A DNA stretch of 64,000 nt from Actinotalea alkalitolerans (GTDB lineage: Bacteria; Actinomycetota; Actinomycetes; Actinomycetales; Cellulomonadaceae), in the NCBI RefSeq assembly GCF_023369855.1, contig NZ_JAMBPP010000004.1:1-64000 (forward strand), written 5' to 3'. Shown piece after piece: positions 1 to 64,000 of the stretch. The notes under the pieces are model-generated. The model ran no database searches, was not told where the DNA came from, and saw only the letters and a program-made list of their open reading frames with translations. Both the position numbers and the translations under genes were made by a program. The stretch's first letter is position 1. Every line of letters begins with the position of its first letter.

Positions 1-160
1 CCTCGCGGCCCCCCCGCCGCCGGAGCTCCCGTGCGTTGCCCTGGGGGGCGGGGGCGGGCCGCGGGCCCCCCCCCCCCCCCCCCCCCCCCCCGCGGGGGCG
101 CCCCCCCCCCCCCCGGCCGGCCGCCCCCCCCGCGGGCGGGGGGGGCCCCCCCTCCTGGCG
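1..160. repeat. Low-complexity C/G homopolymer stretch at window edge
   Basis: Almost pure C and G, with a run of 26 C at 66-91 and another of 14 C at 101-114, then more C-rich sequence to about 155. No credible gene or RNA is visible. Such runs are unusual even for a GC-rich actinobacterium and look like a sequencing or assembly artefact at a contig end, although a real homopolymer tract cannot be excluded. Confidence 0.7.
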
Positions 161-180
161 TCCGGACAGTCAGGGCTCCG

Positions 181-229
181 GACGCAGGTGTGCCCGCTCG
201 CGCGACCGAGCGGGCACACCCGATGCGTC
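181..229 (-). terminator. Strong terminator hairpin of adhE
   Basis: Perfect 14-bp stem (187-200 pairing with 207-220, loop CGCGAC), extended below by GACGCA (181-186) pairing with TGCGTC (224-229). It starts directly at the adhE stop codon (228-230). There is no clear U-tract, as is common in high-GC actinobacteria. Confidence 0.85.
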
Positions 230-2951
230 AGGACGCAGAAGCAGTCTCCTGGGTGGACTGCTCAGCCTCTCCTGCCGCCGTGCGCCGGGAGCGCACGTCC
301 TGCAGCGACGTCCCGTAGTACGCCGCAGTCATGAGGTCCTTCATGTCGTCCAGCATCGGCATGCGCGGGTTCGCCGGCGCGCACTGGTCCTCGTAGGAGC
401 GCATCGCCAGGTCGTCGAGCTTGCCGATGAAGTCCTTCTCGGAGACACCCTGCGCGGCGAACGACGGCGGGATGCCGACGGCGTCGCGCAGCTTCTCGAT
501 GGCCTGGGCGTAGGACTCGACGCCCTCGGCCGGGGTCGAGGCCGGGAGCCCGAGCATCTTCGCGATCTCCTGGAAACGCTCCGGGGCCACGTAGTGCTCG
601 TACTTGGGCCAGCTGGTGAGCTTGGTGGGCACCGTGCCGTTGTAGCGGATCACGTGCGAGAGCAGCGTGGCGTTCGTCCGGCCGTGGACCAGGTGGAACG
701 TCGAGCCGATCGTGTGGGCCATGGCGTGCACGATCCCCAGGAACGCGTTGCCGAAGGCCATGCCCGCGATGGTGCCCGCGTTGTGCATCTTCTCGCGGGC
801 GGTGACAGCCGCCTCGCCGCCGACGACCGACTCCTCGAGGTTCTCGAAGATCAGGCGGATGGCCTGCAGCGCCATGCCGTCGGTGAAGTCGTTGGCGTAC
901 ACCGAGACGAACGCCTCGGTGGCGTGGGTCAGGGCGTCGAAGCCCGAGTCGGCCGCGAGCGAGGCCGGCATCTTGCCCGTCAGCGCGGGGTCGATGATCG
1001 CGACGGTCGGGGTCAGGGCGTAGTCCGCGAGCGGGTACTTGATGCCCGTGGTCTGGTCGGTGATGACCGCGAAGGGGGTCACCTCGGCGCCGGTCCCCGA
1101 CGTGGTCGGGATGCAGACGAGCTTGGCCTTCTCACCCAGGGTCGGGAACTTGAACGCACGCTTGCGGACGTCGAAGAACTTCTCCCGCATGTCGGCGAAG
1201 ACGATCTCGGGGTGCTCGTAGCGCAGCCACATGACCTTCGCGGCGTCCATCGGCGAGCCACCACCCAGGGCGATGATCGTGTCCGGGTTGAACTCACGCA
1301 TCTGCTCGGCGCCGCGGTCGACGCTCGCGATGGTCGGCTCGGGCTCGATGTTGTCGATGATCTGCAGGGCGATCTTCTCGGGGCGTCGGGCCAGCACGTC
1401 CAGCACCTTGTCGACGAAGCCCAGCTTGGTCATCGTCGCGTCGGTCACGACCGTCACCCGGTGGATGTCGGGCATGTCCGCGAGGTAGCGGATCGCGTTC
1501 GGCTCGAAGTACGTCTTGCTGGGCACCTTGAACCACTGCAGGTTGTTGTTGCGCCGGCCGATCCGCTTGATGTTCACCAGGTTGACCGCCGAGACGTTGT
1601 TGGAGACCGAGTTCGCGCCGTAGCTGCCGCATCCCAGCGTGAGCGAGGGGATGAAGGCGTTGTAGATGTCGCCGATGCCGCCGTGCGAGCTCGGCGAGTT
1701 CCAGATGACGCGGACCGCCTTGACGCGGCTGCCGAACTCCTCGACCAGGTCCTTGTCCTCGGAGTGGATGGCCGCGCTGTGGCCCAGACCGTCGAACTCG
1801 ACCATCTGCTCGGCCAGCCGGATGCCGTGCTCACGCGTGTCGGCGCGCAGCACCGCCAGGACGGGGGCCAGCTTCTCGCGGGTCAGCGGCTCGGCCGGAC
1901 CGACCAGCGAGACCTCGGCGAGCAGGATCGACGTCGTGTCCGGCACCGTGAAGCCGGCCTGCTGCGCGATCCACTGCGGGCTCTGGCCCACGACGGCGGC
2001 GTTGAGCTTGGCACCGGCGCAGTTGGCCGACTCCGCCTCGACGCCGAAGATGAACTTCTCGAGCATCGCCTTCTCGGCCGGGTTGCAGCGGTATGCGTGC
2101 AGCGTGGCGAACTCGGCCATCGCGGTGTCGTAGATCTCGGTGTCGAGGATGACGGCCTGCTCCGAGGCGCACACCATGCCGTTGTCGAAGCACTTCGACA
2201 TCACGACGTCGTTGACGGCGCGCTTGAGCTTGGCGGACTTCTCGATGTAGGCGGGGACGTTGCCCGCTCCGACGCCGAGGGCCGGCTTGCCGCACGAGTA
2301 CGCGGCCTTGACCATGGCGTTGCCGCCGGTGGCCAGGATCAGCGCGACGCCCTTGTGGTTCATCAGCTCGTTGGTGGCGTCGATCGACGGGGTCGAGACC
2401 CACTGGATGCAGTTCTCGGGTGCGCCCGCAGCGATGGCGGCGTCGCGGACGATCTTCGCTGCGGCGACCGAGCACTCCTGGGCCGAGGGGTGGAAGGCGA
2501 AGATGATCGGGTTGCGCGTCTTGAGGGCCACGAGGGACTTGAAGATCGCGGTCGAGGTCGGGTTGGTCACCGGGGTCACGCCGCAGACCACGCCGACGGG
2601 CTCGGCGATCTCGACGATGCCGTTGAGGTCGTCCCGTCCGACGATGCCGACCGTCTTGAGCGCGGCCATCGAGTTGGTGACGTGCTCGCAGGCGAAGATG
2701 TTCTTGACCGCCTTGTCCTCGAACACGCCGCGGCGGGTCTCGGTGACGGCGAGCTGGGCGAGCTGACCGTGCTGGTTCAGCGCGGCGACGGAGGCCTTCT
2801 TGACGATGTGGTCGATCTCGGCCTGGTTGAAGGAGGCGTAGGCGGCCAACGCCTTGGTCGCTCCGGCGACGAGGTCGTCGATCGCGGACGACGGTGCGGT
2901 GGCCGCAACACTCGGTTCGGTGGACGTGGCAGAACGTGCTCGTGCACTCAC
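228..2951 (-). CDS. adhE: Bifunctional acetaldehyde-CoA / alcohol dehydrogenase
   Basis: 907 residues, the usual AdhE length. The N-terminal half is an NAD-dependent CoA-acylating aldehyde dehydrogenase with the catalytic Cys in GMVCASEQ (about C261). The C-terminal half is an iron-dependent alcohol dehydrogenase with GGGSPMDAAK for NAD and the metal-binding histidines in HAMAHTIG and HLVHG (about residue 745 on). It reduces acetyl-CoA to ethanol in the cytoplasm, re-oxidising NADH during fermentation; in this family it forms filaments (spirosomes). The start is GTG with GGGAG seven bases upstream. It is a single gene with its own terminator, divergent from hsp20. I looked for a Rex or Dos box in the 2952-3096 leader and found no convincing one. 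Confidence 0.95.
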   Translation of the reverse strand: MSARARSATSTEPSVAATAPSSAIDDLVAGATKALAAYASFNQAEIDHIVKKASVAALNQHGQLAQLAVTETRRGVFEDKAVKNIFACEHVTNSMAALKTVGIVGRDDLNGIVEIAEPVGVVCGVTPVTNPTSTAIFKSLVALKTRNPIIFAFHPSAQECSVAAAKIVRDAAIAAGAPENCIQWVSTPSIDATNELMNHKGVALILATGGNAMVKAAYSCGKPALGVGAGNVPAYIEKSAKLKRAVNDVVMSKCFDNGMVCASEQAVILDTEIYDTAMAEFATLHAYRCNPAEKAMLEKFIFGVEAESANCAGAKLNAAVVGQSPQWIAQQAGFTVPDTTSILLAEVSLVGPAEPLTREKLAPVLAVLRADTREHGIRLAEQMVEFDGLGHSAAIHSEDKDLVEEFGSRVKAVRVIWNSPSSHGGIGDIYNAFIPSLTLGCGSYGANSVSNNVSAVNLVNIKRIGRRNNNLQWFKVPSKTYFEPNAIRYLADMPDIHRVTVVTDATMTKLGFVDKVLDVLARRPEKIALQIIDNIEPEPTIASVDRGAEQMREFNPDTIIALGGGSPMDAAKVMWLRYEHPEIVFADMREKFFDVRKRAFKFPTLGEKAKLVCIPTTSGTGAEVTPFAVITDQTTGIKYPLADYALTPTVAIIDPALTGKMPASLAADSGFDALTHATEAFVSVYANDFTDGMALQAIRLIFENLEESVVGGEAAVTAREKMHNAGTIAGMAFGNAFLGIVHAMAHTIGSTFHLVHGRTNATLLSHVIRYNGTVPTKLTSWPKYEHYVAPERFQEIAKMLGLPASTPAEGVESYAQAIEKLRDAVGIPPSFAAQGVSEKDFIGKLDDLAMRSYEDQCAPANPRMPMLDDMKDLMTAAYYGTSLQDVRSRRTAAGEAEQSTQETASAS

Positions 2952-3096
2952 GGGATTCTCCCGGTCATCTCGCAGTGGCTGGTGGATGGTCGGGTCCCCG
3001 TTGACCCATCTACGACGTTAGGTGACCGCGGGCGGCCAGCCGTGTGTCCAAGGTCCTGACACTGAGTCACCAGGTCGACGACGACGCCGGAAGCAG

Positions 3097-3123
3097 TTGG
3101 CACTCCGGGGGTGAGAGTGCTAG
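3097..3123 (+). promoter_or_regulatory. CIRCE operator (HrcA-binding inverted repeat)
   Basis: TTGGCACTC-N9-GAGTGCTAG matches the CIRCE consensus TTAGCACTC-N9-GAGTGCTAA at all but two positions, with the exact nine-base spacer. CIRCE is bound by the heat-shock repressor HrcA, usually in front of groES/groEL. Here it lies about 95 bases upstream of the hsp20 start and also sits between the divergent adhE and hsp20 genes. Confidence 0.88.
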
Positions 3124-3218
3124 AACGAAGAGGTAGCCACCTGGCGTCGGAGGGGTCTCCGCCCAGGTCAGCACCGCGCCCCGGAGGGTCCGGGGCGCTC
3201 TCGGAGGAGGTGATCCGT

Positions 3219-3707
3219 GTGGCTACCCGGTACGACCCGTTCGTCGAGACGGCACGGTGGATGGACCAGATCATGGGCGCTGCGCGCGAGGCAGGGTCGA
3301 TGTCGTCGGTCCCGACCATGCCGATGGATCTCTACCGCTCGGGCGACCACTACGTCCTGCACCTCGACCTCCCGGGCGCCGACCCCGGCAGCGTCGACGT
3401 GAACGTCGAGGACCGCACCCTGACCATCCGCGGTGAGCGCACGGCGCGCGCCGAGGGCGACGTCCAGTGGCTCGCGCGCGAGCGCCCCTCGGGTACCTAC
3501 GTGCGGCAGCTCACCCTGGGCAGGGGTGTCTCCCTCGATGCGGTCGAGGCCAGCTACACCGACGGCGTGCTGACCCTGACCATCCCCGTCGCCGAGCAGG
3601 CCAAGCCGCGCCGGATCGAGATCCAGCACGCGGCGGCGCCGACCGCGATCGGCTCGGCGCAGGCTGATGAAACCCGTGCGGAGGGCAGCACCACCGGCTC
3701 CGCCTGA
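3219..3707 (+). CDS. Hsp20/alpha-crystallin small heat-shock protein
   Basis: 162 residues. After a short N-terminal arm (ATRYDPFVETARWMDQIMG) comes an alpha-crystallin domain: YRSGDHYVLHLDLPGADPGSVDVNV, then TLTIRGER, and a C-terminal strand GVLTLTIPVAE. Small heat-shock proteins are ATP-independent holdases that bind unfolding proteins in the cytoplasm. The GTG at 3219 is chosen because GGAGGAG (3203-3209) lies nine bases upstream; the reading frame is open back to 3111, but that would place the start inside the CIRCE operator. The CIRCE element implies HrcA-controlled heat induction. It is convergent with the next gene. Confidence 0.9.
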   Translation: MATRYDPFVETARWMDQIMGAAREAGSMSSVPTMPMDLYRSGDHYVLHLDLPGADPGSVDVNVEDRTLTIRGERTARAEGDVQWLARERPSGTYVRQLTLGRGVSLDAVEASYTDGVLTLTIPVAEQAKPRRIEIQHAAAPTAIGSAQADETRAEGSTTGSA

Positions 3708-3712
3708 GGTCG

Positions 3713-3734
3713 GACGCACCCGCGACGGTGCGTC
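3713..3734. terminator. Bidirectional hairpin between convergent hsp20 and lyase gene
   Basis: GACGCACC (3713-3720) pairs perfectly with GGTGCGTC (3727-3734), loop CGCGAC. It lies between the hsp20 stop (3707) and the stop of the convergent gene (3733-3735), so it could terminate both transcripts. Confidence 0.65.
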
Positions 3735-4950
3735 AGCGGTCGAGGCAGGCGGCGAGTCGTCGACCTGCCTCGACCACCAGCGGGCGGGGCATCGCCAGGT
3801 TGAGCCGGACGAAGCCCCGCCCGGCCTCGCCGCAGGCGGTGCCGTCGACCAGCGCGACCCCGCTGCGCGCCACGAGGTCTCGGACGGCCTCGGCCGCTGC
3901 CGCGGGGTCGGACGGCGAGGGCAGGGCGCACCTCAGGTCGAGCCAGGCAAGGTAGGTGCCTTGCGGCCGGGTGTACCCCACGTGCGGCGCGTGCTCGGCC
4001 AGGACGTCACCGAGCGCCCGGCTGTTTCCCTGGAGGTAGGGCAGCATCCCGTCGAGCCACTGCCCGCCCGAGCTGTACGCCGCGGTGTTGGCGATCGCTC
4101 CCAGGGTCGAAGCGCCGTGGGTGGCCAGGTGGTCCAGCGGACGCCACCGCTCGACGTCGGCGTCGTTGCTGAGCACGATCTGCGCGCACTTGAGGCCGGG
4201 CAGGTTCCAGGCCTTGGAGGCCGACGTCGCGGTCACCGTGTGGCCCGCCGCTGCTGAGGAGACCGAGGCGTAGGGGACGTGCTGGGCGCCGTCGAGGGTC
4301 AGCGGGGCGTGGATCTCGTCCGCGAAGACCCGTCCGCCGTGGCGCTCGACGACCTCCGCCAGCGCGAGGAGCTCCTCGCGACGCATGACACGTCCGGTCG
4401 GGTTGTGCGGGTTGGTCAGCACCAGCAGGTGCCCGCCGGCGGTGAAGGCCGCCTCGAGGGCCGGCAGGTCCAGGCCCATCACGTCGGGCGCCGGGTCGTC
4501 ACCAGGCCCGGTCGGGCCGGGTGCGGTCTGCATCGGGACCTGGATCACGCGACGTCCCCAGGCCCGAGGCGCGGTGAGGAACGGCATGTAGGCCGGGGTC
4601 GGGACGATCACGGGGGAGCCGGGCCGGGAGAAGTGCTCGATCACGGTCTTGAGTGCGTCGAGCACGTCGGGCACCGGGTGCACACGCCCGACCGGGACCT
4701 CCCACCCGTACCGCGCGGAGTGCCACTGGGCGCACGCCCGGGCCATGTCGGCCCGTACCGCCGGCGGCAGGTAGCCGAACACCCCGGCGTCGACGGCAGC
4801 GTGCAGGGCTGCCGTGACGGCCGGGGCGGTACCGAGGTCGGACTCGGCGACCCACGCCGCGATGTCCGACGGGACGGCTGTCCACTTCAGGCTCCCGCGG
4901 GCCCGCAGGTCCGCGGCGGTGGGCAGGTCCAGCGGGTGCGGCTCGGTCAT
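3733..4950 (-). CDS. PLP-dependent aminotransferase class I/II, MalY/PatB family (cystathionine beta-lyase-like)
   Basis: 405 residues, the usual size of fold-type I PLP enzymes. The probable Schiff-base lysine is in SASKAWNLPGLK (about K246), a pattern typical of the MalY/PatB C-S lyase group; other family marks are LLVLTNPHNPTGRV and FADEIHAPL, the latter with the PLP-contacting Asp. Family members cleave cystathionine or cysteine S-conjugates, giving pyruvate, ammonia and a thiol. True substrate is not shown by the sequence; an aminotransferase role is possible. Start ATG at 4950 lies only nine bases from the end of the upstream SRPBCC gene, so the two are probably co-transcribed. Confidence 0.82.
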   Translation of the reverse strand: MTEPHPLDLPTAADLRARGSLKWTAVPSDIAAWVAESDLGTAPAVTAALHAAVDAGVFGYLPPAVRADMARACAQWHSARYGWEVPVGRVHPVPDVLDALKTVIEHFSRPGSPVIVPTPAYMPFLTAPRAWGRRVIQVPMQTAPGPTGPGDDPAPDVMGLDLPALEAAFTAGGHLLVLTNPHNPTGRVMRREELLALAEVVERHGGRVFADEIHAPLTLDGAQHVPYASVSSAAAGHTVTATSASKAWNLPGLKCAQIVLSNDADVERWRPLDHLATHGASTLGAIANTAAYSSGGQWLDGMLPYLQGNSRALGDVLAEHAPHVGYTRPQGTYLAWLDLRCALPSPSDPAAAAEAVRDLVARSGVALVDGTACGEAGRGFVRLNLAMPRPLVVEAGRRLAACLDR

Positions 4951-4959
4951 GCGCAGACG

Positions 4960-5415
4960 TTACGGGTGCTCGACGTCGCCCCGCCACGCGCCGGTCTCGC
5001 CGCCCCGCGACTCGATGAACTCCTTGAACCGCTTGAGGTCACCCTTGACCTGGGCGTCGTCGACGCCGATGGCCGCACCGAGCTTCTCGGTGATCGACTC
5101 GGTCTCCCAGTCGATCTGGACCATCAGGCGCGTGGTGGTGTCGCTGATCCGGTGGAAGGTGACCACGCCCGCGTGGGTCTTGCCGTCGACGCTGCGCCAG
5201 GCGACCCGCTCGTCGGGGTGCTGCTCGGTGATCTCGGTGTCGAACTCGCGCTCGACCCCGCCGATCGAGGTCTTCCAGTGGGTGTGGGTCTCGTCGGTCT
5301 GGGTGATCGACTCCACCCCCTTCATGAAGTGCGGGAACGACTCGAACTGCGTCCACTGGTTGTACGCGGTGGACAGGGGGACGTCGACGTCGATGGACTG
5401 CTCGACCGAGGGCAT
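4960..5415 (-). CDS. SRPBCC-family (polyketide cyclase/dehydrase-like) protein
   Basis: 151 residues. It starts PSVEQSIDVDVPLSTAYNQWTQFESFPHFMKGVESI, the typical N-terminal strand and first helices of the START/Bet v1-like SRPBCC fold (cyclase/COQ10 type), and continues with WKTSIGGVEREFDTEI and a C-terminal helix ending LKRFKEFIESRGGETG. The fold forms a hydrophobic cavity for a lipid or small ligand; the ligand is unknown. Many actinobacterial members are annotated only as cyclase or stress-associated. It is followed closely by the MalY-like gene. The ATG at 5415 is preceded by a GGAGGTC ribosome site. Confidence 0.78.
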   Translation of the reverse strand: MPSVEQSIDVDVPLSTAYNQWTQFESFPHFMKGVESITQTDETHTHWKTSIGGVEREFDTEITEQHPDERVAWRSVDGKTHAGVVTFHRISDTTTRLMVQIDWETESITEKLGAAIGVDDAQVKGDLKRFKEFIESRGGETGAWRGDVEHP

Positions 5416-5602
5416 GGCGACCTCCGTGATCGTGTGGATGGTGTCGGTTCACGGTAGGTCGGGTCGCCGACGACCGCGCGGCGAACCGGCCGGCTCGCGC
5501 CAGGTGGTGGCGGGTTGCGCTTTCCCGCGGTTGCCCGTCGGGCGCTGGCCCGTTCGGGTGAACCTGCCTGGGACGTTTGCTTCGATGTCCGGATTGTGTC
5601 AA

Positions 5603-5696
5603 CCTGTCCACGTCAGCGAAAAGGGCAAACTCACCGCGAGGTGGGGACGCAAAGCTACGGAACCCATGAGGTCCGCCGGGCTCACCGAACGACAGG
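5603..5696 (+). ncRNA. c-di-GMP-I (GEMM) riboswitch upstream of bldC-like gene
   Basis: Matches the GEMM-I core closely: AAAAGGGCAAAC (5619-5630), a P2 hairpin CTCACC-GCGA-GGTGGG with a GNRA tetraloop, then GGGACGCAAAGC (5643-5654), a third hairpin closing CGGA/TCCG, and CCGCCGGGC (5674-5682). The base expected to pair with the ligand guanine (G20 of Vc2 numbering) reads as G, favouring c-di-GMP over cAMP-GMP. Flanking CCTGTC (5603-5608) is perfectly complementary to GACAGG (5691-5696), and the latter overlaps the bldC ribosome site AGGAAG (5694-5699), suggesting that closure of the outer helix blocks translation. Confidence 0.88.
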
Positions 5697-5705
5697 AAGC
5701 AGCAC

Positions 5706-5939
5706 ATGTCACTGCAGACCAGCAACCAGCCCACGAGCCGTCCCGAGGTCTCCGGTGCGCTGCTCACCCCCTCCGAGGTGGCGAGCATGTTCCGTGTCGA
5801 CCCCAAGACGGTCACCCGCTGGGCCAAGGCAGGCAAGCTCTCCGCGATCCGCACGCTGGGAGGCCACCGTCGCTACAGCGAGTCCGAGGTGCGTGGCCTG
5901 CTCAGCGGCGTGCCGCAGCCGCGCGACGCGCAGGGCTGA
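5706..5939 (+). CDS. bldC: BldC-like MerR-type helix-turn-helix regulator
   Basis: 77 residues consisting of a single winged helix-turn-helix: LLTPSEVASMFRVDPKTVTRWAKAGKLSAIRTLGGHRRY, then SESEVRGLL. This is nearly the whole of Streptomyces BldC, a developmental regulator that binds direct repeats cooperatively and lacks the MerR effector domain. Orthologues occur in many non-sporulating actinobacteria. The ATG follows AGGAAG. It is a monocistronic gene with its own terminator. The c-di-GMP riboswitch in its leader predicts that second-messenger level sets its expression. The family call is firm; the regulon in this organism is unknown. Confidence 0.9.
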   Translation: MSLQTSNQPTSRPEVSGALLTPSEVASMFRVDPKTVTRWAKAGKLSAIRTLGGHRRYSESEVRGLLSGVPQPRDAQG

Positions 5940-5959
5940 CGCCCCCACCGCACGACCAC

Positions 5960-5994
5960 CTGAGGCCCTGCCGGCGCTGCCGGTAGGGCCTCAG
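5960..5994 (+). terminator. Terminator hairpin after bldC
   Basis: CTGAGGCCCT (5960-5969) pairs perfectly with AGGGCCTCAG (5985-5994); the loop itself contains a smaller CCGG/CCGG pairing. It begins 20 bases after the bldC stop. Confidence 0.75.
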
Positions 5995-6129
5995 CGCTGT
6001 CCGGAGCGAGCGTCCGGCATCTCGAAGGCCGTCGCTCCCTGGAGAGCCTGCGGCCTGGAGAGCCTGCGGCGTCGCGCCCGCAGTGCCATCATGGAGACCA
6101 GGCCGTCACCAGCGACGTCGGGGGCCATC

Positions 6130-6624
6130 ATGGCGCTGCTCGAGATCTTCGATCCGCTCCGCTGCTGCGCGGGGGACCCGTGCGAGGTCGGGCCCCGTAC
6201 GGGCGTGCACGTCGAGTCCTGTCGCTTCCACAGCGAGCTTCACCGACTCGCTGCGCGGGGCGTCCACGTGCGGCGATCGACGCTCGCCGACGCGCCTCAC
6301 GCCTTCGTCGAGCAGGACGTCGTGCGGTTCCTCCTGACCGTCCTCGGGGAACGGGTGCTGCCGATCGTGCTGGTCGACGGGCAGATCCGTGCTCACGGCC
6401 GGTACCCGGAGGGCTGGGAGCTCGCGCTGTGGGCCGGCCTGGAACCTGCCGCGGAGGTTCCTCCGGCCGCCCCTGCGCGCCCGGAGGAGTCCACGGCGGT
6501 GCTGGGCACGGTGACGGCACCGAGCGTCGTCGAGACCCCACGCAGGCCCCCACCGCCGCTGGAGGAGGTGCAGCCCCTCCAGCGGCGACTCATCGGGGCC
6601 GGGAGCGCCCGCCAACGGGCGTGA
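6130..6624 (+). CDS. arsD: ArsD-type metalloid metallochaperone, orphan, with C-terminal extension
   Basis: 164 residues. The N-terminal 110 residues match ArsD: LLEIFDPLRCCAGDPCEVG puts cysteines at 12, 13 and 18, exactly the As(III)/Sb(III) site of plasmid R773 ArsD; further marks are FVEQDVVRFLL, LPIVLVDGQI and GRYPEGWELALWAGL. ArsD hands As(III) to the ArsA ATPase and weakly represses ars operons. No arsA, arsB, arsC or arsR lies nearby. Residues 115-164 form a Pro/Ala-rich tail not found in classical ArsD (about 120 residues). The ATG at 6130 gives the right cysteine numbering; an ATG at 6091 would add 13 residues. It is convergent with the formaldehyde dehydrogenase gene. Confidence 0.82.
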   Translation: MALLEIFDPLRCCAGDPCEVGPRTGVHVESCRFHSELHRLAARGVHVRRSTLADAPHAFVEQDVVRFLLTVLGERVLPIVLVDGQIRAHGRYPEGWELALWAGLEPAAEVPPAAPARPEESTAVLGTVTAPSVVETPRRPPPPLEEVQPLQRRLIGAGSARQRA

Positions 6625-6645
6625 GCCGGTCGGAACCCCGGCGGA

Positions 6646-7866
6646 TCACGCCGACTTCAGGTACCCGTTGGGGTCGAGCACGTACTTCTGGGCCGCGCCG
6701 GCGTCGAACTCGGCATAGCCCCGAGGGGCGTCCTCGAGGGTGATGGCCGAGGCGTTGACGTTCTTGGCGATGCTCACCCGGTCGTGCAGGATCGCCATCA
6801 TCAGCTCGCGGTTGTACTTCATCACCGGGCACTGGCCGGTGGTGAAGGACAACGACTTCGCCCAGCCGGTCCCCAGGCTGAGAGACAGCGCGCCCTTCTG
6901 GGCCGCCTCGTCGATGCCACCCGGGTCGCCCGTGACGTACAGACCGGGGATGCCCAGCGCGCCGCCCGCAGCGGTCAGGTCCATCAGCGAGTTCAGGACG
7001 GTCGCCGGTGCCTCGTGGTCGGCATCCTTGCCGTGGCCCCTCGCCTCGAAGCCCACCGCGTCCACACCGCAGTCGACCTCCGGGACCCCGAGGATCTGCT
7101 CGATCTGGTCCTGCGGGTCACCCTGGGTCAGGTCGACCGTCTCGCAGCCGAAGCTGCGGGCCTGCGCCAGCCGGTCGGTGTTCATGTCGCCCACGATGAC
7201 GACAGCAGCTCCCAGGAGCAGCGCACCGGTCGCCGCGGCGAGGCCCACCGGCCCGGCACCGGCCACGTAGACCGTGGAGCCGACACCCACACCTGCGGTG
7301 ACCGCACCGTGGAAGCCGGTCGGGAAGATGTCCGAGAGCATCGCCAGGTCCAGGATCTTCTCCAGGGCCTGGTCCCGGTCGGGGAACCTCAGCAGGTTCC
7401 AGTCCGCGTAGGGGATCAGCACGTACTCGGCCTGCCCGCCGACCCAGCCACCCATGTCGACGTAGCCGTAGGCACTTCCCGGACGATCGGGGTTGACGTT
7501 GAGGCAGATGCCCGTCTTGCGCTCCTTGCAGTTGCGACAGCGTCCGCAGGCGATGTTGAAGGGCACCGAGACGATGTCGCCGACCTGGATGAACTCGACG
7601 TCCCGGCCGACCTCGACGACCTCGCCGGTGATCTCGTGGCCCAGCACCAGGTTCGGTGGGGCGGTGGTACGACCACGCACCATGTGCTGGTCGGAGCCGC
7701 AGATGTTGGTCGCGACGGTCTTCAGGATCACCCCGTGGTGCACGCTGCGTCCCACGTTGGCGGGGTTGACGCCGGGCCCGTCCTTGAGCTCGAAGGTCGG
7801 GTAGTCGATGTCGATGACCTCGACGTCGCCTGGTCCCTTGTAGGCAACGGCCCTGTTCCCTGACAT
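6646..7866 (-). CDS. fdhA: Glutathione-independent formaldehyde dehydrogenase (zinc-dependent medium-chain ADH)
   Basis: 406 residues, slightly longer than ordinary zinc alcohol dehydrogenases, as expected for the Pseudomonas putida FdhA type. Catalytic-zinc residues are in NICGSDQH and GHEITGEV; the structural zinc cysteines are in CGRCRNCKERKTGIC; the Rossmann motif is VYVAGAGPVGLAAATGALLLG. The enzyme oxidises formaldehyde to formate with tightly bound NAD and can act as a dismutase. The start at 7866 (MSGNRAVAYKG) is preferred over 7914 because GAGAGGATC precedes it. It lies 60 bases after a formate-dehydrogenase-like gene on the same strand, suggesting a C1-oxidation unit. Confidence 0.85.
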   Translation of the reverse strand: MSGNRAVAYKGPGDVEVIDIDYPTFELKDGPGVNPANVGRSVHHGVILKTVATNICGSDQHMVRGRTTAPPNLVLGHEITGEVVEVGRDVEFIQVGDIVSVPFNIACGRCRNCKERKTGICLNVNPDRPGSAYGYVDMGGWVGGQAEYVLIPYADWNLLRFPDRDQALEKILDLAMLSDIFPTGFHGAVTAGVGVGSTVYVAGAGPVGLAAATGALLLGAAVVIVGDMNTDRLAQARSFGCETVDLTQGDPQDQIEQILGVPEVDCGVDAVGFEARGHGKDADHEAPATVLNSLMDLTAAGGALGIPGLYVTGDPGGIDEAAQKGALSLSLGTGWAKSLSFTTGQCPVMKYNRELMMAILHDRVSIAKNVNASAITLEDAPRGYAEFDAGAAQKYVLDPNGYLKSA

Positions 7867-7926
7867 GTTCGATCCTCTCTGATCGGTCGAGCGCCCCGGG
7901 ACGGGGTGCTCCATGTCCTGCCAGGT

Positions 7927-10290
7927 TCACCGATGCGGTGAGATCCCGCGATCCGGCGCCCGGGGGCGCTCGAGCCGGATCACGACGGACTTGCTCGTCG
8001 GGGTGTTGGACCGGTCGGCGGTCGAGTCGAGCGGGACCAGCACGTTGGTCTCGGGGAAGTACGCCGCTGCGCAGCCCCGGGCCGTGTCGTAGGCGACCAC
8101 CCGGAAGCCGTCGGCCCGCCGCTCGACCCCGTCGGTGAACTCTGAGACCAGGTCCACGACGTCGCCGTCGGCCAGGCCCAGCTCGGTGAGGTCGTCCTGG
8201 TTGACCATCACCACGCGTCGGCCCCCGGTGATGCCACGGTAACGATCGTCCGGGCCGTACACCGTGGTGTTGTACTGGTCGTGCGAGCGCAGCGTCTGCA
8301 GCAGCAGCCGCCCCGGTGGGACCCGCGGCCACCACAGCGGGGTCCGGGTGAAGTGGGCCTTGGTGCTCGTGGTCTCGAAGACCCGCACGTCATGCGGTCC
8401 GTGCGGCAGCCGGAACCCACCGGGCACGTCGATGCGCTCCTCGAAGTCGGCGAACCCCGGGACGACCGCGGCGATGTGCCGTCGGATCAACCAGTAGTCC
8501 GCCTCCATCGCGGCCCAGTCCGCGCGTGGGGTGCCGGGGAGCGGTCGCCCCTGCTCGTCGTGGAAGAGCGCGCGCGCCAGCCGGCACACGATGGCGATCT
8601 CCGAGAGCAGGTCGGGCGACGGCGGGCGCAGGTGACCCGAGGAGGCGTGGACGACCGACATGGAGTCCTCGACCGTCACCCGCTGCCGTCCACCGGCCTG
8701 GACGTCGAGGTCGGAGCGGCCCAGGGTCGGCAGGATCAGCGCGGTGCGGCCCGGGGCGAAGTGGGAGTGGTTGAGCTTGGTGCTCACCTGCACGGTCATC
8801 GAGCACGAGCGCAGCGCCGCCTCCGTGACCGTGGAGTCGGGCGCGGCCTTGAGGAAGTTGCCCCCCATGGACATGAAGAAGCGCACCCTGCCGTCGCGCA
8901 TCGCCCGGATGGTCTCGACCGTGTCGTGACCGTGCTCGCGGGGGCTGGTGAAGGCGAACTCCTGCGAGAGCCGGTCCAGGAACGGCGTGGGCATCTTCTC
9001 GAAGATGCCCATCGTCCGGTCGCCCTGGACGTTCGAGTGGCCCCGGACCGGGAGCAGCCCCGCTCCCGGTCGGCCCAGGTTGCCCTGCAGCAGCACCAGG
9101 TTGACGATCTCCTGGATCGTGGCCACCGAGTGCTTGTGCTGGGTGAGCCCCATGGCCCAGGCGACCACGGTGCGGTCCGAGGTGAGCAACAGCTCGCCGA
9201 CCTCACGGATCTGCGCCTCGCGCAGACCCGTGGCCTCCTCGATGTCCCCCCAGGAGGTCGAGCGCAGGCCGTCGAGGTAGTCCTCGAGGCCCTCGGTGTG
9301 GCGGTCGATGAACACGTGGTCCAGGACCGCGGGCATGCCCACGGTGTGCCGCCCGCACTCCTCGGCCTCGAGCAGCACCTTGGCCAGGCCCTGGAAGACG
9401 CCCAGGTCACCACCGAGCCGGACCTGGAGGTGGTGGTCGGCGATCGAGGTGCCCCTGCCCACCATGCCCCGCACGGTCTGGGGGTTGCGGTAGTGCATCA
9501 GCCCTGCCTCGGGCAGCGGGTTGATCGCGACGATCGTCGCGCCGCCGTGCTTGGCCTTCTCCAACGAGCTCAGCATCCGTGGGTGGTTGGTCCCCGGGTT
9601 CTGGCCGGCGATGAGGATGAGCCTCGCGGTCTCGACGTCGTGCAGGGTCACCGAGCCCTTGCCGATCCCGATCGTGGTGCCCAAGGCCTCGCCCGAGGAC
9701 TCGTGGCACATGTTCGAGCAGTCCGGCAGGTTGTTGGTGCCCAGACCGCGGACCATGAGCTGGTAGAGGAAGGCGGCCTCGTTGGAGGTCCGTCCCGAGG
9801 TGTAGAACGCCGCCTGGTCCGGGCTGTCGAGGCCGCGCAGCTCCTGGGCGATCAGCCTGAAGGCCTCGTCCCACGAGATCGGGCGGTAGTGGGTCGCGCC
9901 GTCCTCGCGCAGCATCGGGGTGGTGATCCGGCCCTGCCGGTTGAGCCAGTAGTCGTCGGCGGCGAAGAGCTCGTCGATCGAGCGCTCGGCGAAGAGCTCG
10001 GGCCGGACCCTCTTGCGGGTCGCCTCGGAGGCCAGGGCCTTGGCGCCGTTCTCGCAGAACTCGGCGTGGCTGCGGTCACCCGCCTCGGGGTCCGGCCACG
10101 CGCAGCTCATGCAGTCGATGCCGTCGGTCTGGTTGAGCTTGAGCAGGGACGGGATCCCACGCACCGGGCCCATCTCGCGCAGCACGTGCCGCATCGCCGA
10201 GGTGACACCGGGCAACCCGGCCGAGCTGTGCTGGGGCGGACCGACCCGCAACGCCGCGTGGTCGACCCCGTCGCCGGGTGTGCCAGTCAT
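7927..10290 (-). CDS. FdhF/YdeP-family molybdopterin oxidoreductase (formate-dehydrogenase-like)
   Basis: 787 residues. The N-terminus carries LLKLNQTDGIDCMSCAWPDP, which marks the YdeP branch of bis-MGD enzymes; the Mo-ligand region is CSNMCHESSGEALGTTIG, with LILIAGQNPGTNHPRML and AMGLTQHKHSV as cofactor-binding segments, and a C-terminal molybdopterin dinucleotide-binding domain (LRSHDQYNTTVYG). The classical N-terminal Cys4 iron-sulfur motif is absent. YdeP-type enzymes are related to formate dehydrogenases, but their substrate is not settled. The adjacent FdhA and divergent FdhD genes favour formate or a related C1 compound. No TAT signal is seen, so it is probably cytoplasmic. Confidence 0.85.
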   Translation of the reverse strand: MTGTPGDGVDHAALRVGPPQHSSAGLPGVTSAMRHVLREMGPVRGIPSLLKLNQTDGIDCMSCAWPDPEAGDRSHAEFCENGAKALASEATRKRVRPELFAERSIDELFAADDYWLNRQGRITTPMLREDGATHYRPISWDEAFRLIAQELRGLDSPDQAAFYTSGRTSNEAAFLYQLMVRGLGTNNLPDCSNMCHESSGEALGTTIGIGKGSVTLHDVETARLILIAGQNPGTNHPRMLSSLEKAKHGGATIVAINPLPEAGLMHYRNPQTVRGMVGRGTSIADHHLQVRLGGDLGVFQGLAKVLLEAEECGRHTVGMPAVLDHVFIDRHTEGLEDYLDGLRSTSWGDIEEATGLREAQIREVGELLLTSDRTVVAWAMGLTQHKHSVATIQEIVNLVLLQGNLGRPGAGLLPVRGHSNVQGDRTMGIFEKMPTPFLDRLSQEFAFTSPREHGHDTVETIRAMRDGRVRFFMSMGGNFLKAAPDSTVTEAALRSCSMTVQVSTKLNHSHFAPGRTALILPTLGRSDLDVQAGGRQRVTVEDSMSVVHASSGHLRPPSPDLLSEIAIVCRLARALFHDEQGRPLPGTPRADWAAMEADYWLIRRHIAAVVPGFADFEERIDVPGGFRLPHGPHDVRVFETTSTKAHFTRTPLWWPRVPPGRLLLQTLRSHDQYNTTVYGPDDRYRGITGGRRVVMVNQDDLTELGLADGDVVDLVSEFTDGVERRADGFRVVAYDTARGCAAAYFPETNVLVPLDSTADRSNTPTSKSVVIRLERPRAPDRGISPHR

Positions 10291-10347
10291 CGAGTCATGC
10301 TAGACCGGGGGATCCGGATCGGCCGGGTGGGTGAGGAGGCGCGGCAG

Positions 10348-11193
10348 ATGGGGCGGGTGGCCCGGCGGTGGAGGGTGCAGCGGATGACGGCTCGGGGGGT
10401 GGTCGGTGCGCCCGAGGACCAGCTCGCGGGGGAGGAGCCGCTCGAGGTGCGGCTGCACGGCACCCCGTTCACCGTCACGATGCGCACCCCCGGGGACGAC
10501 TTCGACCTGATCGCCGGCTTCCTGGTCTCCGAGGGCCTGGTGCGCGACGGCGAGCAGATCGCGCGGATGGACTACCGGAGCGGGATCGGCGCGACCGGTG
10601 AGCGTGACTACAACGTCGTCGACGTCCGCCTGGCGCCCGGGACACCGCTGCCCGACCCGTCCGCGCAACGCAACGTCTACACCTCGAGCAGCTGCGGGGT
10701 CTGCGGGACCGCGTCGATCGAGGCGGTACGCACCGTGCCCCCGTACGACGTGGGTGCCGACCGCTGCACGGTGCGGCTCGACCACCTGCTGGCGCTGCCC
10801 GACCGGCTCCGGGACCGCCAGCTCCTCTTCGACCGCACCGGTGGGGTGCACGCCGCGGGACTGTTCACCCCGGCCGACGGTGGGCAGGAGCCCGACCTGG
10901 TCTGCGTGCGCGAGGACGTGGGGCGTCACAACGCCGTGGACAAGGTGATCGGCTGGGCCCTGCGCGAGGGGCGGCTGCCCGTGAAGGGCGCCGTGCTCCA
11001 GGTGTCCGGGCGGGCCTCGTTCGAGCTGGTGCAGAAGGCGGCGATGGCGGGGATCCCGGTGCTCTCCGCGGTGTCGGCGCCCTCGGCCCTCGCGGTCGAC
11101 CTGGGTGAGGAGCTCGGGCTCACCGTGGTGGGCTTCAACCGTGGGACCCAGCTCAACTCCTACACGCACGGTCACCGTCTCGTCCCCGCGTGA
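10348..11193 (+). CDS. fdhD: Formate dehydrogenase accessory sulfurtransferase FdhD
   Basis: 281 residues. Marks are EEPLEVRLHGTPFTVTMRTPGDDFDLIAGFL, the sulfur-transfer cysteines in SSCGVCG (C116 and C119), VREDVGRHNAVDKVIGWAL and VSGRASFELVQKAAMAGIP. FdhD carries sulfur from the cysteine desulfurase IscS to the bis-MGD cofactor, activating formate dehydrogenases. The start at 10348 (MGRVARRWRVQR) is chosen because GAGGAGG (10334-10340) precedes it and family members begin this way; the frame is open further back to an ATG at 10297. It is divergent from the YdeP-type gene whose cofactor it presumably sulfurates; both promoters must lie in the 57-base gap. Confidence 0.93.
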   Translation: MGRVARRWRVQRMTARGVVGAPEDQLAGEEPLEVRLHGTPFTVTMRTPGDDFDLIAGFLVSEGLVRDGEQIARMDYRSGIGATGERDYNVVDVRLAPGTPLPDPSAQRNVYTSSSCGVCGTASIEAVRTVPPYDVGADRCTVRLDHLLALPDRLRDRQLLFDRTGGVHAAGLFTPADGGQEPDLVCVREDVGRHNAVDKVIGWALREGRLPVKGAVLQVSGRASFELVQKAAMAGIPVLSAVSAPSALAVDLGEELGLTVVGFNRGTQLNSYTHGHRLVPA

Positions 11194-11237
11194 GCGGTTG
11201 CCCGTCCCCGCCTGGGCGGTCGCCCGCAGGTCGTGCC

Positions 11238-11681
11238 TCAGCGCGCCTCGGCCCCTGCCCGGGTCAGCCCGAACGGCGTCGCGGCCGCGCACGGACCTGT
11301 CGCGGCGGTCACGGTGAGCTGGGTCGGCGCGAACGGGTCGAACGTGCCGGGGATCACCACTGCGGCCTCGAAGCTGCCCTCGTCGTCGGTCCGAGCGGGC
11401 TGCATCGCCTCGGTGTGGAATCGCAGGGTGACCGTGCTGTCGGTGTCGAAGCCCCGCCCGGTGACGACCACCTGCGTGCCCGAGGGCGCCGAGCCGTCGC
11501 TCAACGAGATGCTCGGGTCGGTGCACGTGCCCCCGCCGAACGGTGGGATGAAGGGGAAGGAGATCGTCCCGACCTGCACGAGGAACGTCAGGATCGTCGC
11601 GACCGCCGCGAGCGCCAGCAGCCCGACGACGATCGGGTGGTCTGCGGGTCCGGAGCGTTCAGCGGCCACCGGGTCCACCAC
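11238..11681 (-). CDS. eCIS-locus membrane protein with Ig/TIG-like extracellular domain
   Basis: 147 residues. One transmembrane helix lies near the N-terminus (IVVGLLALAAVATILTFLVQV), followed by a linker (FPFIPPFGGGTCTDP) and a beta-sandwich-like region, ISLSDGSAPSGTQVVVTGRGFDTDSTVTLRF, typical of IPT/TIG repeats, with two cysteines (about positions 52 and 130). The orientation is probably N-in with the domain outside. It is the last gene of the injection-system operon and overlaps the preceding gene by 23 bases. The function is not known; membrane anchoring of the particle or cell-surface binding is my inference. Confidence 0.65.
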   Translation of the reverse strand: MVDPVAAERSGPADHPIVVGLLALAAVATILTFLVQVGTISFPFIPPFGGGTCTDPSISLSDGSAPSGTQVVVTGRGFDTDSTVTLRFHTEAMQPARTDDEGSFEAAVVIPGTFDPFAPTQLTVTAATGPCAAATPFGLTRAGAEAR

Positions 11682-12474
11682 GGACCAGGCGTGAGTATCG
11701 CCGTAGCGCGACGACGGCGAGCGTCGTGACCCCGATCAGCATGGCCACGAACATGGCGTCCCCCGAGAACACGGTGCCGACCAGCAGGAGCACGGCCACC
11801 AGCACCAGGATCCACCACGGCCGCAGCACCGGCTCCTGGACCAGGACCCCCCCGGTGCTCGCCGCCACGGTGCCGACCGCCTCGACGGTGTAGTCACGCG
11901 GCACCGACCGGCCGAGCCAGGTCGGTCGGGTGCACCGCAGCAGGAGCGGGACGGTGAACGCCTGGCCCGGGGCCAGGGCCAGGCGTGCACCGGACCGGTG
12001 GACCTCGTGGGCGAGACGACCCTCGCGGTCCCGGGCCACGAGCTCGAGGTCCAGCGGGGTGTTTCCCGGGTTCGCGACCACCAGGTGCACCAGCGCACGA
12101 CGCGCGGTGCCGATGGCGTGCGGGACGGGGGCCTGCAGCTCGGCCTGCGGGTGCGGGGCGACCTGGACGGGATGGCGGGCCTCTCCCCAGGCGCCGTCAC
12201 CCGCGATGGCCACGACGCGGATCTCCGAGGCGCCGGCCGGTGGTGCCGGACCGGTCGGGAGCGTGACGGTCAGCCCGACCTCGCGCTGCTCGCCCGGCCA
12301 GATGCGCACCTCGGACTCCTGGAGGGTCACCCAGCCCGCCAACGGACCGGTCGCCACGACCTCGTAGCGCTCGACCTCACGACCGGTGTTGCGCACGACG
12401 AGCCTTCCGCTCAGCCGGGAGCCGCCGGTCAGGGGGACCGTCGGACCGGTGAGCCGCACCTCGGGCGAGATCAT
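11659..12474 (-). CDS. eCIS-locus membrane-anchored protein with two Ig-like (NEW3/alpha-galactosidase-type) repeats
   Basis: 271 residues. Two beta-rich repeats of about 100 residues (SRLSGRLVVRNTGREVERYEV..., RALVHLVVANPGNTPLDLELV...) resemble the adhesion-like NEW3/CARDB folds. Near the C-terminus are two adjacent hydrophobic helices (WWILVLVAVLLLVGTVF and AMFVAMLIGVTTLAVVAL), followed by a basic tail. There is no signal peptide, so the repeats may face the cytoplasm. The start at 12474 gives the coupled overlap TGATG with gpI. Similar membrane proteins close actinobacterial contractile-injection clusters. An ORF open to 12900 in this frame is only antisense-style read-through of the gpI gene. 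Confidence 0.65.
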   Translation of the reverse strand: MISPEVRLTGPTVPLTGGSRLSGRLVVRNTGREVERYEVVATGPLAGWVTLQESEVRIWPGEQREVGLTVTLPTGPAPPAGASEIRVVAIAGDGAWGEARHPVQVAPHPQAELQAPVPHAIGTARRALVHLVVANPGNTPLDLELVARDREGRLAHEVHRSGARLALAPGQAFTVPLLLRCTRPTWLGRSVPRDYTVEAVGTVAASTGGVLVQEPVLRPWWILVLVAVLLLVGTVFSGDAMFVAMLIGVTTLAVVALRRYSRLVRGGPGGR

Positions 12475-13379
12475 CAGCCGGCCCCGTCCGCGGCCCCGGT
12501 GCCGGTGCCCTCGGCCGTCCCGGTCTCGGCCGAGCCGGGCGCGACGCGGACCGAGAGCTCGACCGTGAACCCCACCGGCAACGACGGTTCGAGCAGCCTC
12601 CTCAGGTGGTCGCCGCGCGAGCCACGGAAGTCCCCGGCCGACGCCGGCAGGCTCACCCGGACGGTCCGGTCGGCACGGGTGCTGAGCTCGGCGTCCGGGT
12701 CGAGGTCCCAGGAGGTCTCGCCCCCGTCGGTGACGAGCACCTCGTGCGGCGGCAGGTCGAGGTGCAGGGCGGCGACCGCCGCGATGCCGGGAACGGTTCC
12801 CCGTGACCCGTGCAGCTCCAGCGCGCGCGCGACCACTGCCCGGCGGCGACCGTGGCCCCACTCGGCCATGGTGTCCGCGCCGACCATCCACGCGAGCCAC
12901 CGCAGCACGTCGTCGGGGGCGGTCTCGATCGTGACGTAGGCCGCCAGGTTGTCGATGGTCGTGGTGAGCGGCTCGAGCACGTCGTCGAGACCGTCGAGGA
13001 ACCGGCGCAGCAGGGGGGCGGTCAGCTCACCCATCGTCTGCGGTCCGATCACCCCGTCGACCACGAGGCCCCGCTGACGCTGGAAGGCCCGCACGGCGCT
13101 CTCGGTGCGAGGCCCGAACGAGCCGTCGGCCGGTCCGGGGTCGTGCCGGGCGCGTGCCAGCGCGTCCTGCAGCCGGGCGATGCGTTCACCCTCGCTCCCC
13201 TGGGCGAGCATGTGCTCAGCAGTGACCCAGGTGGTTCCTCCGGCGAGCCCGTCCTCGACGACCTGCGCCGGGCGGAAGCGCTCAGGGTCCTGGAAGACCG
13301 TCGGCAGCCGTTCGAACATCGTCAGCCGGCGCGGTGGTTCGGGATGGAGCAGCGTCTCGAGCCGGGGAACCCGCGTCAT
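12474..13379 (-). CDS. eCIS baseplate protein, P2 gpI-like, with inserted peptidoglycan-binding domain
   Basis: 301 residues. The phage tail protein I core starts MFERLPTVFQD and resumes at LLRRFLDGLDDVLEPLTTTIDNLAAYVTIETAPDDVLRWLAWMVG, ending with ELHGSRGTVPGIAAV and a short beta domain. Between the two halves, residues about 57-118 form a PG_binding_1 domain (GSEGERIARLQDALA, DGSFGPRTESAVRAFQRQRGLVVDGVIGPQTM). gpI joins the wedge of the baseplate. The peptidoglycan-binding insertion is unusual and suggests contact with a cell wall. It overlaps gpJ by four bases (ATGA) and the next gene by one. Confidence 0.85.
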   Translation of the reverse strand: MTRVPRLETLLHPEPPRRLTMFERLPTVFQDPERFRPAQVVEDGLAGGTTWVTAEHMLAQGSEGERIARLQDALARARHDPGPADGSFGPRTESAVRAFQRQRGLVVDGVIGPQTMGELTAPLLRRFLDGLDDVLEPLTTTIDNLAAYVTIETAPDDVLRWLAWMVGADTMAEWGHGRRRAVVARALELHGSRGTVPGIAAVAALHLDLPPHEVLVTDGGETSWDLDPDAELSTRADRTVRVSLPASAGDFRGSRGDHLRRLLEPSLPVGFTVELSVRVAPGSAETGTAEGTGTGAADGAG

Positions 13380-15343
13380 GTCAGCACCACCGTGTGCCCG
13401 AGGCTGAGGGGCAGACCGTTGCGGGGCACGGCCAGCCGTGACGTCTCGTGGTCCTGCCCGTCGGTCAGCATCACCGACTCGACCCGCGCCACGCCCGGCA
13501 CCCGGTGGAGCACGGCGTACAGGTCCCCGACCTGGACGTCCGTGCCGAAGGGCCAGCCCGTGCCGTGCTCACCGCCGAGCAACGGGTGCAGCAGGCGGTA
13601 CAGCGCCGACGTCGCGGCGCCCGCGACCGCCTCGGCGTCCGACCCGGGGTCGGCTGCGAGCCGCACGGTCGCACGGCACGGGACGTAGCGGGGCGGGCTG
13701 ACCAGCACGCGCACACCCACCAGCCGTCGGTCGTCGAGGTACCTGGCCACGTCCGTCATGGTCTGCGGGACGTCGGTGAGGTCCGAGGTCCGCAGCGGCG
13801 CACCCAGACCGGCGTCGGGTGCGAGCTCGGGCACCACCAGGACACGCACGGACATGCTCGTCTCGGGGTCCCCCTCGGGCACGGCGTGAGCGCGCGCGAC
13901 GGCGCCCGACGCGTCACGGGCCATCTGCGCGAAGTCGGCGACGGTCACCGCCCGGGTGCGCTGGCGCAGGAAGAGGGGCACACGGGCCATCGCCTGCTCG
14001 ACCGTCTCGGGATCGACGCCACCGGTGGCCGCGTGCCGGTTCTCGACCGAGCGCACGTGCGGCACCGCGGACCGGAGCACCCGCAGCGAGGTGGCCCGGA
14101 CGTTGCCGCGCACGCCCCCTCCGACGCGGTACTCGGCCAGTCGGAGCGCCGCGGCCGCGGGCGGGACGGCCGCGTACCGGCGCATGCGCCCGTCGGACTG
14201 GCGCACCGCCACACCGAGCCTGATCTCACCGCCGACCCGGTCCAGCAGGTAGTGCCGGTCGCTCTCACGGCTCGCCTCGAAGCTCGTCACCGGCGTCCAC
14301 GGCTCGGGGTCCTGCCCCGCGAGCAGCAGAGGTCCCCCGGAGTCGTCCTCGACGACCGGCACGTTGCGCACCACGAAGGGCGCCTGGCCGTAGGTGCCGT
14401 CCGAGACCCCCACGACCTCGCCCCGGACCAGCTGGTCGGCCTGGATCGCGTCGACGCTCACGCCGATCGTCCGGGCCGTGATCCGGCCGACCGACGGTGA
14501 GCGCTCGTAGCTCGACTGCCCCGGCCGGGAGGTCGCGAGACGACAGCGCAACCACGCCGAGGTGGCCGTGCCCGGCAGGGCGATCCCGGTGTGGTCGGAC
14601 GGGACGTGCAGGTACACCGCACCGGGTCGGTTGAGCCCACCGGTGGTGTCGCGGTCGACCTCGCACACCTGCCAGGTGCCGCGGCCCCATGCCTCCCACA
14701 CCAGCGGCGGGTCGTCCGGCAGGACCCCGGAGCCGCGGTTCGGCTCGCAGTCCAGGTCGATCTGCACCGCGCACCCGGGCAGGGCACGCGCGAGCTCGAC
14801 CAGGAAGGCGGCCCCGGGGACGGGTACCCCGGTACCGAGCGCCTCGACGTGCTCGGTACCGGGAGCAGGGCGCGGGTCGCCCGTCCTGGGGCCTGGCGCG
14901 CCGACCAGGTGACGACCCACCACCTCGGCCCGGTACGCGCGCAGGTCCTCGGTGGTGCGGAAGGCGACCCGCTCGACCGTCGCGGTGCGTTCGGTCGAGA
15001 CCTCGACCCCGGCGCCCGCGAGCAGCGGCTCGTCCTGCGTGGCCGCCTCCCAGAACCGCGTCGGCGCGGCGAGCCAGAAGGTCAGCCGGGTCCGCGCCGA
15101 GCGGGCGGGCTGGAGCCGGATGCCGACCGCGTTCATCATCATCAGCAGCAGCGTCTCGGGCACACGGTTGAGGCGGAACAGCGTCTCGTCGACCATCTGC
15201 GCGAACAGCTCGATGAGCGTGACGCCGGGGTCGGAGACGTTGTGATCGGTCCACTCGGGGCACCGGTCGGCGATCCGACGCTTGGCGTCGTCCACCAGGT
15301 CCTGGAAGCGCCTGTCGTCGAGGTGCGGCACGGGGATGCTCAT
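13376..15343 (-). CDS. eCIS baseplate assembly protein, gpJ-like
   Basis: 655 residues. The N-terminus SIPVPHLDDRRFQDLVDDAKRRIADRCPEWTDHNVSDPGVTLIELFAQM is the typical start of putative baseplate assembly proteins of eCIS (Afp11/Pvc11 type). The C-terminus has RTRAVTVADFAQMARDASGAVARA and repeated beta-rich parts ending in a VQVGDLYAVLHRVPGVARVES segment shared with phage gpJ. The protein forms the baseplate wedges that trigger sheath contraction. The start at 15343 is fixed by GAGGAGCACCG upstream and by the four-base overlap with the gp25 gene. Confidence 0.9.
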   Translation of the reverse strand: MSIPVPHLDDRRFQDLVDDAKRRIADRCPEWTDHNVSDPGVTLIELFAQMVDETLFRLNRVPETLLLMMMNAVGIRLQPARSARTRLTFWLAAPTRFWEAATQDEPLLAGAGVEVSTERTATVERVAFRTTEDLRAYRAEVVGRHLVGAPGPRTGDPRPAPGTEHVEALGTGVPVPGAAFLVELARALPGCAVQIDLDCEPNRGSGVLPDDPPLVWEAWGRGTWQVCEVDRDTTGGLNRPGAVYLHVPSDHTGIALPGTATSAWLRCRLATSRPGQSSYERSPSVGRITARTIGVSVDAIQADQLVRGEVVGVSDGTYGQAPFVVRNVPVVEDDSGGPLLLAGQDPEPWTPVTSFEASRESDRHYLLDRVGGEIRLGVAVRQSDGRMRRYAAVPPAAAALRLAEYRVGGGVRGNVRATSLRVLRSAVPHVRSVENRHAATGGVDPETVEQAMARVPLFLRQRTRAVTVADFAQMARDASGAVARAHAVPEGDPETSMSVRVLVVPELAPDAGLGAPLRTSDLTDVPQTMTDVARYLDDRRLVGVRVLVSPPRYVPCRATVRLAADPGSDAEAVAGAATSALYRLLHPLLGGEHGTGWPFGTDVQVGDLYAVLHRVPGVARVESVMLTDGQDHETSRLAVPRNGLPLSLGHTVVLT

Positions 15344-15774
15344 CGGTGCTCCTCCTCGCGGATCTCGGCGCCCGTCTCGGGCGGGATCGTGTAGAAGGGG
15401 TGCACCAGGTTGCGCGGGTCGTTGGTGGCCCGCACCACGTACTCGACCTCGACGTACAGCACCGTCGGGTCGGTGGCGTCCGGCCAGGCGGTCACCCCGC
15501 GGACGTCGATCCGCGGCTCCCACATCGCGAGCGCCTCCTCGACGGCGCGCGAGACCATCCCGAGCGTGCGAGGGCTCGCGGAGGGGGAGAAGACCATCTC
15601 GTGCGCACGGCAGCCGAAGGTCGGGCGCATGGGCCGCTCTCCGGGGCGGGTGCTCAGCACGAGCCGGATGCTCTCCTCGATCTTGGCGGTGCCGCTGCGC
15701 AGCATGAGCGAGCCCCCGGGATCGGCCTGGAACGGGAAGGCCGGACCGGCACCGAGGAACCGGGCCTCAGCCAC
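15340..15774 (-). CDS. eCIS baseplate wedge protein, gp25/GPW family
   Basis: About 144 residues. Characteristic gp25 segments are IEESIRLVLSTRPGERPMRPTFGCRAHEMVFSPS, with the conserved EFGC-like turn replaced by TFGC, and LGMVSRAVEEALAMWEPRIDVRGV. In phage T4 and in type VI systems gp25 nucleates the sheath. No ATG fits; GTG at 15774 (GGGGGTGG upstream) is preferred, with GTG 15783 as an alternative. Both overlap the end of the PAAR gene, indicating translational coupling. Confidence 0.88.
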   Translation of the reverse strand: MAEARFLGAGPAFPFQADPGGSLMLRSGTAKIEESIRLVLSTRPGERPMRPTFGCRAHEMVFSPSASPRTLGMVSRAVEEALAMWEPRIDVRGVTAWPDATDPTVLYVEVEYVVRATNDPRNLVHPFYTIPPETGAEIREEEHR

Positions 15775-16171
15775 CTGGACCACCCCCGATGAGCACGGTC
15801 GGGACACCGCCCTGGACGGTCCCGACCGGGGCCAGGCACAGCTGGGCGCGAGCGCCCGTCGCTGCCATCCCACGCCCCTCGGCCAGCACGGTCGTGCTGC
15901 CCATCACCACCGAGGCGCGCTGCAGGGCGGGTGCGAAGGCGGGGTCGGCGGCGTGCAGCCCGGCGTGCGGGGTGAGCGAGTTCATTCCGGCCGAGCCGAC
16001 GACGGCGGCCGGGCTGCCCCCGATGAGGACCGACGTCGCGAGCCCCTCGAGCAGCGGGGCCGAGAACGGCAGCGGGGGTCCGGGCACGGCGGCTCCGCCG
16101 GGCCCGGGGATCAGGTGGCCCACGCACGTCCCCATGACACGGTCACCGGCCACCGCTGCGGGTGTCCCCAC
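15767..16171 (-). CDS. eCIS PAAR-domain spike-tip protein
   Basis: 134 residues, rich in Gly, Ala and Pro. It begins GTPAAVAGDRVMGTCVGHLIPGPGG and continues PLPFSAPLLEGLATSVLIGGSPAAVVGSAG, the repeated hairpin pattern of PAAR (DUF4150-like) proteins, which cap the VgrG trimer with a metal-stabilised conical tip and can carry effectors. There is no extra effector domain here. It sits 29 bases after the VgrG gene. Confidence 0.82.
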   Translation of the reverse strand: MGTPAAVAGDRVMGTCVGHLIPGPGGAAVPGPPLPFSAPLLEGLATSVLIGGSPAAVVGSAGMNSLTPHAGLHAADPAFAPALQRASVVMGSTTVLAEGRGMAATGARAQLCLAPVGTVQGGVPTVLIGGGPGG

Positions 16172-16200
16172 GATCCCTCCTCCTTGCCTGCTCCAGGCGC

Positions 16201-17913
16201 TCAGTTGATCCGGACGACGCCGCCACGCAAGGTGAGGGTGCCGTCGGCCTCGACGGTGATGTTCGGGGCGCTGACCGTGACCTCGGCGTCCCCGGTGAGG
16301 GTGATCGACCGGGCCGAGACCTCGACCGTGCCGGCGGTGACCTGCACGGCTCCGTCGGCCTTGACCCCGAGGTCACCCGTGGTGTCGTCGAGCCGGACCT
16401 GGACGGTGTCGTCACCCGTCGCGACGAGGATGCCGGACGGGTCGGCGTCGTCCAGGACGATGCGGTGACCGGCCCGGGAGACCAGCCCACGGCGCCCCGA
16501 CTCGCCCGACGCCCGGTCGACCGCCCCTGCCTCCAGCGGTGGCCGGTCCTGGCCGTTCCACAGGCCACCGATGACGTAGGGCCGGCGGACGTCACCCCTC
16601 TCGAAGGCGACCAGCACCTCGTCCTCGACCTCGGGCAGCAGCAGGGTGCCGCGGTCCGGGCCGGCACCGGGCTGGGCCACGCGCGCCCAGTCGCTCACGT
16701 ACCCCTCGGAGAGCCACGGCAGGCTGACACGGACCCGTGCGAGCGCCTCGTCGTCGTCGATGTCGGTGACCACCGCGGGGACGACGCCGCCGACCCCACC
16801 GCGGGCTCGACCGTTCCCGTGGGGCGGACCGGCCGCACCCGTCCCGCTGCCGGGCAGCCCGCCGAGGTCCACGGTGGTCCGGTAGCCGCGCACCGCGTCG
16901 AAGTGGTGCTGCGCGGCGGTCACGGTCCACCGTCCGCTGACCAGGTCTCCCGCCAGCCCCAGGCTGACGGCAGAGCCAGCCCGCAGGCGCGGGTCGCCGC
17001 TGCACACCGCCCGAGCGGTCGCGAAGGTGCTCCCTGCGGCATCGCCGAAGGCCCTCGCGACAGCGTCCGCCTCCTCCTGCGAGGAGATGGCGCGGTCGGC
17101 GACGACCAGGACAGGAGCTCCCACGCGCCCGGCGAGCTCGCCCGGCGCCACACCGATCTCCGTGCCCGGCGCAGCGACCGAGGCGGTCGCGACGAACACC
17201 TCCTTGGTCTGCACCGACCAGCCGCGGACCTCGACCTCGGCCGGCACCTCGGCGGAGGTGACCCGCGCCCGGAGCGCCTCGACGTCCCGGCCGAGCACCA
17301 GCTGTGCCGGTTCGGTCGAGGCGAGGGTCCCGGGCGAGGGCGCGGACGACGCCTGCTCGTGCGCGACGAGATCGAGGCGGCTTCCCCGCACCCGCAGCAC
17401 GCGGCCGCCCTCGCGGGCGCGGGAGGCGAGGAAGTCCCAGTCGGTCGAGTCGACCTGGGCCAGGTGCGCGTGGACGACACCGGGGTCGTCGACCGTCCCG
17501 ACGTCCAGACCCACCTCCTGCGCGACCGAGCGCAGGACGTCGCCGTCGGTGACGTCCTGGAAGGACCGGGTGCGCCGGAACCGGTGCAGGCGGTGCGAGA
17601 CGTCGTAGCCGACGACCGTGACGGTGCTCTCGGTGTCGGAGTACGCCACCTCGAGCGCGACCACCTCGACCTCCGCCAGGAGCTCGCCGGCGGGCGCTCC
17701 CACCGGGCCCGCCCGTACCGCGAGCCCCGCACCGATCGTCAGCCCGGTCGCGGTCAGCAGGTCGCGGTCGGCGTCACGCAGGACCACGCGCACCGAGGTG
17801 GGCACGCCCAGCCGCTCGTCGACGTCGACCTCGGCGAGGTTGCGTCGCAGGGCTGCGTCGGGCTCGGAGGAGTCGATCGTGACCTCGGGGACCGCGGACC
17901 AGGTCTCGGTCAT
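16201..17913 (-). CDS. eCIS spike protein, VgrG-like (gp27/gp5 fusion)
   Basis: 570 residues. The N-terminal 350 residues correspond to the gp27-like hub (late control D type; e.g. VVGYDVSHRLHRFRRTRSFQDVTDGDVL and STDWDFLASRAREGGRVLRV). About residues 370-450 form the gp5 OB-fold (GVVPAVVTDIDDDEALARVRVSLPWL, DWARVAQPGAGPDRG and LPEVEDEVLVAFERGDVRRPYVIGGLWNG). The C-terminus is a beta-helix needle with alternating V/T/G (VQVTAGTVEVSARSITLTG). It forms the trimeric central spike. No lysozyme or toxin domain is seen. It overlaps the LysM hub gene by four bases. Confidence 0.92.
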   Translation of the reverse strand: MTETWSAVPEVTIDSSEPDAALRRNLAEVDVDERLGVPTSVRVVLRDADRDLLTATGLTIGAGLAVRAGPVGAPAGELLAEVEVVALEVAYSDTESTVTVVGYDVSHRLHRFRRTRSFQDVTDGDVLRSVAQEVGLDVGTVDDPGVVHAHLAQVDSTDWDFLASRAREGGRVLRVRGSRLDLVAHEQASSAPSPGTLASTEPAQLVLGRDVEALRARVTSAEVPAEVEVRGWSVQTKEVFVATASVAAPGTEIGVAPGELAGRVGAPVLVVADRAISSQEEADAVARAFGDAAGSTFATARAVCSGDPRLRAGSAVSLGLAGDLVSGRWTVTAAQHHFDAVRGYRTTVDLGGLPGSGTGAAGPPHGNGRARGGVGGVVPAVVTDIDDDEALARVRVSLPWLSEGYVSDWARVAQPGAGPDRGTLLLPEVEDEVLVAFERGDVRRPYVIGGLWNGQDRPPLEAGAVDRASGESGRRGLVSRAGHRIVLDDADPSGILVATGDDTVQVRLDDTTGDLGVKADGAVQVTAGTVEVSARSITLTGDAEVTVSAPNITVEADGTLTLRGGVVRIN

Positions 17914-18641
17914 CGCCGCCCCCCGGTCCCCGCCCCGGTCGGCGGTTCAGGGACGACCAGCACGGTGCCAGGGGCGACACGCGCCGGGTCGTCGATCCCG
18001 CTGGCCTCGGCGATCACCCGCCACGCGTCGGCACGACCGTACTCCTGGTAGGCGATCACGGGCAGCGTGTCACCCGCGACGACCGTCCGTCGGCGCACGA
18101 CGCGATCGGAGCCCGAGGTCGGGTTGGTGCCGGGCAGGATCACCGGGATCTCCTCGAGCCGCAGCGCCACGTGGGCCCGGATCGGGGTCCCGTCCCTGCG
18201 GAAGAGCACGAAGCGCGCGCTCGCCGAGCTCAGGTAGGCGTCGAACGCCGCGGTACCGCCCCACGCGAACGAGATCACCGGGGGGCTCGGTCGGTTCTGG
18301 TCGATCGAGCGCCGCGAGGGCTGCGTCCACGACAGCAGCCGGTTCACGGGCTCGTCCACGCCGTCGGTGTCGCTCGCACGGGCGTCGAAGAACAGGTCGA
18401 GCCCGAGGGTCGCGCCGTTCGTCCCGACGAACTCCGGGATGGCCGCAGAGACGGCTCCGCGCACCGGCACCCGGGTCCACGACGCGCTCTTGGAGATCGT
18501 GTACTCGGTCGGGTTGAACTGGCAGTGCAGGGGAGGCTCGTCACTGTCCTTGAGCGAGAGCGTCGCGCGGTCCAGGCGGGTGGCGGTGACCCCGACCGAC
18601 ACGGCGCCGCGGCCCGAGACGACGATGCCGGCGCGGATCAC
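17910..18641 (-). CDS. eCIS tube-initiator/hub protein with C-terminal LysM domain
   Basis: 243 residues. The N-terminal CIS-tube-type domain (LSLKDSDEPPLHCQFNPTEYTISKSASWTRVPV, GATLGLDLFFDARASDTDGVDEPVNRLLSW) is followed by a C-terminal LysM repeat (VVAGDTLPVIAYQEYGRADAWRVIAEASGIDDPARVAPGTVLVVP). This is the Afp7/gp53-like protein that links the spike to the first tube ring in T4-like and eCIS baseplates. The GTG start at 18641 overlaps the previous stop as GTGA and has AGGAG upstream. Confidence 0.88.
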   Translation of the reverse strand: MIRAGIVVSGRGAVSVGVTATRLDRATLSLKDSDEPPLHCQFNPTEYTISKSASWTRVPVRGAVSAAIPEFVGTNGATLGLDLFFDARASDTDGVDEPVNRLLSWTQPSRRSIDQNRPSPPVISFAWGGTAAFDAYLSSASARFVLFRRDGTPIRAHVALRLEEIPVILPGTNPTSGSDRVVRRRTVVAGDTLPVIAYQEYGRADAWRVIAEASGIDDPARVAPGTVLVVPEPPTGAGTGGRR

Positions 18642-19075
18642 GGGGACTCCTGGTCGAAGCCGTGGTGCGCGAGCTCGAGGGTCTCGATCGCGACCTGACC
18701 CGAGCTCGCGCTGAAGGCGGGGCCGGTCCAGCGCACCGGGCACACGTCGCGCAGCGACCACGACACCACGGCCTGACCCGCCGCGTCGTACGCCGTGACG
18801 ACAGCCGTGGTCCGCCCGACCTTGTCACGCTGCCCGTGGAACCACGCCGCGACAGCCGCCGACGACGCGTCCAGACCCCGGGTCAGCACCAGGTTGGGGA
18901 AGCGCAGACGCCCGGGCAGGCGGTGCACGTACCCGTTCTGGCCGCCCTCGGCGTACTCGAGCACCTCGAACTCCGCGGAGAGCCCCTGGCACCCGGTGAA
19001 CACCCCCAGGCTCGTGTTGCTCCCGCCCTCGTCGATGACGACGTCGAACTGGACCGTGGTCCCGGGGTCGCCCAT
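18638..19075 (-). CDS. eCIS inner tube protein 2 (gp19 family)
   Basis: 145 residues. The gp19/T4-tube family fold is evident: VQFDVVIDEGGSNTSLGVFTGCQGLSAEFEVLEYAEGGQNGYVHRLPGRLRFPNLVLTRG, then VSWSLRDVCPVRWTGPAFSASSGQVAIETLELAHHGF. eCIS loci carry two or three such paralogues; this one, beside the hub genes, is probably the baseplate-proximal adaptor ring rather than the main tube. Start ATG 19075. Confidence 0.88.
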   Translation of the reverse strand: MGDPGTTVQFDVVIDEGGSNTSLGVFTGCQGLSAEFEVLEYAEGGQNGYVHRLPGRLRFPNLVLTRGLDASSAAVAAWFHGQRDKVGRTTAVVTAYDAAGQAVVSWSLRDVCPVRWTGPAFSASSGQVAIETLELAHHGFDQESP

Positions 19076-19078
19076 CGT

Positions 19079-20716
19079 TCACCGCCAGGCCGGTTCGACG
19101 AGACCGCCGGTGCGCTCGCGGTCCAGCACCAGGTCGTGGTGCAGGCGCTCACGGACGGTGCGGTAGATGCGGTCGACCTCCTCGGCCGGCACCGTGGCCG
19201 TGGCCGGCTCGGGAGGCAACGGCGCCTCCGCAGCGTGGTGCACCGTCGCGGACGCGAGTGCGTGGTCGTCGGGTGGAACGGGGTCGAAGGGGCGGTGGGG
19301 GTCGAGGGGGCGCGGCAGGTCGTGCGGTCCGGAGACGCCGCTCGAGGTGGCGATGTCAGCGGTACCGCCCAGCACGGCGGGGGCGCTCGGGGCCGGTGGC
19401 GAGGGGGTCGACGGGCGGTGCTCGGGAAGGACGACCGGGGCAGGGACGGTCCCCGCCCGGACGGCGGCCTCGATCGCGCGTGCCCGACGCTCCTCGGCCT
19501 GGGCCGCGCGACCGGTGTCCGCCGCGGGTCGGCCGCGCAGGGTCGCGTCGACGTGGACGAGCTCGTGCGCGACCAGGGACTGGACCTCGGGCCCGTGCGT
19601 CGGTCCGTGACGGTCCGGGACGTGCACGACAGGCATGACGGGCGTGCCGGGCATGCTGGGCACGGCGTCGACGGCCGGCGCCGCACCGACCGTCGCGGCC
19701 CGCGCGTGGGTGCGCGCCGTGACCCGTTCCGCCTCGGCCCCGCGTCGGACCTGCACTCCGTGGCCGCCGGGAGGCCGGGCTGGCGACCGGACGCCGGGAC
19801 CCTCGGTGCCGGCAGGGGGGACCGGGACGTGGGCAGGCGTGCGCTGAGGAACCGATCGGGCGAGGGGGGTGACCACCAGGCCCGACGCGGTGCGGGGAGA
19901 CGCGGTGCGGGGACCGGACTCTGCGCCGGGAGGTGACCCTGCGCCGGAAGGTGACCCTGCGCCGGAAGGTGACCCTGCGCCGGGTGCGGCGTGGGCTGCG
20001 GCACGTGCATCGGCCGCGCGGCCGATGGCTGGAGCGGTGCTGGGACGGACACCCGGAGCGGGGTGCGCCGGGACAGCGGGAGCGGCAGCGGGACGCAGAG
20101 CAGCCCGTGAGGGGGCGGCGGGGACCGCCGGGGCAGCAGCGGGAGGGACGGCCGGAGCGGGAGGGAACGCCGCACCGGACGTGACGGTGGTCGCGCCGTC
20201 GTGCGGCGAGGGCTCGTCGCGCGACGGCGACCCCGGCTGCTGCCCGACCTCGACGGGCTGCACCTCGATCCCACCCGGCGGACGGCTCGGGCGGGCCGAT
20301 GGGGTCGGTCCGACGGTCGAGGCAGGTCCGCCGGGCCGGTCGGCCACGGGCAGGGGCGGTGGGAGGGAGCGGTCGGCGCGCGCGGGCGCGGCGAAGGGGT
20401 GACGCGAAGCCTCGAGGCGACCATGCAGGTCGAGGGTGCCTGCCGGAGCGCGGGCGGGGCGCACGGGGGCCAGAGCCGTACGGGACTCCCGACCGCCCGG
20501 CACCCTCCCCGCGACGATGCGCACCAGGGGGAGCAGCCGAGGCGTGGCGGGCAGCAGCACGGGGCGACCCCGCACGCGCGCCCGGTTGACGCGCAGGTCG
20601 TGCGAGGCGAGCGCGGAGACGAACGACGGCGCCACCGACCGCATGCGGGCCACCGGCCGCAGCACAGCCGCACCGAGAGGACCCGATGACGCGTCCCGCT
20701 CCTCACCCCCGGTCAT
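19079..20716 (-). CDS. Large Pro/Ala-rich eCIS protein with HELVH zinc-peptidase-like motif; possible tape measure
   Basis: 545 residues, mostly low-complexity Pro/Ala/Arg sequence. Residues 384-388 are HELVH (in VQSLVAHELVHVDATLRG), resembling the HExxH core of eCIS DUF4157 proteins. A repeated GAGSPS tract (18-bp repeats at 19933-19984) lies near residues 245-260. The C-terminus, VDRIYRTVRERLHHDLVLDRERTGGL, is the most ordered part. The gene lies directly after the tail-assembly gene and its overlapping small ORF, the position of the tape-measure gene in myophages, and no other tape-measure candidate exists in the locus. Start ATG 20716 overlaps the 48-residue ORF by 14 bases. The function is inferred from position only. 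Confidence 0.6.
   Translation of the reverse strand: MTGGEERDASSGPLGAAVLRPVARMRSVAPSFVSALASHDLRVNRARVRGRPVLLPATPRLLPLVRIVAGRVPGGRESRTALAPVRPARAPAGTLDLHGRLEASRHPFAAPARADRSLPPPLPVADRPGGPASTVGPTPSARPSRPPGGIEVQPVEVGQQPGSPSRDEPSPHDGATTVTSGAAFPPAPAVPPAAAPAVPAAPSRAALRPAAAPAVPAHPAPGVRPSTAPAIGRAADARAAAHAAPGAGSPSGAGSPSGAGSPPGAESGPRTASPRTASGLVVTPLARSVPQRTPAHVPVPPAGTEGPGVRSPARPPGGHGVQVRRGAEAERVTARTHARAATVGAAPAVDAVPSMPGTPVMPVVHVPDRHGPTHGPEVQSLVAHELVHVDATLRGRPAADTGRAAQAEERRARAIEAAVRAGTVPAPVVLPEHRPSTPSPPAPSAPAVLGGTADIATSSGVSGPHDLPRPLDPHRPFDPVPPDDHALASATVHHAAEAPLPPEPATATVPAEEVDRIYRTVRERLHHDLVLDRERTGGLVEPAWR
19933..19984 (-). repeat. Three tandem 18-bp repeats inside the HELVH gene
   Basis: On the plus strand the unit reads GGTGACCCTGCGCCGGAA; it occurs at 19933-19950 and 19951-19968, with a third copy from 19969 that diverges after 16 bases. 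In frame it encodes GAGSPS units in a disordered linker, so its number could vary between strains by slippage without breaking the frame. Confidence 0.85.
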
Positions 20717-20849
20717 CGGGGTCCACCAGCTCGGCGATGATGCGCCGACGGGTCGCGTGCTCGAGGTCGAGCAGCTCGCCGAGCGACCAGTGGACATGGC
20801 GACCGAGGACGACCAGCTCGGCGAAGAGCCGGTCGTCCGGTTCGGTCAT
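20703..20849 (-). CDS. 48-residue DUF6760-like eCIS protein; possible frameshift extension of the upstream gene
   Basis: 48 residues: begins MTEPDDRLFAELVVLGRHVHW, continues SLGELLDLEHATRRRIIAEL and ends VDPDDRG. It resembles the short DUF6760 proteins found in the same place in other phage-like injection loci. Its ATG overlaps the stop of the tail-assembly gene (ATGA), and it is in the -1 frame relative to that gene, which ends with a CCCGGGG heptamer. It may therefore be translated by coupling, by -1 frameshifting as a C-terminal extension, or both. It overlaps the next gene by 14 bases. Confidence 0.72.
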   Translation of the reverse strand: MTEPDDRLFAELVVLGRHVHWSLGELLDLEHATRRRIIAELVDPDDRG

Positions 20850-21256
20850 GATTCCCCCGGGGCATCAGCGGCGGTGTCCACCACGAACTCCTCGCCGCAG
20901 CCGGGGCACCGCACCTGCACCGTCGCGTCACCGTCACGGTTGACGCGCTGGTAGAGGCGTTGGAGGAAGTCCAGGTCGGCGGCGAACATGCTCTCGATCA
21001 CCCCGGGTGTCACCGGCTGCACCGACCCGATGCGCTCCACGACGCGGGCGAGCAGCACCACCGCGAGGTAGGCGCTGTTGTCCCGTACCCGCGGGTCGCG
21101 CAGCGGGAGGATCTCGTCCCGTGCGGTCGCCAGGCGCATGACACCTCGCCGGTGCACCTCTCCGTCGGCGTCGACGTACCCCCGCGGCAGGTCGAACTCG
21201 ACCCGCGTGGTCAGGGCTCCGTCCGAGGTGACGGGCATCTCGATCGAGGTCGTCAT
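20846..21256 (-). CDS. eCIS tail assembly protein (Mu gp41-like / T4 baseplate family) with zinc-ribbon tail
   Basis: 136 residues. The core TTRVEFDLPRGYVDADGEVHRRGVMRLATARDEILPLRDPRV, then AYLAVVLLARVVERIGSVQPVTPGVIESMFAADLDFLQRLYQRVN, matches the family of Mu gp41-like tail assembly proteins found in eCIS loci. The C-terminus has a CPGC pair (VRCPGCGEEFVVDT), half of a zinc ribbon that could be completed by dimerisation. The phage homologues act as tail assembly chaperones with a programmed frameshift product. ATG 21256 overlaps the tube gene stop by four bases. Confidence 0.85.
   Translation of the reverse strand: MTTSIEMPVTSDGALTTRVEFDLPRGYVDADGEVHRRGVMRLATARDEILPLRDPRVRDNSAYLAVVLLARVVERIGSVQPVTPGVIESMFAADLDFLQRLYQRVNRDGDATVQVRCPGCGEEFVVDTAADAPGES
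20855..20861 (-). promoter_or_regulatory. Putative -1 ribosomal frameshift heptamer CCCGGGG
   Basis: Near the end of the tail-assembly gene the sense strand reads GCC CCG GGG GAA TCA TGA. C-CCG-GGG fits the X-XXY-YYZ rule: slipping back one base re-pairs CCG as CCC and GGG as GGG. The -1 frame then reads GGA ATC ATG ACC, entering the 48-residue ORF without a stop. A stimulatory structure downstream has not been evaluated. Confidence 0.5.
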
Positions 21257-21696
21257 GCGAGCGTCATCCCCTCGTGGACGATGACCGCCTCTTCGACCAG
21301 GGCCGTGCTCGAGCCCGCTGAGAGCTCTCCGAGCCGCACCTGGGACACCCAGCAGTTGACCAGGTTGTACCGGGCCACCTCGCCGTGCTCGTAGTCGAAG
21401 AGCACGATGCTGGCGTTCTTCCGGGCGTCGTTGATCATGCCGTCCTGGACCTGCTTGAACCACTCCCACAAGGCGTTGCTCAGGGTGCGGCCCTTGCGAA
21501 GGGTGATGTCACCGAAGCTCACCGGTCCGGGCAGCTTCTTGACCACGGTCTTGCCACCCTTGGTGTTCTCCCGGTGCTCGATCACCCCGATCGAGCCCGA
21601 GACCCCGGAGACCTGGGCGAACTGCGCGATCGAGATGCCCTCGACCTCGAACTCGTACGCGTAGCTGGCGAGGACGTCGCCACTGGCCAGTGTCAT
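21253..21696 (-). CDS. eCIS major inner tube protein (gp19 family)
   Basis: 147 residues. ASYAYEFEVEGISIAQFAQVSGVSGSIGVIEHRENTKGGKTVVKKLPGPVSFGDITLRKGRTLSNALWEWFKQV is typical of phage tail tube proteins of the gp19 family; the C-terminal part ends SQVRLGELSAGSSTALVEEAVIVHEGMTLA. As the paralogue next to the sheath, it is probably the main tube, stacked as hexameric rings inside the sheath. It follows the sheath gene by 14 bases with AGGAG before the ATG. Confidence 0.93.
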   Translation of the reverse strand: MTLASGDVLASYAYEFEVEGISIAQFAQVSGVSGSIGVIEHRENTKGGKTVVKKLPGPVSFGDITLRKGRTLSNALWEWFKQVQDGMINDARKNASIVLFDYEHGEVARYNLVNCWVSQVRLGELSAGSSTALVEEAVIVHEGMTLA

Positions 21697-21710
21697 TCCT
21701 GCTCCTCCAC

Positions 21711-23297
21711 TCAGTCGCTGACGTCGGCGCCGTCGGTCGACTGGCGGACGCGGATGACGACGAACTCGGCCGGCTTGACCGGTGCGGCGCCGATCTCGAC
21801 CGTGACGACGCCCTGGTCGATCTGGTCCTGCGGGTTGGTCTCGGCGTCGCACCTGACGTAGAAGGCCTGCTCGGGGGTGGCACCCACGAGGGCACCGTCG
21901 CGCCACAGGCCGAGCAGGAAGGCGTGGACGGAGCGGCGCAGCCGCGCCCACAGGTCGGTGTCGTTAGGGGCGAAGACCGCGAACTTGGTTCCCTCGACGA
22001 CCGACTCCTCGATGAAGTTGAACAGCCGCCGGACGTTGAGGTAGCGCCACTCGCCGTCGTCCGAGAGGGTGCGTGCCCCCCAGATCACCGGGCCCGAGCC
22101 CCGGAAGACCCGCAGGCAGTTCACGCCCTTGGGGTTGAGCAGGCCCTGCTCGGCGTCGGTGAGGGTCCGCACCAGGCCGATGGCGTGACGGATGCGCCCG
22201 GTCGGCGCGTTCGCGACACCGTGCTCCGCGTCGTTGCGCGCCCAGGCACCCGCCACGAAGCCGCTCGGCGGCTCGACCGACTGGGTGCCCGTGACCACGT
22301 CGACGACCGTGAGCCACGGGTAGTAGGTGGTGGCGAACTTCGACGACGGGACCGAGTCGCGCCAGGTCGAGCACTCCTGGGGGGACAGCGACGCGGCGTC
22401 GCGGCCGGCACCGGCGGCGAAGAGCGGCGGGTCGAGGATCGCCATCCGGTCCATCAGCGCCTCGCAGTGGTCGATCATCGCGGTCTGCACGGCTGCCACG
22501 TCCGTCGGGCTCATCGCGCCGCTGGCGAGCGAGGTCACCAGGTCGGGGGCGGCGACCATGGTGACCTCGTCCTCGGCGACGAGACCGGCAAGGCCGGTGC
22601 GCTGCTGCTCGTCGCCCAGGTAGGCCGGGGCGCCGATGGCTGCGCCCGACGACGCGCCGCTCAGGGTGAAGGTCCCGGCCGCCGGTCGGCCCACGCGCCC
22701 GCCCTCCGGGGCAGCCGCCGTCGCGAGCTTGGACTTGCGCAGCTGGTGCACCAGCGTCGAGGGCGTCACACCCCTGTACCTCTCCTCGGGGTGCTGAGGT
22801 CCGTGCAGCACGAGGTCGAACGGTGCGTTCGCGGAGTCGGTCGTGCTCGTGCCCCCGGTCGTCTCGCCCTCGCCCTCGTCCTCGCCGTCGGCGTCGGATG
22901 CCGCGGCGGTGTCGACCACCTCCGCGGTGACCTCGTCCCCGGCGCCCCCGGGGAGCTTGGCGGTCAGGACGAACGCATCACCGCCCGAGACCCCCGGGAC
23001 CGTCGCGGTCGCGGGGCTGGGGCCCTCGGTGTCACCGCCGCCGACGCGGACGACCAACGCGGCGGAGCCGCCGTTGGCGATGTAGGCGTAGACGGCCCGG
23101 CCCAGGCTCATCCCCTCCTGGATGCCGCCGAAGCGCTCGACGTACTGGGTCCAGTTCGCCACGAACGTCGGGACCGTCGGCCCGGTCGGGGCGAGCCCGA
23201 TGAAGGCGGGCAGGGCGGTGCCCACCCCGCTGATCGGGCGGACGCCCGACACCTCCTCGAGGTACACCCCTGGCGCCTTGGTGCTGTAGTCGGGCAT
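21711..23297 (-). CDS. eCIS contractile tail sheath protein
   Basis: 528 residues. The N-terminus PDYSTKAPGVYLEEVSGVRPISGVGTALPAFIGLAPTGP is the handshake arm typical of contractile sheaths. A surface-exposed variable domain lies in the middle (low-complexity DSANAP, GDTEGPSPATATV, EDEGEGE). The C-terminal domain (INPLKGVNCLRVFRGSGPVIWGARTL-like segment at about 405-430, then RLFNFIEESVVEGTKFAVFAPND and VKPAEFVVIRVRQ) is the conserved sheath core. It contracts to drive the tube outward. ATG 23297 has a GAGG site. The 175-base upstream gap contains a hairpin and probably a separate promoter for the structural genes. Confidence 0.95.
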   Translation of the reverse strand: MPDYSTKAPGVYLEEVSGVRPISGVGTALPAFIGLAPTGPTVPTFVANWTQYVERFGGIQEGMSLGRAVYAYIANGGSAALVVRVGGGDTEGPSPATATVPGVSGGDAFVLTAKLPGGAGDEVTAEVVDTAAASDADGEDEGEGETTGGTSTTDSANAPFDLVLHGPQHPEERYRGVTPSTLVHQLRKSKLATAAAPEGGRVGRPAAGTFTLSGASSGAAIGAPAYLGDEQQRTGLAGLVAEDEVTMVAAPDLVTSLASGAMSPTDVAAVQTAMIDHCEALMDRMAILDPPLFAAGAGRDAASLSPQECSTWRDSVPSSKFATTYYPWLTVVDVVTGTQSVEPPSGFVAGAWARNDAEHGVANAPTGRIRHAIGLVRTLTDAEQGLLNPKGVNCLRVFRGSGPVIWGARTLSDDGEWRYLNVRRLFNFIEESVVEGTKFAVFAPNDTDLWARLRRSVHAFLLGLWRDGALVGATPEQAFYVRCDAETNPQDQIDQGVVTVEIGAAPVKPAEFVVIRVRQSTDGADVSD

Positions 23298-23433
23298 GCG
23301 AGGCTCCTCACGTCGCGGTCGGGCTCTCCTCACGCTGCCGCGCGGGACCCGGCACCGGAACGGCCGCACGGGCGCACCGGGGGGCAGAGCGGATGGTCCG
23401 CGGGTGCACGCGGCACCCTCGGGAGGTGGTGCA

Positions 23434-23462
23434 TGACCGCACCACACCCGTGCGTGCGGTCA
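23434..23462 (-). terminator. Hairpin between the DUF4157 gene and the sheath gene
   Basis: TGACCGCAC (23434-23442) pairs perfectly with GTGCGGTCA (23454-23462). In the direction of transcription it follows the DUF4157 stop by ten bases, and about 135 bases remain before the sheath start. It may partly terminate the regulatory half of the locus or separate it from the structural half. Confidence 0.6.
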
Positions 23463-23472
23463 CTGCGCGGGG

Positions 23473-23937
23473 TCAGCCGTCCGGGTGCGGTGCGTCCTGG
23501 TCCGGGTGGGCGGCCATCGCCGGTGCCGTCGGTGGTCGGACCGCGAGCTCGACGGCTGCGCCCTGCGCCTGCTCCTCGAGGTGGTCGACGGTGTGAGGGT
23601 CGACCGGTACGGCGGGGCGGCCGGCCTGCTGCATGACGTGGACCAGCTCGTGCAGCAGCAGGACACGGTTGCCCAGGGTGCCTGCCGCGTCGTGCGCGTG
23701 ACGGATCGTGACGCGGTTCCCGCTCGTCAGCGCGTCGACCCCGGTCGCGTCCAGGACGGCGTCGTGCGCCGGGCCGGCATGCACGCGCACGTCACCGAGG
23801 TCGTGCCCGACGGCGCTCTGCAGGACCGCCCGCGTGTAGGCGTCGGGCTGGCGCCCGAGCTCTCCCCACGAGGGGGTCCTCGCGGGGCGGCGCAGGCTCT
23901 CGGCGAGGGGGGCGGCCCGCCGGGTGCTCAGGTTCAC
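23473..23937 (-). CDS. eCIS core DUF4157 protein (HELVH zinc-peptidase-like)
   Basis: 154 residues. It has the eCIS-core DUF4157 pattern: a short proline-containing arm, then DAYTRAVLQSAVGHDLGDVRVHAGPAHDAVLDATGVDALTSGNRVTI and LLLHELVHVMQQAGRP, with the HExxH-type zinc motif HELVH followed by the usual VMQQ. DUF4157 domains are hallmarks of eCIS loci and are often fused to effectors; here it stands alone. It could act as a cargo-loading or processing factor. A gap of ten bases follows the upstream hypothetical gene. Confidence 0.88.
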   Translation of the reverse strand: MNLSTRRAAPLAESLRRPARTPSWGELGRQPDAYTRAVLQSAVGHDLGDVRVHAGPAHDAVLDATGVDALTSGNRVTIRHAHDAAGTLGNRVLLLHELVHVMQQAGRPAVPVDPHTVDHLEEQAQGAAVELAVRPPTAPAMAAHPDQDAPHPDG

Positions 23938-23947
23938 CGCGCTCTCG

Positions 23948-24433
23948 TCACCTGCCGAGCAACGACATGAGCAGGCTCATCAGGGCGGGCTGGGCGGCGG
24001 ACAGCAGCCCGCCCGCCGCTTCTCCGGGCGTGGACTGCCCCGAGATGACGCTGCTCAGTCCCTGTCCGAGCGGAGCACCGAGGGACGAGACGGCCTGCCC
24101 GGCGGACCCCCCGAGAAGGCCTCCGAGAAGCCCGGCGCCCTGCTCGGCGAGTACGGGGGCCGCGGCTGCACCTGTTGCCTTGACCTGGGACAGCGCCCCC
24201 GAGCCGTCGCCGGACAGGACGGATGACGCTGCGCCGAGCAGTCCGGGGACGGCCGTCCCGAGGAGGTCGTCGAAGAACCCGGCCTGGGCAGGTGGGGTAC
24301 CCACGGGACCGTGCCGGTCGGCCAGGCCGAGGTCGGCAGGTCTGCTCACGGCGGGTGTGAGGACGGCGGCGTGGTTCGGGTGCGCACGGGTCGGGTGCGG
24401 CGCGGGCATGCGGGTCGGGTTGGCGACGAGCAC
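23948..24433 (-). CDS. Hypothetical Gly/Ala/Leu-rich eCIS-locus protein
   Basis: About 161 residues. The N-terminal third is His/Pro-rich (PTRMPAPHPTRAHPNHAAV); the rest is small-residue-rich, with FFDDLLGTAVPGLLGAASSVLSGDG and several GLLGGLLGG and SLLMSLLG stretches, suggesting amphipathic helices that could insert in or lie on a membrane. I do not recognise a family. GTG at 24433 is preferred because CTGGAGGG lies just upstream; ATG 24409 is an alternative. The position between the membrane zinc-ribbon protein and DUF4157 makes it a possible cargo or membrane-active component, but that is a guess. Confidence 0.55.
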   Translation of the reverse strand: MLVANPTRMPAPHPTRAHPNHAAVLTPAVSRPADLGLADRHGPVGTPPAQAGFFDDLLGTAVPGLLGAASSVLSGDGSGALSQVKATGAAAAPVLAEQGAGLLGGLLGGSAGQAVSSLGAPLGQGLSSVISGQSTPGEAAGGLLSAAQPALMSLLMSLLGR

Positions 24434-24554
24434 GGGGCCCTCCAGGTGGTCTCGGGACGGGTGTCCCCGATCGACACTGCCAGGCCGGCTCGTGGGGACA
24501 AGGCCCGCCCGCGCGGTCCTCGGGGCACCGTCGGCTGCCCTCGGGGGCGGCGGG

Positions 24555-25595
24555 TCAGGTGCACGCGAGGTGCTGGTTCTCCGGGATCCAGAAGATCGGT
24601 GGTGAGCCGTCCGTCGGTGTCGCGCCGCACTCGCGGAACGGCAGACCGCGGGTCCTGCACTCGCACAGGGCGTCGCCAGGCTGGGCGAAGGGACCGTCCT
24701 CGGGCGCGTCGAAGGTGAGCCACAACGGTTCACCGTCGGCGCACGGCGGGCGTCCTAGGTCATCGCCGCGTGCGAGGAGCACCGTGTCGCCCCAGTGCTC
24801 CCGCGCGCCGAGGTGGAAGGCGAGCACCCCGTTGGCCCCCACGCCACCCGGGAAGTCCTCGTCGACCCCGTCGGGCACCCCGATGCCGCTCGGGCCGGTC
24901 AGGTCGACCGGGGTGAACACCGTGCACTTCCCGCTCAGCTGGACGAGCCAGCCCGGAGCGGCGAGCAGGTCCTCACGGCGTTCGGCGTCGGCCGCGTCCA
25001 CCTCGTCGAGGAGGTCCCGCGCCTGCGAGGCGGGCAGGGCGAGGGCCTCCTCCGGGCTCAGGCGTGCCGCCGGGGCGTCCCGCTGCGAGAGCACGAGCGC
25101 CACCACGACGACGGCGGCCGCCAGGACGGTGACCACGACCACGACGGGCGTGCGTCGTGGTGCACCGCCGTCGTGCGGGTGCGGGGGAGCGGGTGGCACG
25201 GGAGCCGGCTCGGGCGGGGGAGCGGGTGGCACGGGAGCCGGCTCGGGCGAGGGAGCGGGTGGCACGGGAGCCGGCTCGGGCGGGGGAGCGGGTGGCACGG
25301 GAGGGGGAGCGGGCGGTACGGGAGCGGTTGTGCCCTCCCGACGGGGGATGACGGGGTCGAGCACCTCTGTGGGTGTGCCGCCGTCGTCGACCGGCGGTGC
25401 GTCGACGGCGGGTATGACGACGGTCGGGTCGACCTCAGGCCCGTCGGCGGCCTCAGGCCCGTCGGGACCGATCCCTGATGGCATCGCGGGTGTCGCGTCG
25501 TCGGTGGTCGCCGGCAGGGGCGTCAGCCGCCGCAGGCACACCGCGCAGCGGGTGGCGTCGTCCGGGTTCTCGTGCCCCAGCTCGCAGGTCCTCAC
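24555..25595 (-). CDS. eCIS-locus zinc-ribbon, proline-repeat, single-pass membrane protein
   Basis: 346 residues. The N-terminus RTCELGHENPDDATRCAVCLRRL is a four-cysteine zinc ribbon, common before transmembrane segments. It is followed by acidic linker sequence, then 11-residue Pro repeats (PPAPPPEPAPV), a transmembrane helix (PVVVVVTVLAAAVVVVALVLS, about residues 155-175) and an external domain with several cysteines (SGKCTVF, RPPCADGEP, LCECRTRGLPFRECG). GTG 25595 overlaps the AAA+ stop as GTGA. Sits between the ATPase and structural genes; a membrane dock or sensor for the particle is an inference. Confidence 0.7.
   Translation of the reverse strand: MRTCELGHENPDDATRCAVCLRRLTPLPATTDDATPAMPSGIGPDGPEAADGPEVDPTVVIPAVDAPPVDDGGTPTEVLDPVIPRREGTTAPVPPAPPPVPPAPPPEPAPVPPAPSPEPAPVPPAPPPEPAPVPPAPPHPHDGGAPRRTPVVVVVTVLAAAVVVVALVLSQRDAPAARLSPEEALALPASQARDLLDEVDAADAERREDLLAAPGWLVQLSGKCTVFTPVDLTGPSGIGVPDGVDEDFPGGVGANGVLAFHLGAREHWGDTVLLARGDDLGRPPCADGEPLWLTFDAPEDGPFAQPGDALCECRTRGLPFRECGATPTDGSPPIFWIPENQHLACT
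25183..25302 (-). repeat. Tandem 33-bp repeats encoding PPAPPPEPAPV units
   Basis: Three nearly identical 33-bp units at 25183-25215, 25216-25248 and 25249-25281 (one base change turns P into S), plus a partial fourth. They encode the rigid proline linker just before the transmembrane helix of the zinc-ribbon protein. Confidence 0.85.
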
Positions 25596-27670
25596 GGTCG
25601 CGCCTCCAGCAGGTGGGCGTACGGCCCGAAGTCGGTACGGACGCGCAGGCGACCGAGCTTCTCGAACTCGCGCTCGAGCGCCCGGACGAGCTCTGCCGTG
25701 CCGACCGGGTGACCGTCCTCGGCCGCGAAGCAGGCGGCCGCCACGACGGCGTTGCGGATGCTGCCCCCGGTGAGCTCGAAGGTGCGGGCGCAGAAGCCGA
25801 CGTCCGCCACCGGGTCCACCGGGACCCGGGCGAGGTGGTGCGCCCAGATCGCCTCGCGTGCCCCTGGGCCCGGCTCGGTGAGCTCGACGAACGCGTCCAC
25901 GCGTCGCAGGAACGCCTCGTCGACCTGGGACCTCAGGTTGGTGGCCAGCACGACGACCGCTCCGGCCGCCTCGATCCGTTGCAGCAGGTAGGACACCTCG
26001 AGGTTGGCGTACCTGTCCTGCCCTCCGCGGATCTCCCCCCGCTTGCCGAACAGGGCGTCGGCCTCGTCGAAGAACAGGACGCACGAGGCACCCTCGGCCG
26101 CCGACAGGACGGCGTCCAGGTTCTTCTCGGTCTCACCGACCCACTTGCTGACCACCTGGGCGAGGTCGATGGTGCACAGGTCGACACCGAGCTCGTGGGC
26201 GATCACCTCGGCCGCGAGGGTCTTGCCGGTGCCGGACCGTCCGGCGAAGAGCGCGCACACACCGCGCGAGCCGCCCCCTCGACCCAGGCCCCACTCGTCG
26301 ACCACGGCGTCGCGGTGCCGCACCAGTGCGACCAGCTCGCGCAGCCGTCGCTCGGTCGGCGCGGGCAGGACGAGGTCCCCCCACGACCGTCGAGGAGTCA
26401 GCCGTCGCACCTGGCCGTGGATCTCGACGGCGTCCTGGGCCCGGAGCGCGGCCTCGAGCTCCGGGCGGCCGGGCACCCGGTCGGGGAGGGCGAAGGCCCG
26501 GGCGAGGCGGACGGCTCGGTGCGCACCCGCACCACCCACGCGGTGCTGGGCGAGAAGAGCGAGGTCGGTGGGGTCGGTGCCCAGGCCCGTGCACAGCGCA
26601 CCCCAGACCTCCGTCCGGTGAGCGACCGGTGGGACGGCAAGCGTCACGCTGGGCAAGGGCTCGGTCGACCACGCAAGGGTCGGCGTGGTGCTCCACACCA
26701 CCGCGACAGGCAGCCGGTCGACCACCCGTGCGAGCCGGGCGCGCCCGGACGGCACCTGGACCGTCGCGTCGACGGGCCCGACGACCGGCACGCACCCGGT
26801 GAGCAGGCACTCACGCAGGACGTCAGCCAGGACGTCCCCACCCGGATCAGCGGCTGGGTCGGGTGGCTCGACGACCAGGGGCGTCGCCCCGGCAGCAGTC
26901 ACCCAGGCCGACGCCTCGGACGCCGGATCGGTCCCCGGTCGACCTGTCAGGTGGATGGTGCGGGGTCGTCCCAGGGCAGTGAGCGCCGGGTCCACCCGGG
27001 GCAGGGCAGGGGCGACGCGGAGGTGCTCGGCGAGGAGCGCGTCCGGCCGGTCGTCGCCGAGCAGGAAGGCCGCGACGCGCTCGGGGACCCGCACGGACCG
27101 GGCGGGCAGCGGCACACCGGCCCCGGCGACCTCGACCAGGCCGCCGTCAACCAGGGCCGAGCCGTCCGTGAGTGCCAGCCAGTCGCGGGGGTCGGCCGGG
27201 CCCGTCCCGCCGCGCGCGAGCTGGACCGCGAGCGAGACGGCCGCGCCACCCGTCGGCCCGTCGTCGAGGAGGGCGAAGAGGCGACCGAGGCGGCCGTCGA
27301 GGGCCGGGGAGAGCGCCACCACGAGGAGGTCCTGCTCGAGCGTGGTGAGTCCGAAGGCGCGGCTCAGGCGCCTGAGCCTGATGTCGACCCCCCGCTCCTC
27401 GGCCCGGTCGGTGTCCGCCTCGAGGCGTGCGGACATCTCCGCGCCGGCGCCGTCGGTCCCGGGTGAGGCCCCAGGTCGGTCGAGCAGCCACGCGACGTAG
27501 TCGTCGGAGAGGAACCGGCCGTCGGACGTGCCGTTCGGTCGCGGTTCGCCATCACCGGCCCCGCGCTCCGCGAGGGCCCGCAGGGCGACCAGCTCGAGCA
27601 GCGCGACGCGGCCGAGGAGATACCCCAGGGATGCGTCGGGCGGTGCCGGGGTGCCGCTGGACGAGGTCAT
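25592..27670 (-). CDS. eCIS AAA+ ATPase (Afp15/Pvc15 family)
   Basis: 692 residues. The N-terminal ~430 residues are a family-specific domain (PDASLGYLLGRVALLELVALRALAERG...). The C-terminal AAA+ module has Walker A GRSGTGKT (K483), Walker B CVLFFDEADALFG (about 535), sensor 1 VVVLATNLRSQVD and an arginine-finger region FLRRVDAFVEL. This ATPase is a standard accessory of eCIS and is thought to aid assembly or cargo loading. It follows the DUF4255 gene by 13 bases. The ATG at 27670 (MTSSSGTPAPP) is the first possible start. Confidence 0.93.
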   Translation of the reverse strand: MTSSSGTPAPPDASLGYLLGRVALLELVALRALAERGAGDGEPRPNGTSDGRFLSDDYVAWLLDRPGASPGTDGAGAEMSARLEADTDRAEERGVDIRLRRLSRAFGLTTLEQDLLVVALSPALDGRLGRLFALLDDGPTGGAAVSLAVQLARGGTGPADPRDWLALTDGSALVDGGLVEVAGAGVPLPARSVRVPERVAAFLLGDDRPDALLAEHLRVAPALPRVDPALTALGRPRTIHLTGRPGTDPASEASAWVTAAGATPLVVEPPDPAADPGGDVLADVLRECLLTGCVPVVGPVDATVQVPSGRARLARVVDRLPVAVVWSTTPTLAWSTEPLPSVTLAVPPVAHRTEVWGALCTGLGTDPTDLALLAQHRVGGAGAHRAVRLARAFALPDRVPGRPELEAALRAQDAVEIHGQVRRLTPRRSWGDLVLPAPTERRLRELVALVRHRDAVVDEWGLGRGGGSRGVCALFAGRSGTGKTLAAEVIAHELGVDLCTIDLAQVVSKWVGETEKNLDAVLSAAEGASCVLFFDEADALFGKRGEIRGGQDRYANLEVSYLLQRIEAAGAVVVLATNLRSQVDEAFLRRVDAFVELTEPGPGAREAIWAHHLARVPVDPVADVGFCARTFELTGGSIRNAVVAAACFAAEDGHPVGTAELVRALEREFEKLGRLRVRTDFGPYAHLLEARP

Positions 27671-27683
27671 GGCCGAGGGCGTC

Positions 27684-28253
27684 TCAGGGCAAGGGCTCCG
27701 CCGACGCGGCGAGCCGGGTCGCGGGCGGTGCGAGCACCGGGATCGTGCGGCTCGCGTGGACGGGGGCGGTGACGACCACCTCGAGCGACGGCTTGAGCTC
27801 GCCGCCGAGCGCCGTCCACAGGTCCGACATCGAACGGTCCTCGGCGAGCGGGAGCGCGACCTCGAGTCGGACGGTGGCGGGCTGCTCGGCGAGCCAGCCG
27901 GTCAGTGCTGCTGCCGGGACGGAGTCCAGGACGACCAGGGCTGCGAGGGCGTCCGCGAGCATCCGGTGCTCGTCATCGGGCCGGGCCGTCCACGCGGTGA
28001 TCAGGTAGGCGAGCCGGAAGAAGCGTGGGGGGACCCGCAGGGCGACCGTCCGGTCGTCCTCGACCACGGGCTCGCGGGCGACGCCCCGCTGGTCGAGGTC
28101 CTCGCGGATGTCGAAGAGGTAGACGTCGAGAGTGGGCCCCGAGCGGCGCGAGGCCCAGTCTCGTGTCGGGGCTTCCAGGCTCACCTCGGCTCCGTGGTTG
28201 CTCGCCCCCGGAGCGAGCAGCACCTGCAGCGCCGCGTCCACGTCGTCGATCAC
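27684..28253 (-). CDS. eCIS DUF4255 protein (Afp16/Pvc16 type tube-sheath cap)
   Basis: 189 residues. MIDDVDAALQVLLAPGA, then LDVYLFDIREDLDQRGVAREPVVED and RFFRLAYLITAWTARPDDEHRMLADALAALV, is the standard DUF4255/Pvc16 N-terminal pattern. Homologues terminate tube and sheath at the distal end. C-terminal part (LGGELKPSLEVVVTAPVHASRTIPVLAPP) is also typical. Gap of 52 bases after the LuxR-type gene. Confidence 0.9.
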   Translation of the reverse strand: MIDDVDAALQVLLAPGASNHGAEVSLEAPTRDWASRRSGPTLDVYLFDIREDLDQRGVAREPVVEDDRTVALRVPPRFFRLAYLITAWTARPDDEHRMLADALAALVVLDSVPAAALTGWLAEQPATVRLEVALPLAEDRSMSDLWTALGGELKPSLEVVVTAPVHASRTIPVLAPPATRLAASAEPLP

Positions 28254-28305
28254 GGTGGTCCTCCGGGTCGCGTGTCGGGGGCGTCAGGTGGCGCCCGCCC
28301 ACCCC

Positions 28306-28986
28306 TCAGATGAGTCCCTGGCGCACGGCGTAGGCGACGGCGTGCGCACGGTTGCGCAGGTGGAGTCGCATCGTCACGTCGTGCATGACGCCCTTGATCG
28401 TGCGCTGGGAGTAGTTGAGGCGTTGGGCGATCTCAGCCGTCTCGAGGCCGTCGGCGACGAGCCGGAGCACCTGCGTCTCCCGTTCGCTCAGGCCGTTGAG
28501 GTGCAGGCCGAGCGGAGCCAGGACCTCGGCGTGGATGCGGCCCACCTGGTCCAGCAGGTGCCCGAGGACGTCGCTGGGCATGGCGCCCTCCCCGCGGACC
28601 GTGCTGCGGACGAGCTCGGCGAGCCGTTCGGGGGAGGCCTCGTGGCGCCGGAGCACGCCGCGGACCCCTGCCTCGACCGCTCGCAGCACGCCGTCGTCGT
28701 CCAGGACGCTGACGACCAGCACCACCGGCCGACCCTCGACCGCGTGCGCCGCCCGGATGCGCGTGAGCGTCGACTCGTCGACGGTGTCCGCGAGGACCAC
28801 GACGACGTCTGCGACGCTGCCGTTGTCCGCCGCGGTGGTCGCATGCAGGTCGTGGCACCAGCGCAGCGCCTCGGTGGTGCCCACCGCGGTCAGCGGGTCC
28901 GACGCGTCGATGCGGACCGCGACCACCCCACCGTGGCCCTGCGGACGGTCCATGGTCGGACGTGGTGTGGTGAGCTCGTCGGTCAT
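28306..28986 (-). CDS. LuxR-family response-regulator-like transcription factor
   Basis: 226 residues. A receiver-like N-terminal domain (about 20-135; GGVVAVRIDASDPLTAVGTTEALRWCHD, ADVVVVLADTVDES) precedes a LuxR helix-turn-helix: GLSERETQVLRLVADGLETAEIAQRLNYSQRTIKGVMHDVTMRLHLRNRAHAVAYA. The possible phospho-acceptor is the Asp of VVLAD, but the acidic pair is atypical (IDASDP) and no sensor kinase gene is adjacent. It may be a degenerate receiver. Located among the first genes of the injection-system operon, it probably controls its expression. Confidence 0.85.
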   Translation of the reverse strand: MTDELTTPRPTMDRPQGHGGVVAVRIDASDPLTAVGTTEALRWCHDLHATTAADNGSVADVVVVLADTVDESTLTRIRAAHAVEGRPVVLVVSVLDDDGVLRAVEAGVRGVLRRHEASPERLAELVRSTVRGEGAMPSDVLGHLLDQVGRIHAEVLAPLGLHLNGLSERETQVLRLVADGLETAEIAQRLNYSQRTIKGVMHDVTMRLHLRNRAHAVAYAVRQGLI

Positions 28987-29038
28987 GGTGGCCCCCTTGC
29001 TCGATCGGATGCCAGGGCGCCAGTGTGCGCGGTGGGCA

Positions 29039-29413
29039 TCACGGTGGCGTCACGACTGTGTCACCGGTGCCGCCCGCGGCCCGCTCCCCGCCGGCCGGGC
29101 GGTTCGGCGTGACCGGCGACGCGTGCGTTCGCGCGAGCCGCAGCGCCCGCCCGGGTACGACCTCGAGGTCGTAGACCCGCGCTCGGGTGCCCCCGTCGCC
29201 GGTCGTGTACTCGACCACGAGCTCGGCCAGTGGCGGGTGGGTCTTGACCAGGCCTGGTCGCACCTCGGCGCGGGTGACGGACGCCTCGGTACGCAGGCGC
29301 TCGGCGACCTGTGCGACGTCGACACCCGATGTCAGCGCGTCGAGCACGAGGCGGTCGACGTCGGGAGCGGGTTCGTCAGGGTCGCCGTCCGCGACGTCGC
29401 CCTCGGCGCTCAC
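29039..29413 (-). CDS. Hypothetical protein downstream of the protease gene
   Basis: 124 residues, acidic N-terminus (SAEGDVADGDPDEPAPDVDRLVLDALTSG) followed by an alpha/beta-looking region: VAQVAERLRTEASVTRAEVRPGLVKTHPPLAELVVEYTTGDGGTRARVYDLEVVPGRALRLART. I do not recognise the family. The GTG start (29413) overlaps the protease stop as GTGA, so the two are translationally coupled; an immunity, inhibitor or chaperone role for the protease is conceivable from this pairing only. Confidence 0.6.
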   Translation of the reverse strand: MSAEGDVADGDPDEPAPDVDRLVLDALTSGVDVAQVAERLRTEASVTRAEVRPGLVKTHPPLAELVVEYTTGDGGTRARVYDLEVVPGRALRLARTHASPVTPNRPAGGERAAGGTGDTVVTPP

Positions 29414-30603
29414 CGGAACGTCTCGCGCCAGGTGTCCGGGCCGACCACGCCGTCCACCTGGATGCCGCGGTCACGCTGGAGAGCGGTGCACGCGGCCTTG
29501 GAGAGCTGTCCGTAGAGCCCGTCGGCGACGAGCGAGTGGCCGATCGTCGACATGCGGGTCTGCCACTGGCGCACGTCCTCACCGCGGGTCAACGGTGGGA
29601 ACCGGAAGAAGCGACCGGGCCAGGGGGGTGGGGTCGTGGTGGAGCCTCCGCCGCTCAGCAGGTGGGCGAACTGCGTCGAGCGGGTGACGTTCTCTCCGCT
29701 GCACCCGGAGTCCGGGCAGACGTTCGAGCGCACGCACCCGCCCACCAGCACGTAGTCGGTCTCCCCGCTGACGAGCACGCCCTCGACCTGGTGGGTCGCG
29801 CTGCTGAAGACCGGCGACCCCGAGTTGCCGCCGTAGGTGTCCAGGTTGGCCACGAAGTGACCGGACGGCGTGTTGTCACGCACCCGGGCGTTGCCCGCGA
29901 TCTTCTTCGGCAGGCCTGAGGGGTGCCCGATGACGTGCACGGTCTCCCCGTCGGGGATCTTGCCCGAGGTGCGCACCGGCAGCGGCGAGTGGTTCGGCAC
30001 CGTCCGGTCGAGCCGGACGACGGCCCAGTCGTTGCCCCCGGCCCCCAGGGAGTGTCCCAGGACGGCGCTCACCCGGTAGATCTCGGTGCCGGCGATCCGG
30101 GTGGCCGCCGTGGTGGCGTTCAGCATCTGGTAGCCGAAGACGATCCGGACGTCCGAGAACGAGGCGGGGACGATGCAGTGCCCGGCGGTCACGACCACGT
30201 CCGGGCCGGCGAGGAACCCGGAGCAGTCGGCGATCGACGGCTGGTCCCGGAACGGCTCGGTGGGGCACAGGTTGAAGGCGGCACCCAGGGTGGGGCCGGT
30301 GAGCGTCGAGGTGCCGTCCCCGTTGTCGGTGAGGCTGGTCGAGGGGATGACGGCGACCGAGCTGTCGGCGTCGGCGAGGAGGGCGGCGTCGCTCACCTGG
30401 TAGACGTCCTGGCGGTCGTCGGTGCCGTAGATCGCCTTCTGGACCGTGCGCAGCGCGGTGGCCAGCTCGTCGTCGGAGGCCTCGACGACCTCGGGCGGCG
30501 CCGCCGCGGCGGCGGCCAGGGCGCGGCTCTTGGTGTCCCCGCCACGGGACCGCAGGGCTGCGAGGAGGAGGTCCGGATCGAGGTCGGTGAGGTTCTGGGC
30601 CAT
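29410..30603 (-). CDS. Trypsin-like serine protease with C-terminal peptidoglycan-binding domain, no signal peptide; candidate eCIS cargo
   Basis: 397 residues. The first ~110 residues are Ala/Asp-rich and not secretory (MAQNLTDLDPDLLLAALRSR). The S1-type fold has His142 in VVVTAGHC, Asp192 in GGNDWAVVRL and Ser261 in YGGNSGSPVF. After a Gly/Thr/Pro linker (about 315-330) comes a PG_binding_1 domain (TRGEDVRQWQTRMS, DGLYGQLSKAACTALQRDRGIQVDGVVGPDTW). The start at 30603 is chosen for AGGAG nine bases upstream; 30678 would add 25 residues and still no signal peptide. It is the first gene of the injection-system operon, so export by the contractile particle is a plausible inference. Confidence 0.8.
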   Translation of the reverse strand: MAQNLTDLDPDLLLAALRSRGGDTKSRALAAAAAAPPEVVEASDDELATALRTVQKAIYGTDDRQDVYQVSDAALLADADSSVAVIPSTSLTDNGDGTSTLTGPTLGAAFNLCPTEPFRDQPSIADCSGFLAGPDVVVTAGHCIVPASFSDVRIVFGYQMLNATTAATRIAGTEIYRVSAVLGHSLGAGGNDWAVVRLDRTVPNHSPLPVRTSGKIPDGETVHVIGHPSGLPKKIAGNARVRDNTPSGHFVANLDTYGGNSGSPVFSSATHQVEGVLVSGETDYVLVGGCVRSNVCPDSGCSGENVTRSTQFAHLLSGGGSTTTPPPWPGRFFRFPPLTRGEDVRQWQTRMSTIGHSLVADGLYGQLSKAACTALQRDRGIQVDGVVGPDTWRETFR

Positions 30604-30757
30604 GAGGATGGCTCCTGTCGGGGGCACCGCGGAGCGGGTCTCCGCGGCTGCTGATCCCTGCATCCTCGGACCGTCCACGGTCGGGCCGCCACGTCCGCAC
30701 GACTGTCCTGGTGTCCACGATCCGTTGCCCTCGTGGCCCGGGACCCGCCTGCGCTGC

Positions 30758-30777
30758 GTGGAACGCTAGCGTTCCAC
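30758..30777. promoter_or_regulatory. Perfect 20-bp palindrome between protease operon and GGDEF-EAL gene
   Basis: GTGGAACGCTAGCGTTCCAC is its own reverse complement. It lies in the divergent intergenic region, two bases before the first in-frame ATG of the GGDEF-EAL gene. Half-sites GAAC...GTTC are separated by six bases, so this is not a standard LexA box (four bases). It is probably an operator for a dimeric repressor. Confidence 0.7.
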
Positions 30778-30779
30778 CC

Positions 30780-33077
30780 ATGTCCGCACCGGAGCGCACA
30801 CGCGGCAGCCTGCGCCCACCGCAGGCCTCGGCGCTCCGTCGGACGTCGATGTCCGAGCGCTTGCGCCTGCTCGAGCCCCTGGCATGCCTCGCGCTCGCGG
30901 CTCACGGGCTGGCCGTCCAGCTCGTCGCCGCAAGGCCGGGGGCGACGGTGGTGACCTGGGCTGCGCTGGTCCTGGCCACCGTGGGCTGCGCAGGGCTGCT
31001 GGGGTGGCGTGGACCGGGAGCCGCGGTGCTGCGCGCCGTGCTGGTCCTGGTGGGTGGGTACGTCCTGATGGCCCTGAAGGACGAGGGCTCGGGCTACTTC
31101 CTGCTCTGGTACTTCGTGCTCGTGGCCGTGTACCCCCTGGTCCTGCCACGCGCAGCCAGCCGGGTGCTGGTCCTTGCGGTCCCGTTGGCCTACCTCGCCC
31201 TGGTGCCCCTGGACGCCGCTGACGGTCCTGTGCCCGTCGCGCTCCTGCGCGCCGTGTCGCTGGTGCTGATCGGGGTGTTCGTCCACTGGGCGGCGACCGC
31301 CTACCGGCAGGCGGTCACCGAGCGTGACGCCGCCCTGGCGACCCTGAACACCTACGTCGCCGCGGCACCCGTGGGGCTGGGCTTCTGGGGGGCCGACCTT
31401 CGTCACCGCTGGCTGAACACCGCACTGGCCGAGCTCGCCCCTGCTGAGCTCGACCCGGGCGGAGGGCCACGGGACGGCCTCGGCTCGGTGGACACCGCAG
31501 AGAGGCTGCCAGCAGACCTCCTCGCGAACCTGCGCCGCGTCCGCGACTCCGACGAGCCGGTCCACGACATCGACCTCGCCTGCGGGGAGCGGACCTGGTC
31601 CTCGAGCTACTTCCCGGTGCGCATCGGCAGCCTGCTCCTGGGGGTCGGGGCGGCTGCGGTGGAGACCACCGCGGCACGGCAGGCCACAGCCGCCCTGAAC
31701 CACTCCGCCACCCATGACGGGCTGACCGGGCTGCCGAACCGGGTCCTGCTGGCCGACCGTCTCGGCGTGGCGCTCGCCCACGCCGAACGCAGCGGCAACG
31801 ATCTCGCGGTCCTGTTCTGCGACCTCGACCGGTTCAAGGTCCTCAACGACTCGTTGGGCCACGTGGTCGGTGACGACGTGCTGCGCGCGGTCGCCGACCG
31901 CCTCGTCGCCGTGGCCCGGCCGGGGGACACCGTGGCCCGCCTCGGCGGGGACGAGTTCGCGGTCCTGTGCCCCTCAGTGACCGGGATCGACGAGGCCCGT
32001 GCCCTGGGCGCCAGGGTCCGCTCCGCGGTCCGTGAGCCCCTGAGGCTGGTGGAGCGGACCGTGACCGCCACCGTCTCGGTCGGGGTGGCTCTCTGCGCAC
32101 CCGGCCGGGGGGACGTCGCCGGGCTGCTGCGCGACGCCGACGTGGCGATGTACCAGGCCAAGGACGCCGGTCGGGACCGGGTGGAGGTGTTCGACGTCCG
32201 CGTCCGACGCAGCGCCAGCGAACGGTTCGAGTTCCACGCCGCCCTGCGGCGAGCGGTCGACCGAGGTGAGATCACCGTCGCGTACCAGCCGGTGCTGTCC
32301 CTGCGCCCGCACGTCGGTGCAGCCGACGGATCGCCGACAGTCATCGGCCTGGAAGCCCTGGCACGCTGGGACTTGCCCGGTCGAGGCGACGTCCCGCCCT
32401 CGGTCTTCATCCCGATGGCCGAGGACCTCGGGCTGATCCACACCCTGGGTGAGCACGTGCTCCGGACCGCCTGCACAGCCGTGCGCACCTGGCGCCGAGA
32501 GACCGGTCTGCCGCTGACGGTCGCGGTCAACATCTCGGCCCGGCAGCTCGAGTCCGGCAGCTGCGCCCAGGTCGTCGCAGCGATCCTCGAGGACGTCGAC
32601 CTCCCCGCGTCCGCGCTGGTGCTCGAGGTGACCGAGAGCGTCCTGATGCTCGACGTGGAGACCAGCCACCGCCAGATCGCCGCGCTACGGGCACTGGGAG
32701 TCACGCTGGCGATGGATGACTTCGGCACCGGGTACAGCTCGCTCGCGTACCTGCGGGACCTGCCCATGGACGTGCTGAAGATCGACCGGTCGTTCACCAG
32801 CCGACTCCCGCAGAACGAGGAGCTGTTCGTGTTCATGGTCGAGCTCGCGCGGGCCCTGGGTGCGACGACCGTGGTGGAGGGTGTCGAGACCGCCGCCCAG
32901 CTCGACATGGTCAGCCGGATCGGTTGCGACCACGCCCAGGGGTACTACCTCAGCCGCCCGATGAGCGCGCAGGCGACCGGGGGGTACCTGCGAGGTCCAG
33001 ACCGGGCCGACGTCGACGACCGGCCGGATGCGGGGATCGTCGAGGCGGCCGAGCAGGTGGTCGACCCGATCCTCTAG
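30780..33077 (+). CDS. Membrane GGDEF-EAL c-di-GMP cyclase/phosphodiesterase with PAS-like domain
   Basis: 765 residues from ATG 30780. Five or six hydrophobic helices fill about residues 30-185, followed by a PAS-like segment (TLNTYVAAAPVGLGFWGADLRHRWLN). The GGDEF domain has an intact GGDEF (389-393) and the inhibitory I-site RPGD five residues before it. The EAL domain has EAL (525-527), VNISARQLE, LEVTES, DDFGTGYSSL (from 646), LKIDRSF, VEGVET and QGYYLSRP, so both activities may be functional. It makes and/or degrades c-di-GMP at the membrane. No clear ribosome site precedes 30780; ATG 30849 (MSERLRLLEP) is an alternative that would free the palindrome. It is divergent from the injection-system operon. 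Confidence 0.9.
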   Translation: MSAPERTRGSLRPPQASALRRTSMSERLRLLEPLACLALAAHGLAVQLVAARPGATVVTWAALVLATVGCAGLLGWRGPGAAVLRAVLVLVGGYVLMALKDEGSGYFLLWYFVLVAVYPLVLPRAASRVLVLAVPLAYLALVPLDAADGPVPVALLRAVSLVLIGVFVHWAATAYRQAVTERDAALATLNTYVAAAPVGLGFWGADLRHRWLNTALAELAPAELDPGGGPRDGLGSVDTAERLPADLLANLRRVRDSDEPVHDIDLACGERTWSSSYFPVRIGSLLLGVGAAAVETTAARQATAALNHSATHDGLTGLPNRVLLADRLGVALAHAERSGNDLAVLFCDLDRFKVLNDSLGHVVGDDVLRAVADRLVAVARPGDTVARLGGDEFAVLCPSVTGIDEARALGARVRSAVREPLRLVERTVTATVSVGVALCAPGRGDVAGLLRDADVAMYQAKDAGRDRVEVFDVRVRRSASERFEFHAALRRAVDRGEITVAYQPVLSLRPHVGAADGSPTVIGLEALARWDLPGRGDVPPSVFIPMAEDLGLIHTLGEHVLRTACTAVRTWRRETGLPLTVAVNISARQLESGSCAQVVAAILEDVDLPASALVLEVTESVLMLDVETSHRQIAALRALGVTLAMDDFGTGYSSLAYLRDLPMDVLKIDRSFTSRLPQNEELFVFMVELARALGATTVVEGVETAAQLDMVSRIGCDHAQGYYLSRPMSAQATGGYLRGPDRADVDDRPDAGIVEAAEQVVDPIL

Positions 33078-33089
33078 GGGTCAGTACCG

Positions 33090-33105
33090 GGGACCGTGAG
33101 GTCCC
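33090..33105. terminator. Short hairpin between GGDEF-EAL gene and tRNA-Arg
   Basis: GGGACC (33090-33095), loop GTGA, GGTCCC (33100-33105). It lies 12 bases after the GGDEF-EAL stop and 7 bases beyond the 3' end of the convergent tRNA, so it may terminate both. Confidence 0.55.
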
Positions 33106-33112
33106 TGAGGTG

Positions 33113-33188
33113 TGGTGCCCGCGGCAGGAATCGAACCTGCGGCCTTCTGCTCCGGAGGCAGACGCTCTATCCCCTGAGCTACGCGGGC
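33113..33188 (-). tRNA. tRNA-Arg (anticodon CCG), CCA encoded
   Basis: The reverse strand folds into a canonical cloverleaf. The acceptor stem is GCCCGCG/CGCGGGC. The D-arm is GCTC..GAGC. The anticodon arm TCTGC-CTCCGGA-GCAGA has anticodon CCG. The T-arm is GCAGG-TTCGAAT-CCTGC. A discriminator A is followed by an encoded CCA (plus-strand TGG at 33113-33115). It reads the CGG arginine codon. No direct repeat of its 3' end was noticed nearby, so there is no sign of an integrated element. Confidence 0.97.
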
Positions 33189-33266
33189 GGGGCGCTGCGA
33201 AACATTACCAGCCTGCGGCGGTGCCGCAGCACGTGCACCGTCGAGCACCTGCTGGTCGGTGCGTGG

Positions 33267-33923
33267 CTAGTCCTCGCCGAGCAGGTCCGAGAGGTAGTCG
33301 TCGATCTCGCCCATCGCTGCGAGGGGGTCGCGGCGGACGATCGCCTCCACCAGGGCGTGGTGGGAGTCGTCGTCGTGCACGGGGTGCTCGAAGTTGAACC
33401 GGATGTTGTCCGAGATCGCGTCGAGCAGGTTCTCGTACAGGGCGACCAGCACCGGGTTGTGGGCGCACTGGGCGATCATCCGGTGCAGCGACAGGTCCGC
33501 CTCGACCATCCGCTCGAGGTCACCGGCCTCGTACGCCGCGCTCCGGGAGTCGCGCAGGCCGCGCAGCACCTCGACCTGCTCGTCGGTACGTCGACGGGCG
33601 GCGAGCCGTGCGGCCTCGACCTCGAGGCTGCGACGGACCTCGAGCACGTCGCGCTGGTGGGCCCCGGCGATCTGGCGGCCCATCGCGTTGCCGAGCTCGG
33701 AGTCCGAGAGCACGTAGGTGCCCGACCCCTGTCGCCGCTCGAGCATGCCGGCGTGCACCAGGGACTGGACTGCCTCACGCACGGTGTTGCGGCCCACCCC
33801 GATGAGCTCGGCGAGGTCGGGCTCGGCCGGGATGCGGCTGCCCACCTCCCAGGTGCCGGAGGTGATCTGCTGACGCAGTCTGCCGACCGCGAGGTCGATG
33901 AGGTTCGTTCGGCGTGGGGTCAT
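33267..33923 (-). CDS. GntR-family regulator, FadR (FCD) subfamily
   Basis: 218 residues. N-terminal winged helix: LIDLAVGRLRQQITSGTWEVGSRIPAEPDLAELIGVGRNTVREAVQSLVHAGMLERRQGSGTYV. All-helical FCD ligand-binding domain: VRRSLEVEAARLAARR, DLSLHRMIAQCAHNPVLVALYENLL and HHALVEAIVRRDPLAAMGEI, with the metal/carboxylate-binding His and Asp pattern. These regulators respond to small organic acids. It is divergent from a CynX-type MFS transporter, the likely target. ATG 33923. Confidence 0.9.
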   Translation of the reverse strand: MTPRRTNLIDLAVGRLRQQITSGTWEVGSRIPAEPDLAELIGVGRNTVREAVQSLVHAGMLERRQGSGTYVLSDSELGNAMGRQIAGAHQRDVLEVRRSLEVEAARLAARRRTDEQVEVLRGLRDSRSAAYEAGDLERMVEADLSLHRMIAQCAHNPVLVALYENLLDAISDNIRFNFEHPVHDDDSHHALVEAIVRRDPLAAMGEIDDYLSDLLGED

Positions 33924-34157
33924 GCCTGGTGAGCTCCGGTGGTTGAAGGGGGCAGGGGGCAGTCAACACCGCTGAGGCACCTCCGCGCATCCCTGGCAGC
34001 CGGTTCACCCGCGGGCGGAGCGGCTGGGTCGGCCGTGCGCGCGGCTGCCGTAGGGTTTCACCGAGCCGTGCGCACTCCCCGGCTCGCACCCCGCAGGTCG
34101 TCCCGTCCGGTGCCCGAGGCCGCCCGGCGATGCCTCCCCGTCGATGGTCTGGTCGTG

Positions 34158-35420
34158 ATGGCACACCCCTCCCACCCCGCCGTGCACCCGTGGCGTGGCC
34201 GCTACGTGGTTCTGGCAGGCATCGTCCTGGTGGCGCTCAACCTGCGGATCGCGGTGGCCTCGGTGTCCCCGATCCTGGATGTGGTCCGGCAGGACGTCGC
34301 GCTCTCGCCGGCCGAGGCCGGCCTGCTCGGGACGGTGCCGGTGGCCTCCTTCGCGCTCTTCGGCTCGCTCGCACCGCTGATCGCCCGTCGGTTCGGCCTC
34401 GAGCCGACCCTGGCCGCGGCGATGCTGCTCTCCGCGGTGGGGGAGGTCGTGCGCTCGACCACCGACACCTCGGGCGGCTTCCTCGGCTGGTCGGTCATCG
34501 CGCTCGCGGGCATGGGCATGGGCAACGTGCTGCTCCCGCCGATCGTCAAGCGGTACTTCCCGGACCGGATCGGCCCGGTGACGGCGGTCTACTCGGTGGC
34601 GATGTCGTTCAGCACAGCGACCCCGCCGTTGCTCGCGGCGCCGCTCGCGGAGCGGTTGGGCTGGCGCATCTCGCTCGCCTCCTGGGCCGTCGTGGGGCTG
34701 GTCGCGGTGGTGCCGTGGGTCGTGGTGGTGGCGCGGTCGGCGGCGGCTCGCGGGGCGCTGACCGAGGTGCTGCGTCGCGCCCCTGAGGGTACGGCGGCCC
34801 TCGCCTCACGGCATCGGGGGAGCGGGCGGGTGTGGCGCAGCCCGCTGGCCTGGGGCCTGGCCGTCACCTTCGCGATGAACTCGTTGAACATGTACGCGAT
34901 CCTCGCCTGGTTGCCGCAGATCCTGCTGGACGCCGGGTTCAGCACCGAGGCCGGTGGTCGATGGCTCGCGCTGATCGCGATCCTGGGCCTTCCTGCCTCG
35001 CTGGGCGGGCCACTGCTGGCCGCGCGGCTGCGCAACCCGTACGGGGTGGTGGTGGGGTTCGTCGTCTGCTTCGCGGCCGGGTACCTGGGCCTGCTCCTCT
35101 CCCCGGCCACCGGCACCTGGTTCTGGATGGTGCTGCTGGGTCTGGGGCCGGGGACGTTCCCGATCCTGCTCGCCCTGATCAACCTGCGGACCCGCACGTC
35201 GGCCGGTGCCTCGACCCTCTCCGGGTTCACCCAGGGCATCGGCTACGCGATCGCTGGGATCGGGCCGGTCGTGGTCGGGGTGCTCTACGGCGCGACGCAG
35301 GCCTGGGTGCTGCCCGTCCTGTTCCTGCTGGTGACCCTCGGAGTGCTCCTCGCCGCGGCCGCCGTGGCGTGCCGCCCGGTGATGCTCGAGGACGGGTGGG
35401 GCCCTCGGCCGAGGACCTGA
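34158..35420 (+). CDS. MFS transporter, CynX/NimT-like
   Basis: About 420 residues with 12 predicted transmembrane helices, starting YVVLAGIVLVALNLRIAVASVSPILD, a signature of the CynX/NimT (cyanate/2-nitroimidazole) branch of the major facilitator superfamily. Substrate is unknown; E. coli homologues move cyanate or nitroimidazoles. ATG 34158 (MAHPSHPAVHPWRGRY) fits the family N-terminus although the frame stays open from 33939. The 234-base region to the divergent FadR-type gene should hold both promoters; I see no clear operator in it. Probably controlled by that regulator. Confidence 0.85.
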   Translation: MAHPSHPAVHPWRGRYVVLAGIVLVALNLRIAVASVSPILDVVRQDVALSPAEAGLLGTVPVASFALFGSLAPLIARRFGLEPTLAAAMLLSAVGEVVRSTTDTSGGFLGWSVIALAGMGMGNVLLPPIVKRYFPDRIGPVTAVYSVAMSFSTATPPLLAAPLAERLGWRISLASWAVVGLVAVVPWVVVVARSAAARGALTEVLRRAPEGTAALASRHRGSGRVWRSPLAWGLAVTFAMNSLNMYAILAWLPQILLDAGFSTEAGGRWLALIAILGLPASLGGPLLAARLRNPYGVVVGFVVCFAAGYLGLLLSPATGTWFWMVLLGLGPGTFPILLALINLRTRTSAGASTLSGFTQGIGYAIAGIGPVVVGVLYGATQAWVLPVLFLLVTLGVLLAAAAVACRPVMLEDGWGPRPRT

Positions 35421-35483
35421 GCCGGCGGTGCAGGTCGACGCATCGCGGCCGAGCGGCCCCCGGCTGCTCGCTACCCTTGTCCG

Positions 35484-37163
35484 GTGACCCCTGCTGAGCT
35501 GTCCGAGGCGCTGCGCGCCGTCCTGACCTCCGCCGTCGCCGACGGCACGCTGCCGCTGGACCCGTCCGTGATCCCCGCCACGGTGACCGTCGAGCGCCCC
35601 CGGTCGCGTGAGCACGGTGACTGGGCGACCAACGTCGCGATGCAGCTCGCCAAGAGGGCCGGGATGGCGCCGCGGGCGTTCGCCGCGGTGCTGAGCACGC
35701 GGCTGGCCGAGGTGCCGGGCGTCGCGGCGGTCGAGATCGCCGGGCCGGGCTTCCTGAACATCACCCTGGACACCGCCGCGGCGGGCGAGCTCGCGCGCAC
35801 GGTGGTCGAGGCCGGGCCGGTCTACGGGCGCAGCGCGGCGCTGGCGGGGCAACGGATCAACCTGGAGTTCGTCTCGGCCAACCCGACAGGGCCGATCCAC
35901 ATCGGCGGGGCCCGCTGGGCGGCGGTCGGGGACTCCCTGGCGCGCATGCTCGCCGCCTGCGGGGCCGACGTGACCCGCGAGTACTACTTCAACGACCACG
36001 GCGCGCAGATCGACCGGTTCGCGCGGTCGCTGCTCGCCCGGGCGAAGGGCGAGGTCGCCCCCGAGGACGGCTACGGCGGCCAGTACATCCAGGACATCGC
36101 CGAGTCGGTCCGGGCCCGCCGCGCCGAGGCCGGCGAGCCCGACCCGCTGACACTGCCCGACGACCAGGCGCAGGAGGTCTTCCGCGCGATCGGCGTCGAC
36201 CTGATGTTCGCCGAGATCCGGGCGGCGCTGCAGGCCTTCGGCGTCGAGTTCGACGTGTACTTCCACGAGGACTCGTTGCATGCCTCGGGTGCCGTCCAGC
36301 GCGCCCTGACCCGGCTGCGTGAGCTCGGCCACGTCTTCGAGGCCGACGGCGCGACGTGGCTGCGGACCACGGACTTCGGGGACGACAAGGACCGCGTCAT
36401 CATCAAGTCCGACGGCAACGCCGCGTACATCGCGGGCGACCTGGCGTACTACCTCGACAAGCGCGAGCGGGGCTTCGACCGGGTGGTCATCATGCTCGGC
36501 GCCGACCACCACGGGTACATCGGCCGGATGATGGCCATGTGCGCCGCGTTCGGTGACACCCCGCACGTCAACCTCGAGATCCTCATCGGGCAGATGGTCA
36601 ACCTCGTCCGTGACGGTCAGCCGGTGCGGATGTCCAAGCGGGCCGGCACCGTCGTGACCATGGACGACCTGGTCGAGGCGGTCGGTGTGGACGCCGCCCG
36701 GTACTCGCTCGCTCGCTCCTCGGCCGACTCGATGATCGACCTGGACCTCGACCTGCTGACCCGGGCGACCAACGAGAACCCGGTGTTCTACGTCCAGTAC
36801 GCGCACGCCCGGACGGTCAACGTCGCGCGCAACGCGGCCGATCTCGGGGTGCGCCGCGACGACGGCTTCGACCCCTCGCTGCTCGACCACGTGAGCGAGT
36901 CGACGCTGCTGGCCGGCATCGGTGAGCTCGCCCGGGTGGTCGCCCAGGCCGCCGAGCTGCGGGAGCCGCACCGGGTCGCTCGCTACCTCGAGGAGCTCGC
37001 CGGGTCGTACCACAAGTGGTACGACCAGCGGCGGGTCACCCCTCTGGGCGACCAGGAGGTCACCGACGTGCACCGCACGCGGCTGTGGCTCAACGACGCG
37101 ACCCGCACCGTGCTCGCCAACGGCCTGGGCCTGCTGGGTGTGAGCGCCCCGGAGCGGATGTGA
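35484..37163 (+). CDS. argS: Arginyl-tRNA synthetase
   Basis: 559 residues, class I. Add1 N-terminal domain, then the HIGH-type motif in [37 protein letters not shown], the catalytic-core segment [15 protein letters not shown], the KMSK-like loop as [18 protein letters not shown], and the C-terminal DALR anticodon-binding domain ending [20 protein letters not shown]. It charges tRNA-Arg in the cytoplasm. GTG start; it overlaps lysA by four bases (GTGA), the standard actinobacterial argS-lysA coupling. Confidence 0.97.
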
Positions 37164-38503
37164 ACCTGGACCCGCTGGTCTGGCCCGCGGGGACGCGGGT
37201 GGGACCGGACGGCGCGGTGAGCGTGGCCGGGGTCGACCTGCGCGACCTCGCCGCCGAGCACGGGACGCCCGCCTACGTGCTGGACGAGGCCGACTTCCGC
37301 GAGCGTGCCCGCGGGTGGGTGGTGGCGTTCCGGGACGCCTTCGCCGGCCTGGGCACCGACGTCGACGTCTACTACGCGGGCAAGGCCTTCCTGTCCGTCG
37401 CGGTGGCGCGATGGGCCCACGAGGAGGGGCTGCGGATCGACACCGCGACCGGTGGGGAGCTCGCGGTCGCGCTGCGCGCAGGTGTGCCGGGGGCTGACAT
37501 CGGCCTGCACGGGAACAACAAGTCCGACGTGGAGATCGGTCGGGCGCTGGACGCCGGTGTGGGCCGCATCGTGATCGACTCGCTCCAGGAGGTCGATCGC
37601 ATCGCCGACGCGGTGGACCTCGCGGTCCATGGCCGGGCGCCGGTCATGGTCAGGGTGACGACCGGGGTGCACGCCGGGGGCCACGAGTACATCTCGACCG
37701 CGCACGAGGACCAGAAGTTCGGGCTGTCGGTCGCCGGCGGTCAGGCCCTCGAGACGCTGCGGGCGGTGCTGGCCCGCCCCGAGCTCGAGCTGCTGGGGAT
37801 CCACTCCCACATCGGCTCGCAGATCCTGGACCCCGCGGGGTTCGAGGTCGCCGCCCGTACGCTGCTCGAGCTGCGCGCCCAGCTCGCCGAGGTCTCGGGG
37901 CACCTGGTCGGCGAGCTCGACCTCGGTGGCGGCTACGGCATCGCCTACCTGCCCGGAGAGGTCCCGCTGGACCCCGAGAGGGTCGCCACGGAGCTCGCCG
38001 CGACCGTCGGCGCGGTCTGCGCCGAGCTCGCGACCTCCGTCCCGCGGATCTCGATCGAACCGGGGCGCGCCGTCGTCGGGCCGACCACGCTGACCCTCTA
38101 CACGGTCGGCACGGTCAAGCCCGTCACGGTGCCTGACGGTTCGGTCCGGACCTATGTGTCGGTCGACGGTGGGATGAGCGACAACCTGCGCCCGGCGCTG
38201 TACGGCGCCCGGTACTCCGCAGCGGTGGTCTCGGGAGGCCGGGACGGTGCGCCGGTGACCGCGCGGGTGGTGGGCAAGCACTGCGAGAGCGGGGACGTCG
38301 TGGTGCACGACGTCGACCTGCCGGGTGACCTGCGAGCCGGTGACCTGCTCGCGGTCCCCGCGACGGGTGCCTACGGGCGGTCGATGGCCTCCAACTACAA
38401 CCACGTGCCCCGCCCGCCGGTGGTCGCGGTGCGGGACGGCGCCTGCCGGGTCCTGGTGCGGCGCGAGACCGAGGACGACCTGCTGGGTCTGGACCTGGGC
38501 TGA
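37160..38503 (+). CDS. lysA: Diaminopimelate decarboxylase
   Basis: 447 residues. PLP-binding lysine K75 in [11 protein letters not shown]; alanine-racemase-type barrel with [31 protein letters not shown]-terminal beta domain with the substrate-binding CESGDVV and [12 protein letters not shown]. It catalyses the last step of lysine synthesis, meso-diaminopimelate to L-lysine. It belongs to the aspartate-family block with hom, thrC and thrB. GTG start overlapping the argS stop. Confidence 0.97.
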
Positions 38504-38624
38504 CCGCGGACGCCGGCACCCTGGCCCTGGTCGCACCCGTATCCTGGGGCCGCCCTCGGCGGGGACCGGCTGCCGGAGCGACCGGTCCGGGGTCGGGTGA
38601 GGCGTGAGGAGAGGTGGAACTGAC

Positions 38625-39926
38625 GTGGTTGAGTCACCACAGGCACTGCGGGTCGCCCTGCTGGGGTGCGGCGTCGTGGGCACCGAGGTGGTGCGACTGC
38701 TGACGGCGCAGGCCGACGACCTCGCCGCACGCGTCGGTGCGCGGCTCGAGATCGTCGGCATCGCGGTCCGTGACGTGCAGGCCCCGCGTGACGCGGTGGT
38801 CGACCGCGCGCTGCTGACCGACGACGCGTCGGCCCTGGTCGACCGGTCGGACGTCGTGATCGAGGTGATGGGCGGCATCGAGCCCGCGCGGACGCTGCTG
38901 CTGCGCGCGATCGACGGCGGTGCGGCGGTGGTCACCGCCAACAAGGCGCTCCTCGGCCACGACGGACCGACCCTCTACGCCGCGGCGGACCGCGCCGGCG
39001 TCGACCTGTACTTCGAGGCGGCCGTGGCGGGTGCCATCCCGCTGGTCCGTCCGGTGCGCGAGTCCCTCGCGGGTGACCGGGTGACACGGGTGCTGGGGAT
39101 CGTCAACGGCACCACGAACTACGTCCTGGACGAGATGACGACCAAGGGGCTCGACGCCGCGCAGGCCGTCCGGCAGGCCCAGGCGCTGGGTTTCGCCGAG
39201 GCCGACCCCACCGCGGACGTCGAGGGGCACGACGCTGCGGCGAAGGCCGCGATCCTGGCGTCGCTGGCCTTCCACACCCGGGTGAGCACCGACGACGTCC
39301 ACTGCGAGGGGATCACCGGTGTCACCGCCCAGGACGTCCGGTGGGCTGCGCAGACCGGCCACGTGATCAAGCTGCTCGCGATCGCCGAGCGGATCGGTGA
39401 CGGCGCCGTCGCCGTCAGGGTCCACCCGGCGCTCGTACCGGCCGACCACCCGCTGGCCAGCGTCCACGGTGGCTTCAACGCGGTCTTCGTCGAGGCCGAG
39501 GCGGCCGGTGAGCTCATGTTCTACGGGCGTGGGGCCGGTGGGGCGCCGACCGCCAGCGCGATCCTCGGTGACGTCGTGACCGTCGCACGCCATCGCGTCG
39601 GTGGCGGCAAGGGTCCGGTCGAGTCGAGCTATGCCGACCTCGGCGTCCTGGACATCGGCGAGGCCACCACCAGGTACCAGATCGTGCTCCGCGTCGCGGA
39701 CCGTCCGGGGGTCCTGGCGCAGGTCTCGGCCGAGCTCGCCGGCCACGGGGTCTCGATCGAGACGGTGCGCCAGGCGCGGTCCGACCTCGGGGGCGACGAG
39801 CAGGCGGATCTCCTGCTGGTCACGCACGCCTCGCGCGACGCAGCACTGTCCGCGACCGTGCGCGCGCTCGCGGGCCTTCCCGTGGTCGACGCCGTCCTGT
39901 CCGTGCTGAGAGTCGAAGGAGCCTAG
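38625..39926 (+). CDS. hom: Homoserine dehydrogenase
   Basis: 433 residues. N-terminal Rossmann motif ALLGCGVVGTEVVRLL; catalytic region VMGGIEPARTLLLRAIDGGAAVVTANKALL and GIVNGTTNYVLDEM, followed by EADPTADVEGHDAAAKAAILASLAF. The C-terminal ACT domain (YQIVLRVADRPGVLAQVSAELAGHGVSIETV) normally gives threonine feedback inhibition. It reduces aspartate semialdehyde to homoserine. GTG 38625 is chosen for AGGAGAGG about ten bases upstream; GTG 38604 is open but poorly placed. Next gene starts one base after its stop. Confidence 0.96.
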   Translation: MVESPQALRVALLGCGVVGTEVVRLLTAQADDLAARVGARLEIVGIAVRDVQAPRDAVVDRALLTDDASALVDRSDVVIEVMGGIEPARTLLLRAIDGGAAVVTANKALLGHDGPTLYAAADRAGVDLYFEAAVAGAIPLVRPVRESLAGDRVTRVLGIVNGTTNYVLDEMTTKGLDAAQAVRQAQALGFAEADPTADVEGHDAAAKAAILASLAFHTRVSTDDVHCEGITGVTAQDVRWAAQTGHVIKLLAIAERIGDGAVAVRVHPALVPADHPLASVHGGFNAVFVEAEAAGELMFYGRGAGGAPTASAILGDVVTVARHRVGGGKGPVESSYADLGVLDIGEATTRYQIVLRVADRPGVLAQVSAELAGHGVSIETVRQARSDLGGDEQADLLLVTHASRDAALSATVRALAGLPVVDAVLSVLRVEGA

Positions 39927-40997
39927 GTGGCCCACCAGTGGCGAGGAGTCATCGCCGAGTACGCCGACCGTCTGCCCGCCCACGTCCAGGAGCGGGTGGT
40001 GACCCTGGGGGAGGGTGGTACGCCCCTGGTCGCGGCCCCGGTGATCTCCGACCTGGTCGGTGCCGAGGTGCACCTCAAGGTCGAGGGGATGAACCCGACC
40101 GGGTCGTTCAAGGACCGCGGGATGACCACCGCGATCTCCGCGGCGGCCGGGCGGGGTGCCCAGGCGGTCGTGTGCGCGTCGACCGGCAACACCTCTGCCT
40201 CGGCCGCGGCGTACGCCACCGCGGCGGGGATGACCTGCGCGGTGCTGGTGCCCGACGGCAAGATCGCGATGGGCAAGCTCAGCCAGGCGGTGGCCCACGG
40301 GGCCCGGCTCCTCCAGGTCGAGGGGAACTTCGACGACTGCCTGGTCGCGGCACGCAAGCTCGCGGAGGTCTACCCGGTCGAGCTCGTCAACTCGGTCAAC
40401 CCCGACCGCATCCAGGGGCAGAAGACGGCAGCCTTCGAGATCGTCGACGCCCTGGGCGACGCACCGGACATCCATGTGCTCCCGGTGGGCAACGCGGGCA
40501 ACATCACCGCCTACTGGAAGGGGTACAGCGAGTACCTCGAGGCGGGGATGATCGGCCGGGCCCCGGCGATGTGGGGCTTCCAGGCCGCGGGCGCGGCCCC
40601 CTTCGTCGCGGGGCACCCGATCACCGAGCCCGAGACGATCGCCACGGCCATCCGGATCGGCAACCCGGCCTCGTGGGACCAGGCGGTGGCAGCACGGGAC
40701 GGGTCGGGCGGCCTGATCGAGTCGGTCACCGACGAGCAGATCCTCGCCGCCCACCGCCTGCTCTCGTCTCGTGCCGGGGTGTTCGTGGAGCCCGCGTCGG
40801 CGGCAGGGGTCGCCGGGCTGCTGATGCTGGCCGAGGCCGGCCGGGTGCCGCCCGGTGCTCGGATCACCGTGACCGTCACCGGTCACGGCCTCAAGGACCC
40901 GCAGTGGGCGCTGCGTACCGCGGACGGCTCGGACGTCGTCCCGGTCCGCGTCGGGGCCGACGTCGTCTCGATCGCCGACGCCCTCGGGCTCGGCTGA
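39927..40997 (+). CDS. thrC: Threonine synthase
   Basis: 356 residues, short (class without the long N-terminal extension) as in actinobacteria. PLP lysine in [32 protein letters not shown] binds substrate; phosphate loop [15 protein letters not shown]. It converts O-phosphohomoserine to threonine. GTG start directly after hom; 17 bases before thrB. The hom-thrC-thrB order is standard for Actinobacteria. Confidence 0.97.
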
Positions 40998-41014
40998 GCG
41001 GGGCGGGACCGACC

Positions 41015-41956
41015 ATGAGGCTGGGCAGCGACCACGTGCGCGTGCGTGTCCCGGCGACCAGCGCCAACCTCGGACCGGGCTTCGACTCGCTCGGGCTTGC
41101 ACTCGCCCACCACGACGAGATCGAGGTCCGCGCGCTGGGCAGCACGCAGGTCGTGGTCGAGGTGACGGGGGAGGGTGCGGACGACCTTCCCGCCGGCGAG
41201 GACCACCTCGTGGTCCGTGCGATCCGTGCCGCCCTGGACCACGTGGGTGCGCCTCAGGTCGGGCTCCACCTGGTGTGCCACAACGCGATCCCGCACGGTC
41301 GGGGGATGGGGTCCTCGGCCTCCGCGGTGGTCGCCGGGATCCTCGCGGCGCGCCTGCTGATCGGCGACCCCGACGCCCTGGACGACCACACCGCGCTGCA
41401 GATCGCGAACGCCTTCGAGGGGCACCCGGACAACGCGGCTCCGGCCCTGCTCGGCGGGGTGACGGTCGCCTGGACCGACGACCAGGGGGCTCGGGCCTCG
41501 GTGCTGCCGGTGCACCCCGAGGTCGTGCCGCTGGTGCTTGTCCCGGTCGAGCGGTGCGCGACACGCACCGCTCGCGGGGTGCTGCCTGCGACGGTGCCCC
41601 ATGCGGACGCGGCGTGGACCGCGGGGCGAGCCGCGCTCCTGGTCCAGGCCCTGTGCCACCGGCCCGACCTCCTCCTGCCGGCGACCGGCGACCGCCTCCA
41701 CCAGGACTATCGCGCCGGGGTGATGGCGACCACGGTCGAGCTGGTGCGTGGGCTGCGGGCCGCAGGTGAGGCGGCCGTCGTCTCGGGTGCGGGCCCCTCG
41801 GTGCTCGTGCTCACCACCGTGTCGACCATCGGCCGTGCCGAGGCGGCCGTGGCCGAGCTGCTCGGTCCGTCCGGCCCGGACGGGACGACCCGCTCCGGCT
41901 GGCGCGTCCTACGTCCCGGCATCGCGCGTACCGGTGCTCGCGCCGTCCGCGTGTGA
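41015..41956 (+). CDS. thrB: Homoserine kinase
   Basis: 313 residues, GHMP kinase fold: VRVPATSANLGPGFDSLGLAL, ATP loop PHGRGMGSSASAVVAGILAA, and the C-terminal motif AVVSGAGPSVLVL. It phosphorylates homoserine for ThrC. ATG 41015. Last gene of the threonine block; a 321-base leader precedes rho. Confidence 0.96.
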   Translation: MRLGSDHVRVRVPATSANLGPGFDSLGLALAHHDEIEVRALGSTQVVVEVTGEGADDLPAGEDHLVVRAIRAALDHVGAPQVGLHLVCHNAIPHGRGMGSSASAVVAGILAARLLIGDPDALDDHTALQIANAFEGHPDNAAPALLGGVTVAWTDDQGARASVLPVHPEVVPLVLVPVERCATRTARGVLPATVPHADAAWTAGRAALLVQALCHRPDLLLPATGDRLHQDYRAGVMATTVELVRGLRAAGEAAVVSGAGPSVLVLTTVSTIGRAEAAVAELLGPSGPDGTTRSGWRVLRPGIARTGARAVRV

Positions 41957-42277
41957 TCGCGACGCGGTGCCGCGACGGGGCACAGGCACCGCCTCGCGGC
42001 CTGCCGCGGCGCGCCCCGCGTGGTGGGGCGAAACCGGCAGCAGAGAGTGTCCCCGCAGTGGTACCTTGGAGATTCCCCCGGAGCTCCGAGCGGAGACTGC
42101 GTCGTTGTACCGCGCACATCCCCTGAACCGGCGGGGCTCAGCCACCATCTGATCGAGTCGACGTCGTCGTACGACGGACCCGTGTCTGAGCAACGATCCG
42201 ACCCTCATGGCTCGGACGTCGACCCACGCGGCCCACCCCACACGCGACGGCCGCCGAACGAGGGGGAAGGATCCTTC
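41957..42277 (+). other. Long leader between thrB and rho
   Basis: 321 bases without a credible gene. The rho frame stays open through it, but there is no good ribosome site until AGGGGGAAGG just before 42278. No strong hairpin or known riboswitch was recognised. Long rho leaders are known to mediate autoregulation in other bacteria, so this may be a regulated 5' UTR. Confidence 0.5.
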
Positions 42278-44371
42278 GTGACAGACATCATCGATGCTGC
42301 GACGAGCAGCTCCGCGAGCACAGCGGACGCAGCCGGCAGCACCACCCGTAGCGGCGCGCTGTCGTCGATGCGGTTGTCCGAGCTCCAGACCCTGGCGGCT
42401 GAGCTGGGCGTCTCCGGGACGTCGGGCATGCGCAAGAGCGATCTCGTGGGTGCGATCAAGGAGCGTCGAGCCGGCAGCGGCGCGCGGTCCTCGAGCCCGA
42501 CCCGGACCCGTCGCGCCGAGCCGACGGACGGCGCCGGGAGCGTCTCGCGCCCCCAGGAGCAGCCCGCGAAGGAGCCCGCGGCCGAGGAGCAGCCCGCCAC
42601 GGAGCAGCCCGCGGCCGAGAAGCAGCCCGCACGGAGGCAGCCTGCGCAGAAGCAGCCGACCCTGGATCTTCCCGAGCCTCGGGGCGCCGCTGCGGAGAGC
42701 GCGCGCAGGGAGCCCGGCTCGGCCGGCGAGCAGTCGCGCCGTGACCGTGCCGCAGGCGGCGAGTCCGCCGACGAGCGGGCCGCGCGCGCCGCGGCAGCAG
42801 CACGAGCCGTGACCGGTGAGGGCCGCCGGTCCCGCCGTGCCGGACGCGCCGAGGGTGCTCCTGGCAAGGGCGGCGAGGCGCAGGCCGAGCCCGTCACCGT
42901 CGGCGCCCCGAGCCGTGACCGGTCCGAGCGCGAGGACGACAGCCAGTCCGGGCGCGAGGCGCAGGGCTCGGATGTTCAGGGCCGCGACGGCAGCCAGGGC
43001 CGCGACGGCAGCCAGACCCGTCAGGCCGGTCAGGGGCAGTCGCAGCGTCAGGGTCGCAACCAGCCGCAGGACGCCTTCGAGGACGACGAGTCCGGTGGGC
43101 GTCGTCGGCGGGGCCGCTACCGCGATCGCGACCGCAACAAGCGGCGCGGTGGTCGCAGCGGCGGGCAGGGCGAGCTCGCCGGCTACGACGAGGTCGAGGT
43201 GAGCGAGGACGACGTCCTGCTCCCCGTCGCCGGGATCCTGGACATCAAGGACAACTACGCGTTCGTGCGCACCTCGGGCTACCTTCCCGGGGACAACGAC
43301 GTGTACGTGTCGATGAACCAGGTCAAGAAGAACGGCATGCGCAAGGGCGACGCCATCGTCGGCGCCGTCCGTCAGCCCCGCGAGGGCGACCCGCTCCCGC
43401 AGGGCCGCAACAGCAAGGTCAACGCCCTGGTGCGGCTCGACTCGATCAACGGCATGACGGCCGATGAGTCACGCCAGCGTGCCGAGTTCGGCAAGCTGAC
43501 CCCGCTGTACCCGCAGGAGCGTCTGCGGCTGGAGACCGCGCCGAACATCATGACGACGCGGGTCATCGACCTGGTCGCCCCGATCGGCAAGGGGCAGCGC
43601 GGACTGATCGTCTCGCCTCCCAAGGCCGGCAAGACCCTGGTGCTGCAGGCGATCGCCAACGCGATCACCACCAACAACCCCGAGGTCCACCTCATGGTCG
43701 TGCTCGTCGACGAGCGACCGGAAGAGGTCACGGACATGCAGCGCACGGTCAAGGGCGAGGTCATCGCGTCGACCTTCGACCGGCCCGCGGACGACCACAC
43801 GACCGTAGCCGAGCTCGCGATCGAGCGGGCCAAGCGCCTGGTCGAGCTGGGCCAGGACGTCGTGGTGCTGCTGGACTCGATCACCAGGCTCGGGCGGGCG
43901 TACAACATCGCCGCCCCCGCGTCGGGTCGCATCCTGTCCGGTGGTGTCGACTCGAGCGCGCTGTACCCGCCCAAGCGGTTCTTCGGTGCGGCGCGCAACA
44001 TCGAGCACGGCGGGTCGCTGACCATCCTGGCCACCGCGTTGGTCGAGACGGGCTCCAAGGCTGACGAGGTGATCTTCGAGGAGTTCAAGGGCACCGGGAA
44101 CATGGAGCTCAAGCTCTCCCGGAACCTCGCGGACAAGCGGATCTTCCCTGCGGTCGACGTGGACGCCTCGGGCACCCGGCGCGAGGAGATCCTCATCCCG
44201 GCCGACGAGCTCAAGATCAACTGGAAGCTGCGGCGTGTGATGAGCGCGCTCGACCAGCAGCAGGCCATCGAGCTGCTGCTCGGCAAGCTGCGTGAGACGC
44301 ACAGCAACGTCGAGTTCCTGCTCCAGGTCGCCAAGACGACGCCGACCGCCCCGGGCCACCGCGACGACTGA
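42278..44371 (+). CDS. rho: Transcription termination factor Rho with long actinobacterial N-terminal insertion
   Basis: 697 residues, versus about 420 in E. coli. A Rho_N helical domain (SSMRLSELQTLAAELGVSGTSGMRKSDLVGAIKER) is followed by about 270 residues of Glu/Gln/Arg/Gly-rich low complexity (repeats EQPA, GRDGSQ, RRRGRYRDRDRNKRR). Then come the RNA-binding OB fold (GILDIKDNYAFVRTSGYLPGDNDVYVS) and the hexameric RecA-type ATPase (VSPPKAGKTLVLQAIANAI, VLVDERPEEVTDMQR, VVVLLDSITRLGRAYN). The GTG start (42278) follows AGGGGGAAGG. The basic insertion is typical of high-GC actinobacteria and binds RNA. Confidence 0.96.
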   Translation: MTDIIDAATSSSASTADAAGSTTRSGALSSMRLSELQTLAAELGVSGTSGMRKSDLVGAIKERRAGSGARSSSPTRTRRAEPTDGAGSVSRPQEQPAKEPAAEEQPATEQPAAEKQPARRQPAQKQPTLDLPEPRGAAAESARREPGSAGEQSRRDRAAGGESADERAARAAAAARAVTGEGRRSRRAGRAEGAPGKGGEAQAEPVTVGAPSRDRSEREDDSQSGREAQGSDVQGRDGSQGRDGSQTRQAGQGQSQRQGRNQPQDAFEDDESGGRRRRGRYRDRDRNKRRGGRSGGQGELAGYDEVEVSEDDVLLPVAGILDIKDNYAFVRTSGYLPGDNDVYVSMNQVKKNGMRKGDAIVGAVRQPREGDPLPQGRNSKVNALVRLDSINGMTADESRQRAEFGKLTPLYPQERLRLETAPNIMTTRVIDLVAPIGKGQRGLIVSPPKAGKTLVLQAIANAITTNNPEVHLMVVLVDERPEEVTDMQRTVKGEVIASTFDRPADDHTTVAELAIERAKRLVELGQDVVVLLDSITRLGRAYNIAAPASGRILSGGVDSSALYPPKRFFGAARNIEHGGSLTILATALVETGSKADEVIFEEFKGTGNMELKLSRNLADKRIFPAVDVDASGTRREEILIPADELKINWKLRRVMSALDQQQAIELLLGKLRETHSNVEFLLQVAKTTPTAPGHRDD

Positions 44372-44505
44372 GCTGCACCCCAGGCCCGACGTCGGGGATG
44401 ATTTCGGCCTTCCCCGGCGTTCTGGCAGACTGTCCCCTTGGTCTCCGGTTCACGTGAGCGAGCAGCGCTCGCGACCCGGCGGCTCTCGCGAATGAGGAGA
44501 ACCCT

Positions 44506-44745
44506 GTGAAGAGCGACATCCACCCGGCGTACGTCCCGACCACGGTGACGTGCACCTGTGGCAACACCTTCGAGACGCGGAGCACCGCGACCTCGGGCCA
44601 CCTGCACGCCGACGTGTGCAGCGCCTGCCACCCCTTCTACACGGGCAAGCAGAAGATCCTGGACACCGGCGGCCGCGTGGCCCGGTTCCAGGCGCGCTAC
44701 GGCAAGAAGGCCGACGACGGCAAGAAGGCCGACGACGCGAGCTAG
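44506..44745 (+). CDS. rpmE: Ribosomal protein bL31, zinc-binding form
   Basis: 79 residues. [24 protein letters not shown] then [35 protein letters not shown]. Cysteines 16, 18, 38 and 41 make this the zinc-containing C+ form, which in zinc starvation is replaced by a cysteine-free paralogue. The C-terminus has a duplicated [14 protein letters not shown] after GAGGAGAA. It follows rho as in most actinobacteria. Confidence 0.96.
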
Positions 44746-44753
44746 CACTCCCC

Positions 44754-44816
44754 ACGACGCCGGCGGACCGGCCCGCCCCACCCTCGGGTCGGGCAGGCAT
44801 GGCCCGCCGGCGTCGT
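44754..44816 (+). terminator. Terminator-like hairpin after rpmE
   Basis: ACGACGCCGGCGG (44754-44766) pairs perfectly over 13 bp with CCGCCGGCGTCGT (44804-44816). The 37-base loop contains further GC-rich complementarity. It starts nine bases after the rpmE stop. Confidence 0.75.
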
Positions 44817-44898
44817 CGTGCGTGACGTCGACCAGACGACGACCCGACCGGCTCCGCGTCACGTCGGGCAAGGGGCCCAGCGACCAGGAGGCCGTGCG

Positions 44899-45996
44899 AT
44901 GAGCGAGACGTTCGGTGCCGTGGAGCCCTTGCTCGCCGAGCACGCCGACATCGAGGCACAGCTCGCCGACCCCGCCGTGCACGCCGACGCCGGTCGTGCC
45001 CGCGCCCTGGGTCGGCGCTACGCCGAGCTCGGACGTGTCGTCGGCGCCTACCGCGCGTGGGAGCAGGCTGCCGGCGACGCGGGTGCCGCCGCCGAGCTCG
45101 CTGAGGTCGACGCCGCCTTCGCGGCCGAGCTGCCCGGGCTTCGGGCGCTGGCCGACGAGGCCGAGGCGGAGCTGCGTCGCGTCCTGGTCCCGCGAGACCC
45201 CGATGACGCCCGTGACGCACTGCTCGAGATCAAGGCGGGCGAGGGCGGGGAGGAGTCGGCGCTCTTCGCCGCCGACCTGCTGCGCATGTACCTGCGATAC
45301 GCCGAGCGGCACGGGTGGCGCACCGAGGTCCTGGAGTCGACCCGGTCCGACCTCGGCGGCTACAAGGACGTCACCCTGGCGGTCAAGTCGCGGGGGAGCG
45401 GTCCGGTCGACCCCGCGCAGGGCGTGTGGGCGCACCTGAAGTACGAGGGGGGCGTCCACCGGGTCCAGCGAGTCCCGGTCACCGAGTCCCAGGGGCGTAT
45501 CCACACCTCGGCTGCCGGGGTCGTGGCGCTGCCCGAGGTGGACGACGTCGACGAGGTGCAGATCGACGCCAACGACCTGCGCATCGACGTCTTCCGCTCC
45601 TCGGGTCCGGGTGGGCAGTCGGTCAACACCACGGACTCGGCGGTCCGCATCACCCACGTCCCCTCAGGGCTGGTCGTCTCGTGCCAGAACGAGAAGTCCC
45701 AGCTGCAGAACAAGGAGTCGGCGCTGCGCATCCTGCGGGCCCGGCTGCTGGCCCTGCAGCAGGAGCAGGCTGCTGCGGCGGCCTCCGAGGTCCGGCGCTC
45801 CCAGGTGCGGACGGTCGATCGCTCCGAGCGGATCCGGACGTACAACTTCCCCGAGAACCGCATCGCCGACCACCGCACCGGCTACAAGGCCTACAACCTC
45901 GACCACGTCCTGGACGGCGACCTGGACCCGGTGGTGCGCTCGGCGATCGATGCCGACGACGCCGCTCGGCTGGCCGAGCCCGCCGCGGACGCGTGA
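44899..45996 (+). CDS. prfA: Peptide chain release factor 1
   Basis: 365 residues. GGQ catalytic motif at 238-240 in [20 protein letters not shown], the PxT-type codon-recognition region around [32 protein letters not shown], and the C-terminal [33 protein letters not shown]. It reads UAA and UAG and hydrolyses peptidyl-tRNA. It overlaps prmC, its own methyltransferase, by four bases. Confidence 0.97.
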
Positions 45997-46952
45997 CCGT
46001 GCGAGCTGTCGAGGAGCCTCACGACGCGGCGCCCGAGCAGGGTCGGCCCGACCCTGCGGGCATCGACCTGCTCCCGCTGGACCAGGCGTTGCGCGAGGCA
46101 GCTCGACAGCTGACCGCAGCGGGTGTCGGTCCGGCTCGCGCCGAGGCCGAGGTCCTGGTCGCGCACCTGACCGGCCGATCGCGGGGAGAGGTCGTCGCCG
46201 ACGCCGTGCTCGGCCGGCCGGCCCCGCAGGGACTGGCCGCCCTGGTCGCACGTCGGGCGCTCCGGGAGCCGCTGCAGCACCTGACCGGGACGGCGCCGTT
46301 CCGTGACATCGAGCTGCTGGTCGGCCCCGGGGTCTTCGTCCCTCGTCCCGAGACCGAGCAGGTCGCCGAGGTGGCGGTCCGGTCCGCGCGGCAGGTGCTG
46401 GCCGAGCACGGGCGGGTGGTGGTGGTCGACCTGTGCGCCGGCTCGGCGGCGATCGCTCTCGCGGTCGAGGCCGAGGTGCCGGGCGCGGTGGTCCATGCGG
46501 TCGAGCTCGACGCCGAGGCCGTGGCCTGGGCCCGCCGGAATCTCGACCGCCGTGGCAGTGACGTCAGGCTGGTCCGTGCCGATGCCCGCACCGCGCTGCG
46601 GGACCTGGACGGCACGGTCGACGTGGTGGTCTCCAACCCCCCGTACATCCCCGGTGACGCCGTGCCCCGCGACCCTGAGGTCCGCGACCACGACCCGCAG
46701 GTGGCGCTGTACGGGCTCGGCCCGGACGGTCTGACCGTGCCGCGCGGGGTGATCGGCGCCGCCGCGCGGCTGCTCCGTCCCGGTGGGGTTCTGGTCATGG
46801 AGCACGCCGAGGTGCAGGCGTCCGCCGTGCGACGCGCCGTCGAGGCGTCCGGAGTCTTCGTCGACGTCCGGACGCTCCCCGATCTGACAGGGCGCGATCG
46901 CATGGTGGTGGCACGGGTCGGGCGACGGCACGTGAAAGACTCGCCGCCGTGA
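45993..46952 (+). CDS. prmC: Release-factor glutamine methyltransferase
   Basis: 319 residues. N-terminal helical domain, then a class I methyltransferase with [22 protein letters not shown] (AdoMet loop) and catalytic NPPY at 215-218 in [10 protein letters not shown]. It methylates the Gln of the GGQ motif in release factors. GTG start overlapping prfA as GTGA. Confidence 0.95.
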
Positions 46953-47656
46953 CCACCCCGCGCGTCATGGACTGCACCGACCCCTCGACCTGGGGGCCGG
47001 CGGTCGACGAGTCCGTCAACGCCCTCGGCCGCGGCGAGCTCGTCGTGCTCCCGACCGACACCGTCTACGGCATCGCTGCCGACGCCTTCGCCCCTGCAGC
47101 GGTGGCCGCTCTCCTCGCGGCCAAGGGCCGCGGACGGCAGATGCCCCCACCCGTGCTCGTCTCCGACGTCCGGACCCTCGACGGCATCTGCGACGAGGTC
47201 CCGCAGGCGGTCCGTGACCTCGTGGAGGTCTTCTGGCCGGGTGGGCTCACCGTGATCTGCCGGGCTCAGCCCTCCTTGGCCTGGGACCTCGGCGAGACGC
47301 GGGGCACGGTGGCCGTCCGGGTGCCCGACCACCCCGCGGCTCTGGCACTGCTGCGGCGCACGGGGCCGCTCGCGGTGTCGAGCGCGAACCGCACCGGGAT
47401 GCCGGCGGCGCTGACCGCGCACGAGGCGGCTGACCAGCTGGGGAGCTCGGTCCGGGTCTACCTCGACGCGGGTCGAGCCCCGGGCGGGGTCGCCTCCACG
47501 ATCGTCGACGCGACCTCGGGCGATCTCCGACTGGTCCGGGCGGGCGCCGTCGCACTCGCCGACCTGCGCGCGGTGACCCCCGTGGCCGACCTCGACCAGC
47601 CCGTCCAGCCACGCCCGGACCCGTCGCGGCCCGCACCCGAGCAGGGTGCCGGGTGA
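46949..47656 (+). CDS. L-threonylcarbamoyladenylate synthase (Sua5/YrdC/YwlC family)
   Basis: 235 residues. ALGRGELVVLPTDTVYGIAADAF is the standard YrdC signature, with KGRGRQMPPPVLV and LAVSSANRTGMPAALTAHEAADQLG further on. It makes threonylcarbamoyl-AMP for the universal tRNA modification t6A. It starts (GTG 46949) four bases inside the prmC end; prmC-Sua5 pairing is usual in actinobacteria. Confidence 0.94.
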   Translation: MTTPRVMDCTDPSTWGPAVDESVNALGRGELVVLPTDTVYGIAADAFAPAAVAALLAAKGRGRQMPPPVLVSDVRTLDGICDEVPQAVRDLVEVFWPGGLTVICRAQPSLAWDLGETRGTVAVRVPDHPAALALLRRTGPLAVSSANRTGMPAALTAHEAADQLGSSVRVYLDAGRAPGGVASTIVDATSGDLRLVRAGAVALADLRAVTPVADLDQPVQPRPDPSRPAPEQGAG

Positions 47657-48774
47657 GGGTCTACCTGCTGGTCATGCTGCTCTCCGCAGCCGTGACGTAC
47701 CTGACCACCCCGCTCGCGCGCTGGGTCGCGCTCCGCGTCGGGGCGATCACCGCGGTACGGGCCCGTGACGTCCATGTGCTGCCGACGCCCCGCCTGGGCG
47801 GGGTGGCGATGCTGCTGGGGATGACGGTGGCACTGCTCTTCGCCTCGCAGATGCCGTTCCTCGCAGGGGTCTTCGCCGCCTCGGACACCGTGTGGTGGAT
47901 CCTGGGGGGAGCCGGGCTGGTCTGCGCGCTCGGGGTGGCCGACGACATCTGGGACCTCGACTGGATCACCAAGCTCATCGGGCAGGTGCTGGCCGCGGGT
48001 CTGCTGGCATGGCAGGCCGAGGTCCAGCTCTACGCCCTGCCGATCGCCGGGCAGACCATCCCGTCGGCGGGCATGTCACTCGCGATGACCGTCTTGGTCG
48101 TCGTGGTCGCGATCAACGCGGTGAACTTCGTCGACGGGCTGGACGGCCTGGCCGCGGGGCTGATCGCGATCGGGGGCACCGGCTTCTTCGTCTACACCTA
48201 CCTGCTCTCGGTCGAGGCGAACGCTGCCGACTACTCCAACCTCGCGAGCCTGGTGGTGGTGGTGCTCGTGGGGGCGTGCCTGGGGTTCCTGCCGCACAAC
48301 TTCCATCCGGCGCGCATCTTCATGGGCGACTCGGGGTCGATGCTCATCGGCCTGACCATCGCGGCAGCGGCGATCATCGTGACGGGTCAGATCGACACGG
48401 CAGTGGTCTCGGACCGTCAGCGGATCCCCGCCCTCGTGCCGATCCTGCTGCCGGTGGCCGTGCTGGTGCTCCCGCTGCTGGACATGGGTCTCGCGGTGAT
48501 CCGACGGGTCGGCGCCGGGCGGTCGCCGTTCCATCCCGACCGCATGCACCTGCACCACCGGCTGCTCCAGCTGGGCCACTCGCACCGCCGGGCGGTGGTG
48601 ATCATGTACCTCTGGACCGCGCTGTTCTCGTTCGGGGCGGCCTCCCTCGTGGTGCTGCCCACCCTGACCGCGCTGTCCATCACCGGAGCAGGGGCTCTCG
48701 TCGCCGCGCTGCTGACCCTCGGTCCGCTCCGTGGCAGGATCCGTCCCTCCCTCACGCAAGGAGCACCACGATGA
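47653..48774 (+). CDS. wecA: UDP-GlcNAc: undecaprenyl-phosphate GlcNAc-1-phosphate transferase (WecA/TagO/Rv1302 type)
   Basis: 373 residues with about ten to eleven transmembrane helices. Conserved loops: VLPTPRLGGVAMLLG, GVADDIWDLDWITKLIGQ with the DD pair, NAVNFVDGLDGLAAG, FMGDSGSMLIG and HPDRMHLHHRLLQLGHSHR, the last being the sugar-binding loop. It starts lipid-linked synthesis of cell-wall polymers such as the arabinogalactan/teichoic acid linkage unit. It overlaps the Sua5 gene and the following atpI-like gene by four bases. Confidence 0.93.
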   Translation: MRVYLLVMLLSAAVTYLTTPLARWVALRVGAITAVRARDVHVLPTPRLGGVAMLLGMTVALLFASQMPFLAGVFAASDTVWWILGGAGLVCALGVADDIWDLDWITKLIGQVLAAGLLAWQAEVQLYALPIAGQTIPSAGMSLAMTVLVVVVAINAVNFVDGLDGLAAGLIAIGGTGFFVYTYLLSVEANAADYSNLASLVVVVLVGACLGFLPHNFHPARIFMGDSGSMLIGLTIAAAAIIVTGQIDTAVVSDRQRIPALVPILLPVAVLVLPLLDMGLAVIRRVGAGRSPFHPDRMHLHHRLLQLGHSHRRAVVIMYLWTALFSFGAASLVVLPTLTALSITGAGALVAALLTLGPLRGRIRPSLTQGAPR

Positions 48775-49259
48775 CCGCACCCGAACCGACCGGCGCCGCC
48801 CCCGACCCGTCCGGGGACGCCTCGGCAGCGCACGGTCGGGCTGCCCACTCCTCGACCGAGGCGCTGCGCGCGGTCTTCCGCCGCGCGCTGCGTGACGTCC
48901 TGGTCCTGGTCACCGTGATCGCCGTGGTCGGCATCGCGGCAGGCGCCGCCCTGCGGGGGACCCCGGGGGTGTGGGGCGCGCTGATCGGCACGGTCATCGT
49001 CGCGGTCTTCAGCGGCAGCACCGTGGTGGCGATGCTGCGCACGGCCGGCTCGTCGGTCACCACGGCCAGCGCTGCGCTCGTGGGCACCTGGATCGCCAAG
49101 ATGCTGCTCCTGATCGTCGCGATCGCCGTACTGCGCGACCTGGACTTCTACGACTCGGGCGTGCTGGGTGTCGTGGTGATCGTGGGTGTCCTGGGCTCGG
49201 TCTTCGTGGACTTCCGTGCCGTGAGCACGGGACGTGTCCCGTACACCGGGCAGACGTGA
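48771..49259 (+). CDS. atpI: AtpI-like membrane protein (ATP synthase protein I)
   Basis: 162 residues. A polar N-terminus of about 45 residues precedes four hydrophobic segments (VLVLVTVIAVVGIAAGAAL, VWGALIGTVIVAVFSGS, IAKMLLLIVAIAVL and VLGVVVIVGVLGSVFVDF). Its position directly before atpB and its topology fit AtpI/UncI, an assembly factor for the c-ring; sequence conservation is low, so the name rests partly on context. ATG overlaps the wecA stop (ATGA). Confidence 0.75.
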   Translation: MTAPEPTGAAPDPSGDASAAHGRAAHSSTEALRAVFRRALRDVLVLVTVIAVVGIAAGAALRGTPGVWGALIGTVIVAVFSGSTVVAMLRTAGSSVTTASAALVGTWIAKMLLLIVAIAVLRDLDFYDSGVLGVVVIVGVLGSVFVDFRAVSTGRVPYTGQT

Positions 49260-49398
49260 GGACCGGTGAGCACCCCGGCGTCGAGCGGGGCACCCGGAGC
49301 TGTGAGCCGGTGCACAAGCAGCGGACGGCCGGTCGGGCGGAGCGGCACAATAGGTTAGGATTTCGGCGTTCCACTACGACCAAGGTCCGACGGCGGGC

Positions 49399-51134
<1,736 letters not shown>

Positions 51135-51135
<1 letters not shown>

Positions 51136-51950
51136 TGCGCGGCACGGGTCAGGCGTCACTCGAGGCGGTCGCCGCAAGCTTCGAGCCGGTCCTGCGCGGC
51201 GCGGGCGACGACGCGGCCACGATCGGCGCGCAGGTCTTCTCCGTGGTCGACGCGCTCGACTCGTCGGGCTCGCTGCGGCGCGCGCTGAGCGACCCGTCCC
51301 GCAGTGGTCAGGACAAGGCGGGGCTCGTCAGCGAGCTGCTCGCAGGGAAGGTCGACGACCGCACGATCGACCTGGTCTCGGCGGTGGCGCGGTCCCGCTG
51401 GTCGGCCGAGGCCGACCTGGTCGACGCCCTCGAGGAGCTCGCCGCCGACTCCGTGCTGGCGGCTGCGCAGTCCTCGGGTGTCCTCGAGGAGGTCGAGGAC
51501 GAGCTGTTCCGGATCGACCGCATGCTGGTGGGTCAGCGACAGCTGCGGCAGGGCCTGACCGACCGGAGCGTCACCCCGGCGCTGAGGGCGGCGCTCGCGC
51601 GCAACCTGCTCGCCGGCAAGGTCCACCCCGTGACCTTGCAGCTCGTCGAGCGCGCGGCGGTGGCTCCACGGGGCCGGCGGATGACGGCCACGCTCGCTCT
51701 GCTGGGGCGGCTCGCCGCTCGGCGCCGGCAGCGACTGGTCGCTGCCGTGACCTCGGGATCGGTGCTGACCTCGGCGCAGATCGAACGCCTCTCCGGGCTG
51801 CTCGAGCGTGCCTACGGTCGCTCGGTCCAGCTCAACATCTCCGTGGACCCCGAGGTCATCGGAGGCCTGCGGATCCAGGTCGGTCCGGAGGTCGTCGACT
51901 CGACGGTCCTGGCCCGGCTCGAGGACGCCCGACGCCGGCTGGCCGGCTGA
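51135..51950 (+). CDS. atpH: F0F1 ATP synthase subunit delta
   Basis: 271 residues, longer than the 177 of E. coli but normal for actinobacteria. Helical N-terminal domain (VVDALDSSGSLRRALSDPSRSGQDKAGLVSELLAGKV) and the C-terminal signature LNISVDPEVIGGLRIQVGPEVVDSTVLARLEDARRRLAG. It joins the peripheral stalk to the F1 head. Confidence 0.95.
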
Positions 51951-52037
51951 CCACCGCACGACATGACATCGGGCCCGCTGGGCCCGCGCAGAACATGACG
52001 ACCGCACCGACGGTGGGGTCATGACAGGAGAGAAGCT

Positions 52038-53672
52038 ATGGCTGAGCTGACGATCAGGCCCGAGGAGATCCGGGCGGCGCTGGACAGCTTCGTGAAGTCC
52101 TACGAGCCCCAGGGCGCCGTGCGCGAAGAGGTCGGTCGGGTCACCCTGGCCGGGGACGGCATCGCCCAGGTCGAGGGTCTGCCGGGGGCGATGGCCAACG
52201 AGCTGCTCGAGTTCGAGGACGGCACGCTCGGCCTCGCGCTCAACCTGGACGTCCGCGAGATCGGTGTGGTGGTGCTCGGTGAGTTCACCGGCATCGAGGA
52301 GGGCCAGGTCGTCCGTCGCACGGGCGAGGTTCTCTCGGTCCCCGTCGGCGACGGGTACCTGGGCCGGGTGGTCGACCCGCTCGGCACCCCGATCGACGGC
52401 CTGGGCGAGGTCGCCACCGAGGGCCGCCGTGCGCTCGAGCTGCAGGCACCGGGTGTCATGGCACGCAAGAGCGTCCACGAGCCGCTGCAGACCGGCCTCA
52501 AGGCGATCGACGCGATGATCCCGATCGGTCGTGGCCAGCGTCAGCTGATCATCGGTGACCGGCAGACCGGCAAGACGGCGATCGCGATCGACACGATCAT
52601 CAACCAGAAGGCCAACTGGGCGACCGGGGACCCGACCAAGCAGGTCCGGTGCATCTACGTGGCGATCGGTCAGAAGGGCTCGACCATCGCCGCGGTGCGC
52701 GGTGCCCTCGAGGAGGCCGGTGCCCTGGAGTACACGACGATCGTCGCGGCGCCCGCCTCCGACCCCGCAGGCTTCAAGTACCTCGCCCCCTACACCGGCT
52801 CGGCCATCGGTCAGCACTGGATGTACGCGGGCAAGCACGTCCTGATCATCTTCGACGACCTGTCGAAGCAGGCCGAGGCCTACCGTGCCGTGTCGCTGCT
52901 GCTGCGTCGCCCGCCGGGCCGTGAGGCCTACCCCGGCGACGTCTTCTACCTGCACTCCCGGCTGCTCGAGCGGTGTGCGAAGCTCAGTGACGAGCTGGGC
53001 GCGGGCTCGATGACCGGGTTGCCGATGATCGAGACCAAGGCCAACGACGTCTCGGCCTACATCCCCACCAACGTGATCTCGATCACCGACGGCCAGATCT
53101 TCCTGCAGTCGGACCTCTTCAACGCCGACCAGCGGCCGGCCGTCGACGTCGGCATCTCGGTGTCCCGCGTCGGAGGCTCCGCGCAGGTCAAGGCGATGAA
53201 GAAGGTCTCCGGCACGCTCAAGATCGACCTGGCGCAGTTCCGGTCGCTCGAGGCGTTCGCGATGTTCGCCTCCGACCTGGACGCCGCGTCCCGCCAGCAG
53301 CTCACCCGCGGTGCGCGCCTGATGGAGCTGCTCAAGCAGCCTCAGTACTCGCCGTACCCGGTCGAGGACCAGGTGGTGGCGATCTGGGCCGGTACCAAGG
53401 GCAAGCTCGACAAGGTCGCGCTGTCCGACGTGCGCCGCTTCGAGCGCGAGATGATCGACCACCTGCGCCGGCACACCTCGGTGCTCACGACCATCGCCGA
53501 GACCGGGCAGCTCTCGGACGACACCGAGGCCGCGCTGGCCGAGGCCGTCGACGAGTTCGCGGCCGGGTTCGTGTCAGGCAGCGGAGCGGCCGCCGAGCTG
53601 CCGAGCGTCGACGAGACCGAGCCGGCTGCGGACGTCGAGCAGGAGCAGATCGTCAAGCAGAAGCGGGGCTGA
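52038..53672 (+). CDS. atpA: F0F1 ATP synthase subunit alpha
   Basis: 544 residues. Walker [27 protein letters not shown] as Walker B region, signature [27 protein letters not shown]-terminal acidic/charged tail after residue 510 ([22 protein letters not shown]) is longer than in E. coli; such extensions suppress ATP hydrolysis in mycobacteria. ATG after AGGAGAGAAG. Confidence 0.97.
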
Positions 53673-53674
53673 GC

Positions 53675-56120
<2,446 letters not shown>

Positions 56121-56169
56121 GCACCTCCAGCACTCCGCCCCCCACGTACTTCGACCCGAGGAGCACCCC

Positions 56170-56469
56170 GTGGCACACCTGCAGGTCGACCTCGTCGCGG
56201 CCGACCGCAAGGTCTGGTCGGGCGAGGCGAGCATGGTCCGAGCCCCCGCCGCGGATGGCGACGTGGGCATCCTGCCTGGTCACGCCCCGTTCCTGGCCAC
56301 GTTGCGCGCCGGAACGGTGCGGATCGTGCCTGTCTCGGGCGGCGAGCCGCGCCGAGTCACCATCGACGCGGGATTCCTCTCGGTCGACTTCGACCACGTG
56401 ACGGTCGTCGTCGACGCGGTCACCGAGGGGGAGACCCCCTCGGGGCTGACCACTCCCACCGCCGGCTGA
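56170..56469 (+). CDS. atpC: F0F1 ATP synthase subunit epsilon, short form
   Basis: 99 residues: only the N-terminal beta-sandwich is present (LQVDLVAADRKVWSGEASMVRAPAADGDVGILPGHAPFLATLRAGTVRIV). The C-terminal two-helix domain that inhibits ATP hydrolysis in E. coli (about 139 residues in total) is missing. GTG start after CCGAGGAG. Last gene of the atp operon. Confidence 0.93.
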   Translation: MAHLQVDLVAADRKVWSGEASMVRAPAADGDVGILPGHAPFLATLRAGTVRIVPVSGGEPRRVTIDAGFLSVDFDHVTVVVDAVTEGETPSGLTTPTAG

Positions 56470-56479
56470 GACACCTCCG

Positions 56480-56923
56480 GTGGAGCCGTACGTCGTCCTG
56501 CTGACCGTCGGCGTGCTGCTGCTGATGGTCGTGGGTGTCGCAGGTCTCTTCGAGTCCAGGCGCAGGACGTTGACCCAGCGGGTCGGCTCGTTCAGCTGCG
56601 GCTGGCGGCCGGCTGACGAACCCGACGGGGCGGAGGTCGCTGCGACCTCACCGGTCGGTGGGACCGCCCAGTACGCCGTGGGCAGGCTCGACTGGTGGCG
56701 TACCCGCTCGCTCTCGCCACGGCCTGTGCACACGTGGCGTCGCGACGAGCTCACCGTGCTCGACCGCAGGCCTCTGAACGATCAGGAAGGACCGAACAGG
56801 ATGCTCGTGGTGAGGTGCCGTCACGGCCGCGTCGAGTTCGACCTGACCATGTCGGCCGAGGCGTGCGCGGGACTGGTCTCCTGGCTCGAGTCCGGCCCTC
56901 GGCGCACGGGTCCGGTGGTCTGA
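56480..56923 (+). CDS. DUF2550 family membrane protein
   Basis: 147 residues. One N-terminal transmembrane helix ([20 protein letters not shown]), then [39 protein letters not shown] and [35 protein letters not shown]2550 is found only in actinobacteria, nearly always between atpC and nucS; its function is unknown. GTG start; the stop overlaps the nucS ATG. Confidence 0.88.
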
Positions 56924-57618
56924 TGCGGCTCGTCGTCGCCCGCTGCTCGGCCCGGTACAGCGGTCGCCTGGCGGCCCACCTGCCCCTGGCGACCCGCCTG
57001 CTGGTGGTCAAGGCCGACGGCAGCGTGCTGCTGCACTCCGACGGCGGCTCGTACAAGCCGTTGAACTGGATGAGCCCGCCGTGCACGCTCGCGGTGGCGC
57101 CACCCGACACCGAGGCCGCTGACCGAGGGGTGACCCAGGTCTGGCATGTCCAGCACACCAAGACCGACGACCGGCTCGAGATCGAGCTCCACGACGTGCT
57201 GCACGACTCGGCCCACGAGCTGGGTGTGGATCCTGGTCTGGTGAAGGACGGGGTGGAGGCGCACCTGCAGGCGCTGCTGGCCGAGCAGATCCAGCTCCTG
57301 GGGACTGGGCACAGCCTGGTCCGGCGGGAGTACCCGACGGCGATCGGACCTGTTGACATCCTGGCTCGCGACAGCGCGGGGCGGTCGGTCGCGGTGGAGA
57401 TCAAGCGGCGGGGCGACATCGACGGGGTCGAGCAGCTGACGCGCTACCTCGAGCTCCTCAACCGTGACCCGCACCTGACCCCGGTGCGGGGTGTCTTCGC
57501 CGCCCAGGAGATCAAGCCTCAGGCGCGGGTGCTCGCCCAGGACCGTGGGATCAGCTGCCTGGTGCTCGACTACGACGCGATGCGCGGGGTCGACGACGTC
57601 GGCTCACGGCTCTTCTGA
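56923..57618 (+). CDS. nucS: Mismatch-specific endonuclease NucS/EndoMS
   Basis: 231 residues. [49 protein letters not shown] forms the DNA-binding half; the RecB-like nuclease core has [15 protein letters not shown] and [24 protein letters not shown] (catalytic Asp, Glu and Lys) and the C-terminal [27 protein letters not shown]. It cuts both strands at mismatches and replaces MutS/MutL repair in actinobacteria. It may bind the sliding clamp. Confidence 0.95.
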
Positions 57619-57660
57619 CCCACCCGGCGTCCGAGCTGCGCACGGGTGGAGGATCGAGCC

Positions 57661-58350
57661 ATGGAGAGCGACCCCCCGGACGACGCGGCGCGTCGTCGTG
57701 CCCATCTCGCCGCGCTGCGACGCAGCTACGTGCGGTCGGTCCTCGGCGAGCACGATCTCGCCCCGGACCCGTTCGCGCAGTTCCAGCGGTGGTTCGACGA
57801 CGCGGTCGCCGGCGGGCTGACCGAGCCCAACGCGATGGTGCTCGCGACAGCGTCGTCCGACGGTGTGCCGTCCAGCCGGACGGTGCTGCTCAAGCAGGTC
57901 GACGAGCGCGGTTTCGTGCTCTACACGAACCACGGATCCCGCAAGGGCCGGGAGATGCTGGCCAACCCGAGGGCGTCACTGACCTTCCCCTGGTTCGAGA
58001 TCGACCGTCAGGTCGTGGTCGTCGGCGCGGTCGAGCAGGTCGACCGGGCGCAGACGGAGGACTACTTCCGTAGCCGACCGCACGAGTCGCAGCTGGGGGC
58101 GTGGGCCAGCGAGCAGTCGAGCGTCCTGGTCGGAAGGGCAGTGCTCGAGCAGCGCTTCGCCGAGCTGCGTGACCGCTACCCGACGGGGGCGCAGGTGCCG
58201 GTGCCCGACCACTGGGGCGGTTTCCGGGTCGTGCCGGGCACGGTCGAGTTCTGGCAGGGACGGGCCTCGCGGCTCCACGACCGGCTCAGGTACACGCGGG
58301 AGGTGCAGGGCGACGCTCCGCGATGGAGGGTCGAACGGCTCGCACCCTGA
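57661..58350 (+). CDS. pdxH: Pyridoxamine/pyridoxine 5'-phosphate oxidase
   Basis: 229 residues. [32 protein letters not shown]-binding [42 protein letters not shown], and C-terminal [30 protein letters not shown] with the substrate-binding RLHDR. It makes pyridoxal 5'-phosphate. ATG 57661 is preferred (GGTGGAGGA upstream) over GTG 57646. Confidence 0.95.
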
Positions 58351-58376
58351 GGTCGCCGGGGGACCAGAATGGAGGC

Positions 58377-59624
58377 ATGGTCATCGACACTGCCGAACTG
58401 TTCACCCCCGCACCTGGCCGACTCGTCCTGCGCGGCCGGGTCGTGACACCCCTCGAGGTCATCGACGACGGTGTCGTGGTGGTCGACGGGCAGCTCCTCA
58501 CCTGGGTGGGCCGGGCCGACCGTGCACCCGAGGGCGCCGAGCTCCCGGACCTCGCAGCCGCCGGGTCGCCGAGCACGATCCTGCCCGGGCTGGTCGACGT
58601 GCACTGCCACGGCGGGGGAGGGGCCAGCTTCCCGGACGCTCTCGACACGGCGACGGCGCGCGTCGCGATCGACGAGCACCTGCGGCACGGCACCACGAGC
58701 CTGGTCGCCTCGTTGGTGACAGCGGACGCCGAGACGCTCCTCGCCCGGACCGCCCTGCTGGCGGGGCTGGCCGACGAGGGGGAGCTCGCGGGTATCCACC
58801 TGGAGGGTCCGTTCCTGTCGCGGACCCGGTGCGGGGCGCAGAACCCCTCGCTCATGGTGGCGGGGGACGCCCAGCTCGTCCGTGACGTCGCGGAGGCGGC
58901 GCGGGGCCACCTGGTGACGATGACGATCGCCCCCGAGGTCGCCGGAGTGGGTGGTGCGGACGGCGCCCTCGTAGCGCTGACGCAGGTCGGGGCGATCCCC
59001 TCGATCGGGCACACCGACGGGTCGGCAGAAGAGGTGGAGCAGGCGCTGGACTCGGCGTTCGAGCGGCTGGCCGAGGCGGGGACGCGGTCGGGCCGTCCCA
59101 CGGCCACCCACCTGTTCAACGGGATGCGCCCGCTGCACCACCGTGACCCCGGCCCGATCGCGGCCTGCCTGTCCGCGGCCGCCCGCGGGCGAGCGGTGGT
59201 CGAGCTGATCGCCGACGGGGTGCACCTGGCCCCGGCGACGGCGAAGGCGGTCTTCGACCTCGTCGGTCCGGGATCGGTGGCACTGGTGACCGACGCGATG
59301 GCCGCCGCGGGCATGGCGGACGGGCGCTACGACCTCGGGCCGGTCCAGGTGCGGGTGACCGACGGCGTCGCCCGTCTGGTGGACGGCGACTCGATCGCGG
59401 GCGGGACGGCTCACCTCCTGGACGTGGTGCGGTGGACCGTGGGATGCGGTGTGCCGCTCGTCGACGCGGTCCAGGCGGCATCGACCACGCCAGCGGCGGT
59501 CCTGGGGCGCACCGACATCGGGGCGCTCGAGGTGGGCCGTCGTGCCGATCTCGTGCTGGTCGACGACGCCCTGCTCCCGCTGCGGGTGCTGCGGGCCGGC
59601 CGGTGGGTCGCCCCGCGCGGATGA
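58377..59624 (+). CDS. nagA: N-acetylglucosamine-6-phosphate deacetylase
   Basis: 415 residues, amidohydrolase fold. Metal and active-site marks: GLVDVHCHGGGGASF, GIHLEGPFLS with the metal-binding Glu, SIGHTDGSAEE, THLFNGMRPLHHRDPG, LIADGVHLAP and the catalytic Asp in LVTDAMAAAGM. It removes acetate from GlcNAc-6-P, linking chitin or cell-wall sugar recycling to glycolysis. ATG 58377 follows GGAGG very closely (two bases), so the start may be slightly off. Confidence 0.93.
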   Translation: MVIDTAELFTPAPGRLVLRGRVVTPLEVIDDGVVVVDGQLLTWVGRADRAPEGAELPDLAAAGSPSTILPGLVDVHCHGGGGASFPDALDTATARVAIDEHLRHGTTSLVASLVTADAETLLARTALLAGLADEGELAGIHLEGPFLSRTRCGAQNPSLMVAGDAQLVRDVAEAARGHLVTMTIAPEVAGVGGADGALVALTQVGAIPSIGHTDGSAEEVEQALDSAFERLAEAGTRSGRPTATHLFNGMRPLHHRDPGPIAACLSAAARGRAVVELIADGVHLAPATAKAVFDLVGPGSVALVTDAMAAAGMADGRYDLGPVQVRVTDGVARLVDGDSIAGGTAHLLDVVRWTVGCGVPLVDAVQAASTTPAAVLGRTDIGALEVGRRADLVLVDDALLPLRVLRAGRWVAPRG

Positions 59625-59753
59625 GGGTCCCGCCCCCGCACGACTGACGGTCGCGGCGCGCTCGCGACGATCGCTCTCGGCGTCCCGTCCGTCGGTCCAC
59701 AGGTCACCGATACCGATCCGTGACCTGGCGGACCCTTGACGCGCCCCTTTTGT

Positions 59754-59800
59754 TTGATGAACACTATCAATCGTCGAAGCGCTTCGACGAAGCGCTTCGA
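59754..59800 (+). promoter_or_regulatory. Tandem LacI-family operators upstream of regulator and sugar ABC genes
   Basis: CGAAGCGCTTCG occurs twice, at 59775-59786 and 59788-59799, one base apart (13-bp register). The central CG step and symmetry are typical of LacI-family sites. A looser inverted repeat TTGAT/ATCAA (59754-59758, 59766-59770) lies just upstream, and TTGACG (59736-59741) is a possible -35 box. The sites start about 85 bases before the LacI-type gene. Confidence 0.8.
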
Positions 59801-59884
59801 CTCGTCCGGGCCCACCGGATGGACGACCACGACGCACCGTGCTCCCTGCCACCGGCGGGGCGGCACCGGCCAACGGAGGCTGGG

Positions 59885-60913
59885 ATGGCGACCATGCAGG
59901 ACGTCGCGCGACGCGCGAACGTGTCGCTCAGCACGGTCTCGTACGCGCTGAGCGGGGCACGTCCGGTCTCCGCCTCGACCAAGGCGCGCATCGACGAGGC
60001 CATGAGAGAGCTCGGGTTCCGGCCCAACGCCCTTGCCCAGGGCCTGGCCAGCCGTCGCAGCCGCACCCTGGCGCTGATCTTCCCGGCGATGGACGTCGGC
60101 ATCAGCGGGACGGTGACGGAGTTCGTCGCGAGCGCTGCCCGGACCGCCAAGGAGCACGGCTACCACCTCGTCCTGTGGCCGTTCGGCGCGGACCAGGCCG
60201 AGGAGATCCGCGACCTGGTCCACCAGGGCATGGCTGACGGGGTCCTGCTCATGGAGGTCCGTCTCCAGGACGATCGCGTCGACGCCCTGCACACCGCGGG
60301 TCTTCCCTTCACGCTGATCGGCCGGACGGCCGACGTCGACGGGCTGACCTGCGTGGACATCGACTTCGACCGCACCACCGAGGACGCCGTCGCGCACCTG
60401 GTGGACCTCGGGCACCGTCACATCGGCTTCCTCAACCACTCGGCCGCGAGCCACGCCGCCCGGTACGCCCCCACGCTGCGAGGTCAGCAGGGCTTCCGTG
60501 AGGCGATGGTCCGCCGGGGTCTCGAGCCGCACGACGTGCTCTGCCACGAGAGCCCGGGGGCAGGCCGCGAGGCGATGGCCGAGCTGCTGGCCCGTGAGCC
60601 GCGGATGACCGCGGTGGTCACCATGAACGAGATCGCGACCTTCGGCGCGACCGTCGAGCTCCAGGACCGGGGTCTACGGATCCCCGAGGACTTCTCGGTG
60701 CTCTCGATCGTCACGTCCCCGGGCGTCGGTGCGATGAGCAACCCGCCGCTGACCACCATGCACGCCCCGGGCGCCGAGCTCGGCCGGCTGGGCGTCGAGG
60801 CGCTCGTCCGGCTCGTCGGGGGTGGGCCCGGTGGCCCGGCCCCCGTCCTGATCAGCTGTCGCCTCGAGATCGGCGGCAGCACCGCCCCCGCACGGTCCCC
60901 CGACCGCAGCTGA
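59885..60913 (+). CDS. LacI-family transcriptional regulator
   Basis: 342 residues. N-terminal helix-turn-helix MQDVARRANVSLSTVSYALSGARPVSASTKARIDEAMRELGFRPNALAQGLAS, then a periplasmic-binding-protein-like sugar domain (LALIFPAMDVGISGTVTEFV, DLGHRHIGFLNHS, AVVTMNEIATFGATVELQDRGLRIPEDFSVLSI). Probably a repressor of itself and the following ABC importer through the tandem operators. ATG 59885 with GGAGGCTGGG upstream. Confidence 0.93.
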   Translation: MATMQDVARRANVSLSTVSYALSGARPVSASTKARIDEAMRELGFRPNALAQGLASRRSRTLALIFPAMDVGISGTVTEFVASAARTAKEHGYHLVLWPFGADQAEEIRDLVHQGMADGVLLMEVRLQDDRVDALHTAGLPFTLIGRTADVDGLTCVDIDFDRTTEDAVAHLVDLGHRHIGFLNHSAASHAARYAPTLRGQQGFREAMVRRGLEPHDVLCHESPGAGREAMAELLAREPRMTAVVTMNEIATFGATVELQDRGLRIPEDFSVLSIVTSPGVGAMSNPPLTTMHAPGAELGRLGVEALVRLVGGGPGGPAPVLISCRLEIGGSTAPARSPDRS

Positions 60914-60995
60914 CCTCCGACCACGACCGGTCCTCCGGTCGCGGTCGGTCGATCCCACCGATCAGCACCACCCATCACTCAACGAGGAGAAGGAC

Positions 60996-62303
60996 ATGGG
61001 CACACGTACACGCGCCGGAGCAGTAGCCGGCCTCCTGGTCATCCCGCTCGCCCTGGCAGCCTGCAGCGGCGGCGACGACGGTGCTGCCGGGGAGGGTGCC
61101 GCTGAGGGGGGCACCCTCAAGCTCTGGCACTACGAGAGCGAGAACGGGGCGATGGGCATCGCCTGGGACGAGGCCATCCGCATCTTCGAGGAGGAGACGG
61201 GGGCGACCGTCGAGTTCGAGCGCAAGGCCTTCGAGCAGATCCAGCAGACGGCCGGCATGGTCCTCAGCTCCGACGAGGGGCCCGACATCATGGAGTACAA
61301 CAAGGGCAACGCGACGGCGGGGCTGCTCTCCTCGCAGGGCCTGCTGACCGACCTCACCGACGTCGCCGAGGAGCGCGGCTGGGCGTCGGCGCTCCCTGAG
61401 AGCATCCAGACGACCGCTCGCTACGACGAGCGCGGCGTGATGGGTTCGGGCAGCTGGTACGGCGTGCCCAACTACGGCGAGTTCGTCACGGTGTACTTCA
61501 ACCGGGACCTGTTCGAGGAGCACGGCGTGGAGGTCCCCTCGACCCTGGCCGAGATGGAGTCCGCGATGGACACCTTCCTCGAGGCGGGCATCACGCCCCT
61601 GGGCATGGCCGGCGCGGAGTACCCGGCAGGCCAGCTGTTCTACCAGCTCGCCCTGAGCCGCGCCGACCGGGACTTCGTCACCGCGTACCAGACCTACGCC
61701 GACGAGGTGGACTTCGGGGCGGATCCGCTGCTCTACGGCGCCCAGACCTTCGACGCGTGGGTCGACGCGGGCTACGTCGCCGAGGACTCCGCGAGCATCC
61801 AGGCCGAGGACATGGGCGTCGCGTTCATCAACGGCAGCAGCCCGATGATCGTCTCGGGCTCCTGGTGGTACGGCCGGTTCGTCTCGGAGATCGAGGGCTT
61901 CGACTGGGGCATCTTCAACTTCCCGGGGAACACCCTGAACGCCGGCTCGAGCGGCAACCTCTGGGTGGTCCCGGAGAACTCGCGCAACAAGGAGCTGGCC
62001 TACGAGTTCATCGACATCACGATGCGCCCTGAGATCCAGGCGATCCTGGGCAACAACGGTGGCCTCCCGCTGGCCGCCGACCCGGCGGACATCACCGACG
62101 CCAAGAGCCAGGAGCTCATCACCGCCTTCAACGAGGTGCTCGAGAACGACGGGCTGGCGTTCTACCCCGACTGGCCGGTCCCCGGGTTCTACGACGTCCT
62201 GGTCTCTGGCTTCCAGTCCCTGATCAACCAGTCCAAGACGCCCGAGCAGGTGCTGACCGAGATCGGCTCGGCCTACGACGACGGCGTCGCCAACGTCGGA
62301 TGA
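60996..62303 (+). CDS. Carbohydrate ABC transporter substrate-binding lipoprotein
   Basis: 435 residues. Lipoprotein signal peptide with lipobox LALAAC (Cys23). Mature part is a type 1 extracellular solute-binding protein: LKLWHYESENGAMGIAWDEAIRIFEEETGATVEFE, GPDIMEYNKGNATAGLL, GSWYGVPNYGEFVTVYFNRDLFEEHGVEVP, MIVSGSWWYGRF. The aromatic residues fit a sugar or oligosaccharide ligand; the exact sugar is unknown. ATG with ACGAGGAGAAGGA upstream. A strong hairpin follows its stop. Confidence 0.93.
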   Translation: MGTRTRAGAVAGLLVIPLALAACSGGDDGAAGEGAAEGGTLKLWHYESENGAMGIAWDEAIRIFEEETGATVEFERKAFEQIQQTAGMVLSSDEGPDIMEYNKGNATAGLLSSQGLLTDLTDVAEERGWASALPESIQTTARYDERGVMGSGSWYGVPNYGEFVTVYFNRDLFEEHGVEVPSTLAEMESAMDTFLEAGITPLGMAGAEYPAGQLFYQLALSRADRDFVTAYQTYADEVDFGADPLLYGAQTFDAWVDAGYVAEDSASIQAEDMGVAFINGSSPMIVSGSWWYGRFVSEIEGFDWGIFNFPGNTLNAGSSGNLWVVPENSRNKELAYEFIDITMRPEIQAILGNNGGLPLAADPADITDAKSQELITAFNEVLENDGLAFYPDWPVPGFYDVLVSGFQSLINQSKTPEQVLTEIGSAYDDGVANVG

Positions 62304-62307
62304 CCTC

Positions 62308-62341
62308 ACCGACGGGGCCGGTGACAACCGGCCCCGTCGGT
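62308..62341 (+). terminator. Intercistronic hairpin between binding protein and first permease
   Basis: ACCGACGGGGCCGG (62308-62321) pairs perfectly over 14 bp with CCGGCCCCGTCGGT (62328-62341), loop TGACAA. Located five bases after the binding-protein stop. It probably acts as a partial terminator or 3'-end stabiliser, giving more binding protein than permease. Confidence 0.8.
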
Positions 62342-62378
62342 CCCACCCCGAACGTCCAGCGACACCGGAGGCCGCCCG

Positions 62379-63335
62379 ATGGCGACGACGACCGTGCATG
62401 AGGCATCGACGGGCACCCGCCCGGCGCGACGGAGCCCTGATCGCTCGGGGCGCGGGGGGTACTGGTTCTACCTGATCCCGGGAGCGGTGCTGTTCCTGGG
62501 GGTCATCGTGGTGCCCTTCTTCATGAACCTGTACTTCTCGATGACGCGATGGGCCGGGATCGGCGACCCGCAGTGGATCGGCCTGGACAACTACGTCCGG
62601 CTGCTCTCCGACGCGACGTTCTGGATGTCCTTCCGCAACTCGATCGCGATGATCGTCGCGATGGTCGTGGTGCCGACGCTGATCGGGCTGCTCCTCGCCG
62701 CGGTCCTGTTCGACTTCCTCGGCAAGAGGTTCGACGGGCGGGTCGCGAGCATCCTGCGGGCCACCTACTACCTGCCCCAGATCCTGCCGGTCGCGGTCGC
62801 GGGCATCCTGTGGGGCTGGATCCTCAACCCGCAGACCGGGGCGCTCAACGTCACGCTGCGCCAGCTGGGGCTCGAGCAGCTCGCCCTGAACTGGCTCGGG
62901 GACACCAGCACGGCCCTGCCGACGGTCATGATGGTGATGATCTGGGTGCAGATCGGCTACCCGGTCGTCATCTTCATGGCCGCGCTGCAACGGGTGGACC
63001 CCGAGCTGTACGAGGCGGCCGAGCTCGACGGCGCGGGGTGGTTCCGTCGCTTCCGGGCGATCACCATCCCGCAGATCAAGCCCGAGACCTTCGTGGTCAC
63101 GCTGACCTGCACCATCGCCGCGCTCAAGGTCTTCGGTCCGATCTTCGTGCTGACCCGCGGCGGACCGGAGAACTCGACCAACGTCCCGTCCTACTTCGCG
63201 TACCAGAACTTCTTCGCACGGTCCCAGGTGGGTTACGGGGCGGCGATCGCGACGGTGCTGACGGTCATCGTGATCATCGTGTCCATCGCGTTCATCCGGT
63301 TCCAGATGGCGAGCGAGCGCAAGGAGAGTCGCTGA
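62379..63335 (+). CDS. Sugar ABC transporter permease (MalF/UgpA-like)
   Basis: 318 residues with six predicted transmembrane helices: YLIPGAVLFLGVIVVPFFMNLYFSMTRW, then SIAMIVAMVVVPTLIGLLLAAVLFDF and so on. The EAA loop that docks the ATPase is ELYEAAELDGAGWFRRFRAITIPQIKP. No ATPase subunit gene is visible in the window; such importers often share a MsiK-type ATPase encoded elsewhere. Its stop overlaps the next start (ATGA). Confidence 0.93.
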   Translation: MATTTVHEASTGTRPARRSPDRSGRGGYWFYLIPGAVLFLGVIVVPFFMNLYFSMTRWAGIGDPQWIGLDNYVRLLSDATFWMSFRNSIAMIVAMVVVPTLIGLLLAAVLFDFLGKRFDGRVASILRATYYLPQILPVAVAGILWGWILNPQTGALNVTLRQLGLEQLALNWLGDTSTALPTVMMVMIWVQIGYPVVIFMAALQRVDPELYEAAELDGAGWFRRFRAITIPQIKPETFVVTLTCTIAALKVFGPIFVLTRGGPENSTNVPSYFAYQNFFARSQVGYGAAIATVLTVIVIIVSIAFIRFQMASERKESR

Positions 63336-64000
63336 TGACCACCGAGCCCGTCGTCCTGGGACGCACACCCCTGGCGCCCGGTGCCGCCGGCCCTGACCGG
63401 CCCGGACCGTCCGGCGCGGCAGGCGCCGACCGCAGCAGGGACCGCCTGCACCGCGGCTCGCTGCGCTGGCTCGTGCTCGCGGTGACCGTCCTGGTCGCCG
63501 CGGCGATGATGGTGCCGTTCGCCATCATGCTCCTCAACGCCTTCAAGTCCCCGGCCGACTACTCGGCGAACGGGCCGTTGAGCCTGCCCACGAGCCTGTA
63601 CACCGACGGGCTGGTGAACTTCTGGAACCGGGTCGACTACCCGGGCAAGCTCGCGAACTCGATCGTGATCAGTGGCTCGGTGGCGATCCTGGCGACCGTC
63701 GTCTCCCTGTTCAACGCGTACGCGCTGGGCATCGGACGGGTCAAGGGTCGGATGTGGATCGTGACCCTCTTCCTGCTCGCGAACATGCTGCCGCAGGAGG
63801 CGCTGGTCTACCCGCTGTACTTCCTGGCCAAGGAGACCGGGCTCTACAACACCCAGCTCTCGGTGATCATCATCTTCACCGTGATCCAGAGCGCCTTCGG
63901 CACGTACCTGCTGTCCTCGGTGCTCTCGACGTTCCCGCCGTCGGTGCTCGAGGCGGCCGCCCTGGACGGGGCAAGCAGGTGGCAGGTGCTCTGGCGGGTG
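63335..64000 (+). CDS. Sugar ABC transporter permease (MalG/UgpE-like), cut by window end
   Basis: First 222 codons only. About 45 disordered residues precede the first helix (WLVLAVTVLVAAAMMVPFAIMLLNAFKSP), then SIVISGSVAILATVVSLFNAYALG, VTLFLLANMLPQEALVYPLYF and the EAA loop SVLEAAALDGASRWQVLWRV, where the window stops. It pairs with the preceding permease to form the membrane channel. Confidence 0.92.
   Translation, partial: MTTEPVVLGRTPLAPGAAGPDRPGPSGAAGADRSRDRLHRGSLRWLVLAVTVLVAAAMMVPFAIMLLNAFKSPADYSANGPLSLPTSLYTDGLVNFWNRVDYPGKLANSIVISGSVAILATVVSLFNAYALGIGRVKGRMWIVTLFLLANMLPQEALVYPLYFLAKETGLYNTQLSVIIIFTVIQSAFGTYLLSSVLSTFPPSVLEAAALDGASRWQVLWRV

Follow-up and report, generated by a model that had tools for sequence, protein, structure and literature searches.

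Regarding the closest studied relatives of the locus described here, the contractile injection systems (CIS) of Streptomyces, their particles are found in the cytoplasm and are not released, as stated in the available text of PMC10066040. The IId locus of these bacteria encodes membrane proteins, namely CisA (PMC12237407) and, as given in the available text of PMC10066040, Sco4256-4258. In Streptomyces lividans, a hydrophobic protein, Sle1, whose long N-terminal coiled coil of 440 aa is kin to tape measure proteins, and then a DUF4157 protein, Sle2, are encoded just upstream of the sheath (PMC13277306). The locus described here bears on target choice by such fibre-less cytoplasmic systems and on a possible handling of the wall besides the membrane.

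Gene content and layout of the locus

The window, a stretch of 64,000 nucleotides of Actinotalea alkalitolerans (positions 1-64,000), holds the CIS locus at 11238-30603. By our own gene calling it comprises 22 genes, all on the minus strand and read from 30603 down to 11238, with intergenic gaps of -23 to +56 bases, barring two of 121 and 175. In reading order, and named below by their lower coordinate where needed, the genes are:

29410..30603, minus: trypsin-like serine protease with PG_binding_1 at the C-terminus, first gene of the run (Trypsin_2 3e-17, PG_binding_1 1.8e-10)
29039..29413, minus: 124-aa protein of no recognised family (no Pfam, PHROG or PADLOC match)
28306..28986, minus: LuxR-type regulator (GerE 3.7e-13; 63% to Serinicoccus)
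27684..28253, minus: Pvc16/DUF4255 cap (Pvc16_N 4.5e-35; 9gts 2e-44)
25592..27670, minus: AAA+ ATPase with winged-helix domain (AAA 2.3e-25, WHD 4e-17)
24555..25595, minus: zinc-ribbon-like, Pro-rich, one-TM protein with Cys-rich C-terminal domain (no Pfam family; TM 151-169; start probably at 25595)
23948..24433, minus: 161-aa Gly/Ala/Leu/Ser-rich hydrophobic protein, cargo candidate in the Sle1 position (start uncertain)
23473..23937, minus: eCIS_core (DUF4157) protein in the Sle2 position (eCIS_core 3e-17)
21711..23297, minus: sheath (Phage_sheath_1C 2.2e-16; 8bky/9gtp 3e-125)
21253..21696, minus: inner tube 1 (gp19 2.6e-32; 8bl4/9gtp 8.7e-20)
20846..21256, minus: tail-assembly-chaperone-like protein with C-terminal Cys pairs (phrog_508 3e-7)
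20703..20849, minus: DUF6760-like small protein (PF20546 1.2e-4; 22.5 bits, cut-off of 27 not reached)
19079..20716, minus: Pro/Ala-rich protein, start uncertain (weak eCIS_core end 0.0084, below cut-off)
18638..19075, minus: inner tube 2 / tube initiator (gp19 3e-31)
17910..18641, minus: LysM-containing hub, CIS_tube (CIS_tube 1.4e-22; 9gtp_P 4.9e-41; LysM match weak, 17.1 vs 20.9 bits in Pfam)
16201..17913, minus: VgrG spike (Phage_base_V 8.4e-27; 9gtr_q 4.2e-73)
15767..16171, minus: PAAR tip (PAAR_motif 1.4e-5, 25.7 vs cut-off 27; 71% to Serinicoccus)
15340..15783, minus: gp25 baseplate wedge (GPW_gp25 1.4e-24)
13376..15343, minus: gpJ baseplate wedge, Cis11 (Baseplate_J 4.9e-13; TIGR02243 4e-111; 9gtp_1K 9e-145)
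12474..13319, minus: gpI baseplate wedge, Cis12, with inserted PG_binding_1 (PG_binding_1 6.1e-18, Tail_P2_I 3.9e-10; 9gtp_E and 1lbu)
11659..12474, minus: Ig-like region and C-terminal TM pair, candidate Sco4256-type effector (kinship to a Streptomyces plasmid CIS gene; TMs by hydropathy)
11238..11681, minus: TM helix and TIG/IPT-like domain protein (TIG 0.0042, below cut-off; TM 17-35)

The Pfam scan, which took in all 22 proteins, placed the sheath, two gp19 tubes, the CIS_tube hub, VgrG/Phage_base_V, PAAR, gp25, Baseplate_J, Tail_P2_I, the Pvc16_N (DUF4255) cap, the AAA+ ATPase, eCIS_core (DUF4157) and the LuxR-type regulator; among the ten proteins scanned with NCBIfam, gpJ was TIGR02243 (4e-111) and VgrG was VgrG_rel (2e-143). 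Gene calling and both profile sets thus bear out the original prediction of a complete CIS locus with all core parts on one strand, and profiles placed its sheath, tube, VgrG and gpJ. Its further claim, that capsid, terminase and integrase are missing, held for the 22 locus and ten flanking proteins (32 in all, by Pfam); the genes on either side (3733-11193 and 30849-35420) serve metabolism or regulation. This is a complete CIS locus, with no phage head genes found in those flanks. Beyond the original prediction come the zinc-ribbon-like N-terminus and probable start of 24555, the weak eCIS_core end of 19079 and the protease with a PG_binding_1 tail at the head of the run.

Kinship with Streptomyces systems and with related loci

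As for its relatives, comparison with the PDB gave S. coelicolor CIS entries, rather than Afp, PVC or AlgoCIS, as the best match of all seven core proteins (gpJ, gpI, sheath, cap, tube 1, hub and VgrG), the source organism being confirmed for 9gtp and taken from the entry series for 9gtr and 9gts. Sheath, tubes, hub, spike, gp25, gpJ, gpI, cap and AAA+ ATPase stand together in one locus, as in IId CIS. The available text on the S. coelicolor CIS (IId; PMC10066040, PMC12237407, PMC10020575) describes the same genes for cap, AAA+, hub, spike and wedge and, as in the window, membrane proteins encoded in the locus and no recognised fibre or tape-measure gene; in the window, none of the 22 proteins matched a tail-fibre family of Pfam, and fibres of other families, such as eBAP, may yet be encoded. 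A PAAR gene is present in the window; in the available text it is reported for S. venezuelae and not for S. coelicolor. The window differs from the S. coelicolor CIS in the PG_binding_1 insert of gpI, and in an anchor-like gene between the AAA+ and DUF4157 genes, whereas the S. coelicolor anchor gene comes after the baseplate genes.

The locus had been set apart from the Streptomyces systems by its membrane and wall-binding modules, and only the second half of this contrast stands: IId loci have CisA and Sco4256-4258, so membrane modules do not distinguish it, while the wedge with its predicted wall-binding domain is a real difference.

In a locus of Serinicoccus sediminis (L044) all but three of the 22 window genes, hence 19, find a match in conserved order, among them 24555, 23948 and gpI with its fusion; identity is 88% for tube 1 and 63% for gpJ. 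This locus has no match to the window's protease, 124-aa protein or TIG protein, and about 360 bases downstream of its Ig-TM gene it encodes a 244-aa PG_binding_1 protein. The Cellulomonas CIS loci (L046-L053) have the same core and PAAR as the window, with a LuxR-type regulator upstream in most; unlike in the window, their gpI is without insert. Between cap and ATPase they encode a large protein, some 1100-1300 aa long, that matches DUF4157 in most of them. All seven Cellulomonas proteins scanned for wall-enzyme domains carried both SLT_3 and NlpC/P60.

The gpI wedge

The PG_binding_1 domain inserted in gpI appears to be what is new about the locus. It spans about residues 37-101, and in the PDB comparison it matches domains with which wall enzymes of known structure bind PG (1lbu, 7e-7); the remainder of gpI matches S. 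coelicolor Cis12 (9gtp_E, 1.6e-12), whose solved form, of 190 aa, matches that part only. The gpI of S. sediminis carries the same fusion, with the insert 72% identical (47/65) and the core 47% (73/156). The window and Serinicoccus form a fully supported clade.

The fusion is rare in the genomes searched. Among 19 aligned gpI sequences only these two are long enough for the insert; a PG-domain HMM run over the called proteins found no further gpI with it, and no match spanning both halves occurred beyond the two in 396 genomes of the phylum and 186 of the family. Coverage of gpI reached at least 80% in none of the 55 phage and 51 plasmid records with a match; in viral contigs three loci matched the gpI query, all inside residues 37-120, and no relative of tube 1 was found there. 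The open-licence PMC literature yielded nothing on a gpI/PG_binding fusion or a Serinicoccus CIS.

A predicted wall-binding domain in the baseplate suggests a possible way to aim such machines at the wall; the insert, to which the structure model gives a pLDDT of about 50-64, may instead bind protein or be vestigial. A Tail_P2_I wedge fused to such a domain can be put to direct test outside the family of Streptomyces, and it ties these machines to the wall enzymes encoded by related loci.

Candidate anchor and effectors

The 24555 protein looks like a counterpart of CisA, in layout only. The two share a Cys-rich N-terminal motif, a disordered stretch, one TM and a C-terminal domain, as seen for 24555 by hydropathy and a low-confidence model (its ectodomain model is unusable). 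Its N-terminus is CHCC zinc-ribbon-like, and C4, H8, C17, C20 and six later Cys are conserved with Serinicoccus. It differs from CisA in its Cys-rich ectodomain and in lacking detectable sequence kinship: hhalign gave no alignment to four CisA-position proteins (low-power profiles of two and four sequences). The genes also differ in position, that of CisA being just downstream of the baseplate genes and 24555 between AAA+ and DUF4157. Relatives of 24555 occur in four of 396 genomes of the order, its own included; the other three are weak, with internal stops.

The 11659 protein looks, from its sequence, like the counterpart of a Streptomyces CIS-locus membrane gene. Its kin are a gene from the CIS locus on a Streptomyces plasmid (L054:7210-8568, 1e-8) and one in L033 (4e-13), both with an Ig-then-TM layout; this layout fits the Sco4256 effectors, which by description, the basis of this comparison, have an N-terminal Ig/chaperone-like domain and then a TM.

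The 23948 protein has no Pfam, PHROG or NCBIfam match; a Serinicoccus protein of 109 aa shares 64% identity with it along 98 residues. Together with the DUF4157 gene 23473 it repeats the order of Sle1 and Sle2 just upstream of the sheath; unlike Sle1/Sle2, the two genes run in the same direction as the structural genes, and 23948, at only 161 aa, is without the Sle1 coiled coil (PMC13277306). A glycine zipper was rejected both for 23948 (seven GxxxG against a shuffle mean of 4.2, with a fraction of 0.083 of shuffles reaching seven) and for its Serinicoccus homologue (eight against 6.8; 0.35).

Proposed mode of action

On balance we lean slightly towards a IId-like CIS of the cytoplasmic type, from a rare lineage, that is recruited to the membrane and whose gpI wedge docks on peptidoglycan, either the producer's own or a neighbour's. 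Judging by the kinship to Streptomyces, the particles would assemble in the cytoplasm, and 24555 could bring them to the membrane's inner face, the role proposed for CisA. On firing, the tube may deliver the Ig-TM protein 11659 into the membrane, by analogy with Sco4256, and perhaps also 23948 with the DUF4157 protein 23473, by analogy with Sle1/Sle2. The wedge's PG-binding domains, which would number as many as six on each particle should the stoichiometry of the Streptomyces structure hold, would dock the baseplate on the wall in place of tail fibres. Of this picture, the data show the core kinship, the domain fusion, its conservation and its rarity in the genomes searched; the steps of action are inferred. 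The best PDB matches of the seven core proteins, the absence of a Pfam fibre family, the kinship of 11659 and the layout of 24555 speak for the reading as a whole. The fusion in Serinicoccus, the conservation of the insert, its kinship to wall enzymes, and the wall proteins of sister loci (SLT_3 and NlpC/P60 in Cellulomonas, the 244-aa protein in Serinicoccus) count for wall docking; the position of 24555 and its lack of detectable CisA kinship, the missing Sle1 coiled coil in 23948, the low pLDDT of the insert and the weak link of the protease 29410 to the machine count against this reading. A bolder version is in our view doubtful: here a deep, rare lineage would have swapped fibres for the wedge module and become a machine that fires from the cytoplasm, docks on the wall and breaches it, and that exports or delivers the leaderless wall enzymes which this locus and its sisters encode.

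We regard as unlikely a fibre-less killing particle that is freed by lysis, adsorbs to Gram-positive neighbours by the PG-binding wedge and delivers membrane-active cargo in the manner of a tailocin. The predicted wall-binding domain does sit on the Tail_P2_I subunit, modelled as a fibre adaptor in some eCIS in the available text of PMC12923769, the locus has a PAAR tip, and the available text of PMC10996793 describes a contractile particle, diffocin, that kills a Gram-positive bacterium; yet the cytoplasmic, unreleased particles of the closest studied relatives, the anchor-like one-TM protein encoded in the operon and a Pfam scan of the 22 locus proteins that showed no lysis gene argue against release. 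Quite improbable is an ordinary self-killing CIS of the Streptomyces type, in which the insert makes a protein-protein contact or decorates the baseplate without binding the wall: core and membrane genes do have Streptomyces counterparts, and the name of a fold is no proof of binding, but conservation is higher in the insert than elsewhere in gpI, wall enzymes are the closest proteins of known structure to that insert, and related loci encode wall-enzyme or wall-binding genes. A remnant of a contractile prophage, already disfavoured, is hardly credible: although the gp19, sheath and baseplate genes are of phage origin, no capsid, terminase or integrase gene was found in the locus or the ten flanking genes scanned, 80% of the sheath is covered in none of the 930 phage records that match it, and the Pvc16 cap, DUF4157 and AAA+ genes are marks of CIS.

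Accessory genes and surroundings

The protease 29410 overlaps the following gene by 4 bases; no signal peptide is evident, the hydropathy script showing no hydrophobic stretch. Little connects it to the machine, since its protease domain has no match in Serinicoccus and, at E 1e-25, the 199 other genomes of the family gave no match to that domain either. For the 124-aa protein, no plasmid relatives were found. A repeat of the tRNA-Arg end as an attachment site was looked for and not found; the CIS segment adjoins tRNA-Arg and is absent from three relatives. Finally, the Pro/Ala-rich protein 19079..20716 has a conserved C-terminal end, similar in the Serinicoccus and Cellulomonas loci.

Gene content of the locus

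The contractile injection system (CIS) locus consists of 22 called genes, all on the minus strand, running from 30603 to 11238; those discussed individually are:

29410-30603 (-), protease
24555-25595 (-), zinc-ribbon/TM gene
23948 (-), 161-aa hydrophobic protein
23473 (-), DUF4157 protein
12474-13319 (-), baseplate wedge gpI
11659-12474 (-), Ig+TM gene

The core is complete and in operon order, and all the core parts named in the original prediction were placed by Pfam and NCBIfam profiles; the Pfam matches of PAAR (25.7 bits, cut-off 27), of LysM in the hub (17.1 bits, cut-off 20.9) and of DUF6760 fell below their cut-offs, and that of eCIS_core at 19079-20716 was weak. Phage head or integration genes, none of which the original prediction had seen, were not present among the ten flanking genes scanned, all of which have metabolic or regulatory roles (aminotransferase, polyketide_cyc, MerR/HTH_17, ArsD, alcohol dehydrogenase, molybdopterin oxidoreductase, FdhD, GGDEF/EAL, GntR, MFS); the sheath matched 930 records of a phage collection, none over 80% of its length. 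The GGDEF/EAL gene (30849-33077, +) is transcribed away from the gene that opens the CIS run.

Kinship to the Streptomyces machine

Because the best PDB matches of all seven core proteins compared are Streptomyces coelicolor CIS entries (9gtp is recorded under this organism; 9gtr and 9gts were assigned to it from the entry series), the locus is classed by sequence kinship with the cytoplasmic, fibre-less CIS, the kind treated in PMC12237407, PMC10020575 and PMC10066040.

Best PDB matches to S. coelicolor CIS entries (protein, E-value)
gpJ (wedge), 9e-145
sheath, 3e-125
VgrG, 4e-73
gpI, 9e-48 as a 7-row profile; 1.6e-12 alone
cap, 2e-44
hub, 5e-41
inner tube 1, 9e-20

A peptidoglycan-binding domain in the baseplate wedge

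As for gpI, a PG_binding_1 domain (residues 44-97, 6e-18, Pfam) follows its N-terminal LP segment and precedes the Tail_P2_I core; among solved structures this insert is related to enzymes or binding proteins of the cell wall (1lbu, 6tci and others), and the rest of the protein matches Cis12 in the PDB. In an alignment of 19 sequences (the window, Serinicoccus, and 17 others from 17 loci, that of L043 being named gpI by position only), the other 17 are 168-199 aa long, and the five of them displayed full-length show a gap where the insert would lie. Among 396 genomes of the phylum, gpI matched at E 1e-14 in 25 and only that of the window spanned both halves; among 186 of the Serinicoccus family it matched in 10 and only S. 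sediminis did so, with at most 6 and 13 candidates, respectively, scored per genome, so that a miss is possible. The window and Serinicoccus inserts share 47/65 residues (72%), against 73/156 (47%) for the core and 16/36 (44%) for the N-terminus, and thus the domain appears to be under constraint. A wall-binding wedge was not found in the open-licence PMC papers searched; wall-binding cargo is already known, since PMC11297309 lists 68 predicted eCIS toxins that carry a peptidoglycan-binding domain.

Membrane and cargo genes

The original prediction had set the locus apart from Streptomyces by both membrane and wall-binding modules; the wedge bears out the latter, whereas the membrane modules are mostly common to both. 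The Ig+TM gene 11659-12474 is related to L054:7210-8568 (1e-8), the neighbour of the LuxR regulator gene in the CIS locus of a Streptomyces plasmid, and to a similarly placed gene in L033 (4e-13). The Ig-like region, TM and C-terminal part of these two genes agree with the description of Sco4256, a CIS-associated effector, published in PMC10066040 and PMC10020575. In the 11659 protein little sequence follows the TM pair, and the next gene is a separate TM+TIG one.

The layout of 24555-25595 is like that of the membrane anchor CisA, but a low-power profile comparison with four CisA-position proteins found no kinship. Zinc ribbons occur in each of the three of these four that were scanned, and their C-terminal parts match NADase_transloc F5/8 type C (27.1, 27.2 and 23.9 bits; cut-off 27), a possible identity of the CisA ectodomain:

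L054:28185-29294, zinc-ribbon/TM protein
L037:48-1805, zinc-ribbon/TM protein
L036:18655-19929, zinc-ribbon/TM protein

The 23948/23473 pair, upstream of the sheath, has the gene order of Sle1/Sle2 (PMC13277306), but Sle1 is far longer than 23948.

Regarding the mode of action, particles would be assembled in the cytoplasm and recruited by 24555, with 11659 and 23948 as candidate cargo, and would dock through up to six gpI PG domains; each wedge of the S. coelicolor structure has one Cis12 (PMC12237407), and the wedges number six (PMC10020575). Both a breach of the producer's own wall and attachment to neighbouring cells are possible.

Wall enzymes in related loci and the window protease

In the Cellulomonas CIS loci, all seven proteins scanned (L046-L050, L052, L053) carry SLT_3 and NlpC/P60 and adjoin the cap gene; their enzyme domain lies almost at the N-terminus and a signal peptide is not evident, such leaderless calls being made by eye, with hydropathy added for window proteins. 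The L051 protein, outside the seven, has a similar look. A 244-aa protein encoded downstream of the Serinicoccus locus matches PG_binding_1 (2.5e-16) and, weakly, Extensin-like_C (0.0098); inspected by eye, it shows the wall-peptidase residues HxxxxxxD and HxH. The window and Serinicoccus loci together have four PG domains, and an HMM made from these, run on 378 proteins (23 fetched stretches and the 22 of the window), recovered only the four sequences it was made from; a more divergent PG domain could escape it.

The protease 29410 shares 51% identity over its residues 46-316 with a plasmid-borne serine protease of Bradyrhizobium, and at E 1e-25 it was found only in its own genome out of 200; its link to the CIS machine is weak. 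The Bradyrhizobium gene adjoins C25 and S8 peptidase genes.

Lineage and genomic setting

A single inner tube 1 pattern scan of the named genome collection returned 10 loci, S. sediminis at 88% and the rest at 54% or less, and a sheath match occurred in 35 genomes among 149 relatives. In gpJ and VgrG trees (20 rows, 19 different; midpoint root; deeper forks partly weak), the window and Serinicoccus join at 100/100 and stand separate from the Cellulomonas rows, the Streptomyces-containing group and the second-locus pair. The genome of the window also carries a second, distantly related and different CIS (L041/L042, contig C35:50143-82142) with a 2108-aa protein; two further large proteins (868 and 740 aa) lie nearby, and the first of them is kin to 11659.

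In three genus relatives (L100-L102), the genes ending at 5.9 kb in the window sit one or two genes from the tRNA-Arg(CCG)-GntR pair, found at 33 kb in the window, without the intervening segment; L099 has other genes in its place. Neither an integrase, among the ten flanking genes scanned, nor an attachment repeat was seen at the segment. It may be composite, since two CIS-less relatives (L103, L104) have its dehydrogenase, molybdopterin and FdhD genes (6.6-11.2 kb) together at another site. Finally, a c-di-GMP-I riboswitch (5614-5689, +) lies directly upstream of the small MerR/HTH_17 gene (5706-5939, +), which we take to be BldC-like, and one is also near its orthologue in L100-L102.
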